A stretch of 64,000 bases of DNA, from positions 4,261,735 to 4,325,734 of the forward strand of contig OY811988.1 in the NCBI GenBank assembly GCA_963681505.1, read 5' to 3'. The stretch comes from Eunapius fragilis (lineage: Eukaryota; Porifera; Demospongiae; Spongillida; Spongillidae). Of this stretch, positions 1 to 64,000 are shown piece by piece. A model generated the notes under the pieces. That model was not told the DNA's origin and did not search any database. It saw only the letters and a program-made list of their open reading frames with translations. Position numbers and translations under genes: made by a program. Numbering within the stretch: position 1 is the first letter of the stretch; each line of letters opens with the position of its first letter.

Positions 1-85
1 ACCATAGGTCGCAATAAAACGTCTATGTGTAGACTAAAACTGCACTTTTCGCCTATATGCAAGCGTTTGTTCGATCTATCATTAA

Positions 86-330
86 GCTTGAAGCGGCGCT
101 ATTAGAATGAAATGGGCCATATACCTTATGCTATAGAAAAACAAAAAACCTTTCAAAAGATGTGGAAATAAGAAAAGAGCTCTCAGGGAGACTAAGACAC
201 GGCATATTAAAAAAGAAAAGTGGTTGTAAGAATCATTCGTATGCCAGCGCTTTTTCATCAACTTGCATAGTTGGCGTAAAAGCCAGCACAGCCAAGTTGT
301 GTAGCTTTTCCTTTTTGCCAAGTTAGAGGC
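86..330. repeat. Outer inverted-repeat arm, partner of 17130-17375
   Basis: This stretch is an inverted, diverged copy of 17130-17375. Both contain the block GCGGCGCTATTAGAATGAAA and the following text through the Ser/Leu-rich antisense frame. The match starts near 86 and stops at 330, where the 12.2-kb insertion begins. It is the outermost part of the left arm of the subfamily-A palindrome. The antisense open frame here is not conserved as protein in the other arm and I do not call it a gene. Confidence 0.75.
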
Positions 331-352
331 ATGTCCAGCAATAGCGGACATG

Positions 353-1280
353 AATAATTGAATACCCGCGTCACGCGATAAAAATTAATTGAACGGGAAG
401 TGTATGGAGAGATGTGTAAAAACACTCACGGTTCTTGTACATTAGCTACAATACAACATTACGTAACGGTTTATGATAGGGATACTGATGAATCATCTTT
501 TCTATATTCTGGTCTCTGTAGAAAAGTGTTCACTACTAATTCCATACGCATTTTTGTGCTACTACGTACATTTGTACGTGAAACATGATATTGTCATGTT
601 TCTTCAACTTTTTTTCCTATCACTCCGCCATAAATCTCAAGTCTACGTCCTGGAATATGAAGGCTGAACTACTGAGTCATTAGTAGGAGCAAGTGGTGTA
701 TTTTAGACCCTTACACACAACATTCCCTAGGCACTTTTATGAACCGCACTTCAAAATCTGGGACAAATATATGAAATTATTAATTGTCATCCGACGTCAC
801 ATGAGCTAATTATCGGTGCTTCGTAGAGCCGACCGTGCCTAGCCTAATAGTCTTCATAAACACCATAGCCTTATCTGGCATAGTTCCGTACTCGCAAGAT
901 GGGTGTTCGGTATGAAATAAGGGATATGTTGTTGTACCAGTTTTGCAAGCGAACGCATTCTGTCTCTGGTAGGCCTACGTGGATGCATGTAGTTATAACT
1001 TCTACCGGCGGGGTTTTTTTATTTTAAGTGGAGCTTGTGCGTACACCATAAACTAACATACTTATAACGACGTACATTCTCGACTGGCGCTGGATCTAAA
1101 CACCAAAGCTATGTGGTTAGTGACCGTGCAGTAGGGCAGTATGTTAGCGAACACGAGCGCACTTTGCTGTGTCATGTGTATAATGACTGTTAGTACCCTA
1201 CTGTATAAAGCCGATCGACAAGGCCGGACGTTGTGAATGCATGTCAGCTACTTTCTAAAGCTACGTTTGGCTGAAGAACT
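353..1280. other. Anonymous interval
   Basis: Inside the insertion. Moderately AT-rich, no repeat to other parts of the window that I could find, and only short open frames without recognisable motifs. Confidence 0.4.
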
Positions 1281-2265
1281 CTATACAAGTGTGAGATCGA
1301 AAGATAAATAGATGCAAGAGACAGAGATCATATATATGTATCTGCAAGAGGCAAACTTTACTGCGGGGGTGAGCGTTACTGTTAAGCCGACCTCGGTTGG
1401 CAGGCCCTTAAGGTACCGTAACAGAGACAGTGGCAGGTGCGGATACAGGGGGTGGGCAACTGAGTTTCGTCCCCGGTAACTGTAAGTCACGATCGATGAT
1501 GTTATGAACAATAAGCGATCGCGAACGCAACGAACACGTGAATTGATAACTGTAATGAGCGGCTGCTTGGGACAGTGGCGTAGCGAGGGGGGTTTAAGGG
1601 GTGGCCAAAATAGAAGAGAGGTTATTAATTGTCGCCCCAGCGCGATCGAACCCATGAACGCATTTTGTATCGGGCCACAAGCAGACAGCACCTTCCTCCC
1701 CCCCCCCCTCCCCCCCTCCCCACCTACTATTCGCGAGCTGAAAATCCTGTATCCGCCTCTGGTACGAATAGCGCAGCGCAAGAGTTGGGGGGCGCCATTA
1801 GTGCATAATTTATGTCCCCGATTACACTACGCCCTGTCGCTCCAGGCGGGGGGGGGGGGTTGGGGGTTGCAACCCCCCCTTTCATAGAAGGTACCTCCCT
1901 CATCTTCGCTAAGCAGCCTCCCCCCACATTCTGAAGTGTACAGCAACCCCCCCTCCCCCTTTTCGTATCGGGCCTAAAGCGTACAGAACACCCCCCCACA
2001 CCCCCCCCCCGCTTTTCGTATCGTGGGTTTCAACCCCCCAATTTGTATCCGCCCCTGTATAGCTCCTCCGCTTTTACGAGGTAGCCACGCCCAAAGCATG
2101 AGTGTTTTAAGCCCCTCCTCTTCGCCCCCTCGCAAAATAGTGGCGTGTTATAGTGAGAGGTGTGGCAGTAAATTACACTCCCCCAGTTATTTAGATTTAT
2201 TAATTAGGGCTATAGATAGTGATTGAGCTTATGCGTATGATGCTTAACCCCTGATCCCTGACACA
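1281..2265. other. G/C-run-rich interval with transposon-end-like phrases
   Basis: Contains several imperfect runs of C or G and phrases such as GTGGCGTAGCGAGGGGGG and TATCCGCCTCTGG / TATCCGCCCCTG, typical of termini of decayed invertebrate DNA transposons. The open frames on both strands come from homopolymers and show no domain. No complete element could be delimited. Confidence 0.35.
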
Positions 2266-2299
2266 CTGCCCCTTTAGCAAATACATCCACACCCCCACC

Positions 2300-3340
2300 C
2301 CCACCCACACCCACACCCAGGAGTCCCCCCCCCAATACATGTATGCATGCTATATTATCACCAGTTCTTATCCATGTCAGATTATTCACTGTCCATTGTC
2401 AGGTAATAGCAATTTTAAGTTACACAAGGCATGTACCCCCCACACCCCTCCTCCCCTAATGCATATTGCCATGCTACCTAAACATTTCCACCAATTCATT
2501 TGGAAGCATGGCAATATGTGGCAGGGGAGGGGAGGGGGCGGGGGTACATGTAACTGACTTTTATGTAACTTAAACTGACTAGCAATGAACAGTGCAATTT
2601 TCCAGGAACAGCCTCTGATATTTAGATAGAATGGCAATATATACCGGAAGAGGAGGGGGGAGGGGTACATGCCTTGTGTACATAAAATTGCTATTACCTG
2701 CCTCTAGAAATGAACAGTGAACCACTACTCAGAGACATTGCAGGTAATTGCAATTTAAAGTTACACAAATGTTCGTTGGCATGAACCCCCCCGCCCCCCA
2801 CCCAACCCACCTCCTCATCCATATATTGCCATGCTATCTAACCATCCGAGACTGTTCTATCCATGTTCCTGACTAAGGGGAAATATTCATTGTCCATCAC
2901 TTGAGTCAGCATGCAGCTAATAGCAATTACACAAGTGTCAGGTGGCATGCACCCTCCCCCCCCCCCCCTCCCCAGCATAATTAAATTGCATCAGAGAGTG
3001 TTCTATCCATGTTCCTGCACGGTAGGGGGAAATATTAACTGTCTTTTTGTCCATTGCTGGAGTCAGGTAATAGCAATTGTAGGTTACACAAAGGTCAGTT
3101 GGCATGCACCTCAACCTCCCCCCCCCCCTCCATACCACATGACCTATGCTGCCTAAACATCAGAGAATGTCCCACAGTAGGTGAAACCATTCACTGTCCA
3201 TGGTTGAAATAAATTTTCAGTAACACATGTACAGTTGTGTGCCCCACCCCCTACAGCCAACACCAAATATGGGTTGTTAATTCTTAGTGGTACAGTTGTT
3301 AGTTGGTATGTGCCACAACCCCGAAGGCTGTTCTGATATG
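2300..3340. repeat. Degenerate ~150-190 bp tandem repeat with poly-C tracts
   Basis: Repeated blocks contain AGGTAATAGCAATT, TTACACAA, GGCATGCACC, a poly-C stretch, TGCCATGCTA and GTTCTATCCATGTTCC, then CACTGTCCAT. At least five copies occur here, one apparently inverted near 2640-2700. More copies lie at about 6600-6900. Confidence 0.6.
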
Positions 3341-3671
3341 ACAACAGAGTCTCTGAGGGTGCCAGAAAAGTTCTGCCTGTGTCATGCCTCTACGGCACTG
3401 TAACTTATCAGTAGGTGTGCCTTTAAGATATCAATAACAACTATAATCAATAACCATACAAATGTATAAATAAGTGTGTTAGCAAGGCAATAAGAATGGA
3501 GGTACAGTTTCACAATGAAAACGTTCCTATAATGACAGCTGCACAGGATTTCTCATTTCTTCATTGCCATAGTGGACGATAATCTATTTAATGAGAAGAG
3601 GGTAAATCGAATGGCTGGGCATATAACATGCGCATTGTCAATGGTTGGTTCCGAGTGGCAGGGCAATATGT

Positions 3672-3880
<209 letters not shown>

Positions 3881-4639
3881 GGCAACCCCAAGTTGGTCCA
3901 GTACAAACCAATGTATCATGCTGGAATGCATATTCTTCCTGTCAGTGCAGAGTACTAATAGGCAAGTATTGGACTGGGGGGTCAACAAGATTGCAAAATG
4001 GTCACTGCTCTTCCCTTGCAGGGCTAAAGGGTTGGGGAGAAGGTTGGCGTAAGTAGGAAAACGGGTGTGTGTGTGTGTGTGTGTGTGCGCAGACATCTGG
4101 GAGAAGGTAAAAGAATGGTGATGTGTATAGTCAAAGTGCAGAATGGACTCTCTTTTAGGTCCTACATGTATGCATATAAGCAACACATCAGCATGTCAGC
4201 ATTGTACATGCTAACTAACATAACCTCATTCTATTCATTACCATTATTATATGTTCCAACCCCCTCCTACGTTCACAAGGGCTTAGTCCCACCCCCTCCT
4301 CCCCTATGAAAGGCAGAGAGTGCCTCACACGTCGTCTCCTGCACTAAGCCCGTCAGAGGGGAGGAGGGGATTGGGACATACACCAGTGCTTAGAGATGGA
4401 ACTCACCAGAACACAGCAGGTGTCAGTAGAATATTTGGGTGCCTCTCTTCATCACCTGGATACCACTACTTTGTAACAAGAAATAGAGACCTCAGCACAC
4501 ATACATGTATCCTCAATCAGATAAAGGCAGCTGCAACAGACAAATACATGACCACATATGTACATAGCTTGGGATATGAAATAATATTAACAAAACAGAA
4601 GCTCAAAAAACATTTTACATACAACTCAGGGCTGGATCT

Positions 4640-5400
4640 GCCTTGACCCTTTGCACTATTGGAATGTTTACCACACCCACAAAATGGGGTGTACTTTCCA
4701 GGAGTGTGAGGGGTTAAGTAACATAGGCAACAAAAAAGACCCCTGTGGGTGTGGTGTACTTTCAAGGATGTGAGGGGTTAATAAACACAGCTAACAACTC
4801 ACACACTCCTCACCACACCCACAGGGCTCTTTTTGTCCGCTGTGTTCATTAACTCCTCCCACTCCTCACAGGGCTCTTTTTGTCAGCTATGTTATTTAAC
4901 CCCTCCCACTCCTGGAAAGTTCACCACGCCCACAGGACTCTTTTTGTCAGCTATGTTACTTAACCCCTCCCACTCCTGGAAATATCACCACGCCCACAGG
5001 ACTCTTTTTATCAGCTATGCTACTTAACCCCTCCCACTACTGGAATGCACACCATACACACAGGGCACTTTTTAGTCGGTTATGTTCCTTAACCCCTCAC
5101 ACTACAAACAAACAACACCCAGACAACACAACTGACTAGCACCAAGAGATATTTAACCCATTCTTGCCCAGGGTACTGGCCACACCCAGGCAACTGGACA
5201 GCCAACCTTACACATAGTACAGACCACACAAACAACACGGCAAGAGATATTTAACCCATTCTTGCCCAGGGTACTGGCCACACCCAGGCAACTCAACTAA
5301 CCCAATCTTGCCCAGGGTACTAGTACAGACAACACCCAGACGACACAACTGACTAGCGGTTAGATATATTTAACCCATTCTTGCCCTGCGTACAGACCAA
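4640..5400. repeat. ~60-80 bp tandem repeats
   Basis: From 4640 to 5100 a unit of about 62-65 bases repeats (CACCACACCCACAGGGCTC, TTTTTGTCAGCTATGTTA, TTAACCCCTCACACTCCTGG), first inverted and then direct. From 5100 to 5400 a second unit of about 80 bases repeats (GAGATATTTAACCCATTC, TTGCCCAGGGTACTGGCCAC). Diverged versions recur at 7860-8220 and 8530-9600. Confidence 0.6.
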
Positions 5401-5770
5401 CCCAACCGGTTAATCAGCATCAGCTAAAGTGATTCTTCCTAATGTGCACCCCAGGAAAAAGAGCTGGGAGTATGTGGGAATGTGTGTGTGTGCGCGCGCG
5501 CGTGGTGTGTCATTACGCATAATGGGATGAAGTATCAAGATGTAGGAACGTAGCGTTAACTTACGCGGTCGTAGAAAACAGGTAGATACACGCCGAGCGC
5601 ACATTCGTCTATTCACGCCGATGAAAGAAATATTCAAAAACGTATTGAACCTAGGGAACTTTACGAGCATTTAGAAAATGACACGCTCCTCCCACTCACA
5701 CACGCACCAGCACTTACAATAAGGGCGCGCCCACATTTGATGTTATTAATCATTATTGACCTATAAAGAA

Positions 5771-6148
5771 AAATGACATTACAAGTATGAGTAGTCCCAG
5801 CATCAAACTGATCTTTGTCTATTGACTATATAGGAATGTTCAATCCCTTCGCAACCATTGAATTTAACTGAGAGTAGTGTCAGCAGCACATGATAGTCAG
5901 CATCTTATCTGATGTATACATGCCATGCAGGTTCAAACATGTATATTACTACATATCATATCATATCATTTGCACTCGGCAATATTATCGCTTGCGCTAA
6001 AGTATTTGTTATGATGACCCACCCCCTTACCTTGTGACATAGGTGAATGCGCTAAAGTATTTGTTATGATGACCCACCCCCTCACCTTGTGACATAGGTG
6101 AACATCAAGTTGCTTAATAACGTTAACGTTACTAGTTACTGGTGGTAG
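5771..6148. other. Anonymous interval with a 2x ~54-bp tandem duplication
   Basis: Mostly unremarkable sequence. At 5995-6102 the block GCGCTAAAGTATTTGTTATG through GACATAGGTGAA is present twice in tandem with a single mismatch. Confidence 0.55.
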
Positions 6149-6513
<365 letters not shown>

Positions 6514-6589
6514 ACCCTCACCACCCTCACCCCATCATCACACACACACACATACACAGACACACACAGCAACAGGCAATCCCAAGTTG

Positions 6590-8502
6590 GTCCAGTACAG
6601 AGGGGAAGTACTAATTGTCCATCGCTGGAGTCAGAAGTAATTACATAAGTGTCAGGTAGCATTTCTCCCCTCTTCCCCCCCCCCCCCCCCCCCCATATAT
6701 ACTGCCATGCTCCAAAAATAATATTGGAGTGTTCTATCCAGGGTTAGGGAAAACCTTTTGTCCATTGGAGTCAGGTAATAGCAATTTTTGGTTGCCAAAT
6801 GGCATGCACCACCACCCCCCCCCCCCCCTTGCTACACATCCCTGAGTAGGTGGAACCATTCACTGCCCATGATTAAAAATAATTAAAAAAGATTTTCAGT
6901 AACACATGTACAGGTGCCCCACCTCCTACTGCCAACACCAGATATGGGTTGGAGTGTAGTTAATTCTTAGTGGGAGTTGTGCCACAACCCCTAAGGCTGT
7001 TCTGATATGAATTGCCACAGAGTCACTGAAAAGATCTGCCTGTGTAACCTAGCTCATGCCTCTACGGCACTGTAATTTGTCAGTAGGTGTGCCTTTTTAA
7101 GATATCAATAACAACTTTAATCAATAACCATACAAATGTATAAATAAGTGTGTTAACGAATGGAGGTACAGTTTCACAATGAAAACGTTCCTATAATGAC
7201 AGTTGCACAGGATTTCTCATTTCCTCATTGCCATAGTGGACGATAATCTGTTGAATGAGAAGAGGAGGGTGAATGAAATGGCCCAACATATAACATAAGG
7301 CACATTGTCAATGGGTTGGCAGGGCAAGATGTCACACACACACACAGACACACACACACACACATACACAAGCATGCGCACACACACACAAGCACACACA
7401 GCGTGTAGATGTGGAGCCCTCATTACAAATGCAAGATGCAAATTTATGAAAGGTACTTATAAACTACATTACTATTTTACAAAGTAGAGTAGCTGTCAAG
7501 GGTGAACTCCCAGGCAGCTGCTAACATGACCTCCTTCTTATTCATTACCCTTATCACATATATGCTTTGGAAGGCTTACTGACTCTACACTTCCCAACCC
7601 CTTCTTTTTTTTTTAGTACCTCTATATGTCCCAACCCCCTCCTCCCCAGAAACAATAAGCTTCTCTAGCAAACTGGGAGATACCATATCCCTGTACATGT
7701 AAATAGTGACCTCACAAATCCACAATCAGATAAAGGTACATATAGGCAGCTGGAACAGACAAATACACAACCACATATGTACATAGGCTCCTGATATGAA
7801 CAAACGCTCAAAAAGTAAAGGGCTCATTTTGCTAGGTCTGGCTTGACCCTTTGCACTATTGTAATTGGAACACAGCTGACAAAAAAGAACCCTGTGGGTG
7901 TGGTGAGGAGTGTGTGAGGAGTGTGTGAATTTTCGGCTATTTTCCTTAACCCCTCACACTCCTGGAAAATACACCGCACCCACAGGGGTCCCTTTTTGTA
8001 GGCTACGCAACTTAACCCCTCACACTCCAGGAAAGTACTTCACACTCACAGGGGTATTTTAAGTCGGCTATGTTACTTAACCCCTCACACCTTATGGTGA
8101 ACTTTCTGGTTACAGAACGGACTAAAAAGAGCCCTGTGGGTGTGGTGAATTTTCCAGATTGTGAGGGGTTACGTGTAACATAGCCGATAAAAAAGAGCCC
8201 TGTGGGTCCGGTGAACCTCTCCTACACTAAGCCCTTCAAAGGGGAGGAGGGGATTGGGACATACACATACACTGTGCTTAAAGATGGAACTCACAACCAG
8301 AGAACCTTGTTACCAGCCATCCACCATCCTGAAGAGAGCACAGGTTCAGTATGATATTTGGGTGGTTAAAAATAAAAGTACATGTATCCACAATCAGATA
8401 AAGGCAGCTGGAACAGACAAATACACAACCACATACTGTATGTACATACGTACATAGGCTTTGGATATGAACAAAACACCCCATAGCTGGGAGAGCATGT
8501 GT

Positions 8503-8534
<32 letters not shown>

Positions 8535-8820
8535 ACAAACCACACCCAGGTATTAAAATGACCAGCAGCCCTTTCTGGGGTACAGGCCACACCCAGACAT
8601 TGAAACGACTAGAGAATCATTCTTGCCCAGACCAACTGCCTAGCATGCAGCTTGAGAGATTTAAACATTAACCCATTCTTGCCCAGGTAAAAGGCCACAC
8701 CCACATGACACAACTGACTAGCAGCTAGAGATATTTAACCCATTCTTGCTCAGGGTACAGATCAACCCAACAGGTTTCAGCTAAAAAGATTTATATACAC
8801 CCTAGGAAAAAGAGCTGGGA

Positions 8821-8865
<45 letters not shown>

Positions 8866-9036
8866 CACTGAAACACACACACACACATTCTTGCCCAGGG
8901 TACAGACCACAAAATGACACAACTGACTGGCGTCTAGAGATATTTAACTCCTTCTTGCTCAGGGCACAGACCAAATCAACCGGTTATATAAAGAGATTCT
9001 CCTAACATGCATCCCAGGAAAAAGAGCACACATACA

Positions 9037-9080
<44 letters not shown>

Positions 9081-9138
9081 TCTTGCCCAGGGCCAACCGG
9101 TTACATCTCCTAATATACATCCCAGGAAAAAGAGCACA

Positions 9139-9211
<73 letters not shown>

Positions 9212-9430
9212 TCTTGCGTAGGGTACAGACCACAACCAGATGACACAACTTTTTGTAAGTTCTCGGGTTGGGGGCGGAGGGGGGGGGAGCTTATTCGTGG
9301 TACTTTACGGTAGTATTTTTTAAACTCCTTCTTGCCCAGGGCATAGTCCGCATAGACCAACCCAACCGGTTACATAAAGAGATTCTCCTAATACATCCTA
9401 GGAAAAAGTGCACACACACATATATACACA

Positions 9431-9490
<60 letters not shown>

Positions 9491-9817
9491 AACACACACA
9501 CACACACACACACACATACACACACATTTCTGCCCAGGCTATAGACCACACCCAGATGACATAAATGACTAGCGGCTAGAGATACAGACCAATCAAACCG
9601 GTTAATCTGCATCAGCTAAAGAAAAGAGATTCTTCCTAATATACACCCAGGAAAAAGATCTAGTCGTATGTGTGAATGTTTGTGTGCGCGCGCGTGGTGT
9701 ACTTGTCATGCGCAACAGACCGTTAACTTACGCAGTCGTAGAGAATAGGTTGATACACGCCGAGTGCATGTTCGTCGATATAGGAACGCCGATGAAAGAA
9801 ATTTTCAAACGTTTTGA
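6590..9817. repeat. Segmental duplication inside insertion, copy 2
   Basis: Second copy of 2270-5770, with longer and more numerous (CA)n tracts. Its tail is displaced to 12169-12330 by a 2.35-kb insertion at 9818. It has the same landmarks as copy 1 and no gene. Confidence 0.75.
8821..9535. repeat. Cluster of (CA)n/(GT)n microsatellites
   Basis: Four dinucleotide tracts (about 8825-8887, 9030-9080, 9134-9210 and 9409-9527) separate copies of an ATTCTTGCCCAGGG / ACCGGTTACATAAAGAGATT repeat. The repeated unit itself contains the CA tract and seems to have been amplified with it. Confidence 0.8.
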
Positions 9818-10076
9818 ACTACACAGACAATTTCGAAATTATGTACCAGACATGTTACATTTATGATACATACATGTTACCATATATGTCTGTCATATCT
9901 GTAAATACAATCTGGTACGTGTACGTACGGCAGGAATATGTAGAAGAATGTACCAACAAAATGTAACACAAAGATGAACATATAAGTAACAGATATGTAT
10001 CATATCTGTACCATGGATTCTTTCAGGATGTAACAATTTTTTTTTCCTTATAAGGCAGCTGATTGTATATTGCATT

Positions 10077-10310
10077 TTATACACAATATATGTTAAAACA
10101 GTACATAGTGTTCTGTCTGTCATGCCTAAAAACAAGTTTGTTGGATGAAACATCTTCTCTTAAATAGTCCAGCTGTCTCTTGAAATTGACAAGTGGTGTG
10201 TATTCGTGAAGAATGTTCACTGGTCTTCGGACATTGGACGATGATATGATGAAGAAATTCCAGACCAATATGTGCATTGAGTAGAAGCCTAGTTCAACAG
10301 TATCCATCAC
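10077..10310 (-). CDS. Unrecognised 77-codon open frame
   Basis: Minus-strand open frame starting MMDTVELGFYSMHILVW, with a later segment VRRPVNILHEYTPLVNFKRQ and charged residues after it. The composition is protein-like rather than repeat-like. It lies downstream, in minus-strand sense, of the exon-like tandem array and may be a 3' exon of the same decayed gene. No domain was recognised and no start signal supports the Met. Confidence 0.25.
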   Translation of the reverse strand: MMDTVELGFYSMHILVWNFFIISSSNVRRPVNILHEYTPLVNFKRQLDYLREDVSSNKLVFRHDRQNTMYCFNIYCV

Positions 10311-10499
10311 CAGTTAAGCGCTTGAATACTGCCATCACACTCCATATTGACACTGTAGTATAAAACAAACATACATGTCATATTCACATTACAGATATTC
10401 ACAATACAATATAAACCACATCACATCATAATGTACATCTTTACAATTTCATGTGTTTAAGCTCACCTAATCATAAGCTGAACAAACTCAAAATAGTCA

Positions 10500-11665
10500 C
10501 CGTGTACCCACTCTGCCAAGATTTCTGAAGCACCAAGCGCCATCCTAAGAGGCAACACATGACCTCAAACCACTTGTGATATTCTAATTAGTGCACACCA
10601 TGCTAAAAATCATGTTCAAAGGACTCACTGTGTATCGTCAAGATTTCTGAAGCACCACAGCACTCTTAGGTAACCATCCTGGTCATCCTGTAACAGAGGC
10701 AGCACATGACCTCAAACCACCTGTGAGATATTCAACATGTCCAGAGGACTCACCATGTATTGTCAAGATTTCTGAAGCACCAAGCGCTTCAGGTAACCAT
10801 CATGGTCATCCTGTAACAGAAGCAACACATGACCTCAAACCACCTGTGAGATATTCTAATTAGTTAGTGCACACCATGCCAAAAACAATGACTCACCATG
10901 TGATTTCTGAAGCACCAAGCGCGCTTAGGTAACCATCCTGGTCATCCTGAAACATGACCTCAAACCACCTGTGAGATATTCAACATGTCCAGAGGACTCA
11001 CCATGTATTGTCAAGATTTCTGAAGCACCAAGCGCTTCAGGTAACCATCCTGGTCATCCTGTAACAGAAGCAACACATGACCTCAAACCACCTGTGAGAT
11101 ATTCAACATGTCAGAGGACTCACCGTGTATCGTCAAGGTTTCTAAAGCATCAAGCTCTCTTAGGTAACCATCATGGTCATCCTGTAACAGAGGCAGCACA
11201 TGACCTCAAACCACCTGTGAGATATTCAACATGTCAGAGGACTCAACATGTGATTTCTGAAGCACCAAGCACTCTTAGGTAACCATCCTGGTCATCCTGT
11301 AACAGAGGCAACACATGACCTCAAACCACCTGTGAGTTATTCAACATGTCCAGAGGACTCACCATGTATCATCAAGGTTTGTGAAGCACCAAGTGCTCTT
11401 AGGTAACCATCCTGGTCATCCTGTACCTGTAACAGAGGCAACACATGACTTCAAACCACCCCGTGAGATATTCTAATTAGTGCACACCATGCAAAAATAT
11501 GTCCAGAGGACTTGCCGTGTATTGTGAAGATTTCTTAAGTACCATGCGCTCTTAGGTAACCATCCTGGTCATCCTGTAACAGAGGCGCCACATTACCTCA
11601 AACCACCCGTGAGATATTTTAATTACTGCACCCATGCCAAAAAAACATGTCCTGAGGACTTACCG
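10500..11665 (-). repeat. Tandem array of ~120-bp exon-like units
   Basis: About nine diverged units of 100-170 bases. Read on the minus strand, each carries a splice-acceptor-like CTCTGTTACAG, then a roughly 58-base block that in the best copies translates as DDQDGYLRALGASEILTIHG, then a donor-like GTGAGTCC. The block is not a multiple of three, so consecutive splicing would shift frame. Several copies lack parts of the block. The array therefore looks like a decayed tandem exon duplication or a minisatellite that grew from an exon. Confidence 0.5.
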
Positions 11666-11880
11666 TGCTGCCTTCTCAGCGGTGTGTACTGCCTTCTCAG
11701 CGGTGTGTATTGTCTTGTCAGTGGTGTGTACTGCCTTCTCAGCGGTGTATATTGCTTTCTCTATAGTCTTTCAGTTGTATATTACCTGCTTCTTTGTGTT
11801 GTAGCAAAGCGCAAGAACAATATTACTAGACTACGCCACCTTGCCGTCGAGAAGACGCAAACCCTCTGAACTATTTATCG
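11665..11880 (-). other. Possible exon with TAEKAVH heptad repeats
   Basis: On the minus strand a 21-base repeat encodes TAEKAVH-like units (IEKAIYTAEKAVHTTDK and onward) and ends at a donor-like GTAAGTCC next to the first array unit. This is too little to name a product. Confidence 0.25.
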
Positions 11881-12168
11881 TATCCCGATCCCGTTGAGCG
11901 TATTATTATCACAGAAATATCGTAATTGGGTGTAACAGATATGGCATCAATACGTAACAGACTTTTGGAATAAGATGTAACTGATTGTTAGAAGAAACTG
12001 TATCACATTTTCCTTACATTCAGTAACAACATTTAACATAATGTAACATTATGTTGCATCTAACTGTAGCAGGAAAATAATATGTAGAACGAATGTACAA
12101 CGCACCTGTTACAGAATGATATGCCATACAGATCTGTTACAGTTAGTAGGGATTTGGTTGTGTAGACG

Positions 12169-12510
12169 CACATTACGAGCATTTAGAAAACGACACGCTC
12201 CTCCCACTCACACACTCACCAGCACCTATAACCAAGGATTATTAACCTGTAATTGTTAATAATCCTTGCTATAACTTGCTCCATAAGGACGCGCCCACCA
12301 TTGGCATGTTATTAATCATTATTGGCTCAAAATAAGATTATTACGAAATTGGCAAAAGTAATTAATTTTGTTGTTGATTCTTCTGCTCGCAAGATGAAAG
12401 TGAAAAATAAAAGAATGAATGATTTATATTTTGAAAAATAATCCTACTGCATTCATGTTTTAAAAAAATCAAATACTTTACATGAGTTTTCAATGTACAG
12501 ACGTCTATGA
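12169..12510. repeat. Tail of duplication copy 2, then AT-rich sequence
   Basis: 12169-12330 matches 5655-5770 but carries an extra ~45-base hairpin (CCAAGGATTATTAA...TTAATAATCCTTG, 12227-12271). 12330-12510 is AT-rich and anonymous and leads to the right end of the 12.2-kb insertion. Confidence 0.6.
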
Positions 12511-12531
12511 ATGTCCGAAATTGCTGGACAT

Positions 12532-12782
12532 GGAGACTTGGTCTTATCCCGTCGACTATCCATATACATTGATAAATGCACCAACAGGTTCTGCCTTCCG
12601 CCCAAAAGAAGGCTTTAAAATCAAAAAATGGTGATTTTGAATTACCGTAATAAGAGGTGGGTGGAGTTCAGAAACCCCATGAATGAATGTTCAATGAACG
12701 CGTACTGCGAGCTCTTGTTATCTCATTAATTTGCACGTACAGTCGATAGAATATGCACTTTAGCTATACAAATTTCATGTTC
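12532..12782. repeat. Palindrome left arm, resumed
   Basis: Inverted copy of 16870-17115. Shared blocks include CTTATCCCGTCGACTATCCA, TTCAATGAACGCGTACTG and CGATAGAATATGCACTTTAG. It lies just 3' of the intact subfamily-A gene and was split from 86-330 by the 12.2-kb insertion. Confidence 0.7.
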
Positions 12783-13226
12783 CTACAACAGTTTTACATA
12801 TATTGAGCCACATATATCTTCCAATGGAATTTTGCTGCAATTCGAGAGCAAAGCGGAACCATCTAATGATGGGATGTACGCCGGACACACCGTAATCAAT
12901 TCAGCAACCTGCATGTACATGGAGTAATATGTCGTCAAAGCACTGATCAATGCACACAACGTCTAGCTTACCCATTTGCATAAATCGCTCTGTATGCCAG
13001 ACTTGATGCCCTCCATGGCTGTTTGGTTGCAGGCGCTTCTAGGTGGACAATGCGCTATTGTTCCTTCTAGGTACCAGAGAGACTGACACACCATTTTCAC
13101 AATGGTTGCAGCATTGAGCTTGGTGTTGGAATCGCCGCAATTAATGCTCCGTTTTTGCGTTGGGTAACATGTCACAACTACGCCTCCCAAAAAGCATAGA
13201 ACGAGAAGAGTATTGAGAGAAGCCAT
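12783..13226 (-). CDS. Secreted 8-cysteine peptide precursor, subfamily A (intact, two exons)
   Basis: Exon 1 is 13226-12972, intron 12971-12909 (63 bases, GTAAGC...ATGCAG), exon 2 12908-12783; the product is 126 residues. Residues 1-20 form a hydrophobic signal peptide, followed by YPTQKR, a possible dibasic processing site. Cysteines lie at 30, 47, 60, 66, 83, 93, 109 and 118, and the core SLWYLEGTIAHC spans 49-60. An N-glycosylation sequon (NQT) is at 67, and the tail is EDICGSIYVKLL. The intron is phase 0 directly after Trp85. A TATA-like element lies about 60 bases upstream of the ATG. Function is unknown: probably an extracellular or venom-, defence- or signal-type small disulfide protein, but I recognise no family. 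The gene model is strong because six paralogues share this exon structure. Confidence 0.82.
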
Positions 13227-13239
13227 AACTGCACTTCAC

Positions 13240-14560
13240 TATATGTATAAGCCGCGTGGATGATGTGTAATATGCAATGTGATGGGTTTTTATAATAACG
13301 TCTGTGTGCATGAATTGTTGAGGAATCAGCTGGCATCCATTGTACCCACGCGTTTTGGATCATTTAATAATCTGATCCGGTACATACTTGACTTTGTTAT
13401 TTACTCTACAATGCATAACGTTACTTAGCAACTCTGACATAACTTTAGGAAGTGAATACGTTCCTTCTGACTTCATTTTTATCCGTTTCCACGCTACATA
13501 CAACCCTTCAGCGTATATGATCTCTACCTTCAGCCAGTCGTCGCTTAATTATTCTGATGTGAGTGCTTTGCTAAGCCGATTTGCAATCGTTGCCTTGGAA
13601 AGGGACGCAACACCATATTATCACGAAGAAAATCAGAGTTGCAAGCCAAATAATTGCTAGAAAGATTTAAGGGTTTCTCGGATCATTTGTATAATTGCAT
13701 TCACATCAGTACAATTTAATAGGCAGCGTACTATACAAGGTAACTAACATATAAGTGAAGTTTCTAAGCAACGCAAAGCATTGTACCTAATCGTGCGGGA
13801 GATGGCTCTACAACTCAAACGAGAGCATCATACAAGGCGCATGCACTACATATAACTATAACAACCATAATTATTAGCGAATCATGCACATCATTAGTGT
13901 TTTAAACTCATCAACGGCTTAAATCAAGCATTTTGTTCGAAGTGGATGTGGTTGCAGGTGCTGCAGCTAGGCAAACAGAGGAGAGAAAACACAAATTTAA
14001 TTATCCATCTACTCCGAACTGTGTTCCACTAGTGGTGGAAACATTTGGGTATAATTTGGTCACCTTGCAAAGTATCTGACTATTAAATGATATATATTTG
14101 AATGCAATTATACAGCTGAATTTCTTTAATTGTGGAAACCGCATATCTTTCATTATTTGTCTTTCCACTTTGATTTTCTTCGTAGAAATATCACGTTGCA
14201 TGCGTTCCTTTCCAGGGCAGCGGTCGCAAATATAATAATGGCTTTGCAAGTACTCATGCGATTTTTCCATGGGAATAATGAAATGACGACTGGCTGAAGG
14301 CATGGAGATGGGCTTCCTTTGTAAGTACCCACGCGTTATGCATCGTTTGATAATTTGATTAGGTACTGATTTTGTTATTCATCTCCATATGCGTTACTTT
14401 ACATAGAAACTCTGACATAACTCTAAGAAGGGAGTAAGTTGCTTCTGACTTCAATTCCATCCGTTTCCACGCTACATACATATCTCCAGCATATATGAAC
14501 TCGATCCCACAATTCATGCACACAGACTTAGTCGTATTACACACCATAAAAGTATGGTGA
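13240..14560. repeat. Inner palindrome between divergent subfamily-A copies, unit 1
   Basis: The minus-strand gene at 13226 and the plus-strand copy at 14576 lie head to head around a centre near 13.9 kb. Blocks on the left (13660-13780, TGTATAATTGCATTCAC) recur inverted on the right (14040-14165). A GTACCCACGCGTT...TCTGACATAACT block (13340-13520; 14325-14520) recurs in direct orientation. The open frames here are not conserved as proteins. No other gene is supported. Confidence 0.6.
13287..13298 (-). promoter_or_regulatory. TATA-like element of the subfamily-A gene
   Basis: Minus-strand TTATAAAAACCC, about 60 bases upstream of the ATG. The same TATAAAAACCCATCACATTG block precedes the copy at 16444 but is missing upstream of the copy at 14576. 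Confidence 0.6.
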
Positions 14561-14575
14561 TTCAGAAGTGCAGTA

Positions 14576-15011
14576 ATGCCTTCTTTCAATGTTCTTCTCG
14601 TTCTATGCTGCTTGGGAGGCGTAGCTGTGAAGTGTTATTCAATGCAAAAACGGAGCATTAATTGCGGCGGTTCCAACGCCAAGCTCAATGCTGCAACGAT
14701 TGTGAAAATGGTTTGCCAGTCTCTGGAACCTAGAAGGAACAATAGCGCACTGTCCAGCTAGTAGCCTGCAACCAGACAGCCATGGAGACTATCAAGTCTG
14801 GTATACAGATCGATTAATGCAAATAGGCTAGACGTTGTGTGCATTGATCAGGGCTTTGACGACTTATTACTCCATGTACATGCAGGTTGCTGAATTGATT
14901 ACGGTGTGTCCGGCGTACATCCCATCATTAGACGGTTCGGAATTGCTCTTAAATTGTAGCAAAATTCCATTGGAGAATATGTGTGGCTCAATAGATGTAA
15001 AACTGTTGTAG
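14576..15011 (+). pseudogene. Broken subfamily-A peptide gene, copy 2
   Basis: Starts MPSFNVLLVLCCLGGVAVKC followed by YSMQKR and the first cysteine, like the intact gene. The reading frame is lost around the SLWYLEG core, the splice donor after exon 1 is altered, and the upstream segment carrying the TATA-like element is absent. The exon-2 region (about 14886-15011) is still open and ends GSIDVKLL, with a preserved acceptor (ATGCAG). It is the plus-strand partner in palindromic unit 1. Not expected to make the peptide. Confidence 0.75.
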
Positions 15012-15044
15012 GAACATGAAATTTGTATAGCTAAAGTGCAGTGT

Positions 15045-16440
15045 AAAATGTATAAGCCGCGTGGATGGTGTGTAATATGCAATGTGATGGGTTTTTATAA
15101 TAACGTCTGTGTGCATGAATTGTTGAGGAATCAGCTGGCATCCATTGTACCCACGCGTTTTGGATCATTTAACTTAATCTGATTCGGTTCATACTTCATT
15201 ATTTTATCCATCTCCATATGCGTAACGTTACTTAGCAACTCTGACGGCATAACTTTAGGAAGTGAATTCGTTCCTTCTGACTCCATTTCCACTCTTCATG
15301 CAACCCTTCAGCATATATGATCTATACCTTCAGCCAGTTGTCGCTTAATTATTCTGATGGAAATACGGCACGAGTGCTTTGCTGAGCAGTTATTGGATTT
15401 GCAATCATTGCCTTGGAAAGGGACGCAACACCATATTTCTACGAAGAAAATCAGAGTTGCAAGCTAAATAATTGCAAGACAAATAATGAAAGATATACGG
15501 GTTCCTCAATTCAATTGTATAATTGCATTCACATCAGTACAATTTCATAGGCAGCGTACTATACAAGGTAACCGAAGTGTATCACATATAAGTGAAGTTT
15601 CTAAGCAATGCAAAGCGGAATCCGACGTTGTACGGAATCATGCGGGAGATGGCTCTACAACTCAAACGAGAGCATCATACAAGACGCATGCACTACATAT
15701 AACTATAACAACCATAATTATTAGCGAATCATACCCATTTTTAGTGCTATAAACTCATCAACGGCTTAAATCAAGCATTTTGTTCGAAACGGATGTGGTT
15801 GCAGGTGCTGCAGCTAGGCAAACAGAGGAGAGAAAACACAAATTTAATTATCCATCTACTCCGAACTGTGTTCCCCTAGTGGTGGAAACATTTGGTTATA
15901 ATTTGGTCACCTTGCAATGTATCTGTCTATTAAATGGTATATATTTGAATGCAATTATACAACTGAATTTCTTTAACCGCATATCTTTCATTATTTGTCT
16001 TTCAGCTCTGATTTTCTTCGTAGAAATATCATGTTGCATGCGTCCCTTTCCAAGGTAACGTTCGCAAATATAATAATGGCTTTGCAAAGTACTCATGCGG
16101 TTTTTCCCTCGGAATAATTCAATGACGACTGGCTGAAGGCATGGAGATGGGCATCCTTTGTAAGTACCCACGCGTTACTGATGCATCGTTTGATAATTTG
16201 ATTCGGTACTTGATTTTGTTATTCATCTCCATATGCGTTACTTTACATAGAAACTCTGACATAACTCTAGGAAGGGAGGAAGTTGCTTCTGACTTCAATT
16301 CCATCCGTTTCCACGCTACATACATCTCTTCAGCATATATGATCTCGATCCCACAACAATTCATGCACACAGACTTAGTATATAAAAACCCATCACATTG
16401 CGTATCACACACCATAAAAATATGGTGATTCAGAAGTGCA
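15045..16440. repeat. Second subfamily-A palindromic unit, left gene lost
   Basis: Direct copy of 13245-14560. It begins exactly in the promoter region of the minus-strand gene (TGTATAAGCCGCGTGGATG) but has no gene to its left, so the tandem duplication or a later deletion removed it. It carries its own internal inverted repeat (15485-15575 against 15895-15990). No independent gene is seen. Confidence 0.65.
16379..16387 (+). promoter_or_regulatory. TATA-like element upstream of the copy at 16444
   Basis: TATATAAAA followed by ACCCATCACATTG, the same block as upstream of the intact minus-strand gene. About 57 bases before the ATG. Confidence 0.5.
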
Positions 16441-16443
16441 GTT

Positions 16444-16863
16444 ATGCCTTCTTTCAATGCTCTTCTCGTTCTATGCTGCTTGGGAGGCGTAGCTATGACG
16501 TGTGACCCAATGCAAAAAAGGAGCATTAATTGCGGTGATTCCAACACCAAGCTCAATGCTGCAACGATTGTGAAAATGGTGTGCCAGTCTCTCTGGTACC
16601 TAGACGCACTGTCCAGCTAGTTTAGCGCCTGCAACCAGACAGCCGTGGAGAGTATCAGTCTGGTATACAGATCGATTTATGCAAATAAGCTAGACTTTGT
16701 GTGCCTTGATCAGGGCTTTGACGTCCATGTACATGCAGGTTGCTGAATTGATTACGGTGTGTCCGGCGTACATCCCATCATTAGATGGTTCAGCTTTGCT
16801 CTCGAATTGCAGCAAAATTCCATTGGAGGATATATATGTGTCTCAATATATGTAAAACAGTTA
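16444..16863 (+). pseudogene. Broken subfamily-A peptide gene, copy 3
   Basis: Starts MPSFNALLVLCCLGGVAMTC, with the KR site and the SLWYLD core. Exon 1 is interrupted soon after the core, and exon 2 (from 16739) loses frame near its C-terminal EDI motif. The promoter block is better kept than in copy 2. It is the inverted partner of the intact gene at the palindrome scale. Likely a recent pseudogene, because most of the codons still read. Confidence 0.75.
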
Positions 16864-16869
16864 TAGGAA

Positions 16870-17375
16870 CATGAAATTTGTATATTCTATCGACTGTCCG
16901 TGCAAATGAATGAGATACTATAAGAGCTCCCAGTACGAGTTCATTGAACATTCATTCATGGATTTTAGGGCTCCACCCACTGCTTATTACTGTAATTACA
17001 TTAGCAAACACGTAAGCATGCTAGCGAAGCGGATGGGAAGGCAGAGCAGGACTTAGACTGTTGATGCATTCATCAATGTATATGCGAAGTAATTGGATAG
17101 TCGACGGGATAAGATCAAGCCTCCTCTAACTTGGCAAAATGAAAAGCTACACAACTTGTTTTACACCACCTATGCGAGTTGATGAAAAGGCGCCGGCCCA
17201 TGATTGATTCATACAACGGCTTTCCTTTTTTTTAATGCCGTGTCTTAGTCTCCCTGAGAGATAGCTCTTTTCTTATATCCACATCGTTAAAAAGTTTTTT
17301 TTTTTTTTTTTTTTTTTGTAGCATAGGGTATATGGCCCATTTCATTCTAATAGCGCCGCTTCAAGTCTAACTGAT
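16870..17375. repeat. Right outer palindrome arm
   Basis: Inverted counterpart of 12532-12782 followed directly by the counterpart of 86-330. Here the two blocks are contiguous, which defines the pre-insertion state of the left arm. It contains a run of about 23 T near 17297. No gene. Confidence 0.7.
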
Positions 17376-17403
17376 CAACAATGGCTAAGGTAAATACTTT
17401 AAT

Positions 17404-18113
17404 TCAGTACAATAAACACAACATATAGTATAGTTTCAGTGCTGCATGCTTGCAGGCAAGACAGTTAAGTTGACGTCCTGAAACCTCAGATTTATTGGGG
17501 GCATCATCGTTTATAGATCCACTTCTTGCCAAATCACCCACAACACTGTTGAAATGCACGTGCATGTTTATGTCAGCGTTAAGCTCGTTGCTACCGTAAT
17601 TATCGTATACCTCTCTCATGCGGTCAATTATTCAATAGGACACGTATCAATGCGGGGCGTAGAAAGGGGTCGGCAGGCCGTTCAATTAGCCTGGATATCA
17701 CATAAAATGTGATCTAGAACATTTACTTTTCTGTCTCAAAATTTGGGTGCATCTTGAGAAAGATCTCCACCGCTGTGTCGTAGGATGTGCGTAATGAAAT
17801 TCATAAGTGCTATCATAGAGGACCTTAGCCAGTTTCTCAGATAGCGTAAGGTAGAAAAGCTTCTCTCGCAGATGCAACTAGTAATTGGAAGTGCGCAACC
17901 AATTTTTTATCAAGCGGAAAATACTAGGAAAACGCTCTTATCACAGCTGATTAGTGCCGATGCAAGAGTTTCCGGACGATCAATTGGTGAACATACGGAC
18001 GATTTTCGCTTGCAAAGTCCTAACTCCTGGTTCACATGATACTTGCCGATAAGATCATCTTCATAAATACCAATAATGTTGTTTACATCGCTATTGAACT
18101 CATCCTGAACCAC
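17404..18113 (-). pseudogene. hAT-superfamily transposase remnant (C-terminal part)
   Basis: Minus strand. Around 17806-17879 the sequence reads CERSFSTLRYLRNWLRSSM, the signature of the hAT C-terminal dimerisation region. Just upstream is IFRLIKNWLRTSNY, the usual lead-in. Earlier pieces lie at 17910-18113 (MVQDEFNSDVNNIIGIYEDD and on) and a later piece at 17404-17619 (INMHVHFNSVVGDLA). The frame is broken between pieces (an in-frame stop just before the CERSF block, then frame changes), so it is not functional. The N-terminal zinc finger and the catalytic centre were not found. A related fragment lies inverted at 28190-28620. Confidence 0.75.
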
Positions 18114-18115
18114 AA

Positions 18116-18431
18116 TTGATGGTCACGGCGCGACAGTGTACCGTATGCAGTCCTGTATATTACGCCTATCTTGGTCGCCACGCGTCTGCACTCAACACGT
18201 GGGCAGTTTTTCACACGACTCTTATGCAGGGTCTGTATACGTCTCAGAACGAACACCTCGCTTATACGCAGATATCGCGGTCTGCATACGGCTTCGGCAT
18301 ATTGGTTGTCACCTGTCTGCATACTTAATATGAATGTATGCAGACTCTGTGCACGTCGTGTATTCGAATCCTTTACAATGCGCCCATGGATCTGCATAAC
18401 TGAAGATATACCAGGACCTGTATACGCGGTA
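18116..18431. other. Degenerate TCTGCATACG-type repeats next to the Ginger-like element
   Basis: Words such as GTCTGCATACG, GTCTGTATACG and TATGCAGACTC occur many times on both strands, so the area is rich in short inverted pairs. Frames are open on both strands without recognisable protein. It borders the left target repeat of the transposon. Confidence 0.4.
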
Positions 18432-18435
18432 TATA

Positions 18436-18515
18436 TGTTACGGCCCGATTTAAAACTTTTGACCCGCTTTAAATCCGGTCGACCGGCTTTAAAACCGGTC
18501 AATTAATTTTATCCA
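18436..18515. repeat. Left terminal inverted repeat
   Basis: Begins TGTTACGGCCCGATTTAAAA and continues into CCGGTCGACCGGCTTTAAAA. The first 21 bases match the right end exactly; the rest matches imperfectly through CCGGT(C/T)GACCGG units. Confidence 0.8.
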
Positions 18516-18563
18516 CACGTGGCTTTTTAGAAATTCTGCGTGTGAGCGTTTCGTTGGTTCTTT

Positions 18564-19259
18564 TTGGCCTTTGGCTATGAAATGGAAATGTTCGCTACAG
18601 AGAAGGAATTTGGCATCTTTCTTTCCGAGAAGTTCTCCATTAATAGGGGAACCAGTGGTGTCTTTTACAAAGACTTTGGAGACAAGATTAAAGCGGCCAT
18701 AAAAGACCCATCGTCAGTTGACAAGAACTTGCGCTTCTTCGTAAAGAAAAGTGGCTTCCAGATTTTGAACATCCCTAGTCTAGGAGCTCGCGATGTTCTT
18801 GTCGTTCCAGCAAAACAGCAGGTAGGTCTCACCGTAATGTTGGTGGTAGGCGACTGTGGATGCGTGTATTCGCATGCATTTCATCGCACAATATGTATAA
18901 GTTGTGGTATTTAAACATGCATTCAAGGCACACATACAACTGCTAGCCTAGGACACTGACAAATCTGTCGTTTATACGGTTTGGAGGATAATACAGCTCT
19001 AGACAAGTACAGGAGAGTAGCACATGTAGAAGAATTTTATGAAATCATTCGTGAGGTCCACGAATGCATGCTGGGGGTGTCATATCAGTTACTGTATATG
19101 TATTGCTTGTGCTCAGTTGCAGAGTTTGTACCATGGTATTCCAAGAAGTGTGGTATAAAAATTTGTTTCTCTGTGCCCATCTTGTCAGCTTCGGAAACCT
19201 CAACTATCAACTGCTCCTCTAAAGCCAATTATTGCAAATGGATTTTTCTGCAGGTTGCA
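18564..19259 (+). pseudogene. Ginger-like transposase, N-terminal and zinc-binding regions
   Basis: 18564-18821 reads as an N-terminal domain of KRBA2-like transposon proteins (GVFYKDFGDKIKAA, FVKKSGFQ, GARDVLVVPAK). It ends at a GTAGGT donor-like site. A second block near 18985-19071 has RRVAHVEEFYEIIREVHE, supplying the His pair, and a third near 19126-19259 has CPSCQLRKPQ, supplying the Cys pair of an H2C2 finger. The blocks are bordered by intron-like GT and AG dinucleotides. The role in the family is DNA binding by the transposase. Confidence 0.65.
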
Positions 19260-19495
19260 AGTACGCATAATTGTTCGCCTTATATATGTACATGTAAGGG
19301 AGACTGTGGCTGGTTGTAACTTGTTTTGCTTCGTACCAATCTCATAAATAGACTTTTTTGTTGTGTCACTGTTACAGTACTTACAGTCATGTTTGTTTCT
19401 CAACTGGAATTGCTAGTTGGATATACAGCAGCCCATGTGACAAACAGCCAGGTAGTTGTCAATTAAAATAACTGCTTGCATTTATTCTGTAGATT

Positions 19496-19864
19496 GATCT
19501 CATTGATATGAGGCACCTTCCTCATGGGAATAAGAAGTGGATACTTCATTGTGTGGACCACTGGTCTAAGTTCAATTTTGCGTATGCTTTGGAAGCTAAG
19601 AGCACTAGGAATGTTGCAGATGTTCTGAATACGCACATCTTCCCTTATTTTGGTGTTCCTCGCATTCTACATTCGGACAATGGCAGAGAATTTGTGAATG
19701 GGGTGATATCAGACTTGCTAAAGCTTTGGCACTCTAATATTCAGTTAGTTTGCTGCCGTCCTAGACACCCTCAAAGCCAAGGGCTAGTTGAAAGGGCACA
19801 TCAAACCCTGCACAAAAAGATGGCTGCTGAAATTAGTGCTACTGGGTTGAAGACACCACCTTGA
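19496..19864 (+). pseudogene. Ginger-like transposase, DDE integrase core
   Basis: Follows an acceptor-like TCTGTAG. Begins IDLIDMRHLPHG and carries the three acidic positions of a retroviral-type integrase: Asp in IDLID, Asp in HSDNGREF, and Glu in GLVERAHQTL, with 37 residues between the last two. CVDHWSKFNFAYALE and PRHPQSQG are typical of KRBA2-like and gypsy-like integrases. In a working element this domain would cut and join the transposon ends. Confidence 0.8.
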
Positions 19865-19952
19865 AGTGGGTGGCTACCTCAGATAATTTGTAAGTTTGTT
19901 TAGTTAATATCAATTGATTTAACGACAGTGTTTTTTTTTTGGCTTAGATGCG

Positions 19953-21742
19953 ATGAATACTCAAGTGCATGATACTACAGGAGCATCCCCGTATGAACTG
20001 GTATGTGGTCAAAGAGCCCGAACTGTCATCTTTCCAACACAGCAAAGTGCAATTGTGTTAGAGGAAGACTTGGCAGATGAAGGAATTCATTTGGGCATTT
20101 CATCTGAAGCAGAACAAACAATAATCATGAGCACATCACAGCAAATATCTCCAACAGAAGAGGATACGATAAAAGGTGCTGAGGATACCCAGTGCTCAAA
20201 GAGCTCTACACAATAAATATCTATAACAGAGAATGTAGTCAATGGAGCTGAGGACACCCTGCATGCTGATATTTGTGTGACAGAAAGACAAACCATTCAA
20301 AGTGAGCTACTTGAAAAGAATGATGAATCTGATGGAATTGAAGAGGGAATTAGCAGATCCAATGGGAATCTCAGTGAAAGGGTACGAGAAGATGCACTGT
20401 CCACATCGCTTAAGCATAAAGAGGTCAAACTATCTTGCTTATGATTAGTTCAGTTTTAGATATTTTCTTTAATACTTAGATCAGAATCAAAGCTGACAGA
20501 AAGTACCCTTCTTCTGCCAAGAGGATGGCAGAAAGATACAACAAACAACACAGCACATTGTCATTTGTGATTGGTGAAAGTTGTCACTTTCAATTACCCG
20601 CATTGATCGAGCCAGTTCAGACTTATCTCGCTTACCTTGTGTTGTTGTTGACATTGTGGGTGGAGACCAGAGCCTTTACAGATTGAGGTATGATATTGCT
20701 ATCAATTGTATTACTTTTGTGTATTACTTGTGAACTCAGCATCCAATGTTTTTAACTGCAGGTACCAACAGGGTGTTTTGAATGTCTGCTACACTGCTGG
20801 AGAACTTGAGAGATACAATGGATCTGTGATATGTGCAGTGGAGAATTGGCAAAATATGCCTTTTATCTCATTAAGAGAAGCAGCTAGACAACAAGCACCT
20901 TGGAACCATTTTGTGACCAATGCTTGCAAGTGCATGACTGGCTGCCTTAATTGCATGTTACTGTGTATGAAAAAATATTAGCTGCATCACCTACTGCCAC
21001 AAGTCTGCACCATGTTCCAACTGTACAAGGTATTTGTTTTTGTTTAAATCAATCAAACTGAACTACCATATTTTCAGCCGTGTGACTGGCAATAGTATTG
21101 AAGTTACTGAGACACCTTGTCATATTGATTTCAATACTTGGAGCAAATTTTGTGACAATGTTGAAGGTAAGTGTGCCTGCTGCATTAAATGTATGTAATT
21201 CAATATCTCACTGCTCTGAATGTGATGATAAAAAATGACTTTTCAGGCAATAAGGAACTAAAAGATCAACTGATTTCATCACCAATTTTGCGATTATGGC
21301 AATCAGGAAGTAGAATGATGTATAGCAGCAGCTGCAGAGAGGATGAAGACATAGATGTAAGCATTATGAACTGTTGTTAATTGATAACACTAAACCAACC
21401 TTCACCCATGCAGCTTTCAGAATATTTGCATGATCCAACAGAATATGGACTTCATATTAACACTCATGTATCACTTTGGCTTCATTCTCGCAATTATGAC
21501 AACAAACCATTACTTGTGCAAGCCTTTGGATTTGTCATAGTTACTGAGAAGATACATGAAGAGTTTGATGCTTTTGTTGCATCCATGCCATTACTTACCC
21601 AAGGTTGCTATTTGCAGTGTGGTCCATTACTGCAGTACTGGAATATGCACATGAGGCATACTCCCGCCTCTGTTGCAAACTTGTTCACAAATGAATACTT
21701 CTATCTTTATTATTCTGATGTGGACAATCTATGTGAATGGGT
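19953..21742 (+). pseudogene. Ginger-like transposase, post-integrase regions
   Basis: 19953-20216 begins MNTQVHDTTGASPYELVCGQ, the standard continuation after the integrase core, then becomes acidic and Ser/Thr/Gln-rich. Near 20470-20690 is RKYPSSAKRMAERYNKQHST. 20761-20981 has YQQGVLNVCYTAGELE and a Cys-rich NACKCMTGCLNC stretch. 21381-21742 holds LSEYLHDPTEYGLHINTHVS and more, unrecognised. The blocks are separated by short gaps with intron-like borders. The sequence is cut at 21743 by the nested element. Confidence 0.55.
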
Positions 21743-21743
21743 T

Positions 21744-21906
21744 TGTAGCGATGCTATATTATTCTGTACTTATATGCGTAGTGCTTGGCCAGCTCCACGC
21801 ATGCGCTGGTGGATGTATTTAAACCCTGTATTGCCCTTTTAGGGGCAGTCTGCTTGTAATTTTATATTACAGTGATTTGCTATAGACTCTCGGCAATAGT
21901 ACTACA
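21744..21906 (+). repeat. 5' LTR-like terminal sequence
   Basis: Starts TGTAGCGATG and ends TACTACA, the TG...CA form of LTR ends. It contains a TATA-like TATTTAAA and lies immediately before the primer-binding-site-like sequence at 21909. No second copy was found in the window. Confidence 0.65.
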
Positions 21907-21924
21907 CGTGGCGTAGTCGGCAGG

Positions 21925-22806
21925 ATGGCGAACGAGAGCGAAGAAGTTGGAGCCACTCGGACAACTCAGCTCGAAAGGGTGGCCGCGTCCGTTGGCGCTA
22001 GTCGCCCTCTCGTTTCGCCTGATTCTTTCTCAGGTCTGTCTAGTTGGGCGGAGTGGATAGACCATTTCGAAGCCGTTGCTTTGGTGAACGGTTGGGACGA
22101 CGAAAAGAAGCGGTTGTGGTTGCCAGTGCGACTAACAGGGAAAGCGCAGACAGCGTGGAAGCGACTTTCCTCGGAAACCAAAGATGACTACGAAGCAGCA
22201 AAGGAAGCGTTACAAAAACGTTTCGAGCCAGAAAGTAAGCGAAAGTTGTATTTTGTTGAATTTCAGGCCAGGAGACGCAAGAGAGATGAGTCTTGGGGTG
22301 ATTTCGCAGACGAGCTACGGGTCCTGGCTGAAAAGGCTTTACCAGAGCTGGACGATAAAGCAAAAGAATTGCTTGCTCTCGAGAGATACCTAGGTGAGCT
22401 TGATAACCCTCAGGTTGCATTTGCTGTTCGACAGCGAGAGCCGAAAACTGTCGACGAAGCTGTCACCGCGACGCTGGAGATACAGTCCTATCTCCGCCCG
22501 GGATTGCGACAAGAGCTCAATGCATCAGCGGTCGCAGAGGAAGCAGAAGCCCACAGTATTTCCGTCACGTCTTCCAGTGGTAGCGGACAGGACGCGGTGG
22601 TAGAAAGGCTGAAAGCATTAACAGAGCGGCTGGAAAGGTTGGAAACTTCGTTAAGGGGAACGGTGGCTGGCAAGAGACCAATGCGGACGACTGGTACAGG
22701 TGGTGGGGGCGGAAGTAAGCGAATTGTATGCTACAGATGTGGGCAGGTGGGCCATATCGCAAGAAACTGCGCTGCTGAGGGCAAATGCTCGAAGCAGGGA
22801 AACTAG
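21925..22806 (+). CDS. Gag-like region of the nested LTR-kin fragment
   Basis: 293 codons, beginning MANESEEVGATRTTQLERVA just inside the primer-binding-site-like sequence. The middle has SWAEWIDHFEAVALVNGWDD and WLPVRLTGKAQTAW, typical of retrotransposon capsid domains. Near the end a CCHC zinc knuckle is visible (CYRCGQVGHIARNC). In the family this protein forms the particle shell and packages RNA. It is part of an incomplete fossil element. Confidence 0.8.
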   Translation: MANESEEVGATRTTQLERVAASVGASRPLVSPDSFSGLSSWAEWIDHFEAVALVNGWDDEKKRLWLPVRLTGKAQTAWKRLSSETKDDYEAAKEALQKRFEPESKRKLYFVEFQARRRKRDESWGDFADELRVLAEKALPELDDKAKELLALERYLGELDNPQVAFAVRQREPKTVDEAVTATLEIQSYLRPGLRQELNASAVAEEAEAHSISVTSSSGSGQDAVVERLKALTERLERLETSLRGTVAGKRPMRTTGTGGGGGSKRIVCYRCGQVGHIARNCAAEGKCSKQGN

Positions 22807-23260
22807 AACCCCTCACCACTAGGGACCAAGTGCATGAGGGACTTAATACAATGGTCCATTGTAGTTTAGCAATAAACCCCGCATCATCACCTTGTATAAC
22901 AGCCTGTGTGAAAAATAAGATTGTTAAATGCATGGTTGACACTGGCGCCACAGTGAGTCTATTTAAGAAGACGGCTTGGAGCCAGCTGGAGGGAGTCAAC
23001 TGTAGCCTAGCACCGTGGGAGGGACACAAATTGGTTGGTGTGGAAGGTAGCCCTGTTTCAGTATGTGGTGTATCGACGTTGCAATTGGACATTGCTGGTA
23101 CAACTTTTGTGTCTGACTTTGTTGTTGTTGATATGCTCGGTGTAGATTGCATCGTTGGATCAGATTTTCTGAAGAAATATGGAGGCGTCATTGACCTGTC
23201 AAAGAACACCCTTCAATTCAGAAATGTTATGGTACCACTGGAGGAGGTGACAAGAAAGAC
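22785..23260 (+). CDS. Retropepsin-like region of the nested LTR-kin fragment
   Basis: Overlaps the end of the Gag-like region by 22 bases in another frame, as is common in gag-pol arrangements. It has the aspartic protease signature VDTGATVSL and a later VGVDCIVGSDFLKKYG-type segment (the ILG.DFL equivalent). The open frame continues to 23486 into sequence that resembles Ulp1 rather than pol. Fossil. Confidence 0.75.
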
Positions 23261-23289
23261 CAGCTCGAACCACACCAACAGCATCAATG

Positions 23290-23940
23290 CTACTCAATGC
23301 CTCCTTAAAAGCAAGTATGGTACACCTGGTCTCCAGAACCCACTACTAACTACAGCACACCAGGATAGTGTTGTAGGTGGAGAAAAATTTGTTCAAGTTC
23401 TGAATTCTGGTGGAAACCATTGGCTAGCCATCTCTACTATTGTTTGTCCCTATTCAACAGTCAACATTTATGACAGTATGTGTTGACTATACCGGATTCA
23501 ACACATGTACAAAAGCAGATATGTGCACTACTTAAGTCCCATGAACCAACGTAAGACTACGTTTTATCAATGCTGATAAACAGAAAAATGGAAATTCTGC
23601 GGACTTTATGCATTGGCATTTTGCGCAGCTCTCTGTGCTGGAATTGAACCACAGCATATTACATTTTCTAAGACCAACATGCGAAAACATTTGTTGCAGT
23701 GCTTTACACTAAATGAAATGGAATTCCTGGCGAGAAGGTGACAAGAAAGAAGAAAGTAAAGGAGACAGTGATGTTTGAAATAATCTGCACATATTGGGGC
23801 ATAGAGGGTGGTAAAATGGTTGAATGTGAAGTTTGAAAGGAATGGTTCCATCAAGGATGTTTAACAGTCCCTCAAAGTGTTTGTAAAAAAACCTTCAGCA
23901 ACATGGATGTGTCATTCATGCAAGAAGTAGAATCAATTCA
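23290..23940 (+). pseudogene. Ulp1-like protease and PHD-finger regions of the Ginger-like element
   Basis: LQNPLLTTAHQD and GGNHWLAISTIVCPYSTVNI carry the His of the C48 (Ulp1) protease fold, and YDSM follows as in relatives. Downstream, CGLYALAFCAALCAGIEP matches the catalytic Cys region. Around 23775-23935 a PHD-like set is visible (KMVECEV, EWFHQGCLTVPQSV). These C-terminal domains are known in Ginger1 elements. The region is broken. Confidence 0.65.
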
Positions 23941-24249
23941 CGAAACATAGTTGTATGTATTCAAAAGTGATTGTCATTGCCTTGCAGATCAGCTCTTTTG
24001 TGTATGTGGCTTGTATTCATTGATGCTGCTGTATTATTTGTAATAATTACCTTGCATATGCATATTGCTATCTACGAGGCAAATATGGGGCATCTACAAG
24101 TTATATTAATTGTACCTGCATGTATAGACTTGTTATTTAATTGGTTAACCGGGGTGGCGGCTTACTTGCATAGGTATTGTTGGTACAGTTAATATCACTC
24201 CCTGAGCCAATTTGCATTGTAGCTCATTTATATCAGATATATGAACATA

Positions 24250-24431
24250 AACAAACAAATGTTCTGAATCCGGTTGACCCGTTTAAAAGCGGGTCAGTTT
24301 TGCATATGCCGGTTGACCGGCTTGAATTTATGGGTTGTAAATCCGGTTGACCGGTTTTAAAGCCGGTTGACCGGCTTGAAAGCGCGTCAACCGGCTTTAA
24401 AACGGGTTGGGTTTTAAATCGGGCCGTAACA
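24250..24431. repeat. Right terminal inverted repeat with CCGGTTGACCGG iterations
   Basis: Reverse complement of the left end, preceded by at least four copies of a roughly 20-base unit built on the palindrome CCGGTTGACCGG. Iterated subterminal palindromes are usually transposase binding sites. Confidence 0.75.
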
Positions 24432-24530
24432 TATACGATCCTATATACGCCAGTAATAATTAATGGCGGGAAACTTTCATTTTCATTCAATTACAGCTAC
24501 AGTTTCAATACAAAAAACCAAAATAAATTA

Positions 24531-24767
24531 TCAGAGTTCAGTTGGCAGGAGCAAAATCTCCAATATTTCCAAATTCTTCAAGCACCACATTTCAGACGCA
24601 TTTAGTTGGGGATCCTTTTTAAGCAGAAATCGGCGGTCACCAGGAAAGTGATGGTGTTCAAAAAGACATCCTATAGCATGTGTTCCGTTGCTAGTACATA
24701 GGGGTTGTGTAATTTGAATTAATATTTGTGCTGAATTTATAAGTACTAATGGTTCGGATTTATTCAA
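24531..24767 (-). CDS. Unrecognised open frame right of the transposon
   Basis: 78 codons on the minus strand, with CLFEHHHFPGDRRFLLKKDP and NASEMWCLKNLEILEILLLP. The composition is protein-like and not repeat-derived. It could be an exon. I see no domain and no paralogue in the window. Flanking sequence to 25100 is AT-rich. Confidence 0.25.
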   Translation of the reverse strand: MNKSEPLVLINSAQILIQITQPLCTSNGTHAIGCLFEHHHFPGDRRFLLKKDPQLNASEMWCLKNLEILEILLLPTEL

Positions 24768-24770
24768 AAC

Positions 24771-26690
24771 AAAGTTAGACTTACACCTTTTTAAATGTAT
24801 GAAAAATGGCCACTCTTAAATTTTATTAACTAACCGCAAGTTATAGTATATTTGCCACCTCATTTTTATGTGTAGAAAGGTTGTATGATGCAAATTGTGC
24901 ATATATATTTGAAGATTTCAGTTCGGGAAGGCAAAACATAGCTTCCATTAACATGTACACAAAATCAATGTTTTCTGACCTAATTATTGTATTCCACTGT
25001 TTTTTATAAATTGAATCTTAACGAAAAATTGAGTTGCCACCCTTTATTAAGATTTGCAGCACATTGGTACACGTTTTCATGCCATTTGTTTTTTCCATTA
25101 TATAGACTTTTCTAGTTCGGGGAGCCTTTGAACAATGTTCGGTTACTGGCGCCGCCATCTTGAGCATTATTGATTAAATGGTTGTCATAACAGAAACACG
25201 ACTGGCTACATGTATGTAAATGTACATGTAGCTTACTAAATAATTCTAGTTAGGTTTATTAACTCACAAATGTTAACGAACTATTACTGGCCACATCCCC
25301 GCTTGGCAGGGGCAGATCCAGTATTTTGGTAAGGGGCCGGGGTTCGAATTTTATGAACTGATAAAATTAGCCCAGGTTGAGTACGAAAACTGGGGTCGGG
25401 AAGGGGGGAGGGATTCGAAATACAAGCACTGAGACGCGATTCGCTGATGTGGTGCTCCGATTCTAATTTTATGCAGCAAACATCGCTTCATAACCGTTCA
25501 AATTTGTCCAACCCCACGGGTCCGCTTGGGTAACATGTCACTTATGCGAGCAGTCTGCTTTGCGAACAGCTAAGTTATAAACGTCTGCCGAAATTTGTAA
25601 CCTGTCGAAATTTGTTACCACGCCAGCTAGCGCGTACAGTCAGAGATAATACGGTAAGGGAAAGATCGTATATTTATAAACAAGATAGAACGACTAATTA
25701 AATAGCGCTGTTCAGATTAGTTTTAGTCTAGAAGTTGTATATTGAAGTTTATACGACCAGAGGTAAAAAGCTAAGTCATCGTTGATTCATATCGCAGACA
25801 CACAAAATTGTCTGTTCAAATCCACTCGTGGTCAGAGCACATATACGAGGGACTAGGTTTATATGCGGCGGATCCCCCGCTTTTTTATTTGCAAGATCTA
25901 GAACGTTTTTGAAGCTGATCCAGTTCGATTATTAATCAATGTTCGATTATTGATAACATATTACTTGCGTTGATCGCTCACATTCCCTGCATGCAATACA
26001 TACTCGCAGATCACCTTTGCACGAACATTAGACCGGTTCATTGACAGTGTCACTTTTAACCTGGAGTCATCAATCTATTCAACCATGCGTATTTGATCAT
26101 AAATAAGCAACTAAACTTTGTCTTCGTGGCTCTAGAATGAAATGGAGGAGAGTGATGGACATTAATGATGGAGCTGGGCTCCCCAGTTACATGGACTAAG
26201 TTGTGCAACCTGTTTAATGTTTTCAATTTATACTTATGATTAATCTTATTCTTGTATGTATCTAGTACAGTGATCTATAAGGATAGCATATGTTTAAGAG
26301 TTTTAGATTTAATAGACTAGCGTGTTAATGGTTTATGATAAACCATGTTAAATAAACTGAACATTTATCCCACTATACATCCGTTATGTACATATATGAA
26401 TTTTGAAGGACGAAAGAATATAGTGGTAGTAAACAGATGCCAATACCTGACCTTTGTTATTGTCATAACCAGTATGGTTGCAAGGAAACAATGCCTGCAT
26501 ACTATCTGCTCCACTCTGCATTGTATCCATATACCATGCACGGAATGCGTGCACCTTTATAATTATACAAATATATCAGTAGGTGTACCTGCACAAATTA
26601 TGCAGGCCTACTGATTATGCATAACAGCGAATGCACATGCATCCATGCATCAGTGCAATTGGTAGACCTGCACGGGCAGCAAGTTAATTC
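24771..26690. other. AT-rich anonymous interval with a transposon-end-like segment
   Basis: No supported gene. Near 25308-25420 the phrase AGGGGCAGATCCAGTATTTT and G-rich text resemble termini of decayed DNA transposons. 25700-26640 holds only short frames. Confidence 0.4.
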
Positions 26691-26714
26691 TAATCACTTA
26701 ATTCATCATGCATT

Positions 26715-27620
26715 TTCCATGCATGCAATTGAGAGCTGGTTTGACTTTCTTCGCGTATATGCACTTCAAAGCATTCATTAGCAGCGGTGCAGTCATGATA
26801 TCTTGCACCGTATTGTCTTGCATAATGCACAATCTTAATTAATCGTAGACTATGACAGCATAATTGGGCACCTTCTACCTCATGCATGTATCGCAATGCA
26901 TGCATGCACGGATAATGCTCGTAACTAGTAAAATGAACAAGAAAAGCGTGGAAATTGTAATTGAGCGTTGTCCGAGATTACCAGGCTGGCAATAGAGTCC
27001 TATATAAAAATCGGCGAGCTTAATAATCCTTGGTTCGAGCTACTAGCTGGTTCAAGTAGACAACATGTTGTGTGCACGCATGATTTCTGAATTTTTGGTC
27101 CATACTCTAGCAACCAGAAGTCCCAGAGCTGGTTTGACTTTCTTCGCGTATATGGATAAACTGCACTTCAAAGCATTCATTAGCAGCGCTAGCGGTGCAG
27201 TCATGTTATCATGCATCGTATTGTCTTGCATAATGCACAATCTTAATTAATCGCAGACTATGATAATTGGATCACAATCTATCGCATGCATGCACGGATA
27301 TTGCTCTAACTAGTAAAATGAACAAATTCAAGAAAAGCGTGGTAATTGTAACTGAGCGTTGTCCGAGGTTACCAGGCTGTCAATAGAGTCCTATATAAGC
27401 GTCGAAACAGACAACCACTTTGAAAGTAATGCCGCGAGTGCTACTGACAAAGAGAATGACACGAGGCATATCCCACGGGGCACGACACATCAAGTATTAT
27501 AAACCCACTGGGTTCGAGCAAGGATTGTAATGGTCAATAATCCTTGGTTCGAGCTACTAGCTGATTCAAGTATACAACATACTGCATGTGTGCACGCATG
27601 ATTTCTGAATGTTTAGACAT
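26715..27620. repeat. Tandem duplication (~400-bp unit) with duplicated TATA-like sites
   Basis: 26725-27105 and 27130-27620 are direct copies. Shared blocks are GAGCTGGTTTGACTTTCTTC, TTGTCTTGCATAATGCACAA, GAAAAGCGTGG and GAGTCCTATATAA. The second copy has an extra ~110 bases after its TATATAA, including a short frame starting MPRVLLTKRMTRGISHGARH. No known gene or RNA was recognised. Confidence 0.6.
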
Positions 27621-28189
27621 CCATATTCTATAGAGCACGCAGACGTCCCTATCAGCATGCGTTGCATTATTTATTCACCAACTGACTTTTCAATCCATGC
27701 ACATCACTGTAAGCGTGGGCGTACCGCAGTAGTATCGTAGTGCCACACCCTCTTGGCACGCTGTATTATAAATGTACACTTAAGTTATTTTACTATTAAA
27801 TTAAATCAGTTACATGTGCACGTGAGCAAATGTTTCGTCATTAGATGTCATGAATTATTTAAAAGGTATTGTAGATGATTTTATAATATCTTGCGTCATC
27901 TTTTAAATACATATATGAATAAACTATGCGTGGTTGAAATTAATTTATTTGTCTTGATTTTAGTAAAAGGGTGCTTAAAGTTTATTTCCTGAAAAATGCA
28001 TATTATAATCAAATCGATTTTTAGAGTATATTAAACATCTTTGAAATTCAATGTGGAAAAAAAACAAAAAAAAAAACAGGATGATCGCGTATGTATGGGC
28101 CATTTCTGGATATGTGAGGTCTTTAAATTCTCTTCGATTTGCTCGAAAAAGGGTTGAGACCTTCATAAAATATTTTGTGACAGGAAAGG
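27621..28189. other. AT-rich anonymous interval
   Basis: Only short frames and A- or T-rich stretches. No recognised feature. Confidence 0.4.
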
Positions 28190-28620
28190 AAATGTTCTAG
28201 TTCACATTTTATGTGATATCCAGGCTAATTGGACGGCTTGCCGACCCATTTCTATGCCCCGCAGGGATACATGTCCTATTGAATAACTGACCGCATGAGC
28301 AGAGAGATACATGTATGCGATAGTTATGGCAACAATGAGCTACCGTAAAATACCAATTAAACGCCGCGGCGTCTATTTGGGACAAAAAACGCTTGCGTCG
28401 AAGATCATAGAAATTGTAAGGGCGATTGAAGTTTGCACACATGCTCGGACAATCTATCCAAAAACCTGGCAATGCCAGGGTATGTCGGCGGTTCTACTGC
28501 ATTTGTGGGCGGTATTAAGAGACGCCGCGGCGTTTAATTGGGATTTTACGGCAAATATTTACATACACATGCATGTGCATTTCTTTTACAGTGTCGTTGG
28601 GTGATTTGATCGTTGTGCAG
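28190..28620 (+). pseudogene. Second hAT remnant, 3' part, split by a MITE
   Basis: Inverted, diverged counterpart of 17520-17720. It shares TTTTATGTGATATCCAGGCTA, CTATTGAATAA.TGACCGCATGA and the block coding MHVHF..VVGDL. The match is interrupted at 28341-28553 by a TIR-bearing insertion that is absent from the 17-kb copy. Only the C-terminal fringe of the transposase region is present. Confidence 0.6.
28341..28553. mobile_element. 213-bp MITE with CG-rich TIRs
   Basis: Begins TACCGTAAAATACCAATTAA then ACGCCGCGGCGTCT; the end is its reverse complement with few mismatches (about 34 bp). The TIR contains the perfect palindrome ACGCCGCGGCGT. The related hAT copy near 17.57 kb lacks the insert. 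No clear target duplication. Superfamily not assigned. Confidence 0.7.
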
Positions 28621-29011
28621 AGTTGCTTTCATTCCTGTTACGTGGATAATGGCGTTGTAGCCGGTCCCAGATGTGCCACAACCAGTGTTTCATCCATCAT
28701 ACACGATCACGGTCCCTCACTAAGTCTTTTCATAAGAGCAAAGGCCATGCTTTTATCAAAAGATCAAGTATGCCAAATATGGGAGATCCTAGAGTCTCCG
28801 ATAGGAGATAAAGAATTTTATTGTGAAGAGACCAACTGCCTCCATGCAGGCTCCTTGCCCAAATAGAGCAGGTGGGTTCCATGGGCTCGCAAGTACCACG
28901 GCTCCAGCTTCGTATGTGTGGTGGTGTGTCTGCAAAGTTAATGGTTCACGTTTCAAGATCAACCCCACCGTCAGACGTTCTGTCTTTGATGCTGATGCAC
29001 ATCGCTGCTTT
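28621..29011 (+). other. Protein-like open sequence of unknown identity
   Basis: Plus-strand frames cover 28573-28866 (GPRCATTSVSSIIHDHGPSL, KDQVCQIWEILESPIGDKEF) and 28823-29143 (GFHGLASTTAPASYVWWCV). The text looks like coding sequence but changes frame and has no known domain. Possibly a decayed transposon gene. Confidence 0.25.
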
Positions 29012-30119
29012 ACAGAGAGTACAGCCATTAATACCCCATTAGAGGTCGCCTTAGACCTGGCCAACTTTCTCAACACCCATCTGCTGTGTATCTATCAAAG
29101 AAGTTATAAATATAGGAATGGCTCTCTAAGGTCCCAAGAGTGATACCCGACCATACAAGTTATGTAATGTATTGAATGATATGTCGGGAGAATACCATCT
29201 ACACTATTATATGACCGATGTCTCGACCGCGGATATTCAAAGGGAGGTTTTGCAAGAATTAAATGCCAATGTGCTCATTCGTGAAGCATAATAGATCATC
29301 CTCATGAGTTGATGCTACCGCTGCAAAATTATATATATATATATAATTTATAATATTATATTCATTCATAGAGCTTAGCAACACACATCAACAACATAAA
29401 AGCGCTCATAGCCTTCCTTCAAAGAGATGACGCTTCGTAAGAAGAAGTTGCGAAGGACGCAGCACACGAATTAACGCCGATCGATGTGAACATACGTGTA
29501 TAAAAAGTTATAGGATTCTTGTTTCTGGCACTGCTTTCTAGTCATACACGGGCTGGAAAGGTAATTCTTAGTACTTGATAGCACAGCATGCTAGATCGAT
29601 CGCGCGATTTACTGTTCCAGTACTGTGTCACGTTACTTTGTAGCATTGCTTTTGAAACGGAGTTGTGCGTGTTTTAGTTCTTATCCATCCTTAGGTAATA
29701 CATACTGATAACTGTTGAAAGGTGATAGTGTCAATCATCACGTGACCTAGCAACAAGGTACTCTGCATGACAATAATAAAAACACAAAGAGATACCAAAT
29801 ATGCAACGAAATGAACCCCTATAGCTGGTCATTATATATTCGCTGGGTTACTCATCCTCGTATACGTAGGGATAGGTTTGATTAGCGGATAACATTCTCA
29901 ATAATGGAATAAAATAATACCACCATCCCTTCACAAATTTAATAGTATCAACCAAATTGCACCCCTCCCCTTACCCCCAGTTGTTCATATTGTGTACGGC
30001 TCGCACGACACAACAATTGTGCTCAATGTCCGCGTAGTACTATATGTCCGCGTGTTATCTAACGTCAATTACTTAATTTTTACATGATACGCAGAAGCGT
30101 TCACGGTTGCGGAGATAGT

Positions 30120-30632
30120 CACGTTTAAACAGAAGCCATTCATTTTTCAATGGGGGCAGAGAGAGAAGGGCTTTATGTCAACACTAGTAAGGGAAGACCG
30201 CACAGATTACACATGTTGATAGTGGTTTACATGTATTGGTGCCCGTAATTAAGGTTTGCGTTATCCGCCGTAATCGCAGCAAAAATGATCGCAAATCAAA
30301 TGATTGACCCGTATCAAGATGTGGGCGCATAATCTATCATTGATTTTAAAAATAATCCACATGTTATATGTGAGTTCAGCCGTTAATAGCATCACATGCG
30401 CCTTGTGTCACGATGCATGGTAGCACGCTACCCTAATCCCCCGCGGAGCACGTTTATCCTCCAAGAGGCACAGAAACAAAATGTTTGGCAATTATTCAGT
30501 TCAGATTTCCCAGTGACGTGGAATAGATTTGCCTCATTGTTCAAGTCCTTATCTGTTTGGGCCGACGTTTCAAAGCACTATCTTCTTTGCAGCAGCTCGT
30601 TTCAGTCAAACCACCCGGATGCGCAAAGGTGA
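30120..30632 (+). pseudogene. Diverged copy of the 172-codon open frame at 56515
   Basis: Homologous to 56515-57033 but not open throughout. Only the 3' part (30396-30632, VARYPNPPRSTFILQEAQKQ to SSSFQSNHPDAQR) keeps a long frame, so either this copy decayed or the frame is not a gene. Function unknown. Confidence 0.35.
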
Positions 30633-30921
30633 CATTATATAATAGGGTATATTATAATTAATCTTACTAGAACAAAGTCTGAACTAAACTGAACTATTCT
30701 GATTTGCAAGAATTATAATAGAAAATCTTGAATTTATGTATATATACGTGATCTGTAGGATGCTTGCTATTGAATGTTATTTATTTGCCAAAAATATTAA
30801 AATATACACATATACGCATTATTTACCGATGAAAGGAACAAAAAAGAATAGTTCAGTTTAGTTCAGACATTGTTTTATAGGCTCGAATAAACTTTATACA
30901 AAAATCGCGACACATGAAGTT

Positions 30922-31323
30922 TCATAACAGTTGGACATAAATGGATCCGCATATGTCTTCCAATGCCATGTTGCTACAACTGCTGGTCGATGGAATTAAT
31001 GTTGGACATTGTTGAGCTACCTGTACGGATCAGGAGTTGCATAAACGACGGTCATTAGAAATTATTTTAAGCAATCTTACCCATACACATAAATTGCTCT
31101 GAATTGCTGATTTGATTCCAGTCAGAGCAGTTTGGTTGCACGCAGTTCCATTTGGACAATGGGCAATAGTTCCCTCCAAGTACCACAGCGACTGGCATAT
31201 CAGCTTCACAGTCGTCGAAGTTATAGAATTGCTGCAATCAACGTCACGATTGTGAAGAGGGTGACCCAAGGCACCTCCTACCAGGATGAGAACCAAAGTA
31301 GTTACATGGAAAAGTGGAGACAT
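30922..31323 (-). CDS. Secreted 8-cysteine peptide precursor, subfamily B
   Basis: Exon 1 31323-31081, intron 31080-31021 (60 bases, GTAAGA...GTACAG), exon 2 31020-30922; 113 residues. The signal peptide is MSPLFHVTTLVLILVGGALG, then HPLHNR. Cysteines at 30, 43, 56, 62, 79, 86, 96 and 105. The SLWYLEGTIAHC core and sequons NGT (58) and NQT (63) are present, and the C-terminus is EDICGSIYVQLL. This copy has Val80 where its relatives have Leu. It lies in segmental-duplication copy A and is the orthologous position of 57327-57728. The TATA-like site is about 57 bases upstream. Secreted, function unknown. Confidence 0.85.
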
Positions 31324-31376
31324 TTCTTTTCAGGTTTCAATCGAATGGCGGATGAATAATGAAAAAATCGTCCTCA

Positions 31377-31388
31377 AATATATACCCT
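31377..31388 (-). promoter_or_regulatory. TATA-like element and upstream block
   Basis: Minus-strand GGTATATATTTG. Further upstream (31395-31480) is a block shared with the 40404 gene: AACGTGGG, TTATTGATCG, AACTTACATTC (inverted sense), and AGCTTCCTGCA. Confidence 0.6.
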
Positions 31389-31389
31389 G

Positions 31390-32810
31390 ACCTAACGTGG
31401 GATGATAGTTTTCGATCAATAATATTAACTTACATTCTTTGTAGAAACTGTGTAGTTATTAGCTTCCTGCAGCTGAAACGTCATGTAACTCACTGGTAAG
31501 GGGTGTTTTCGGTAGCATAGCGGAAATCACCTCGCATATGCATTCACGTTTCATGTTTCCATGATCAATTTTCAAAGGAATTTAATTGCGTTATCCAGCA
31601 TCCCTGAGACAATATTTGGCCCCTGCTATGATATGGCTACTGGTTAGTAGTAACAGAAACATATCTCGCCTCCACCATTTTAACCTTTAAATGTCAGCAT
31701 ACAAATGAAGGCAGACCCCAGCTTGGTGCACCTCATGGTACAGCCGCACATGTAACACATGATATATAGTTGCAAAGTGGTGCCTTTTCAGTATCTGAAA
31801 ACTTTACACTCAATCGCAAATAATCAACCTACGCGACCTACTCAGCCGCTTTTTCAGTCCCGTTCCAAACTTATACGTACATTTTTCACACCCATGCATA
31901 CATCGAAGACATTATACAGTCGAACTTAATCCTATCCCTCTCAGGCAGAGCTCCTCCTGCATGGTGTCCTTTTTGTCCTTTTATTACATCAAGACTTGGC
32001 AGTCTAGACTTCACCACTTCACCATTTCCAGCAATGCTATAGTTAGATGGTTCGATCATAAACCCGCTATAATACAATCTAATTCTGCTAAAGACTATAC
32101 ACTCAGTGTAATTGAAGCACAGATCCAGGCCAAAAACCACGTGCATAAATCAAAGTGACAGCTCATATCCATTCAATGCATCTAAGGAGCTCGTTCATCA
32201 AAAGGGCATGTATACCCTGCAGAATCACCCTTCTTTCGGTTGACCTTGTGCACATGCAGTGATCACTATCACTATGGCCTAGAAGTCAACCAGTAGTTAC
32301 TGATGATAAACTTCATTGCATAACCTGCATCATTATAATTATAATTTTTTGCCGTATATAAATATAAGTAAAATGTGCTGTACACATTTAGCTCGCATTG
32401 ATATGAATACTTTATGCATGAAAAATAATCAACATGGATGCTAGATGTACGCAGTACGGTATCACGCAGGAATGTATATATATATGCTGCGAGTACATGC
32501 ATGAATGCGGGTAATCGGTGACGAGAAAATAGCCCATCAGGATCGAATGCATTGGACACGAGGCTGGATGACATGAATGATGTGCGCGTAATTTAGGGAC
32601 TCAGAACTTGTACTCACGTGGGAATCCAAAATACTTCTATAGACGCACGATCAATTTAAATTAGTAATTTCTCCGGTATAAGTGTCCGTAATGCTTGGGA
32701 ATGATTGGACCGTACCCTTTGACCGGTTCTATCCAAATGGTCGGACCAGTATGACCAATTGACAGCTCCGAACCGCTCAATACATCCTGGCAGAGTCAAT
32801 GCTTGACACA
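31390..32810. other. Anonymous interval within duplication copy A
   Basis: Matches 57795-59250. After the promoter block there are only short frames, an AT-rich patch near 32330-32480, and no recognisable gene. Confidence 0.45.
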
Positions 32811-32811
32811 A

Positions 32812-33060
32812 GATATCAGCCCAATCATGTACCACGATTAACCCCAATCATGGGCCACTATTAACCCCAATCATGTACCGCTATTAGCCCAAATCATGTT
32901 CCATTATTAACCCTAATCATGTACCACTATTACCCAATCATGGACCACTGTTAACCCCAATCATGAATCACTATTAACCCCAATCCATGGACTACTATTA
33001 ACCCAAATCATGTACCACCATTAACCGCAATCATGAGTCACTATTAAACCCAATTCTTAT
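32812..33060. repeat. 21-23-bp minisatellite
   Basis: About eleven units of the type CCCAATCATGTACCACTATT-AA. The same array occurs at 59252-59470 in copy B with a different unit order. Confidence 0.85.
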
Positions 33061-33134
33061 AACTTTAGCATCGTGGGACAAATTAAGTTTGATATCTTAT
33101 TATTGGCATTGTATATAGCCAACAACTGATCTTG

Positions 33135-33850
33135 CTAGGGCCTTAGGGCGGATACAGGAATTCTGGAATCGAATAATAAATAGGCGGGAGGTACGGAAAG
33201 TGTTTGCGCGGGAAGCATTTGGGGACCCGCACTTCGTTGCGCTCGTTTTAGCACTGGTAACAATGGCTTCCCCGTTCAAATTGTCGCCATCGCATACCGT
33301 AACCACGTATGCGTTAATTTATACTCATAGTGATACGTTAGTTCGGTTGGGTTCCCGTCTGCCTTGCTCGTCTGATTGCAGCATCAATCCATATGCTCGA
33401 TTGAGTTGTATATCGTAGAATGGCTGTCCCCCTGAGGTAATGTCCTCTCGAACATATCATATACATTATACCTCAGGTAATATTATCTGTTCCCACCCGT
33501 CCCCCCCCCCCCCCCCCCCCCCCCCCCCACGCGAAAGTTCCTTGATAATACTTTAATTAGTCCGGATATTACACTTCTCGCCAGGGATCTGAGAGTCAAT
33601 AAGGCTTGTTGAACGTCCAAGCCCTTGTGCGGATGGAAGAGATGGTTGCACCATTGGGTCTATGGGAGCATTTTGTTCTTGATCTACATCACATGGTGGT
33701 GTAGCAGCAACTATTGGTAATGGATCATCTTTATCTGTCAGTTCAGCATTGCCTTGTGGAGTACCTCTTTCCACAGTCCTGACCCTCACGATCTGTTCCC
33801 CCACTAACACACAAGCACACACACACACCCACACACACCACACATGCACA

Positions 33851-33929
<79 letters not shown>

Positions 33930-34310
33930 AATTCTGGAATCGAATAATAAATAGGCGGGAGGTACGGAAGGTGTTTGCGCGGGAAGCATTTGGGGACCCG
34001 CACTTCGTTGCGCTAGTTTTAGCACTGGTAACAATGGCTTCCCCGTTCAAATTGTCGCCATCGCATACCGTAACCACGTATGCGTTAATTTATACTCATA
34101 GTGATACGTTAGTTTGGTTGGGTTCCCGTCCGCCTTGCTCGTCTGATTGCAACATCAATCTATATGCTCGATTGAGTTGTATATCGTAGAATGGCTGTCC
34201 CCCTGAGGTAATGTCCTCCCGAACATATTATATACATTATACCTCAGGTAATATAATCTGTTCCCACCCCCGCCCCCACCCCCACCCCCACCCACCCGAA
34301 TGTTCATTGA
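33135..34310. repeat. Internal tandem duplication around the GGAATTCTGG block
   Basis: The ~390-bp block GGAATTCTGGAATCGAATAA ... CCCTGAGGTAATGTCC occurs at 33158-33540 and 33928-34310, and once in copy B (59907-60305). Each block is followed by a C-rich tract and part of an exon-like minus-strand frame. The second junction falls directly at the end of a (CA)n tract (33806-33927), suggesting the microsatellite took part in the rearrangement. Confidence 0.75.
33553..33830 (-). CDS. Possible 3' exon of an unidentified gene
   Basis: Minus-strand frame reading GEQIVRVRTVERGTPQGNAE, then ELTDKDDPLPIVAATPPCDV and ending PGEKCNIRTN stop. It is preceded by a (TG)n stretch ending in AACAG, which could serve as an acceptor. 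Pro/Asp-rich and unrecognised. In copy B the frame ends earlier at the sequence AQGL. Low confidence that it is translated. Confidence 0.25.
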
Positions 34311-34489
34311 TAATGCTTTAATTAGTCCGGATATTACACTTCTCCCCAGGTATCTGGGAGTCGATAAGGCTTGCTGAACATCAAAGCCCTTGTGCGGGAG
34401 GAGGAGATGGTTGTACCAATGGGTCTATGGGAGCATTTTGTTCTTGAGAAGGTTCTGGACTCCCATGGCATCTCATAGAAACAAGTCAA

Positions 34490-34770
34490 TCGCGTTTCCT
34501 GAGTCCACAGTGGTCTTCTTCAGGGCTTCCTTTGCAGTTTGTACTGCTCTCATTGATGGCTGGGTGATAGAAAAAGATATTCAAATGCATAAACCCATAG
34601 AATTTGATAAAGGTCTGGAAATCTGCACTTGTGAGTGCTGAGATACCAAAGCCTCAAGGCAGACCATGGGCTGATGAATAACATGTCCTAAGACCCTGAT
34701 TGCTTGTTCTGCAGAAGGAGAACACATGATGAGGCCTCTAGCCATTTCAAATGTGCATAACCAATGACAA
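34490..34770 (-). CDS. Possible exon pair of an unidentified gene (copy A)
   Basis: Minus strand: one frame reads SAEQAIRVLGHVIHQPMVCL and on through HSQVQISRPLSNSMG; a second, closer to 34490-34550, reads MRAVQTAKEALKKTTVD. Both are kept in copy B at 60693-61100, where the second is longer and cleaner. The acceptor-like TTCTGCAG and ATCACCCAG precede them. No domain recognised. Confidence 0.25.
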
Positions 34771-34940
34771 ACAAGGTCTTACCGCAATATGATCCCACAA
34801 AGTTACAATGATACCCCAAGGCTTAGTTGGCCCCTCCAGGAGACAATGGCCCCTCCAGGGGACAATGGGAGATATCACATTACTCTGACCAGCGAAATAT
34901 TCCTTCCACCTTACCCTCCTGCTGAAAATCTAACCCTGGC

Positions 34941-35090
34941 CACCAGACCACACCCATTGCCACCAGACCACACCCATTGCCATCAGATCACACCCATTGC
35001 CACCAGACCACACCCATTGCCACCAGACCATACCCATTGCCACCAGACCACACCAGCTCACACCCATTGCCACCAGACCATACCCATTGC
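34941..35090. repeat. 20-bp VNTR (CACCAGACCACACCCATTGC)
   Basis: About seven units with a few substitutions, against exactly two units at 61271-61310 in copy B. A recently expanded or contracted array. Confidence 0.9.
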
Positions 35091-36340
35091 AAGTGGGAAC
35101 ACAACACACAGCCTATACCTACAGCTATACACACATAATGATTCAAAGACACACAGAATATCATCCATTTACTCACTTCCCTAACACATTTGCAAATGCT
35201 AACCAGTATGCACAGACATACTCATACCAGGATGCCCATTCATGCTGCAACCTAACCAATGCCACTCTACCAGCTGGGAGGGACTGCCACCTGGGTTCCC
35301 CAAAGGACACACCCAACCTCTGCGCCTATAGCGCTTCGTTTTGTGCTGTTGGGTTGCTATCCCTGGGTAACATTCTAACACAAGACGGGTCTCTACCTAA
35401 TGGCAGCCACAGACACTGCTGAGCCTATGTCAGACAGTGCTTCCATCATCAGGACGCCCCCCCCCCCCCCCCCCCCCATGGAGACTTCACTCAGTGGTAG
35501 TCTACTTTAGCCCATCTGCATTAAAATGTTCTTTCCCCAGCACGAACGAGTCAGTGCTTATCTCTTTATCCTAGTGATGCCATCAGTGAAAAGGACATGT
35601 CTACAGTTCTTAACCAATTACTGCCGAGATACGCATATCTGCATCAAAGGTGTGTTTACTGTTACCAATGAATTCTTCCAGACCCTTTGAAAAATAATAC
35701 CAGTTTGAAGTTACTCATGTTCACGGGCTTCAGATTATGTTGTTGAAACCCCTTCCAACTACCTAAGATTCCTCTGCAGCTTCATTTAGTCGTTTTTGGA
35801 CAACTCGACGTTAGCTAAACAAACATTCCGATGTTCATCGGTTAAAGAGAAACTGAAATGGTTTATGGTCAGAATGCACCACAAATTATCACCAATCAAT
35901 AATAGGTGAAATTTGTTTACCACCTAAAACAATTGCTAGTCCTTCCTTTTCTAGCTGAGAGTACATGTTTTCCGCAGGGACTAAGAACATGAGGCGCATG
36001 TACTGTTTCACCTGACCCACCATCGCACAACTGGGACAGGGAGCTCCTATCCCAGAATGTGAGAGCAATCACACGAAAGCTATTCAGCATCAAGATGCAC
36101 TAGCAGTTTCAGGTGCAATCAATCTGTCTACATAAACGGTCTCTTCCCCAGAACCGTTCCTGTCCCTACTCAAACAGCTTTTACAAGGGTGCCTATATGC
36201 TCTACACATGGGGGGAGCAGCAGGGGGGGGGGGGGGGGGGGGGGAACTTACCATAAGAGTTGAAGAGTTCAGAAGTCTGAGGAATGCTTTCTGCTGGCTT
36301 ACTGCGTCATTTGCAATTCAATAATCCAATAGCCCTCAGC
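35091..36340. other. Duplication copy A, no supported gene
   Basis: Long frames are conserved with copy B on both strands (for example plus-strand HSCCNLTNATLPAGRDCHLG near 35240), but the strands cannot be told apart by domain content. Contains poly-C (35457-35477) and poly-G (36223-36244) tracts. Confidence 0.35.
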
Positions 36341-36347
36341 ATGTCCT

Positions 36348-36563
36348 TCATTCGTTGAATACCATTCCCTTGAAATGGTACTCCACACTTGACAGAACAA
36401 CTTCTATGAATCTAGTCAGCACGTTCTGAAGGATGTGAAGATGTAGTACTGATAAGGTGATCCGGTTACATCTATGCACACATGCACACCAGGCATCTTC
36501 ATTCCCTACACTGTGTGCATTGGAAGATGCTGGGGGCTGAGGGTACCCCAAATGTGCAAGCAA
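36348..36563 (-). CDS. Exon-like frame, unknown
   Basis: Minus strand, DAWCACVHRCNRITLSVLHL then VLTRFIEVVLSSVEYHFKGM. Conserved with 62144-62365 in copy B at nearly every codon. Unrecognised; it may be one exon of the same minus-strand gene as the neighbouring frames. Confidence 0.25.
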   Translation of the reverse strand: MLAHLGYPQPPASSNAHSVGNEDAWCACVHRCNRITLSVLHLHILQNVLTRFIEVVLSSVEYHFKGMVFNE

Positions 36564-37085
36564 TTATAGCAGCTGGAAGTATTATTGCTTGTGCAAGGTC
36601 CAAAGTAGTGATAACATCTCCCTGCCAATAATTCACCAATGTGTGGTGGGGTGGGGGGTGAGTGGGAGTAGCTACAACTAGGATTCCAAGTATCACCACA
36701 GATCCTGATAGTTCAGCCAGTGGAACCACACTGAAGCAGATATCTTTACCCCTTGTTCAACTCTTTCCCATAAAGCATGCTATATGAACTGAGGTATGAA
36801 GAACTATACATGGTGCTGCTCATGGGGTCCACATGATTTTGACCACTTACCCTCCTCAACCAAGCTCATCCTTGAAAAGATCCAATAGCTGCTGTAAGCA
36901 GTTGTCAATACCAGGATGTAGGGAACTGAAAAAACAGCAAATTTGTGTCAAGTATATACTGCCAATCACACACCATCAGATGGACCACTCCCAGAAACCA
37001 CAAGAGGGCTCATATAAGTTCAGTGAAATAGTGGTACAATGTACCCCCATAACACACTTGTCCCTTTACTCTCAACATACGAAGT

Positions 37086-37205
37086 GTGCTAACTATGTCT
37101 TGCAGTAGAGCCTTGGCCACTGCACCCCGCATGAGGTTTGATTGTAGTATGATGTATGCTGCAGCTGCTGTATCCATCTCCAATGTTATGAGAGAACCAG
37201 CTTTC
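37086..37205 (-). CDS. Exon-like frame, unknown
   Basis: Minus strand, KAGSLITLEMDTAAAAYIIL then QSNLMRGAVAKALLQDIV. Alanine-rich helix-like composition. It lies at the right edge of the duplication, so copy B lacks it. A possible internal exon of the unidentified minus-strand gene. Confidence 0.25.
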
Positions 37206-37402
37206 TTGGGGGCAGGGGAAGAGGGGGTGGGGGTGGGGGGGGGGGGGGGGGTGCAGCACAGAAAATAAGGCTTCAATACAACTGCTCACCCTGTTGTTGG
37301 GTACTTTGTGGTCTTCTTTGACACCCTTAACCCTGTTCATTGTTATTCCTCCAAATACCCGTGGCAGGTGTCCTTGTCTTCCCCAATGGTAGCATTCGAT
37401 CA

Positions 37403-37730
37403 TTCCGGCCCCGACAATCTGTTGAGCTTCGTGATGACATCCATCTTGATTAACTCGTGGTCTAACCGACGTGTACATATTCTGGGGTCATAGCGATTTC
37501 CCCGCGTTCTATACTCCGCCAGCTCGGCCAACGTAGCCAATTCAAATGCCTTGGAAAAGGTGAGGTGTACCTTCCATCAGTGTTATACCGATAACACATT
37601 CCAACCGTCTCGCAAACAAGTCGGTCCCCGGCGCGGCATTTACATAATTTGAACGTTTCTCTGAATGCACAGGTGCTTGAATCTCAGCTATCAAAAACCT
37701 GCGACGCCGGAATATGGGTCGCTGCTTCCT
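37403..37730 (-). CDS. Exon-like frames, unknown
   Basis: Two overlapping minus-strand frames. 37555-37403 reads FSKAFELATLAELAEYRTRG, NRYDPRICTRRLDHELIKMD, then VITKLNRLSGPE. Upstream is LIAEIQAPVHSEKRSNYVNA and DLFARRLECVIGITLMEG. The text is clearly protein-like, rich in helix-forming residues, and lies outside the duplication. It may be the 5' part of the gene whose other exons extend to 33.5 kb. No family recognised. Confidence 0.35.
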
Positions 37731-37776
37731 CCTGCGCTCGCAAATCAGTTGAAGTGGAATCGATAGCTGAAACAAA

Positions 37777-37812
<36 letters not shown>

Positions 37813-38650
37813 CGGGAAGGGGGGGGGGCAAAGCATGGAGTACTGAACACTTGTCGTTGAACCACTTTTAAGGGGGACACAATGTACTAGGTTTACCGTT
37901 ATAATGGATACGGGATTACGCCGTATAAACGCGGTCAATTTGTCATGCACGACTGATGACAATTTACTCCATTTCGGACGTTCATTAACAATTCCTGGCC
38001 CGTTTTGCAAATGTCCGTCACATTACCGCGCACGCACCCATAGAAATACACTTGATTGCGTTACTTATGTAGAGCTTTAAAAGTCTTACGCCATATGAAG
38101 TTTTTCAAACGCGGAGTACAGTAGAGGTCTACCCATGGACATCATACGTAACTGTTTTTCAGACAAACTTAAGGCTTCCGCTAAGTGTATAGACCTTATT
38201 CACGCGCCATTTTGAATAATTATTGTCATGTGCCAGCCATTGGGCGTCTTGCATTTTCGACGATTTACGGAGCTTGTTCATTCATTTATTCATAAGCAAT
38301 AAGCTTGGTTAGTTTGTTTGAGGGATTGAGACCTTTTTGTTGCCAACCAGGGGTTGAGGCCCTCCGTGGCTTTAAGAAAATTGACTATTAACACTCACTA
38401 ACATAGCGATCCATTTGTACTGATATCACAACCGCTCTTTTTTGTGTACCTCGTGTAGCTATGCAACGATGCGTCCTATGCTTTTAACATCCACACTGTG
38501 TGTAGAGGTATGTTGAACTAAAGGAATGGCGTAGCGATCTCTCTTAAAACATAATCCTGCATGTGTTAGATACGCGGTCGTAAAGATAGTTTCTAGGTGA
38601 TAGACCCGCTCTCTTTGTGTACCTTTTCTGAAGAGATCTGCCAGTATCCA
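37731..38650. other. Anonymous interval before the gap
   Basis: A short (GT)n and a G-run at 37776-37830, then unremarkable sequence with no supported gene. Confidence 0.4.
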
Positions 38651-38850
38651 NNNNNNNNNNNNNNNNNNNNNNNNNNNNNNNNNNNNNNNNNNNNNNNNNN
38701 NNNNNNNNNNNNNNNNNNNNNNNNNNNNNNNNNNNNNNNNNNNNNNNNNNNNNNNNNNNNNNNNNNNNNNNNNNNNNNNNNNNNNNNNNNNNNNNNNNNN
38801 NNNNNNNNNNNNNNNNNNNNNNNNNNNNNNNNNNNNNNNNNNNNNNNNNN
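38651..38850. other. Assembly gap (200 N)
   Basis: Exactly 200 unknown bases, probably a scaffold gap of estimated or default size. Confidence 0.98.
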
Positions 38851-38979
38851 ATTAGCTCAGCAGTGACTTTGAAAGCTCTTACGTATATAGGACAATGGGT
38901 GTGTACTTACAAGTATTTGTCGTCCACTTAAGTACCAGACGTGTGTTCATCAATTATGGCTGTTATGTAAATATTTCTC

Positions 38980-38980
<1 letters not shown>

Positions 38981-39014
<34 letters not shown>
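38981..39014. repeat. 34-base poly-C tract
   Basis: An uninterrupted run of C. Similar pure runs occur at 33501-33528 (28), 56340-56367 (28) and 59731-59760 (30). Confidence 0.9.
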
Positions 39015-39045
39015 ACGGATTACATGCATCGGAATGCATATACCG

Positions 39046-39181
39046 TTAGGCCCGACACACACGGAGTTGATATCGCCAATGATATCGCTGGCAATTCCCG
39101 TAATTTATTACACTACGAACAAAATGCAGGCAGGAATTACGAATCGCCAGCGATATTGTCGGCCGTGTGTGCTGGGGCTAA
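39046..39181. mobile_element. 136-bp MITE-like element
   Basis: Left end TTAGGCCCGACACACACGG, right end (inverted) TTAGCCCCAGCACACACGG. The inverted similarity continues imperfectly through CAATATCGCTGGC.ATTC and GTAATT. Ends with TTA/TAA borders. Superfamily not assigned. Confidence 0.6.
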
Positions 39182-39231
39182 CACTTGTATTGTTTCTTCA
39201 AATACTTAAGCAACAATGACTACATGTAGTG

Positions 39232-40320
<1,089 letters not shown>

Positions 40321-40326
40321 CCGGGG

Positions 40327-40334
40327 TATATAAT
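40327..40334 (+). promoter_or_regulatory. TATA-like element of the 40404 gene
   Basis: GGGGTATATAATTAC, 70 bases upstream of the ATG, preceded by CCCACGTTAG as in the paralogues. Confidence 0.6.
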
Positions 40335-40403
40335 TACAATCGAAGACGATTTTTTCATAGTTCATCAGATCATTCGATTGTAACCTGAAATTTTTTTACA
40401 ATA

Positions 40404-40805
40404 ATGTCTCCTCTTCTTTATGTAACTACTTCGGTTCTCATCCTGGTGGGAGGTGCCTTGGGTCACCCTCTTCACAAACGTGACGTTGACTGCAGCAACG
40501 TTAAAACTCCGACGACAGCGAAGCTGATATGCCAGTCTCTTTGGTACTTGGAGGGAACTATTGCCCACTGTCCTAATGGAACTGTGTGCAACCAAGCTGT
40601 TCTGACTGGAATCAAATCATCTATTCAAAGCAATTTATGTTTATGGGTAAGATTACTTGTAATAATTCTTAATGACCGTCATTCATGTAACTTTTGATCC
40701 GTACAGGTAGCTCAACAATGTCCAACATTAATTCCATCGACCAGCAGTTGTAGCAACATGCCATTGGAAGACATATGCGGATCAATTAATGTGCAGCTGT
40801 TATGA
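40404..40805 (+). CDS. Secreted 8-cysteine peptide precursor, subfamily B (KR form)
   Basis: Exon 1 40404-40646, intron 40647-40706 (60 bases), exon 2 40707-40805; 113 residues. The signal peptide MSPLLYVTTSVLILVGGALG is followed by HPLHKR, so this is the only B copy with a true dibasic site. All eight cysteines are at the standard positions (30, 43, 56, 62, 79, 86, 96, 105). The first sequon NGT is kept; the second reads NQA and is lost. The tail is EDICGSINVQLL, with Asn instead of Tyr. It is the only plus-strand intact member, and the most diverged of the B group. Secreted; function unknown. Confidence 0.86.
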
Positions 40806-41114
40806 AACTTATATGTCGCAATACTGATGTAATGTCCAATACAAATATTTCACATTTAATATTGAAGTTAAGAATGATTTCCAACCTCAGTACAGACAAA
40901 GCAGATAACGCACATTTAAGCTATAAATTCTCTCCGAGTAGAATATATACTTTTCTGTCGTTTGAGTTGCGAATAAAATAAGCTCCTATATGAAAATAGG
41001 AAAGTGATTGAGCCAATGGTTAGATAAAGTGATGTTAGGGGGTGAGAGTGATGTAAGTGAATTTTTGTTGATTGGTGTTGAGATGCGTACGCATAGCTAC
41101 CATGTGCTTAGCTG

Positions 41115-41390
41115 TTGAGTGGTGTTAGAAATGCGTACGCATATTTGGCCACGTACGCGTGTAGTTTCGGATCTAGGCATCTGTCTGAGCTGGCCTCACT
41201 GCTCTCTGCTAGCTGGAACCAAGCCTATAGCCTAACCATCATGTGGTTGAGATGCCGCCTTGCCTATTCATTACAGCGAAGTTCAGTTATGTGCATTCGA
41301 GGGGCACGCTCTCACCTTGGCCATTATATGTCTGCTACACAACCTCCTCATGACCTGGTGTCAAGGGAAGCACTTCTACATGCACAATAG
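41115..41390 (+). pseudogene. Possible mobile-element ORF tail
   Basis: Contains SLTIMWLRCRLAYSLQRSSV then MCIRGARSH and a C-terminal PHDLVSREALLHAQ. Phrases of the WLRC.L.FSLLRSS..C.RGARS type recur at the C-termini of multicopy invertebrate element proteins; this is from memory and unverified. Flanks (40806-41114 and 41391-42229) hold no gene, only C-runs near 41500 and 41900. Confidence 0.35.
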
Positions 41391-42229
41391 ATTCTCATAT
41401 TTTGTTTCCTATCGTTTTTATTTATTTATGTGAATTGTTTGTTTAATGTAAAAAATGTAACTCCTTCTTGGCGTCTGTACGAGTGTGCAATGCCGCTGTA
41501 CTCCTCCCCCCCCCCCCCCTCCCGCCGCCCTTCTTTCTATTCATTAGGGCAGATGTGTCATGATCTGTCACGTTGAGGTACTCAAGGCTGCCCGGGACTC
41601 TGAACGCATCAATCAAGTTTCAAAACGATGTGTTAAGTGTTGGGCTGAGCTGTGCTAGTTAGCGGTTTTCCGCAAAAAAGTGGATTTCCCCTAATAGAGG
41701 GTTTGCCACTCATCTTATTCCTGTCTGTATGCAGTGCTGTATGGATGAATGCGAGTAGTTGTATTGTGTGTGACTAGTGTCTAGTGTGTTGAGTTGATGA
41801 CAGTGGCGTGGACAACAGATGACGCAACCAAACATGTGAAGTGTCATTGGGGAAGGTAGCGTGCATGATATAGGAGATACTGGAATGTTCTCATGCCCCC
41901 CCCCCCCCCCCACCCCCACCCCCCCACCCCCACGGCCTTTGAAATAACATACACAACCGATAATACCACACAAGGCGCATGCGCCGTATACTGGTAAGGA
42001 CTCACGGAAAAAAAAAACGTGCGTGGCATGGATTGATTGAACACCCACATCTGTATTATATATCTTTAAAACACTACCTATAGTTTTACAAGTAAATAAA
42101 AACATTCTCAAACGAGAGAGTTGTTGGGATATAGGATTGACTAATGGTGGTGTAAAAAAACACGGTAACAAGAGTGACAGAAATTTTACTGCAAAATTGA
42201 AATAGGCCTGCATTTAGCCCATTATTCAG

Positions 42230-42983
42230 GCAGGCTTTATTTGATGGGATATTTGAAGTATTTAATTCATACTTACGCATGCGCAAGGAAGTGCTTTTTT
42301 TTGTGAGCACTGATTTATGCCAGTTGATCATATGAAGCAATTGGTGATACTACTACCACTACTCAGTCACGTCCCCAGACCACATGATGTAGACGATTAT
42401 CGCTGTAAAACTACACCACCGTTTACAAAGATATTATATCATGTGCATCTGAGGACGTGAATAATATTAAATGGATCTCGTTGTAATTATACAAGCTGAG
42501 ATGTTATAATTATGCTCCATAGAGCTATCAGAAATAATGTATAGTGGAATCATTTCAATGTAACGGCACGTCTATCTGGTACCAGTATTATTGATGACAA
42601 TATTGTTTAGTTCTCACTGATGCAAGACTTGATGCATTGCAGATCGAACATGCTTAGATTGAAATGGCAGTTCCCAACTTTATCCCAACTAACCCCACCA
42701 GTTTCAAAGTAACAGCTGATAATGAGGAAGGCAACTATATAATCATTGCTTGGCTATGGGGTTGAATTGTCCCTTTGTCCCCTAGCAAGTTGTATAACAG
42801 GCACCCACCACATGCCCGTACCTAAGACAACTCAGCCCGGAAGAATGCGACGACGGAGACGTTTCCAGATTGCATTCTTTCTTCAATTACAATAGGTTAA
42901 TATTCGCGGCAAAATAAGTCATTGAAATATTACCAATTAACTGCTGTACGTCGCGTCACCATTGCTCACCAACTTTCAATATT
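42230..42983. repeat. Tandem-array unit 1, left part
   Basis: Begins GATGGGATATTTGAAGTATT and matches 48905-49660 and 50560-51330. It is cut at 42983 by the CACTA element and continues at 48022. Confidence 0.85.
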
Positions 42984-43792
42984 CACTGTGCAAAAAACCT
43001 AGTATACGCTAGCGTATATTTTTGCGTATATTTCGCGTATACCATCAATATACCAAGGGTAGTGTATATTTCGAATATCCACCTGGTATATTTCAAGAAT
43101 CCCTAGGTGACAATTATTCATTGTGCGTATTCTCGAAATATCACGTATACGCACACCGCAATGAATTATGCAACGCATTCAAATCTAAATAACTTACATT
43201 GAATAATTTGAACCGCAGTATGCCTGCTATGTGAATTCGAACGTAGAGCATTATGGACGTTTACCACTTGAACTATAAGCGTCGGTACGTATGTAAGATA
43301 TTAATGATGCATGGCATGGCTTAACAGGTGGGTAAGATAAGTGAGGAGGACAGGAATGGGGGTGTGTATGCCAGGGTTATGTGTTATCGCATGCGTCACT
43401 GTTGACCAGTGGGTACTTTAGGCAACACTAGCTAAGTTAACGAATGCGTAATTGTATGCTGTATACCAGTGGGTCAATGTGTCTACAGGATGGTAGGAAG
43501 CATGGGAGGCCATGTTGGGAGGCCATGTTTGACCGGGAGCAATCTTTGTAACCAGGTAGCCCAGCAGGGTGGTGAATTGGCCGCCCATGCAACCATATAA
43601 TTGCAGCTCATCATTTATATCAGCCATTGTTTTAAAGTGTGTGAGGGAGCAGGAGAATGGTCAAGATTCCCGGTGAGAAGGACCTAGAGTTGCAGAGGTT
43701 AGCTGATATGGTTCCTGACAAATAGGCCAACAGTATGATCACCACTGAAATAGCAGTGAAATAGCAGTGACACCTTGTGGTCTTGGCACTTG

Positions 43793-44040
43793 CACTGTGT
43801 AAAAAGGGTTGTTATACTCGCCTGTATAACATTGTTATACAAGTAGTTATACAGCATTTGTTATACACATTGCATATAATTGTGTATAACTGTGTATAAT
43901 GGTAGTATGTACTAATTAAAAAACCGCAGTGTAAAAAGGGTTGTTATACTCGCCTGTATATCCGCCTGTATATCATTGTTATACAAGTAACTGTTATACA
44001 CATTATGTGTATAACTGTATACATGTGATGCTAATTTTAT
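43793..44040. repeat. CACTG-type terminus-like sequence, duplicated
   Basis: CACTGTGTAAAAAGGGTTGT followed by TATACTCGCCTGTAT and many GTTATAC/GTATAAC words. The core repeats in direct orientation at about 43926. It resembles the left end of a second CACTA-like family nested in the larger element; no matching right end was found. Confidence 0.45.
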
Positions 44041-44884
44041 ACCGCATCATAGCGAGGGCGTAATTCGTTGTTAATTGAGCTATTGGCCATTAATAATGGG
44101 CCATTAAATTTAAATTTAAAAAGAAAGATGGCTATACGTGTTCCGAAGTGTCAAATAAAGAAATCGCGGAAGGAAAGCGTATATCTGGTTGGTCGGAGTT
44201 CTGGCTAAAATGTATGTATACACATACTAGCTTAGTTTATGAATTACGCACATTTGAATTTGATTCGTCTACCGGTACTTGTATACAGTTTCAGTGATGA
44301 TATGTGTGAAGCCAAAAAGCCCCAAGTTGTGTAGACGTCGCGTTGGATGGAGTGACCACTGAAAGGTAAGCCAATGTAGTTTTGTAATATTTCTGGGTTG
44401 TACCATGTATATAAATAATTTATGGTTGTCATACATACTATTATAATCAATTTTTAAAAGTCACCTTTTGAAATGGGCTGATTGTAACTGTGGCAACCAG
44501 CTCAGTATACACGCCCAGGGTCAGGCTACATGCTGCATATGTGTGTGATTGTGTGTGTGTTGTGTGTGTGTGTGTGTGTATACATGTGTATGTAATAGTA
44601 ACATGTATGATATGTGTGTGCATTTGGTACATGTGTGTGCGTGTGTGTTTGTTGTGTGCATGTATGCGCATACATGTGTATGTGAGCATGTATATGTGTA
44701 CACGTTCAACGTGTGTATATTCACTGATTCAATGTTCCTGTTACATTGGTCATGATGTAATCTGTGCATCAAGCATGCAGGATCGGTGCTCTGGGTACAT
44801 TGCATGTATATGTGTGTTCTGAGTTATTGGTGAGACAAGCGTATGCCGTTTGACAGTCTGATGCACATGAACAATGGCCTCCTT

Positions 44885-45560
44885 GATAATAATGTGCTCA
44901 CCTCATGCTGTCATGTGCTCACCTCATGCTGTCATCATGTGCTCTCCTCATGCTGTCATCATGTGCTCACCTCATGCTGTCATGTGCTCACCTCATGCTG
45001 TCGTCATGTGCTCACCTCATGCTGTCATGTGCTCACCTCATGCTGACATCATGTGCTCACCTCATGCTGTCATCATGTGCTAACCTCATGCTGTCATGTG
45101 CTCACCTCATACTGTCATCATGTGCTCACCTCATGCTGACATGTGCTACCCTCATGTTGTCATTATGTGCTAACCTCATGCTGTCATGTGCTCACCTCAT
45201 ACTGTCATCATGTGCTAACCTCATGCTGTCATGTGCTCACCTCATGCTGTCATCATGTGCTAACCTCATGCTGTCATCATGTGCTCACCTCATGTTGTTA
45301 TCATGTGCTCACCTCATGCTGACATGTGCTACCCTCATGTTGTCATCATGTGCTAACCTCATGCTGTCATGTGCTCACCTCATACTGTCATCATGTGCTA
45401 ACCTCATGCTGTCATCATGTGCTCACCTCATGCTGTCATGTGCTCACCTCATGCTGTCGTCATGTGCTCACCTCATGTTGTTATCATGTGCTAACCTCAT
45501 GCTGTCATGTGCTCACCTCATACTGTCATGTGCTCACCTCGTACTGTCATCAGGTGCCTG
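44885..45560. repeat. 21/24-bp minisatellite
   Basis: About 30 units of TCATGTGCTCACCTCATGCTG, with or without an extra TCA. Both unit lengths are multiples of three, which keeps a 218-codon frame open (44905-45561). I regard the frame as a by-product. Confidence 0.9.
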
Positions 45561-46993
45561 ATGAAGATGGTTTGGTATTTAATGCTAGCATTCCTACTTA
45601 CCCTAATCACCTAATAATGTCTACTAAACCACATCACATGATCTTAACACTCACCTTGCATGCACACACATGCGCACACACATACACACATACACACATA
45701 CACACACATACACACACATACACATACTTGAAGAAGTTGCCAAGGGGTAATACACTCACACAGTTGGTGGGATGGCTGCTTTGCCACACCCCATGATGAG
45801 GCTACCATGATGCATGTAGCCACAGTCTTGATAACTGGGGCACTCCTGCCAAAGGGGAGGGTTGGTGGACTAACTGTGGGCTGTTAGCACTGAAGTTTGA
45901 TTGCTTTGGTGTCACTCTGAAGTTTTTATAGTTCACTGTGTGATGTTTAGTCAGTGCCAAATAGACCCAGGCAGCAATATGTTTTGGTGCCTAGCTGTGT
46001 AGGGCTTTCATTGTTCTGTGAACATTCTTACATGTAGTGGTTGTATTGAAGGACCTTTTGGGAGGATATTGGCATGTGTGCAGCTACATACATAGGGTAC
46101 GCATGTGTGTGTATCTGTCTGCATGTCACTAGGAGAAGAAAGCACAATTCTGTCAAGATGTGTGTATGCATGTGTCTGCATTTTATACCAGTATGTGCAT
46201 GTGCATCCACATATGTTTACAATTGTCTGTACGTGCTTATATCTGTGTGAGTAGGTGAAGATGCTTAGAATGTGGTTTGAAAGAGGCGAATGTGATTTTG
46301 GAGCATTCAGAATGAAAATGTTTAGCTAGAGGCTTGGCGCTTGGAGGTGGCACCAGTATTACTGCCATTTAGTAGCTGAGTGCACTAAGAATCTATCCTT
46401 CTCAATAGTCTTCATCCAAATTGTATGTATGGTATGTTTGCATGGTGTGATATCTTTAAATGATATATTTTCACTCTGATAGGATCAAGCCTTACATCAA
46501 TTGAATGAATCAAATAAAGTGGCAGTCCCTGGTGTGCATCTAATAGAGTCATGTTCGTAGGTGTGCATCAAATAGAATCATGTTAGTGGCCAGACCAGGT
46601 ATTGTAATACAGTCTTGTGTACATCAAATAAGTCATTTCTAAGTTGCTTTTGAAACCCCACTCTGAGCAGAACAAATACAGTGTGTACGAGGCTTCTTGT
46701 CAAATGAATGTAACGCGCATGCGTAGACTCTTCAAAGCCGCATGCATATATGGCGTCATCGTCGGGAAATCTACTGCAACTATAACCGTACGTTCCTATC
46801 ATCCAGAAGAAATATCTTAGGTGGGTCTTCAAGTAAATTGAGGGACTAGTGGCTAATTCCCAAGTCTCTCCTCTAACAGGTCCCCGAGAAACGATGAAGT
46901 CATGTCGTCACAGCAGAACCTACATGTACATGTATATCGATACTAGTACGATGATGACGAAGAAGACCGCGCCAAACCCTAGGTCCTAGGCAG

Positions 46994-47820
46994 CATGGCG
47001 ATGCTGTTTGCACGGTCCGTTACACTACTGCAGGAGGTTGCGAAACTACAGATCCAAAACTGTCTCAAAGCGATGCTGTAAGACCAACTCGAGGGAAAAG
47101 GACATCACTTTCTGTACAGGTACAGTAACGTTATATCGGCTTTTTTTTTTCCTACTGAGGAGAATCCAGCTGGAAGTCTCGAAGCGTAAGCAGTGATCAT
47201 CATCACCTTTTTTTTCTCGATCAAATTTAGAGACGTCATAAAAACTAGCAAAGGCAGAGCGGGTAAGAGATTGCGTTTTCATTCACACTTGCTGTTTATC
47301 AGTGTCTGTTGTCAGAATTGACAAATTATACGAAGAGCGGAGATAGAGAAGTAGCGGATTGCTTTGGAGTATAAGGTAATGGCTTCGTTTGTTTTAACCC
47401 TGTATATTCCCTGCAGCTAGACAAGGAAACTTCAGATTCAGCTGAGCTTGTCAAGCAATCCCGCCGTCAGTGTAGGCCTCTGTTTGCATTTGTATCGTAT
47501 CGATGCTCTATTTTGCTGTAGCTATATGGACTATGGTGACAGTACAGGGAAGCAGTTTGAAGCCTACGCTCAACTACTTCCGCGCGTTTCGTCAGAAGAG
47601 GTTGCAATGGATTTCTGAGCAACTCGTGGCAACGGCGGGTTGGAGGGCCACTACTGGAGTATCTCCTTCCTGGATGGCTGGAGAGCTTGAACGTTGTCTA
47701 TTGATTGTATTGCTTTATTTAATATTGATAATAATTTTAATACTAATCAAGCCAGTATACAACGAACATAATCGGGTGGCGTACCCAATACAGTATACGG
47801 TCAACGTAGGTACAGTGTAG
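46994..47820 (+). other. Exon-like stretches inside the CACTA element
   Basis: 46994 starts MAMLFARSVTLLQEVAKLQI and meets a donor-like GTAAGA. After an acceptor-like CCCTGCAG (47417) is LDKETSDSAELVKQSRRQ. After TTTTGCTGTAG (47520) one frame reads MDYGDSTGKQFEAYAQLLPR and stops at VAMDF, and another (47503-47820) stays open. This may be a captured host gene fragment or part of the element's own gene. Not recognised. Confidence 0.25.
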
Positions 47821-48229
47821 TATCCGGAGACATTAATTAGAGAATCCTCCATAGCGCACGTGATACATTTGAGGATACTCGAAATATACGCAGTGCGAAA
47901 TTGGTTCTATACGCAAAATATACCAGTGGGATATTTCGCGTATACGCACGCGTATATTCGTGCGTATACTCGAAATATACGCAAAATATACAATAGCGTA
48001 TATCCTATTTTTTGCACAGTGATTGTCAGTACATGCTGTCTTAAATGATTTACTGTCCGTTTTAAGTAAAGAACTCCCACTGTCAGATGTGGGGGATGAA
48101 AAAAACGCATACCCTTATAGCTCCATCATGAATTTGGGTATGCTAGGTGCACATTGTCCAGCTCAGGAAGCATTTGAACATTATGCGCAATTTGAATAAA
48201 TAGAATATAAACACGCGAAATATGAAGTT

Positions 48230-48631
48230 TCATAACAGTCGGACATAAATGGATCCGCATATGTCTTCCAATGCCATGTTGCTACAACTGCTGGTCGATG
48301 GAATTAATGTTGGACATTGTTGAGCTACCTGTACGGATCAGGAGTTACATGAATGACGGTCATTTAGAATTATTTCAAGCAATCTTACCCATAAACATAA
48401 ATTGCTTTGAATAGATGATTTGATTCCAGTCAGAGCAGTTTGGTTGCACGCAGTTCCATTAGGACAGTGGGCAATAGTTCCCTCCAAGTACCACAGAGAC
48501 TGGCATATCAGCTTCACTGTCGTCGAAGTTTTAGTATTGCTGCAATCAGCGTCACGATTGTGAAGTAGGTGACCCAAGGCACCGCCCACCAGGATGAGAA
48601 CCCAAATAGTTGCATGGAGAAGTGGAGACAT
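48230..48631 (-). CDS. Secreted 8-cysteine peptide precursor, subfamily B, array copy 1
   Basis: Exon 1 48631-48389, intron 48388-48329 (60 bases), exon 2 48328-48230; 113 residues. The signal peptide is MSPLLHATIWVLILVGGALG, then HLLHNR. All eight cysteines, the SLWYLEGTIAHC core and both sequons are present. C-terminus GSIYVRLL (Arg where others have Gln). First of three near-identical genes in a 1.64-kb tandem array, all on the minus strand. The TATA-like site is about 50 bases upstream. Nearly identical to 49868-50269, suggesting very recent duplication or gene conversion. Confidence 0.86.
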
Positions 48632-48677
48632 TGCTGGCTGTGATCTTGCTGTTGAGAATAGTGAAGAAAACGTCTGC

Positions 48678-48689
48678 GAATATATACCC
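48678..48689 (-). promoter_or_regulatory. TATA-like element, array copy 1
   Basis: Minus-strand GGGTATATATTC, about 50 bases upstream of the ATG. Confidence 0.55.
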
Positions 48690-48904
48690 GGCAGTGGGGA
48701 AGATTCGCGATGAATAATCTTACAAGTGACGTCTCTGGTGCAGGAAGTTATGTGCCAATGGAATGTATTCGCAGAATCATATTGTTATGGAGATAGCCTA
48801 GTGGTAACGGAAGTGTTCTGTAGTACCATACAGTAGAATATTGTACAAAACTACAATCAGGCACGTATAACGCGTATACTCTACTCATGTTCACACGTTT
48901 CCAT

Positions 48905-49850
48905 GGCTATGGCTTTCTTTGATGGGATATTTGAAGTATTTAATTTATACTTACGCATGCGCAAAGAAGTGCTTTTTTCGTGAGCACTGATTTATGCCAG
49001 TTGATCATATGAAGCAATTGGTGATACTACTACCACTACTCAGTCACGTCCCCAGACCACATGTATTATCGCTGTAAACAGCACCACCATTTACAAAGAT
49101 ATTATATCATGTGCATCTGAGGACGTGAATAATATTAAATGGATCTCGTTGTAATTATCCATGCTGAGCTGTTATAATTATACTCCATAGAACGATCAAC
49201 AGTTGTCTTGAAATAATATAGTGGAATCATTTCAATGTAACGGCAAGTCTATATGGTACCAGTATTATTAATGAAATTATTGTTTAATTCTCACTGATGC
49301 AAGACTTGATGCATTGCAGATCGAACATGTTTAGATTGAAATGGCAGTTTCCCAACTTTATCCCAACTAACCCCACCTTTTTCAAAGTAACAGCTGGTAA
49401 TGAGGAAGGCAACTATATAATCATTGCTTGGCTATGGGGTTGGATTGTCCCTTTGTCTCTTAGCAAGTCATATAACAGGCACCCACCACATGCCCGTACC
49501 TAAGACAACTCAGCCCGGAAGAATGCGACGACGGAGACGTTTCCAGATTGCATTCTTTCTTCAATTACAATAGGTTAATATTCGCGGCAAAAATAAGTCA
49601 TTGAAATATTACCAATTAACTGCTGTACGTCGCGTCACCTTTGCTCACCAACTTTCATTTTTGTCAGTACATGCAGTATTAAATGATTTACTGTCCGTTT
49701 TAAGTAAAGAACTCCCACTGTCAGATGTGGAGGATGAAAAAAATGCATACCCTTATAGCTCCATCATGAATTTGGGTATGCTAGGTGCACATTGTCCAGC
49801 TCAGGAAGCATTTGAACATTATGTGCAATTTGAATAAATAGAATATAAAC
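48905..49850. repeat. Tandem-array spacer, unit 2, with small open frames
   Basis: Starts GATGGGATATTTGAAGTATT. A plus-strand frame at 49601-49837 reads VLSKELPLSDVEDEKNAYPY and SSIMNLGMLGAHCPAQEAFE and ends 30 bases before the 3' end of the convergent peptide gene. Another at 49297-49503 has FKVTAGNEEGNYIIIAWLWG. Both are altered in units 1 and 3, so neither is a confident gene. Confidence 0.7.
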
Positions 49851-49867
49851 ACGCGAAATATGAAGTT

Positions 49868-50269
49868 TCATAACAGTCGGACATAAATGGATCCGCATAT
49901 GTCTTCCAATGCCATGTTGCTACAACTGCTAGTCGATGGAATTAATGTTGGACATTGTTGAGCTACCTGTACAGATCAGAAGTTACGTGAATGACGGTCA
50001 TTTAGAATTATTTCAAGCAATCTTACCCATAAACATAAATTGCTTTGAATAGATGATTTGATTCCAGTCAGAGCAGTTTGGTTACACGCAGTTCCATTAG
50101 GACAATGGGCAATAGTTCCCTCCAAGTACCACAGAGACTGGCATATCAGCTTCACTGTCGTCGAAGTTTTAGTATTGCTGCAATCAGTGTCACGATTGTG
50201 AAGTAGGTGACCCAAGGCACCGCCCACCAGGATGCGAACCCAAATAGTTGCATGGAGAAGTGGAGACAT
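49868..50269 (-). CDS. Secreted 8-cysteine peptide precursor, subfamily B, array copy 2
   Basis: Exon 1 50269-50027, intron 50026-49967 (60 bases), exon 2 49966-49868; 113 residues. The signal peptide is MSPLLHATIWVRILVGGALG, with an Arg in the hydrophobic stretch that may weaken it. Then HLLHNRDTDC. The eight cysteines, both sequons and the GSIYVRLL tail are as in array copy 1, from which it differs by only a few residues. A secreted peptide of unknown role. Confidence 0.84.
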
Positions 50270-50315
50270 TGCTGGCTGTGATCTTGCTGTTGAGAATAGT
50301 GAAGAAAACGTCTGC

Positions 50316-50327
50316 GAATATATACCC
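50316..50327 (-). promoter_or_regulatory. TATA-like element, array copy 2
   Basis: Minus-strand GGGTATATATTC, about 50 bases upstream of the ATG. Confidence 0.55.
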
Positions 50328-50559
50328 GGCAGTGGGGAAGATTCGCGATGAATAATCTTATAAATGACGTCTCTGGTGCAGGAAGTTATGTGCCAACGGA
50401 ATGTATTCGCAGAATCATATTGTTATGGAGATAGCCTAGTGGTAACGGAAGTGTTCTGTAGTACCATACAGTAGGAATATTGTACAAAACTACAATCAGG
50501 CACGTATAACGCGTGTACTCTACTCATGATCACACGTTTCCATGGCTATGGCTTTCTTT

Positions 50560-51530
50560 GATGGGATATTTGAAGTATTTAATTTATACTTACGCATTCG
50601 CAAAGAAGTGCTTTTTTCGTGAGCACTGATTTATGCCAGTTGATCATATGAAGCAATTGGTGATACTACTACAACTACACAGTCACGTCCCCAGACCACA
50701 TGTATTATCGCTGTAAACAGCACCACCATTTACAAAGATATTATATCATGTGCATCTGAGGACGTGAATAATATTAAATGGATCTCGTTGTAATTATCCA
50801 TGCTGAGCTGTTATAATTATACTCCATAGAACGATCAATATTTGTCTTGAAATAATATAGTGGAATCATTTCAATGTAATGGCAAGTCTAATATGGTACC
50901 AGTATTATTAATGAAATTATTGTAATGAAATTATTGTTTAATTCTCACTGATACAAGACTTGATGCATTGCAGATCGAACATGTTTAGATTGAAATGGCA
51001 ATTTCCCAACTTTATCCCAACCAACCCCACCTTTTTCAAAGTAACAGCTGGTAATGAGGAAGGCAACTATATAATCATTGCTTGGCTATGGGGTTGAATT
51101 GTCTCTTTGTCTCTTAGCAAGTCATATAACAGTCTCCCACCACATGCCCGCACCTGTCGCAACTCAGCCCGGAAGAATGCGACGACGGAGAAGTTTCCAG
51201 ATGGTATTCTGATAATTCTTCAATTAAAATAAGTTAATATTCGCGAATCTTCGCGAATCGTGGTGCAAAATACCTCATTGAAATATTACCAGTTAACTGC
51301 TGCACGTCGCGTCATGTTTGCTCACCAACTTTCATTTTTGTCGGTACATGCAGCATTAAATGATTTACTGTTCGTTTTAAGTAAAGAACTCCCACTGTCA
51401 GATGTGGGGATGAAAAAATATATGCACCCTTATAGTTATAGCTCCATCATGAATTTGGGTGTGCTAGGTGCACATTGTCAAGCTTATTGAACATTATGCG
51501 TAATTTGAATAAATGGAATATAAACACTCG
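50560..51530. repeat. Tandem-array spacer, unit 3
   Basis: Third direct copy of the spacer, more diverged. A ~13-base segment near 50915 (TGAAATTATTGTAA) is locally duplicated. The plus-strand frame (51260-51490) is shortened relative to unit 2. Confidence 0.7.
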
Positions 51531-51542
51531 AAACATGACGTT

Positions 51543-51944
51543 TCATAACAGTTGGACATAAATGGATCCGCATGTGTCTTCCAATGCCATGTTGCTACAA
51601 TTGCTGGTCGATGGAATTAATGTTGGACATTGTTGAGCTACCTGTACGGATCAGAGGTTACATGAATGACGGTCATTTAGAATTATTTCAAGCAATCTTA
51701 CCCATAAACATAAATTGCTTTGAATAGATGATTTGATTCCAGTCAGAGCAGTTTGGTTGCACGCAGTTCCATTTGGACAATGGGCAATAGTTCCCTCCAA
51801 GTACCACAGAGACTGGCATATCAGCTTCACAGTTGTCGAAGTTTTAGTATTCCTGCAATCAACGTCACGATTGTGAAGAGGTTGACCCAATGCATCTCCC
51901 ACCAGGATGAGAACCAAAGTAGTTGCATGGAGAAGTGGAGACAT
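51543..51944 (-). CDS. Secreted 8-cysteine peptide precursor, subfamily B, array copy 3
   Basis: Exon 1 51944-51702, intron 51701-51642 (60 bases), exon 2 51641-51543; 113 residues. The signal peptide is MSPLLHATTLVLILVGDALG, then QPLHNRDVDC. Eight cysteines are conserved. Exon 2 has NCSNMALEDTCGS, so Ser95 is Asn (a possible new NCS sequon) and Ile104 is Thr. It is the most diverged array member, in keeping with its more diverged spacer. Confidence 0.85.
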
Positions 51945-52001
51945 TGCTGGCTATGATCTTAATGTCAGATTGCTATTGAGAATAGTGAAGAAAACTCCTG
52001 C

Positions 52002-52013
52002 GAATATATACCC
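52002..52013 (-). promoter_or_regulatory. TATA-like element, array copy 3
   Basis: Minus-strand GGGTATATATTC, about 60 bases upstream of the ATG. Confidence 0.55.
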
Positions 52014-52179
52014 GGCAGTGTGGGAAGATTCGCGATGAATAATCTTAGTGGAATTCACGTCTCTGGTGCAGGAAGTTATGTGCCAACGGAATGTATTCGC
52101 AGAATTTATTTTATTATGTAGCTGCATAGTGGTAACGGAACCGTTCTGTGGTACCATACAGTACACGTTTCCATGGCTA

Positions 52180-52910
52180 TAGCTTTCTTTGATGGGATAT
52201 TTGAAGTATTTAATTTATACAAAGAAGTACTTTTTTCGTGAGCACTGATTTATGCCAGTTGATATTATTGGGACGACCCGACCATATGAACAATTGCCGT
52301 TACGACTATATTAAGTTACCACTATTCATTCTCGTCCCCAGACCACATGATGTATGCGATTATTGCTGTAAACTACACCACCGTTTACAATGATATTACA
52401 TCATGTGCGTGATTAATATTAAGTGGATCACGTTGTAATTACCCAAGCTGAGGTTTTACTATTATTCTCCATAGAACTATCAACATTCGCCTTGAAACAA
52501 TACTGAGGAATAATTTTAATGTAATGGTATACATATTTGGTATCGGTACTATTGATGAGAATGTTGTTTGATTCCCATTAATGCTAGACTTGATGCATTG
52601 GAGTTCGGATACCAGAAGCATAGTAACTACAATCATGCATTGCGTGACTATGGCTGGATTGTCACTTTGTCTCCTAAGTAGATCCAAATGATACTTTGCT
52701 AATTAGTTAAGTATTGTAGAATTGTATGATTGGTGCAGTTTGGCTACAGCAGTTATAAACCTGCATTGTCCAAACATTAGCTGGAATTAACTGACGATTT
52801 CGATTATTTTCAATTATTTCAATAATTGAGTGCTTACTTTTAATTTCCATTTTGGTAAACGTTCATAGCCTTTAGCTTTCATTGTTTTAATTATTCCGCC
52901 TGGTATCATT
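52180..52910. repeat. Partial fourth array spacer, then anonymous sequence
   Basis: 52185-52690 resembles the start of the spacer units (GATGGGATATTTGAAGTATT, GTCCCCAGACCACATGATGT) but is diverged and has no following peptide gene. 52700-52910 shows nothing. Confidence 0.6.
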
Positions 52911-52924
52911 ATCGTGGCAAATGG

Positions 52925-54508
52925 TTTACTAAGTAAACTTTAGCGGAATGCTTGTGGACCACCGTGAAGAGATTTTTTTTAGAAAAATTGATCTCTACCA
53001 TAGGTAAATGTATTTCCCTGACGCCAGGAATAAGGTCATACTCTTCTTTCCACGACCGAGTTGACGGTACCGGCGTAACATAAATATGTATATCCGGTGC
53101 TTGTTTATTTTGTTTAAACGCCACAACATGCTAGATACAACATTCCATGCATAAGACAGACTCTTAGACTAGGTACGCATCAAGAACGTACTATACCTGG
53201 AAATGCATGCATGCGAATAATCGAGTAAATAGTTCAATGAACGTCGTACTAAATCCCGGGAACTCAAGATCCATGTAATGCACCTTGTCTCGCAGTATTG
53301 TTGTGGTGTCCCGTTACTAGCGTTAGTGTGCTATAATTTTTGTTAAGCAAACAGCGCGGCTTAACAGCAGGTAAATGAAATCAGACTGAGTGTATTTCTT
53401 GCTTTGTGCAACTTTCCTAAATATGCATTCATGTTAATCTACCAGTGTACAATAACATGCATGCATGTATGCACACAGCATGCTTATATAGATGCACGCG
53501 CATGTAAAGACATATACATACATGCACAGCACACAACACCCCCCCCCCCCCCACACACACACACACACGCACAACAACACACATCCGATAACCAGTGATG
53601 CCGCGGCCAGCAATATACGATACGGTCACGTTGATGGCCGGCCGGATTTTGTCCCGACGGTCACGATCGTGGTCAAAGGCTGACCGCCACTTAGCAATAC
53701 GGTCACGTACACGGCCTGGCCGGCAGCCGTCTATCTTCAATGCGGTCACGGACGGTCACGGCTTTACAGCCTTTAGGCATTTATAATACGTCATTGCGTA
53801 ACAAAAAGTTATTTAACCCGCGGTTTACGACAGATGCGGGGAAATATTGGGGAATATATCATATTCATAATTCCTTTTTCTAAAGCTAAATATGTTTAAT
53901 AATACTCCAATCATTATAGATGAAATTGGAAAAGTAAAGAATCAGCAGGCATATACAATTGTCGTATTGTAACCTTTAAAAGCCATTATAGTTTTAACGA
54001 TGTGCCTCAGCATTCAAGGTACAGTTCCGATATACACTATAGCCTATACTTAATAAATGGATGCAAAAGCGAATGTTATAAGAAACAATTTTATACACCG
54101 AAAACCAATACAGTGGTATAAGTAGTGCGATCGACCAGGAATTGCATAGAAAAACAAAGGGCACCTGGCGCAGCATGTTTGCGGAATTGTCCGACAATAC
54201 GAGCCTGTATATAACTCCATAGGGCAGTCGCAAATGCGTACTGAGCTTTAAATATGAAAAACTGCAAGAATGATCATTCAAACGACTAGGAGGGAATTAT
54301 TCCCCAAAATAATCAAGATTTCCCCGCGTCTGTCGTAAACCGCGTGTTAAAAAGTATCATAACAATCTGAGAGCTTTAATCGCGCTTTACAGGCTTAGTC
54401 ATGCAGTGGCAACAGCCTCGAGGCAAAATCCGGCCAGCCGTCAACGTGACCGTACCGCGTATATTGCTGGCCGCGGCATCACTGGTTATCGTATGTGTGT
54501 TGTTGTGC

Positions 54509-54539
<31 letters not shown>

Positions 54540-55145
54540 TTGTGTGTGCTGTGCATGTACGTATATGTGCTTACATGCGCGTGCATCTATACTGAAGCAT
54601 GCTGTGTGCATACATGCATGCATGTTGTTGTACAATGGTAGATTAACATGAATGCATATTTAGGCTAGTTGCACAAAGCAAGAAATACATTCAGTCTGAT
54701 TTCATTTACCTGCTGTTAAGCCGCGCTGTTTGCTTAACAAAAATTATAGACACTAACGCTAGTAACGAGATACCACAACAATACTGCGAGACAAGGTGCA
54801 TTACATGAATCTTGACTTCCCGGGATTTAGTACGACGTTCATTGAACTATTTATTCGATTATTCGCATGCATGCATTTCCAGGTATAGTACGTTCTTGAT
54901 GCGTACCTAGTCTAAGAGTCTGTCTTATGCATGGAATGTTGTATCTAGCATGTTGTGGTGTTTAAACAAAATAAACAAGCACCGGATACATATTTATGTT
55001 ACGCCGGTACCGTCAACTCGGTCGTGGAAAGAAGAGTATGACCTTATTCCTGGCGTCAGGGAAATACATTTACCAATGGTAGAGATCAGTTTTTCTAAAA
55101 AAAATCTCTTCACGGTGGTCCACAAGCATTCCGCTAAAGTTAACT
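52925..55145. repeat. Large palindrome, arms ~725 bp
   Basis: 52925-53650 is an inverted copy of 54425-55145. Both contain CATTCCGCTAAAGT, the GTACCGTCAACTCGGTCGTG block, CATGCATGCATT words, a C/G-run with a short (CA)n, and CCAGCAATATACG. The spacer is about 775 bases. The right arm borders segmental-duplication copy B exactly at its outer edge. Confidence 0.8.
53812..54351. mobile_element. 540-bp TIR element at the palindrome centre
   Basis: Ends are inverted repeats of about 35 bases containing CGCGGTTTACGACAGA.GCGG and GGAAAT. It is flanked by imperfect AAAAAGT repeats (8-9 bp), which could be a target duplication. The interior is AT-rich with no gene, though a minus-strand frame covers 53994-54281. 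MITE-like. Confidence 0.55.
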
Positions 55146-55321
55146 TAGTATTATTATTTGCCGAGAGTACAGCCATTAATAACCCATTAGAAGTCGCCTT
55201 TGACCTCGCCAACTTTCTCAACACCCATCTGCTGTGTATCCGTCAAAGAAGTAATACATATAGGAATGGCCCTCAGGTCCCAAGAGTGATACCCGACCAT
55301 ACAAGTTATGTAATGTATTGA
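54950..55321 (+). CDS. Open frame spanning palindrome arm and duplication B edge, unknown
   Basis: 123 codons. The first half (IHIYVTPVPSTRSWKEEYDL, IPGVREIHLPMVEI, KKNLFTVVHKHSAK) is also open in the inverted left arm (53124-52909). The second half (ESTAINNPLEVAFDLANFLN) matches 29015-29100 in copy A. Conservation of both parts suggests old coding exons, possibly of a transposon. The join coincides with the duplication breakpoint, so this exact protein is doubtful. Confidence 0.3.
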   Translation: MLWCLNKINKHRIHIYVTPVPSTRSWKEEYDLIPGVREIHLPMVEISFSKKNLFTVVHKHSAKVNLVLLFAESTAINNPLEVAFDLANFLNTHLLCIRQRSNTYRNGPQVPRVIPDHTSYVMY

Positions 55322-55969
55322 ATGATATGTCGGGAGAAAACCATCTACACTATTATATGACCGATGTCTCGACCGCGGATATTCAATGGGAGATTTTGCA
55401 AGAATTGAATGCCAATGTGCTCATTCGTGAATCATAATAGATGAGTTGATGCTACCGCTGCAAAATATATGTATATAATCATTAATATATATATATATAA
55501 ATTAAGCTTAGCAACAGCATAATAGCGCTCATAACCTTCCTTCAAAAAGGTGACGCTTTGTAAGAAGTTGCGAAGGACGCTGCACACGAGCGCCGATCGA
55601 TGTGAAAATACGTGTATAAAAGTTTTAGGATTCTTGTTTCTGCATGGCACTGCTTTCTAGTCATAGACGGGTAGAAAAGTAATTCTTAGTACTTGATAGC
55701 ACAGCATGCTAGATCGATCGCGCGATTTACTGTTCCAGTACAGTGTCACGTTATTTTCTAGTATTGCTCTTGAAACGGAGTTGTGCGTGTTTTAGTTCTT
55801 ATCCATCCTTAGTAGTAATACATACTGATGGCTGTTGAGAGGTGAGAGTGTCAATCATCACGTGACCTAGCAACAAGGTACTCTGCATGACAATAATAAA
55901 ACACAGAGATACCAAATATGCAATGAAATGAACAACTATAGCTGATCGTTAAATATTCACCGGGTTACT

Positions 55970-56240
55970 CGAACAACATTCTCCTCAACAGGCCGATAGC
56001 AGCGTTCCGTTTGACACTAAGTACCTGGGCCTGGCTACTTCAAACGTACTCTGAAATGTTTAGGTGAAATCTGAACTGATCCCGGGAATGATCTCAATTA
56101 CCGGAACTAGTTTCATGCGTAAGTATTCTAGAGCGCCACCATGTTTGCAGCAATTTCAGTCGCATGGCCGGCTGAAATTTTTGGTTCCGAAGCACCTCTG
56201 TCCTTTTATATGCAAAATCCTCCTTTTAAACAAACCGCGC
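55970..56240. other. 270-bp segment present only in copy B
   Basis: Copy A reads GGGTTACTC directly into ATCCTCGTATACGTAGGGAT; copy B has about 270 bases between the same phrases. No TIRs or target repeats are visible. Either a deletion in A or an insertion in B. Confidence 0.55.
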
Positions 56241-56514
56241 ATCCTTATATACATAGGGATAGGTTTGATTAGCAGATAACATTCTAATAAAATAATGCCA
56301 CCATCCCTTCATAAATGTAATAGTATCAACCAAATTGCTCCCCCCCCCCCCCCCCCCCCCCCCCCCCACAGTTGTTCGTATTGTGTAGACGGCTCGCACG
56401 ACACAACCTTTGTGATCAATGTCCGCGTAGTACTATATGTCCGCGTGTTATTTAACGTCAATTGACTTAATTTTTACATGATACGCAGAAGCGTTCACGG
56501 TTGCGGAGATAGTC

Positions 56515-57033
56515 ATGTTTAATCAGGAGCCATTTATTTTTCAATGGGGGGCAGAAAGGGAAGGGATTTATATCAACACTAGTAAGGGAAGACCGCACGC
56601 ACAGATTACACATGTTGATAGTGGTTTATATGTATTGGTGCCCGTAATTAAGGTTTGCGTTATCCGCCATAATCACAGCAAAAATGATCGCAAATCAAAA
56701 ATACAATTGATTGACCGTGTCAGGATGTGGGTGCATAATCTATCATTAATTAAAATTAATCCACATGTTATATATGAGTTCAGCCTGTTAATAGTGGCAC
56801 ATGCGCCTTGTGTCGCGATGGTAGCACGCTACCTTAATCCCCCGCGGGGCACGTTTGTCCTCCAAGGGGCACAGAAAACAAAATGTTGTCAATTATTCAG
56901 TTCAGCTTTCCCAGTGACGTTTAATGGATTTGCCTCATTGTTCAAGTTCTTATCTGTTTGGGCCGAAGTTTCAAAGCACTATCTTCTTTGCAGCAGCTCG
57001 TTTCAGCCAAACCACCCGGATGCGCAAATGTGA
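56515..57033 (+). CDS. 172-codon open frame, unknown
   Basis: Begins MFNQEPFIFQWGAEREGIYI; later SGLYVLVPVIKVCVIRHNHS, RVRMWVHNLSLIKINPHVIY, VARYLNPPRGTFVLQGAQ and SVWAEVSKHYLLCSSSF. The longest non-repeat frame outside the transposons. The copy at 30120-30632 is only partly open. No domain, signal peptide or conserved start context recognised. It could be a gene or a chance-preserved element frame. Confidence 0.35.
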   Translation: MFNQEPFIFQWGAEREGIYINTSKGRPHAQITHVDSGLYVLVPVIKVCVIRHNHSKNDRKSKIQLIDRVRMWVHNLSLIKINPHVIYEFSLLIVAHAPCVAMVARYLNPPRGTFVLQGAQKTKCCQLFSSAFPVTFNGFASLFKFLSVWAEVSKHYLLCSSSFQPNHPDAQM

Positions 57034-57326
57034 CATTATATACTAGAACAAAGTCTGAACTAAACTGAACTATTCTGATTTGCAAGAATAATAATAGAAA
57101 ATCTTGAATTTATGTATATACACGTGTTTCTTTGATCTGTAGGATGCTTGCTATTGACTGTCATTTATTTGCTAAAGTGTACACAGATACACATTATCCA
57201 CCGATGAAAGGAACAAAAAAGAATAGTTCAGTTCGGTTCAGATATTGTTAATTAGGGTATATCATTACTTCATTACTAATCTTAGGCTCGAATAAACTTT
57301 ATACCAAAATCGCGACACATGAAGTT

Positions 57327-57728
57327 TCATAACAGTTGGACATAAATGGATCCGCATATGTCTTCCAATGCCATGTTGCTACAACTGCTGGTCGATGGAA
57401 TTAGTGTTGGACATTGTTGAGCTACCTGTACGGATCAGGAGTTACATAAACGACGGTCATTAGAAATTATTTCAAGCAATCTTACCCATAAACATAAATT
57501 GCTCTGAATTGCTGATTTGATTTCAGTCAGAGCAGTTTGGTTGCACGCAGTTCCATTTGGACAATGGGCAATAGTTCCCTCCAAGTACCACAGAGACTGG
57601 CATATCAGCTTCACAGTCGTCGAAGTTATAGAATTGCTGCAATCGACGTCACGATTGTGAAGAGGGTGACCCAAGGCACCTCCTACCAGGATGAGAACCA
57701 AAGTAGTTACATAGAAAAGTGGAGACAT
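57327..57728 (-). CDS. Secreted 8-cysteine peptide precursor, subfamily B (duplication copy B)
   Basis: Exon 1 57728-57486, intron 57485-57426 (60 bases), exon 2 57425-57327; 113 residues. The signal peptide is MSPLFYVTTLVLILVGGALG, then HPLHNRDVDC. All eight cysteines, both sequons and GSIYVQLL are present. It differs from its duplicate at 30922 by Tyr6/His6, Glu/Gly in TEIKSAIQ, and Leu80/Val80 among others. The promoter with its TATA-like site is duplicated with it. Confidence 0.86.
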
Positions 57729-57781
57729 TTCTTTTCAGGTTTCAATCGAATGGCGGATGAATAATGAAAAAATCGTCCTCA

Positions 57782-57793
57782 AATATATACCCT
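57782..57793 (-). promoter_or_regulatory. TATA-like element and upstream block
   Basis: Minus-strand GGTATATATTTG with the same CCCACGTTAG and TTATTGATCG words upstream as at 31377. Confidence 0.6.
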
Positions 57794-57794
57794 G

Positions 57795-59250
57795 ACCTAA
57801 CGTGGGATGATAGTTTTCGATCAATAATATTAACTTACATTCTTTGTAGAAACTGTGCAATAGTTATTGGATTCCTGCAGCTGAAAAACGTCATGTAACT
57901 CCCTCGAAAGGGATCGATGTTTTCGGCAGCATAGCGGAAATCACCTCGCATATGCATTCACGTTTCATGTTTCCATGATCAATCCTCAAAGGAATTTAAT
58001 TGCGTTATCCGGCATCCCTAGCTGAGACAAAATTCGGCCCCAGCTACGATATGGCTACTGGTTAGTAGTCACAGAAACATATCTCGCCTCCGCCACTTCA
58101 ACCTTTAAATGTCAGCATTACAAGTGAAGGCAGACCCCAGCTTGGTGCACCTCATGGTACAGCCGCACATGTAACACATGATATATAGTTGCAAAGTGGT
58201 ACCTTTATCAGTATCTGAAAACTTTACGCTCAAACGCAAACAATCAACCAAACGCGACCGACTCAGCCGCCTTGTCAGTCCCGTTCCAAACTTATACGTA
58301 CATTTTTCACACCCATGCATACATCGAAGACATTATACAGTCGAACTTAATCCTATCCCTCTCAGGCAGAGCTCTTCCTGCATGGTGTCTTTTTTGTCCT
58401 TTTATTACATCCAAGACTTGGCAGTCTAGGCTTCACCACTTCACCATTTCCAGCAATGCGATATAGTTAGATGGTTCGATCCTACGTCACAAAACCCGCT
58501 ATTATACAATCTCATTCTCCTAAAGACTAAGCACTCAGTGTAATTGAAGCACAGATCCAGGCCAAAAACCACGTGCATAAATCAAAGTGACAGCTCATAT
58601 CCATTCAATGCATCTGAGGAGCTCGTTCGTCAAAAGGGCATGTATACCCTGCAGAATCACCCTTCTTTCGGTTGACCTTGTGCACATGCAGTGATCACAC
58701 TGGCCTAGAAGTCAACCAGTAGTTACTGGTGATAAACTTCATTGCATAACCTGCATCATTATACCGTAATTATAATTTTTTGCCGTATATAAATAAGAAT
58801 AAAAAGTGCTGTACACATTGAGCTCGCATTGATATGAATACTTTATGCATGAAACTTAAAATAATCAACATGGATGCTAGATATACGTAGTAGGGTATCA
58901 TGCAGGATCCTGCATGTATATAAATGCTGCAAATACATGCATGACTGAATGCGGGTAATCGGCGACGAGAAAATAGTCCATCAGGGTCGAATGCATTGGA
59001 CACGAGGTTGGATGACATGAATGATGTGCGCGTAATTTAGGGACTCAGAACTTATACTCACGTGGGAATACAAAATACTTTTATAGACGCACGATCAATT
59101 TAAATTAGTAATTTCTCCGGTATAAATGTCCGTAATGCTTGTGAATGATTGGACCGTACCCTTTGACCGGTTCTACCCAAATGGTCGGACCAGTATGACA
59201 AATTGACAGCTCCAATACATCCTGGCAGAGTCAATATGCTTGACACAAGA
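57795..59250. other. Anonymous interval within duplication copy B
   Basis: Matches 31390-32810. Short frames only; no gene supported. Confidence 0.45.
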
Positions 59251-59251
59251 T

Positions 59252-59470
59252 ATCAGCCCAATCATGTACCACTATTAACCCAAATCATGTACCACTATTA
59301 ACCCCAATCATGGACCACTATTAACCCTAATCATGTACCACTATTAACCCAAATCATGTACCAATATAAACCCTAACCATGGACCACTATTACCCAATCA
59401 TGGACCACTGTTAACCCCAATCATGAATCACTATTAACCCCAATCATGGGCCACTATTAACCCCAATTCT
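59252..59470. repeat. 21-23-bp minisatellite, copy B
   Basis: About ten units of the CCCAATCATGTACCACTATT type, the counterpart of 32812-33060. Confidence 0.85.
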
Positions 59471-59475
59471 TATAA

Positions 59476-59729
59476 GGGGGCTTGTCCAAACTATGTTAGG
59501 AAAATTTAGCGTCATTGTGACGATAACATATTAACCCCCCCCCCCCCTCCCCCCCTCTAAGCGTCATAGCGTTTTTGTTAGATTAGTAGCATGAAACATT
59601 ACTCAATGTGCAGTGTAGTCTGAATAGACGTAACTGCTGCCACTGGAGTCAACGCTGCAGCTAACTAGATGTTCCGTATTATAAAACAATGCTTGCGGAC
59701 AATAAAATTTTTCTTAACGTCACAGCCTC

Positions 59730-59763
<34 letters not shown>

Positions 59764-59810
59764 CGTCACATTGACGCTAATTTTTCCAAACATAGTTTGG
59801 ACAAGCCCCC
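59476..59810. mobile_element. 335-bp PIF/Harbinger-type MITE
   Basis: Inverted ends GGGGGCTTGTCCAAACTATG continuing to about 47 bases (AATTTAGCGTCA.TGTGACG). Flanked by TAA on both sides (59473-59475 and 59811-59813). The paralogous site in copy A (near 33060-33066, CTTATAACTTTAGC) has one TAA and no insert. TWA target duplications and G-rich ends fit PIF/Harbinger. The interior holds poly-C tracts, including 30 pure C at 59731-59760. Confidence 0.85.
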
Positions 59811-59889
59811 TAACTTAAGCATCGTGGGACAACTTACGTTTGATATCTTATTATTGGCATTGTATATAGCCAACAACTGATCTTGCTAG

Positions 59890-60305
59890 GGCCTAGGGGC
59901 GGATACAGGAATTCTGGAATCGAATAATAAATAAGCGGGAGGTGCGGAAAGTGTTTGCGCGGGAAGCATTTGGGGACCCGCACTTCGTTGCGCTAGTTTT
60001 AGCGCTGGTAACAATGTCTTCCCCGTTCAAATTGTCGCCATCGCATACCGTAACCACGTATGCGCTAATTTATACTCATAGGTATACTTTAGTTCGGTTG
60101 GGTTCCCGTCTGCCTTGCTCGTCTGATTGCAACATTAATCTATATGCTCGATTGAGTTGTATATCATAGAATGGCTGTCCCCCTGAGGTAATGTCCTCCC
60201 GAACATATTATATACATTATACCTCAGGTAATATTATCTGTTCTCACCCCCCTGCCCCCCCCCCCCCTCCCCCACCACCCCCCCACCCACCCGAATGTTC
60301 ATTGA
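59890..60305. repeat. GGAATTCTGG block, copy B
   Basis: Single copy of the block that is tandemly duplicated in copy A, beginning AGGGGCGGATACAGGAATTC. An open frame for REAFGDPHFVALVLALVTMS is shared by all three copies, but it is short and unrecognised. Confidence 0.7.
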
Positions 60306-60374
60306 TAATACTTTAATTAGCCCGGATATTACACTTCTCGCCAGGATCTGGGAGTCGATAAGGCTTGTTGAACG

Positions 60375-60580
60375 TCAAAGCCCTTGTGCGGATGGAAGAG
60401 ATGGTTGCACCATTGGGTCTATGGGAGCATTTTGTTCTTGATCTACATCACATGGTGGTGTAGCAGCAACTATTGGTAATGGATCATCGTTATCTGTCAG
60501 TTCAGCATTGCATTGTGGAGTCCCTCTTTCCACAGTCCTGACCCTCACGATCTGTTCCCCCACCAACACACAAGCACACA

Positions 60581-60621
<41 letters not shown>

Positions 60622-60643
60622 ACACACACACACACACACACAT

Positions 60644-60685
<42 letters not shown>

Positions 60686-61100
60686 ACATCTTTACAATCA
60701 GATTCAAATGTTTGAACACGTTGAATTGTCCACAACCCCAGGAAGCCACTAAGGGTACATCTATGGTTCCTTACATGAACCTTGTATCCCCCACTTGGAA
60801 GGTTCTGGACTCCCATGGCATCCGACAGAAACAAGTCAATCACATTTCCCAAGTCCACAGTGGTCTTCGTCAGGGCTTCCTTTGCAGTTTGTACTGCTCT
60901 CATTGATGGCTGGGTGATAGAAAAAGATATTCAAATGCCTAAACCCATAGAGTTTGATAAAGGTCTGGAAATCTGCACTTGTGAGTGCTGAGATACCAAA
61001 GCCTCAAGGCAGACCATGGGCTGATGAATAACATGTCCTAAGACCCTGATTGCTTGTTCTGCAGAAGGAGAACACATGATGAGGCCTCTAGCATTTCAAA
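60375..61100 (-). CDS. Exon-like frames of an unidentified minus-strand gene (copy B)
   Basis: Three minus-strand stretches: 61095-60950 (SAEQAIRVLGHVIHQPMVCL, HSQVQISRPLSN), 60912-60693 (MRAVQTAKEALTKTTVDLGN, VIDLFLSDAMGVQNLPSGGY, RCTLSGFLGLWTIQRVQTFE) and 60549-60375 (VRVRTVERGTPQCNAELT). The second and third are separated by a (TG)n tract (60569-60685), which could lie in an intron. Conservation with copy A is high, but the duplication is young, so conservation alone does not prove coding. Confidence 0.3.
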
Positions 61101-61270
61101 TGTGCATAACCAATGACAAACAAGGTCTTAACTCAATATGATCCCACAAAGTTACAACGATACCCCAAGGCTTAGTTGGCCCCTCCAGGGGACAATGGGA
61201 GATATCATATTACTCTGACCAGCGAAATATTCCTTCCACCTTACCCTCCTGCTGAGAATCTAACCCTGGC

Positions 61271-61310
61271 CACCAGACCACACCCAATGCCACCAGACCA
61301 CACCCATTGC
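61271..61310. repeat. Two-unit state of the 20-bp VNTR
   Basis: Two copies of CACCAGACCACACCCA(A/T)TGC, the counterpart of the seven-unit array at 34941-35090. Confidence 0.85.
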
Positions 61311-62143
61311 AAGTGGGAACACAACACACAGCCTATACCTACAGCTATACACACATAGTGATTCACAGTCACACACAACATCATCCATTTACTCACTTCC
61401 CTAACACATTTGCAAATGCAAACCAGTACGCGCAGACATACTCATACCAGAATGCCCATTCATGCTGCAACCTAACCAATGCCACTCTACCAGCTGGGAG
61501 GGACTGCCACCTGGGTTCCCCAAAGGACACACCCAACCTCTACGCCTATAGTGCTTCATTTTGTGCTGTTGGGTTGCCATCCCTGGGTAACATTCTAACA
61601 CAAGATGGGTCTCTACCTAATGGCAGCCACAGACAATATGTCAGAAAGTGCCTCCACCATTAGGACGCCCCCCCCCCCCCCCCCCCCCTCCACTGTGTGC
61701 ATGGGGACTTCACTCAGTGGTAGTCTACTTTAGCCCATCTGCATTCCACCTAAAACAATTGCCAGTCCTTCCTTTTCTAGCTTAGAGTACATGTTTTCCG
61801 CAGGGACTAAGAACACGAGGCGCATGGTACTGTTTCACCTGACCCACCATCGCACAACTGGACAGGGAGCTCCTATCCCCAGAATGTGAGAGGCAATCAC
61901 ACAAAAGTAATTCAGCATCAAGATGCACTAGCAGGTTTCAGATGCAATCTGTCTACATAAACGGTCTCTTCCCCAGAACCGCTCCTGTCCCTACTCAAAC
62001 AGCTTTTACAAGGGTGCCTATATGCTCTACACATGAGGAGGGGGGGGATGGGGGGGAGGGGGGGGGGGGAATTTGCCATAAGAGTTCAATAGCCGGAGGA
62101 ATGCTTTCTGCTGGCTTACAGCATTTCGAATTCAATAAACTCA
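61311..62143. other. Duplication copy B, no supported gene
   Basis: The counterpart of 35091-36340 with about 270 bases missing relative to copy A after the poly-C tract (near 61745). C- and G-runs at 61669-61688 and 62040-62070. Confidence 0.4.
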
Positions 62144-62365
62144 TTATGTCCTCCATTCGTGGAATGCCATTCCATTGAAATGGTACTCCACACTTGACAG
62201 AACAACTTCTATGAATCTTTTCAGCACGTTCTGAAGGATGTGAAGATGTAGTACTGATAAGGTGATCCAGTTACATCTGTGCACACATGCACACCAGGCA
62301 TCCTCCTTCCCTACACTGTGTGCATTGGAAGATGGCTGGGGGCTGAGGGCACCCGAAATGTGCAA
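62144..62365 (-). CDS. Exon-like frame, unknown (copy B)
   Basis: Minus strand, DAWCACVHRCNWITLSVLHL and VLKRFIEVVLSSVEYHFNGM. The partner of 36348-36563, with few substitutions. Unrecognised. Confidence 0.25.
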   Translation of the reverse strand: MHISGALSPQPSSNAHSVGKEDAWCACVHRCNWITLSVLHLHILQNVLKRFIEVVLSSVEYHFNGMAFHEWRT

Positions 62366-62870
62366 GCAATTATAGCAGTTGGAAGTATTATTGCTTATGC
62401 AAGGTCCAACTTAGTGATAACATCTCCCTGCCAATAATTCACCAATGTGTGGTGTGGGGGAGGGTGGAGTAGCTACAACTAAGATTCCAAGTTATCATCA
62501 CAGTTCAACCAGTGGAACCACACTGAAGCAGCCCAATCAGATATTTTTACCTTTGTTCAACTCTTCCCTTAAAGCATGCTATATGAACTGAGGTATGAAG
62601 AACTGTACATGGTGCTGCTCATGGGGTCCACATGATTTTTACCACTTACCCTCCTCAACCAAGCTCATCCTTGAAAGGATCCAATAGTTGCTGTAAGCAG
62701 TTGTCAATACCAGCATGGGGAACAGAAAAAACAGCAAATTTGGGTCAAGTATATACAGCCAATCCCTCACCATCAGATGGACCACTCCCAGAAACCTCAT
62801 GAGGGCTCATGTTCAGTGAAATAGTGGTATAATGTACCCCCACAACACACTTGTCCCTTTACTCTCAACT

Positions 62871-64000
62871 GTTCTCCAGTATACATACATCCAGTGGTCC
62901 TACACGATTGTCCATTGGCCCTACATGTATGTGTCCATCGGCTCTACATGTATGTGTCCATTAGTCCTACAGGTAAATGTCCATTGGTCCTTACTCATAG
63001 TGTTTTAACCACTCCTCCAACTGATGACCCATTTTTGGCTCCATTGGATTATTCAGTTAAGGGAGGTAGGAGCAAGGGGTGTGGTTTTAGTTTAGGGAGG
63101 TGAACCTCCTTTACCTCCCCCCATTGGGAGCACACACATCTCCTAATCTTTACCTGTGCTCCTACCCTTCAAACCCCCCCCCCCCCCCACCCCCCCACCC
63201 CCCCACCCCCCGACAAGTTTACATCAGAAAAAACTCCTCCTGAGGATAGTGGAGGTGTACATACCCTGGTGGTCTGCCAGCAGCTCTGGTTCCAGGCTCA
63301 ATGGGTGGAGGCCTACCTACACGACCACCTGCTATGGACCAGGTACTGGCTTCGTCATGCCCAACAATGTGGCGTACCTCATGGACTGTGCCAGACACAC
63401 TTCCAATGAGCACCAGATGAACAACTACTCAAATGGAAAGCTTTGTGCGGTCATCATATAATGCTGACTACTGTTTATGCGGACTTTATGTAATAGTTTT
63501 GGTGTGGCATTTGTGTTTGGTTGATGTATGGTGATGTTACAACGTATGGTTGTGTAACATATACGGACAGTTGAAGAAGGGCTGGTACATGCATTAGAGA
63601 GAGAGCAGGTGTCTGTAGTTACCTAGTATTATTTAATTAGGAGTGGTTTACATGGTGTTGTTCTGTGCATATATCGATATGAAGGATTTTCCAATGTTTT
63701 AAATTCTGACTGGCAATTTAATGCTCCAAATACTGCCCCCATTCATTCTCACCTGTAAAAGGGAGTGGCTCGATATGCGAGTAGTCAATGTACTCCAGTT
63801 AACTAACTTTTTAAAGGGTGGATACAAGAGTATAATCGTTTGGCCCCTTCTCCTCATACCCAATCTTTCAGATTAGCTCATGAGGTGATGGATGCTTACA
63901 GAGATATACCACAGTAGTATAAACATTTTCAACTGCTAGTATGGCTCTGGCAAAGATGGAGTCAGTGCAAGGAGACAGTGCAGCTGCAACTTTAGCACTG
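62871..64000. other. Right edge, anonymous, one protein-like frame
   Basis: 62880-62990 has three short TGTCCATTGG(T/C)CCTAC repeats. 63156-63461 (plus) encodes a poly-Pro start from C-runs, then RPTYTTTCYGPGTGFVMPNN and VAYLMDCARHTSNEHQMNNY; unrecognised. 63470-64000 shows no feature. Confidence 0.35.

What the first reader, a model, noticed from the sequence alone, without database searches (positions are those of the whole stretch)
12783..57728. Unrecognised family of secreted 8-cysteine peptide genes, nine loci in 45 kb
Seen: seven intact and two broken two-exon genes encode a signal peptide, a pro-like stretch, eight cysteines, an SLWYLEGTIAHC core and a CGSI tail, always with one phase-0 intron after a Trp codon. 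Spacing is C-x12/16-C-x12-C-x5-C-x16-C-x6/9-C-x9/15-C-x8-C. Inference: a fast-duplicating extracellular disulfide protein family, possibly lineage-specific, of a kind common in defence, signalling or reproduction. I know no named family with this pattern.
Basis: partly seen in the sequence, partly recalled or inferred. Interest (0 to 1): 0.82.

Follow-up and report, generated by a model that had tools for sequence, protein, structure and literature searches.

The report
Amplified secreted disulfide-protein genes in sponge
A freshwater sponge carries about a hundred copies, in one stretch of one chromosome, of a small secreted cysteine-rich protein gene that matched no catalogued family; the genes look real and constrained, but what the protein does is not known.

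Summary
In detail: nine loci (seven intact, two broken), two exons, phase-0 intron of 60-63 nt after Trp, eight cysteines with the stated spacing. The genome matches Eunapius fragilis, chromosome 18. The window is a small part of an array of about 100 loci on C18, 3.71-5.11 Mb, with no match at E<=1e-3 elsewhere. Of five subfamilies, C2 keeps only four cysteines, the set invariant in eight representatives. Purifying selection on the mature part (A1 pN/pS 0.27, bootstrap 0.16-0.46), a TATA box in 36 of 37 distinct upstreams (11% of random 90-mers) and a named protein (Em0002g469a, read as Ephydatia muelleri) joined at the same Trp support real genes. No significant Pfam, PDB-sequence or PDB-fold relative was found. 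I read it as dosage amplification of a secreted, helical, disulfide-locked protein; that role is inferred. Four loci beside an assembly gap may be artefacts.

The parts
12783..13226 (-). A2-type gene, intact, 126 aa: exon 1 13226-12972, intron 63 nt, exon 2 12908-12783
   Evidence: CDS identical to the copy at C18:4247074
14576..15008 (+). A2-type copy, broken: exon 1 continues in another frame after codon 50; exon 2 open at 14886-15008
15048..15151 (-). 104-bp piece of the A2 upstream region, 99% identical, no gene attached
   Evidence: blastn
16444..16852 (+). A2-type copy, broken: stop and gap in exon 1 (16444-16656), altered end of exon 2 (16739-16852)
30922..31323 (-). A1-type gene, intact, 113 aa: exon 1 31323-31081, intron 60 nt, exon 2 31020-30922
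40327..40332 (+). TATA box (TATATA) 77 nt before the ATG of the + strand A1 gene
   Evidence: a TATAWA in 36 of 37 distinct upstreams
40404..40805 (+). A1-type gene, intact, 113 aa: exon 1 40404-40646, intron 60 nt, exon 2 40707-40805
48230..48631 (-). A1-type gene, intact: exon 1 48631-48389, exon 2 48328-48230
49868..50269 (-). A1-type gene, intact: exon 1 50269-50027, exon 2 49966-49868; tandem neighbour of the previous one
51543..51944 (-). A1-type gene, intact: exon 1 51944-51702, exon 2 51641-51543
57327..57728 (-). A1-type gene, intact: exon 1 57728-57486, exon 2 57425-57327

Best explanation
The nine loci belong to one gene family, about 100 loci on chromosome 18 of Eunapius fragilis, encoding small secreted proteins: a signal peptide of about 20 residues, a very short pro piece ending in a basic site, then a mature domain of 73-100 residues. 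The mature domain is predicted to be a helical hairpin held by a core set of four cysteines (C2, C3, C4, C8), with up to two further disulfides in most subfamilies; coordinated gain and loss suggests C1-C6 and C5 (or the extra cysteine of the C1-type CPxC)-C7. Most likely mechanism: TATA-driven genes in a secretory cell type release a stable extracellular protein, and tandem plus segmental duplication raises its dose, as expected for a bulk product (defensive secretion, mucus/mesohyl or gemmule-associated protein) rather than for recognition molecules that must differ. Shown: the loci, exon-intron structure, cluster, subfamilies, selection, TATA boxes. Inferred: splicing in this species, cleavage, disulfide pairs, bulk secretion and role.
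For: Array in one stretch of one chromosome. Purifying selection: A1 mature pN/pS 0.27 (0.16-0.46), C2 exon-1 mature 0.21 (0.10-0.39). 17 distinct mature A1 proteins from 22 genes, mean identity 92%, so many genes make nearly the same product. TATAWA in 36 of 37 distinct upstreams against 11% of random 90-mers of the 4.235-4.445 Mb stretch. The external protein Em0002g469a joins at the conserved Trp. Two-helix exon-1 model, block pLDDT 66-83 from residue 31 on.
Against: No expression, localisation or proteomic data. B-type mature exon 1 shows pN/pS 1.0 on very few changes (pS 0.02). The C2 signal part is at 2.57, interval 0.86-7.39. A pure dose reading sits badly with the deep divergence between subfamilies (about 30% identity, cysteine loss), which points to more than one function. 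Copy number is uncertain: the 10.2-kb repeat at 99.96% is split exactly by a 200-N gap. The structure model lacks exon 2.
Confidence: 0.4

Rival explanations
1. Diversifying extracellular recognition or arms-race proteins (defence, allorecognition, gamete interaction).
For: Large clustered family with gene birth and death: in the fully read stretch 4.235-4.445 Mb about 9 of 36 loci are broken or not modelled as intact. Subfamilies differ in their cysteine sets.
Against: Mature part of A1 and C2 under purifying selection; core exact in 7 of 8 A-type relatives.
Confidence: 0.15
2. A family of processed protein signals (cytokine- or pheromone-like ligands) acting through a conserved receptor.
For: Signal peptide, basic pro site (KR, NR, IR), compact helical domain, strong core conservation. 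Prohormone convertases are reported in a sponge (PMC6850559, abstract). The best PDB sequence match of one profile was interleukin-19, at a non-significant E 0.15.
Against: Signals rarely need dozens of near-identical genes (inference); no significant sequence or fold match to a known ligand.
Confidence: 0.2
3. An antimicrobial peptide family.
For: Small, secreted, cysteine-rich, multi-gene; a sponge ASABF-type antimicrobial peptide is in print (PMC3210614, search listing only).
Against: Mature proteins are acidic to near neutral, -4.2 to +1.2; no C-x3-C or C-x-C in 42 of 42 models; no Pfam match.
Confidence: 0.12
4. A distant member of a known fold family that sequence methods miss, the nearest candidate being the TAZ-like C-x12-C-x5-C helical layout.
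For: Profile A7 against PDB gives CBP TAZ1 at E 0.45 with C-x12-C-x5-C in register; similar at 0.28-0.33 with profile A1.
Against: hhalign against the sponge's own two TAZ domains: probability 0.2%; the zf-TAZ profile finds 3 matches, all on C19; the His ligand position holds Thr; the TAZ intron lies elsewhere.
Confidence: 0.08

Closest known systems
Em0002g469a (EukProt entry; id format read by me as Ephydatia muelleri)
   Same: Signal peptide, HPIQRR pro site, C2-x12-C3-x5-C4 core, joined at the same Trp, C8
   Different: Six cysteines; closest to subfamily C (42-45% identity), 27% to the window's A1
ASABF-type / CSab antimicrobial peptides of sponges
   Same: Small, secreted, eight cysteines
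   Different: No C-x3-C or C-x-C, predicted helical in exon 1, not cationic (definition recalled; paper seen only in a search listing)
TAZ zinc-finger domain (CBP/p300)
   Same: C-x12-C-x5-C with helices on both sides, CPxC in subfamily C1
   Different: Signal peptide, no His ligand at the tested position, hhalign probability 0.2%
Second secreted multi-gene family of the same sponge on C6 and C4
   Same: Signal peptide, KR pro site, ALxxI..V.NNSCAW followed by an in-phase GT
   Different: Three exons in my reading, other Cys layout, hhalign probability 6.6%: kinship not shown

Membership tests
CSab / ASABF-type defensins | C-x3-C and C-x-C pair that staples helix to sheet (recalled) | tested here: not met
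   Neither motif in 42 of 42 modelled proteins
CSab / ASABF-type defensins | Cationic mature peptide (common, recalled) | tested here: not met
   A1 net charge -4.2 to -0.2; over all subfamilies -4.2 to +1.2
zf-TAZ (PF02135) | Match to the family profile | tested here: not met
   No zf-TAZ match among 9 members scanned; profile search of the genome gives 3 matches, all on C19
zf-TAZ (PF02135) | HCCC zinc ligands with His four residues before the Cys (recalled) | tested here: not met
   Thr, an invariant column, stands four residues before C3 (TIAHC)
Plant lipid-transfer / 8-Cys motif | CC and CxC within eight cysteines (recalled) | tested here: not met
   0 of 42 models with CC, 0 of 42 with CxC
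Saposin-like, ShK, insulin and other catalogued secreted families | Pfam-A match | tested here: not met
   Best E 0.64 for one protein and 0.1 over 8 and over 9 members, none over a cut-off; fold-level kinship not tested for each
The family described here (for Em0002g469a) | C2, C3, C4, C8, Trp junction, signal peptide | tested here: met
   Alignments A5 and A7; E 7.5e-24 to a profile without it, 6.8e-40 to one containing it
The family described here | C-x12-C-x5/6-C core | tested here: met
   47 of 47 exon-1 models and 25 of 27 database proteins; P0017 and P0027 lack it
The family described here | Disulfide connectivity | not testable with these tools
   Inferred only from coordinated gain and loss of C1, C5, C6, C7

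The most novel reading that the evidence does not exclude
A freshwater-sponge-specific class of extracellular proteins with an undescribed disulfide-locked helical fold, amplified to about a hundred genes in one 1.4-Mb stretch of one chromosome and multiplied separately in another lineage; subfamilies shed half of their cysteines around a four-cysteine core. It would be a new protein fold and a dedicated secretory system tied to a freshwater sponge trait.
Probability: 0.25. Interest if true: 0.7.

Novelty: new member of a known kind. Interest (0 to 1): 0.45.

Why it matters
Lineage-restricted secreted proteins are often what makes a lineage biologically distinctive, and sponges have few characterised ones. 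Here is a large, well-bounded set with natural cysteine variants, TATA promoters and a relative that I read as belonging to a tractable species (Ephydatia muelleri), so expression, localisation and function can be tested directly. The array also shows birth-and-death evolution together with purifying selection, useful for separating dose amplification from arms-race expansion.

Tried and rejected
TAZ-like zinc domain: suggested by PDB matches at E 0.28-0.46, rejected on hhalign 0.2% and on the profile search. Kinship with the C6/C4 secreted family: suggestive Trp junction and ALxxIK...NxCxW, but hhalign 6.6%; left open. Off-chromosome hits of the B query (14 rows, E 0.005-0.75): one of six C10 rows was read and looks like fibronectin-type repeats (my reading); the five C6 rows are the family just named; the other C10 rows and the C19, C3 and C1 rows were not read; none was counted. 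Whole-protein model of P0003, intron read through: pLDDT 54, not used. Fold search with the exon-1 model: 87 matches at E<=10, 0 at E<=0.001. Phage collection: no match. Paper searches for such a family or for the E. muelleri gene id: no listed title or abstract start is about it; one passage describes tandem and segmental duplication in E. muelleri in general (PMC7385117). A first exon-1 pattern of mine found nothing because it was mistyped and was corrected.
Full report
Where it is. The window is C18:4261735-4325734 of a 218,937,333-base genome in 24 contigs. The total length, 23 chromosomes plus a mitochondrial contig, and the lengths of contigs 4, 6, 10, 18 and 19 (14.35, 10.49, 8.87, 6.26, 6.16 Mb) match the published assembly of the freshwater sponge Eunapius fragilis, odEunFrag1 (PMC12616128; passages including Table 3). 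The paper reports 26,614 genes; I could not see that annotation.

The observation. In the window the intron is 60 nt (A1) or 63 nt (A2), GT...AG, phase 0 after Trp. The cysteine spacing is as written.

Beyond the window. A degenerate 23-mer for the core has 29 exact hits in the genome, all within 178 kb of C18, none for the reversed pattern. Protein searches with three subfamily members gave 128 of 128, 103 of 103 and 101 of 115 matches on C18; the other 14, E 0.005-0.75, are on C1, C3, C6, C10 and C19. Merging the exon-1 matches at about E<=1e-3, copied by hand from those outputs, with the two broken copies of the window gives 100 loci between 3.708 and 5.108 Mb. Exon-2-only rows and weaker rows were dropped, so a broken copy at 4256632 and a fragment at 4462543 (E 0.016) are not in that number, while four loci may be assembly duplicates (below). 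The tool warns that such counts are lower bounds. Many of the 100 were not read, so how many are intact is unknown outside 4.235-4.445 Mb.

Subfamilies. A1 (113 aa), A2 (126 aa), B (123-124 aa), C1 (116-118 aa, with CPxC) and C2 (99-100 aa). Twenty short stretches of B and C loci were fetched; the script modelled exon 2 in 17 of 20 and both exons in 16 of 20. Invariant positions across eight representatives include C2, C3, C4, C8 and the junction Trp. C-x12-C-x5/6-C is in 47 of 47 exon-1 models and 25 of 27 database proteins. C2 has only the four core cysteines and its splice site lies three codons further on. In C1, C5 is absent and a cysteine is gained in CPxC; in Em0002g469a C5, that cysteine and C7 are all absent while C1 and C6 remain. 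The simplest reading pairs C1-C6 and C5 (or the gained Cys)-C7 and leaves C2, C3, C4, C8 as the core. Two A2 copies carry a ninth cysteine.

Are they genes? In the stretch read completely (4.235-4.445 Mb) 33 loci keep the core motif; 26 are intact by script, and a B copy (4435743) that the script's exon-2 pattern missed looks intact by eye. Counting three more loci that have lost the motif, about 27 of 36 are intact. One of the intact ones (4372041) has Arg for the junction Trp. A1 mature pN/pS is 0.27 (bootstrap over codons 0.16-0.46; 19 distinct CDS), A1 signal/pro 0.63 (0.32-1.44), C2 mature exon 1 0.21 (0.10-0.39), C2 signal 2.57 (0.86-7.39). B gives 1.0 in mature exon 1 and 0.65 in exon 2, on few changes. 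A1 against A2 core: pN 0.149, pS 0.725; A1 against B core: pN 0.402, pS 0.647. Pairs are not independent; the bootstrap only resamples codons. TATAWA lies 30-120 nt before the ATG in 36 of 37 distinct upstreams; 11.2% of random 90-mers of the 4.235-4.445 Mb stretch have it. The database protein Em0002g469a, whose id I read as the E. muelleri gene set, is joined exactly at the Trp; whether that model rests on RNA reads is not shown here.

How the array grew. Self-comparison of 210 kb shows tandem steps of about 1.6 kb, inverted A2 blocks (96.7%) and about 21 kb repeated at a distance of 43 kb at 96-98%. The most similar repeat, 10.2 kb at 99.96%, is separated by exactly one 200-N gap, so four of the 100 loci may be an assembly duplicate. 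Tandem and segmental duplication is described as widespread in the E. muelleri genome (PMC7385117, passages). In the tree of 47 exon-1 proteins, 81 columns, the A1, B and C2 groups are each one side of a starred branch; three A1-like proteins from unnamed contigs form a clade beside all A1, one goes next to C, and one lies among the A2 copies with weak support. So the subfamilies seem older than the split from those sequences, while A1 expanded after it. Whose contigs those are is not shown.

What is it? No Pfam match; best PDB sequence matches E 0.15 (interleukin-19) and 0.28-0.46 (CBP TAZ1), not significant; no fold match at E<=0.001. The exon-1 model is a signal helix and two further helices (residues 34-52 and 61-82), mean pLDDT 68.2; it lacks exon 2. 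Relatives in a database of 5.8 billion proteins were 27 in all, two of them the window's own, one named. That search needs shared 5-residue words and its first look misses distant relatives.

Function. The best-supported reading is a dose-amplified, stable secreted protein. For it: many genes with near-identical products, purifying selection, TATA promoters. Against a recognition role: the conserved core. Against a classic antimicrobial: acidic to near-neutral charge and no CSab motif. None of this shows what it does; my confidence in the role is 0.4, and in a real secreted family about 0.95.

Novelty. The family is not in the libraries searched, and no listed title or abstract start in seven paper searches is about it (open-licence papers only). 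As a kind, lineage-restricted, tandemly expanded, secreted cysteine-rich proteins are well known; this is a new member with a large single-chromosome array and a marked loss of cysteines in one subfamily.

Noticed in passing
window 21925-23486 (+): Two overlapping ORFs resembling retroelement gag (CCHC zinc knuckle) and an aspartic protease (DTGA), inside the array (my reading).
   Followed up: no
window 38651-38850: 200-N assembly gap between the A1 genes at 31 kb and 40 kb.
   Followed up: partly
G000:C18:4404732-4425281: 10.2-kb repeat at 99.96% identity split exactly by a 200-N gap: possible false duplication carrying four loci twice.
   Followed up: partly
G000:C6:1.73-1.83, 3.18-3.64, 5.49 Mb and C4:3.06, 3.26 Mb: Another multi-gene secreted family without a Pfam match (signal peptide, KR pro site, about 165 aa, three exons in my reading) with a junction after SCAW; kinship to the C18 family not shown.
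   Followed up: partly
window 3572-4186, 6132-6662, 33553-34189, 44905-45796: Long microsatellite and short tandem-repeat tracts that give spurious ORFs.
   Followed up: no
G000:C18:4372041: An otherwise intact A1 copy with the junction Trp changed to Arg.
   Followed up: no
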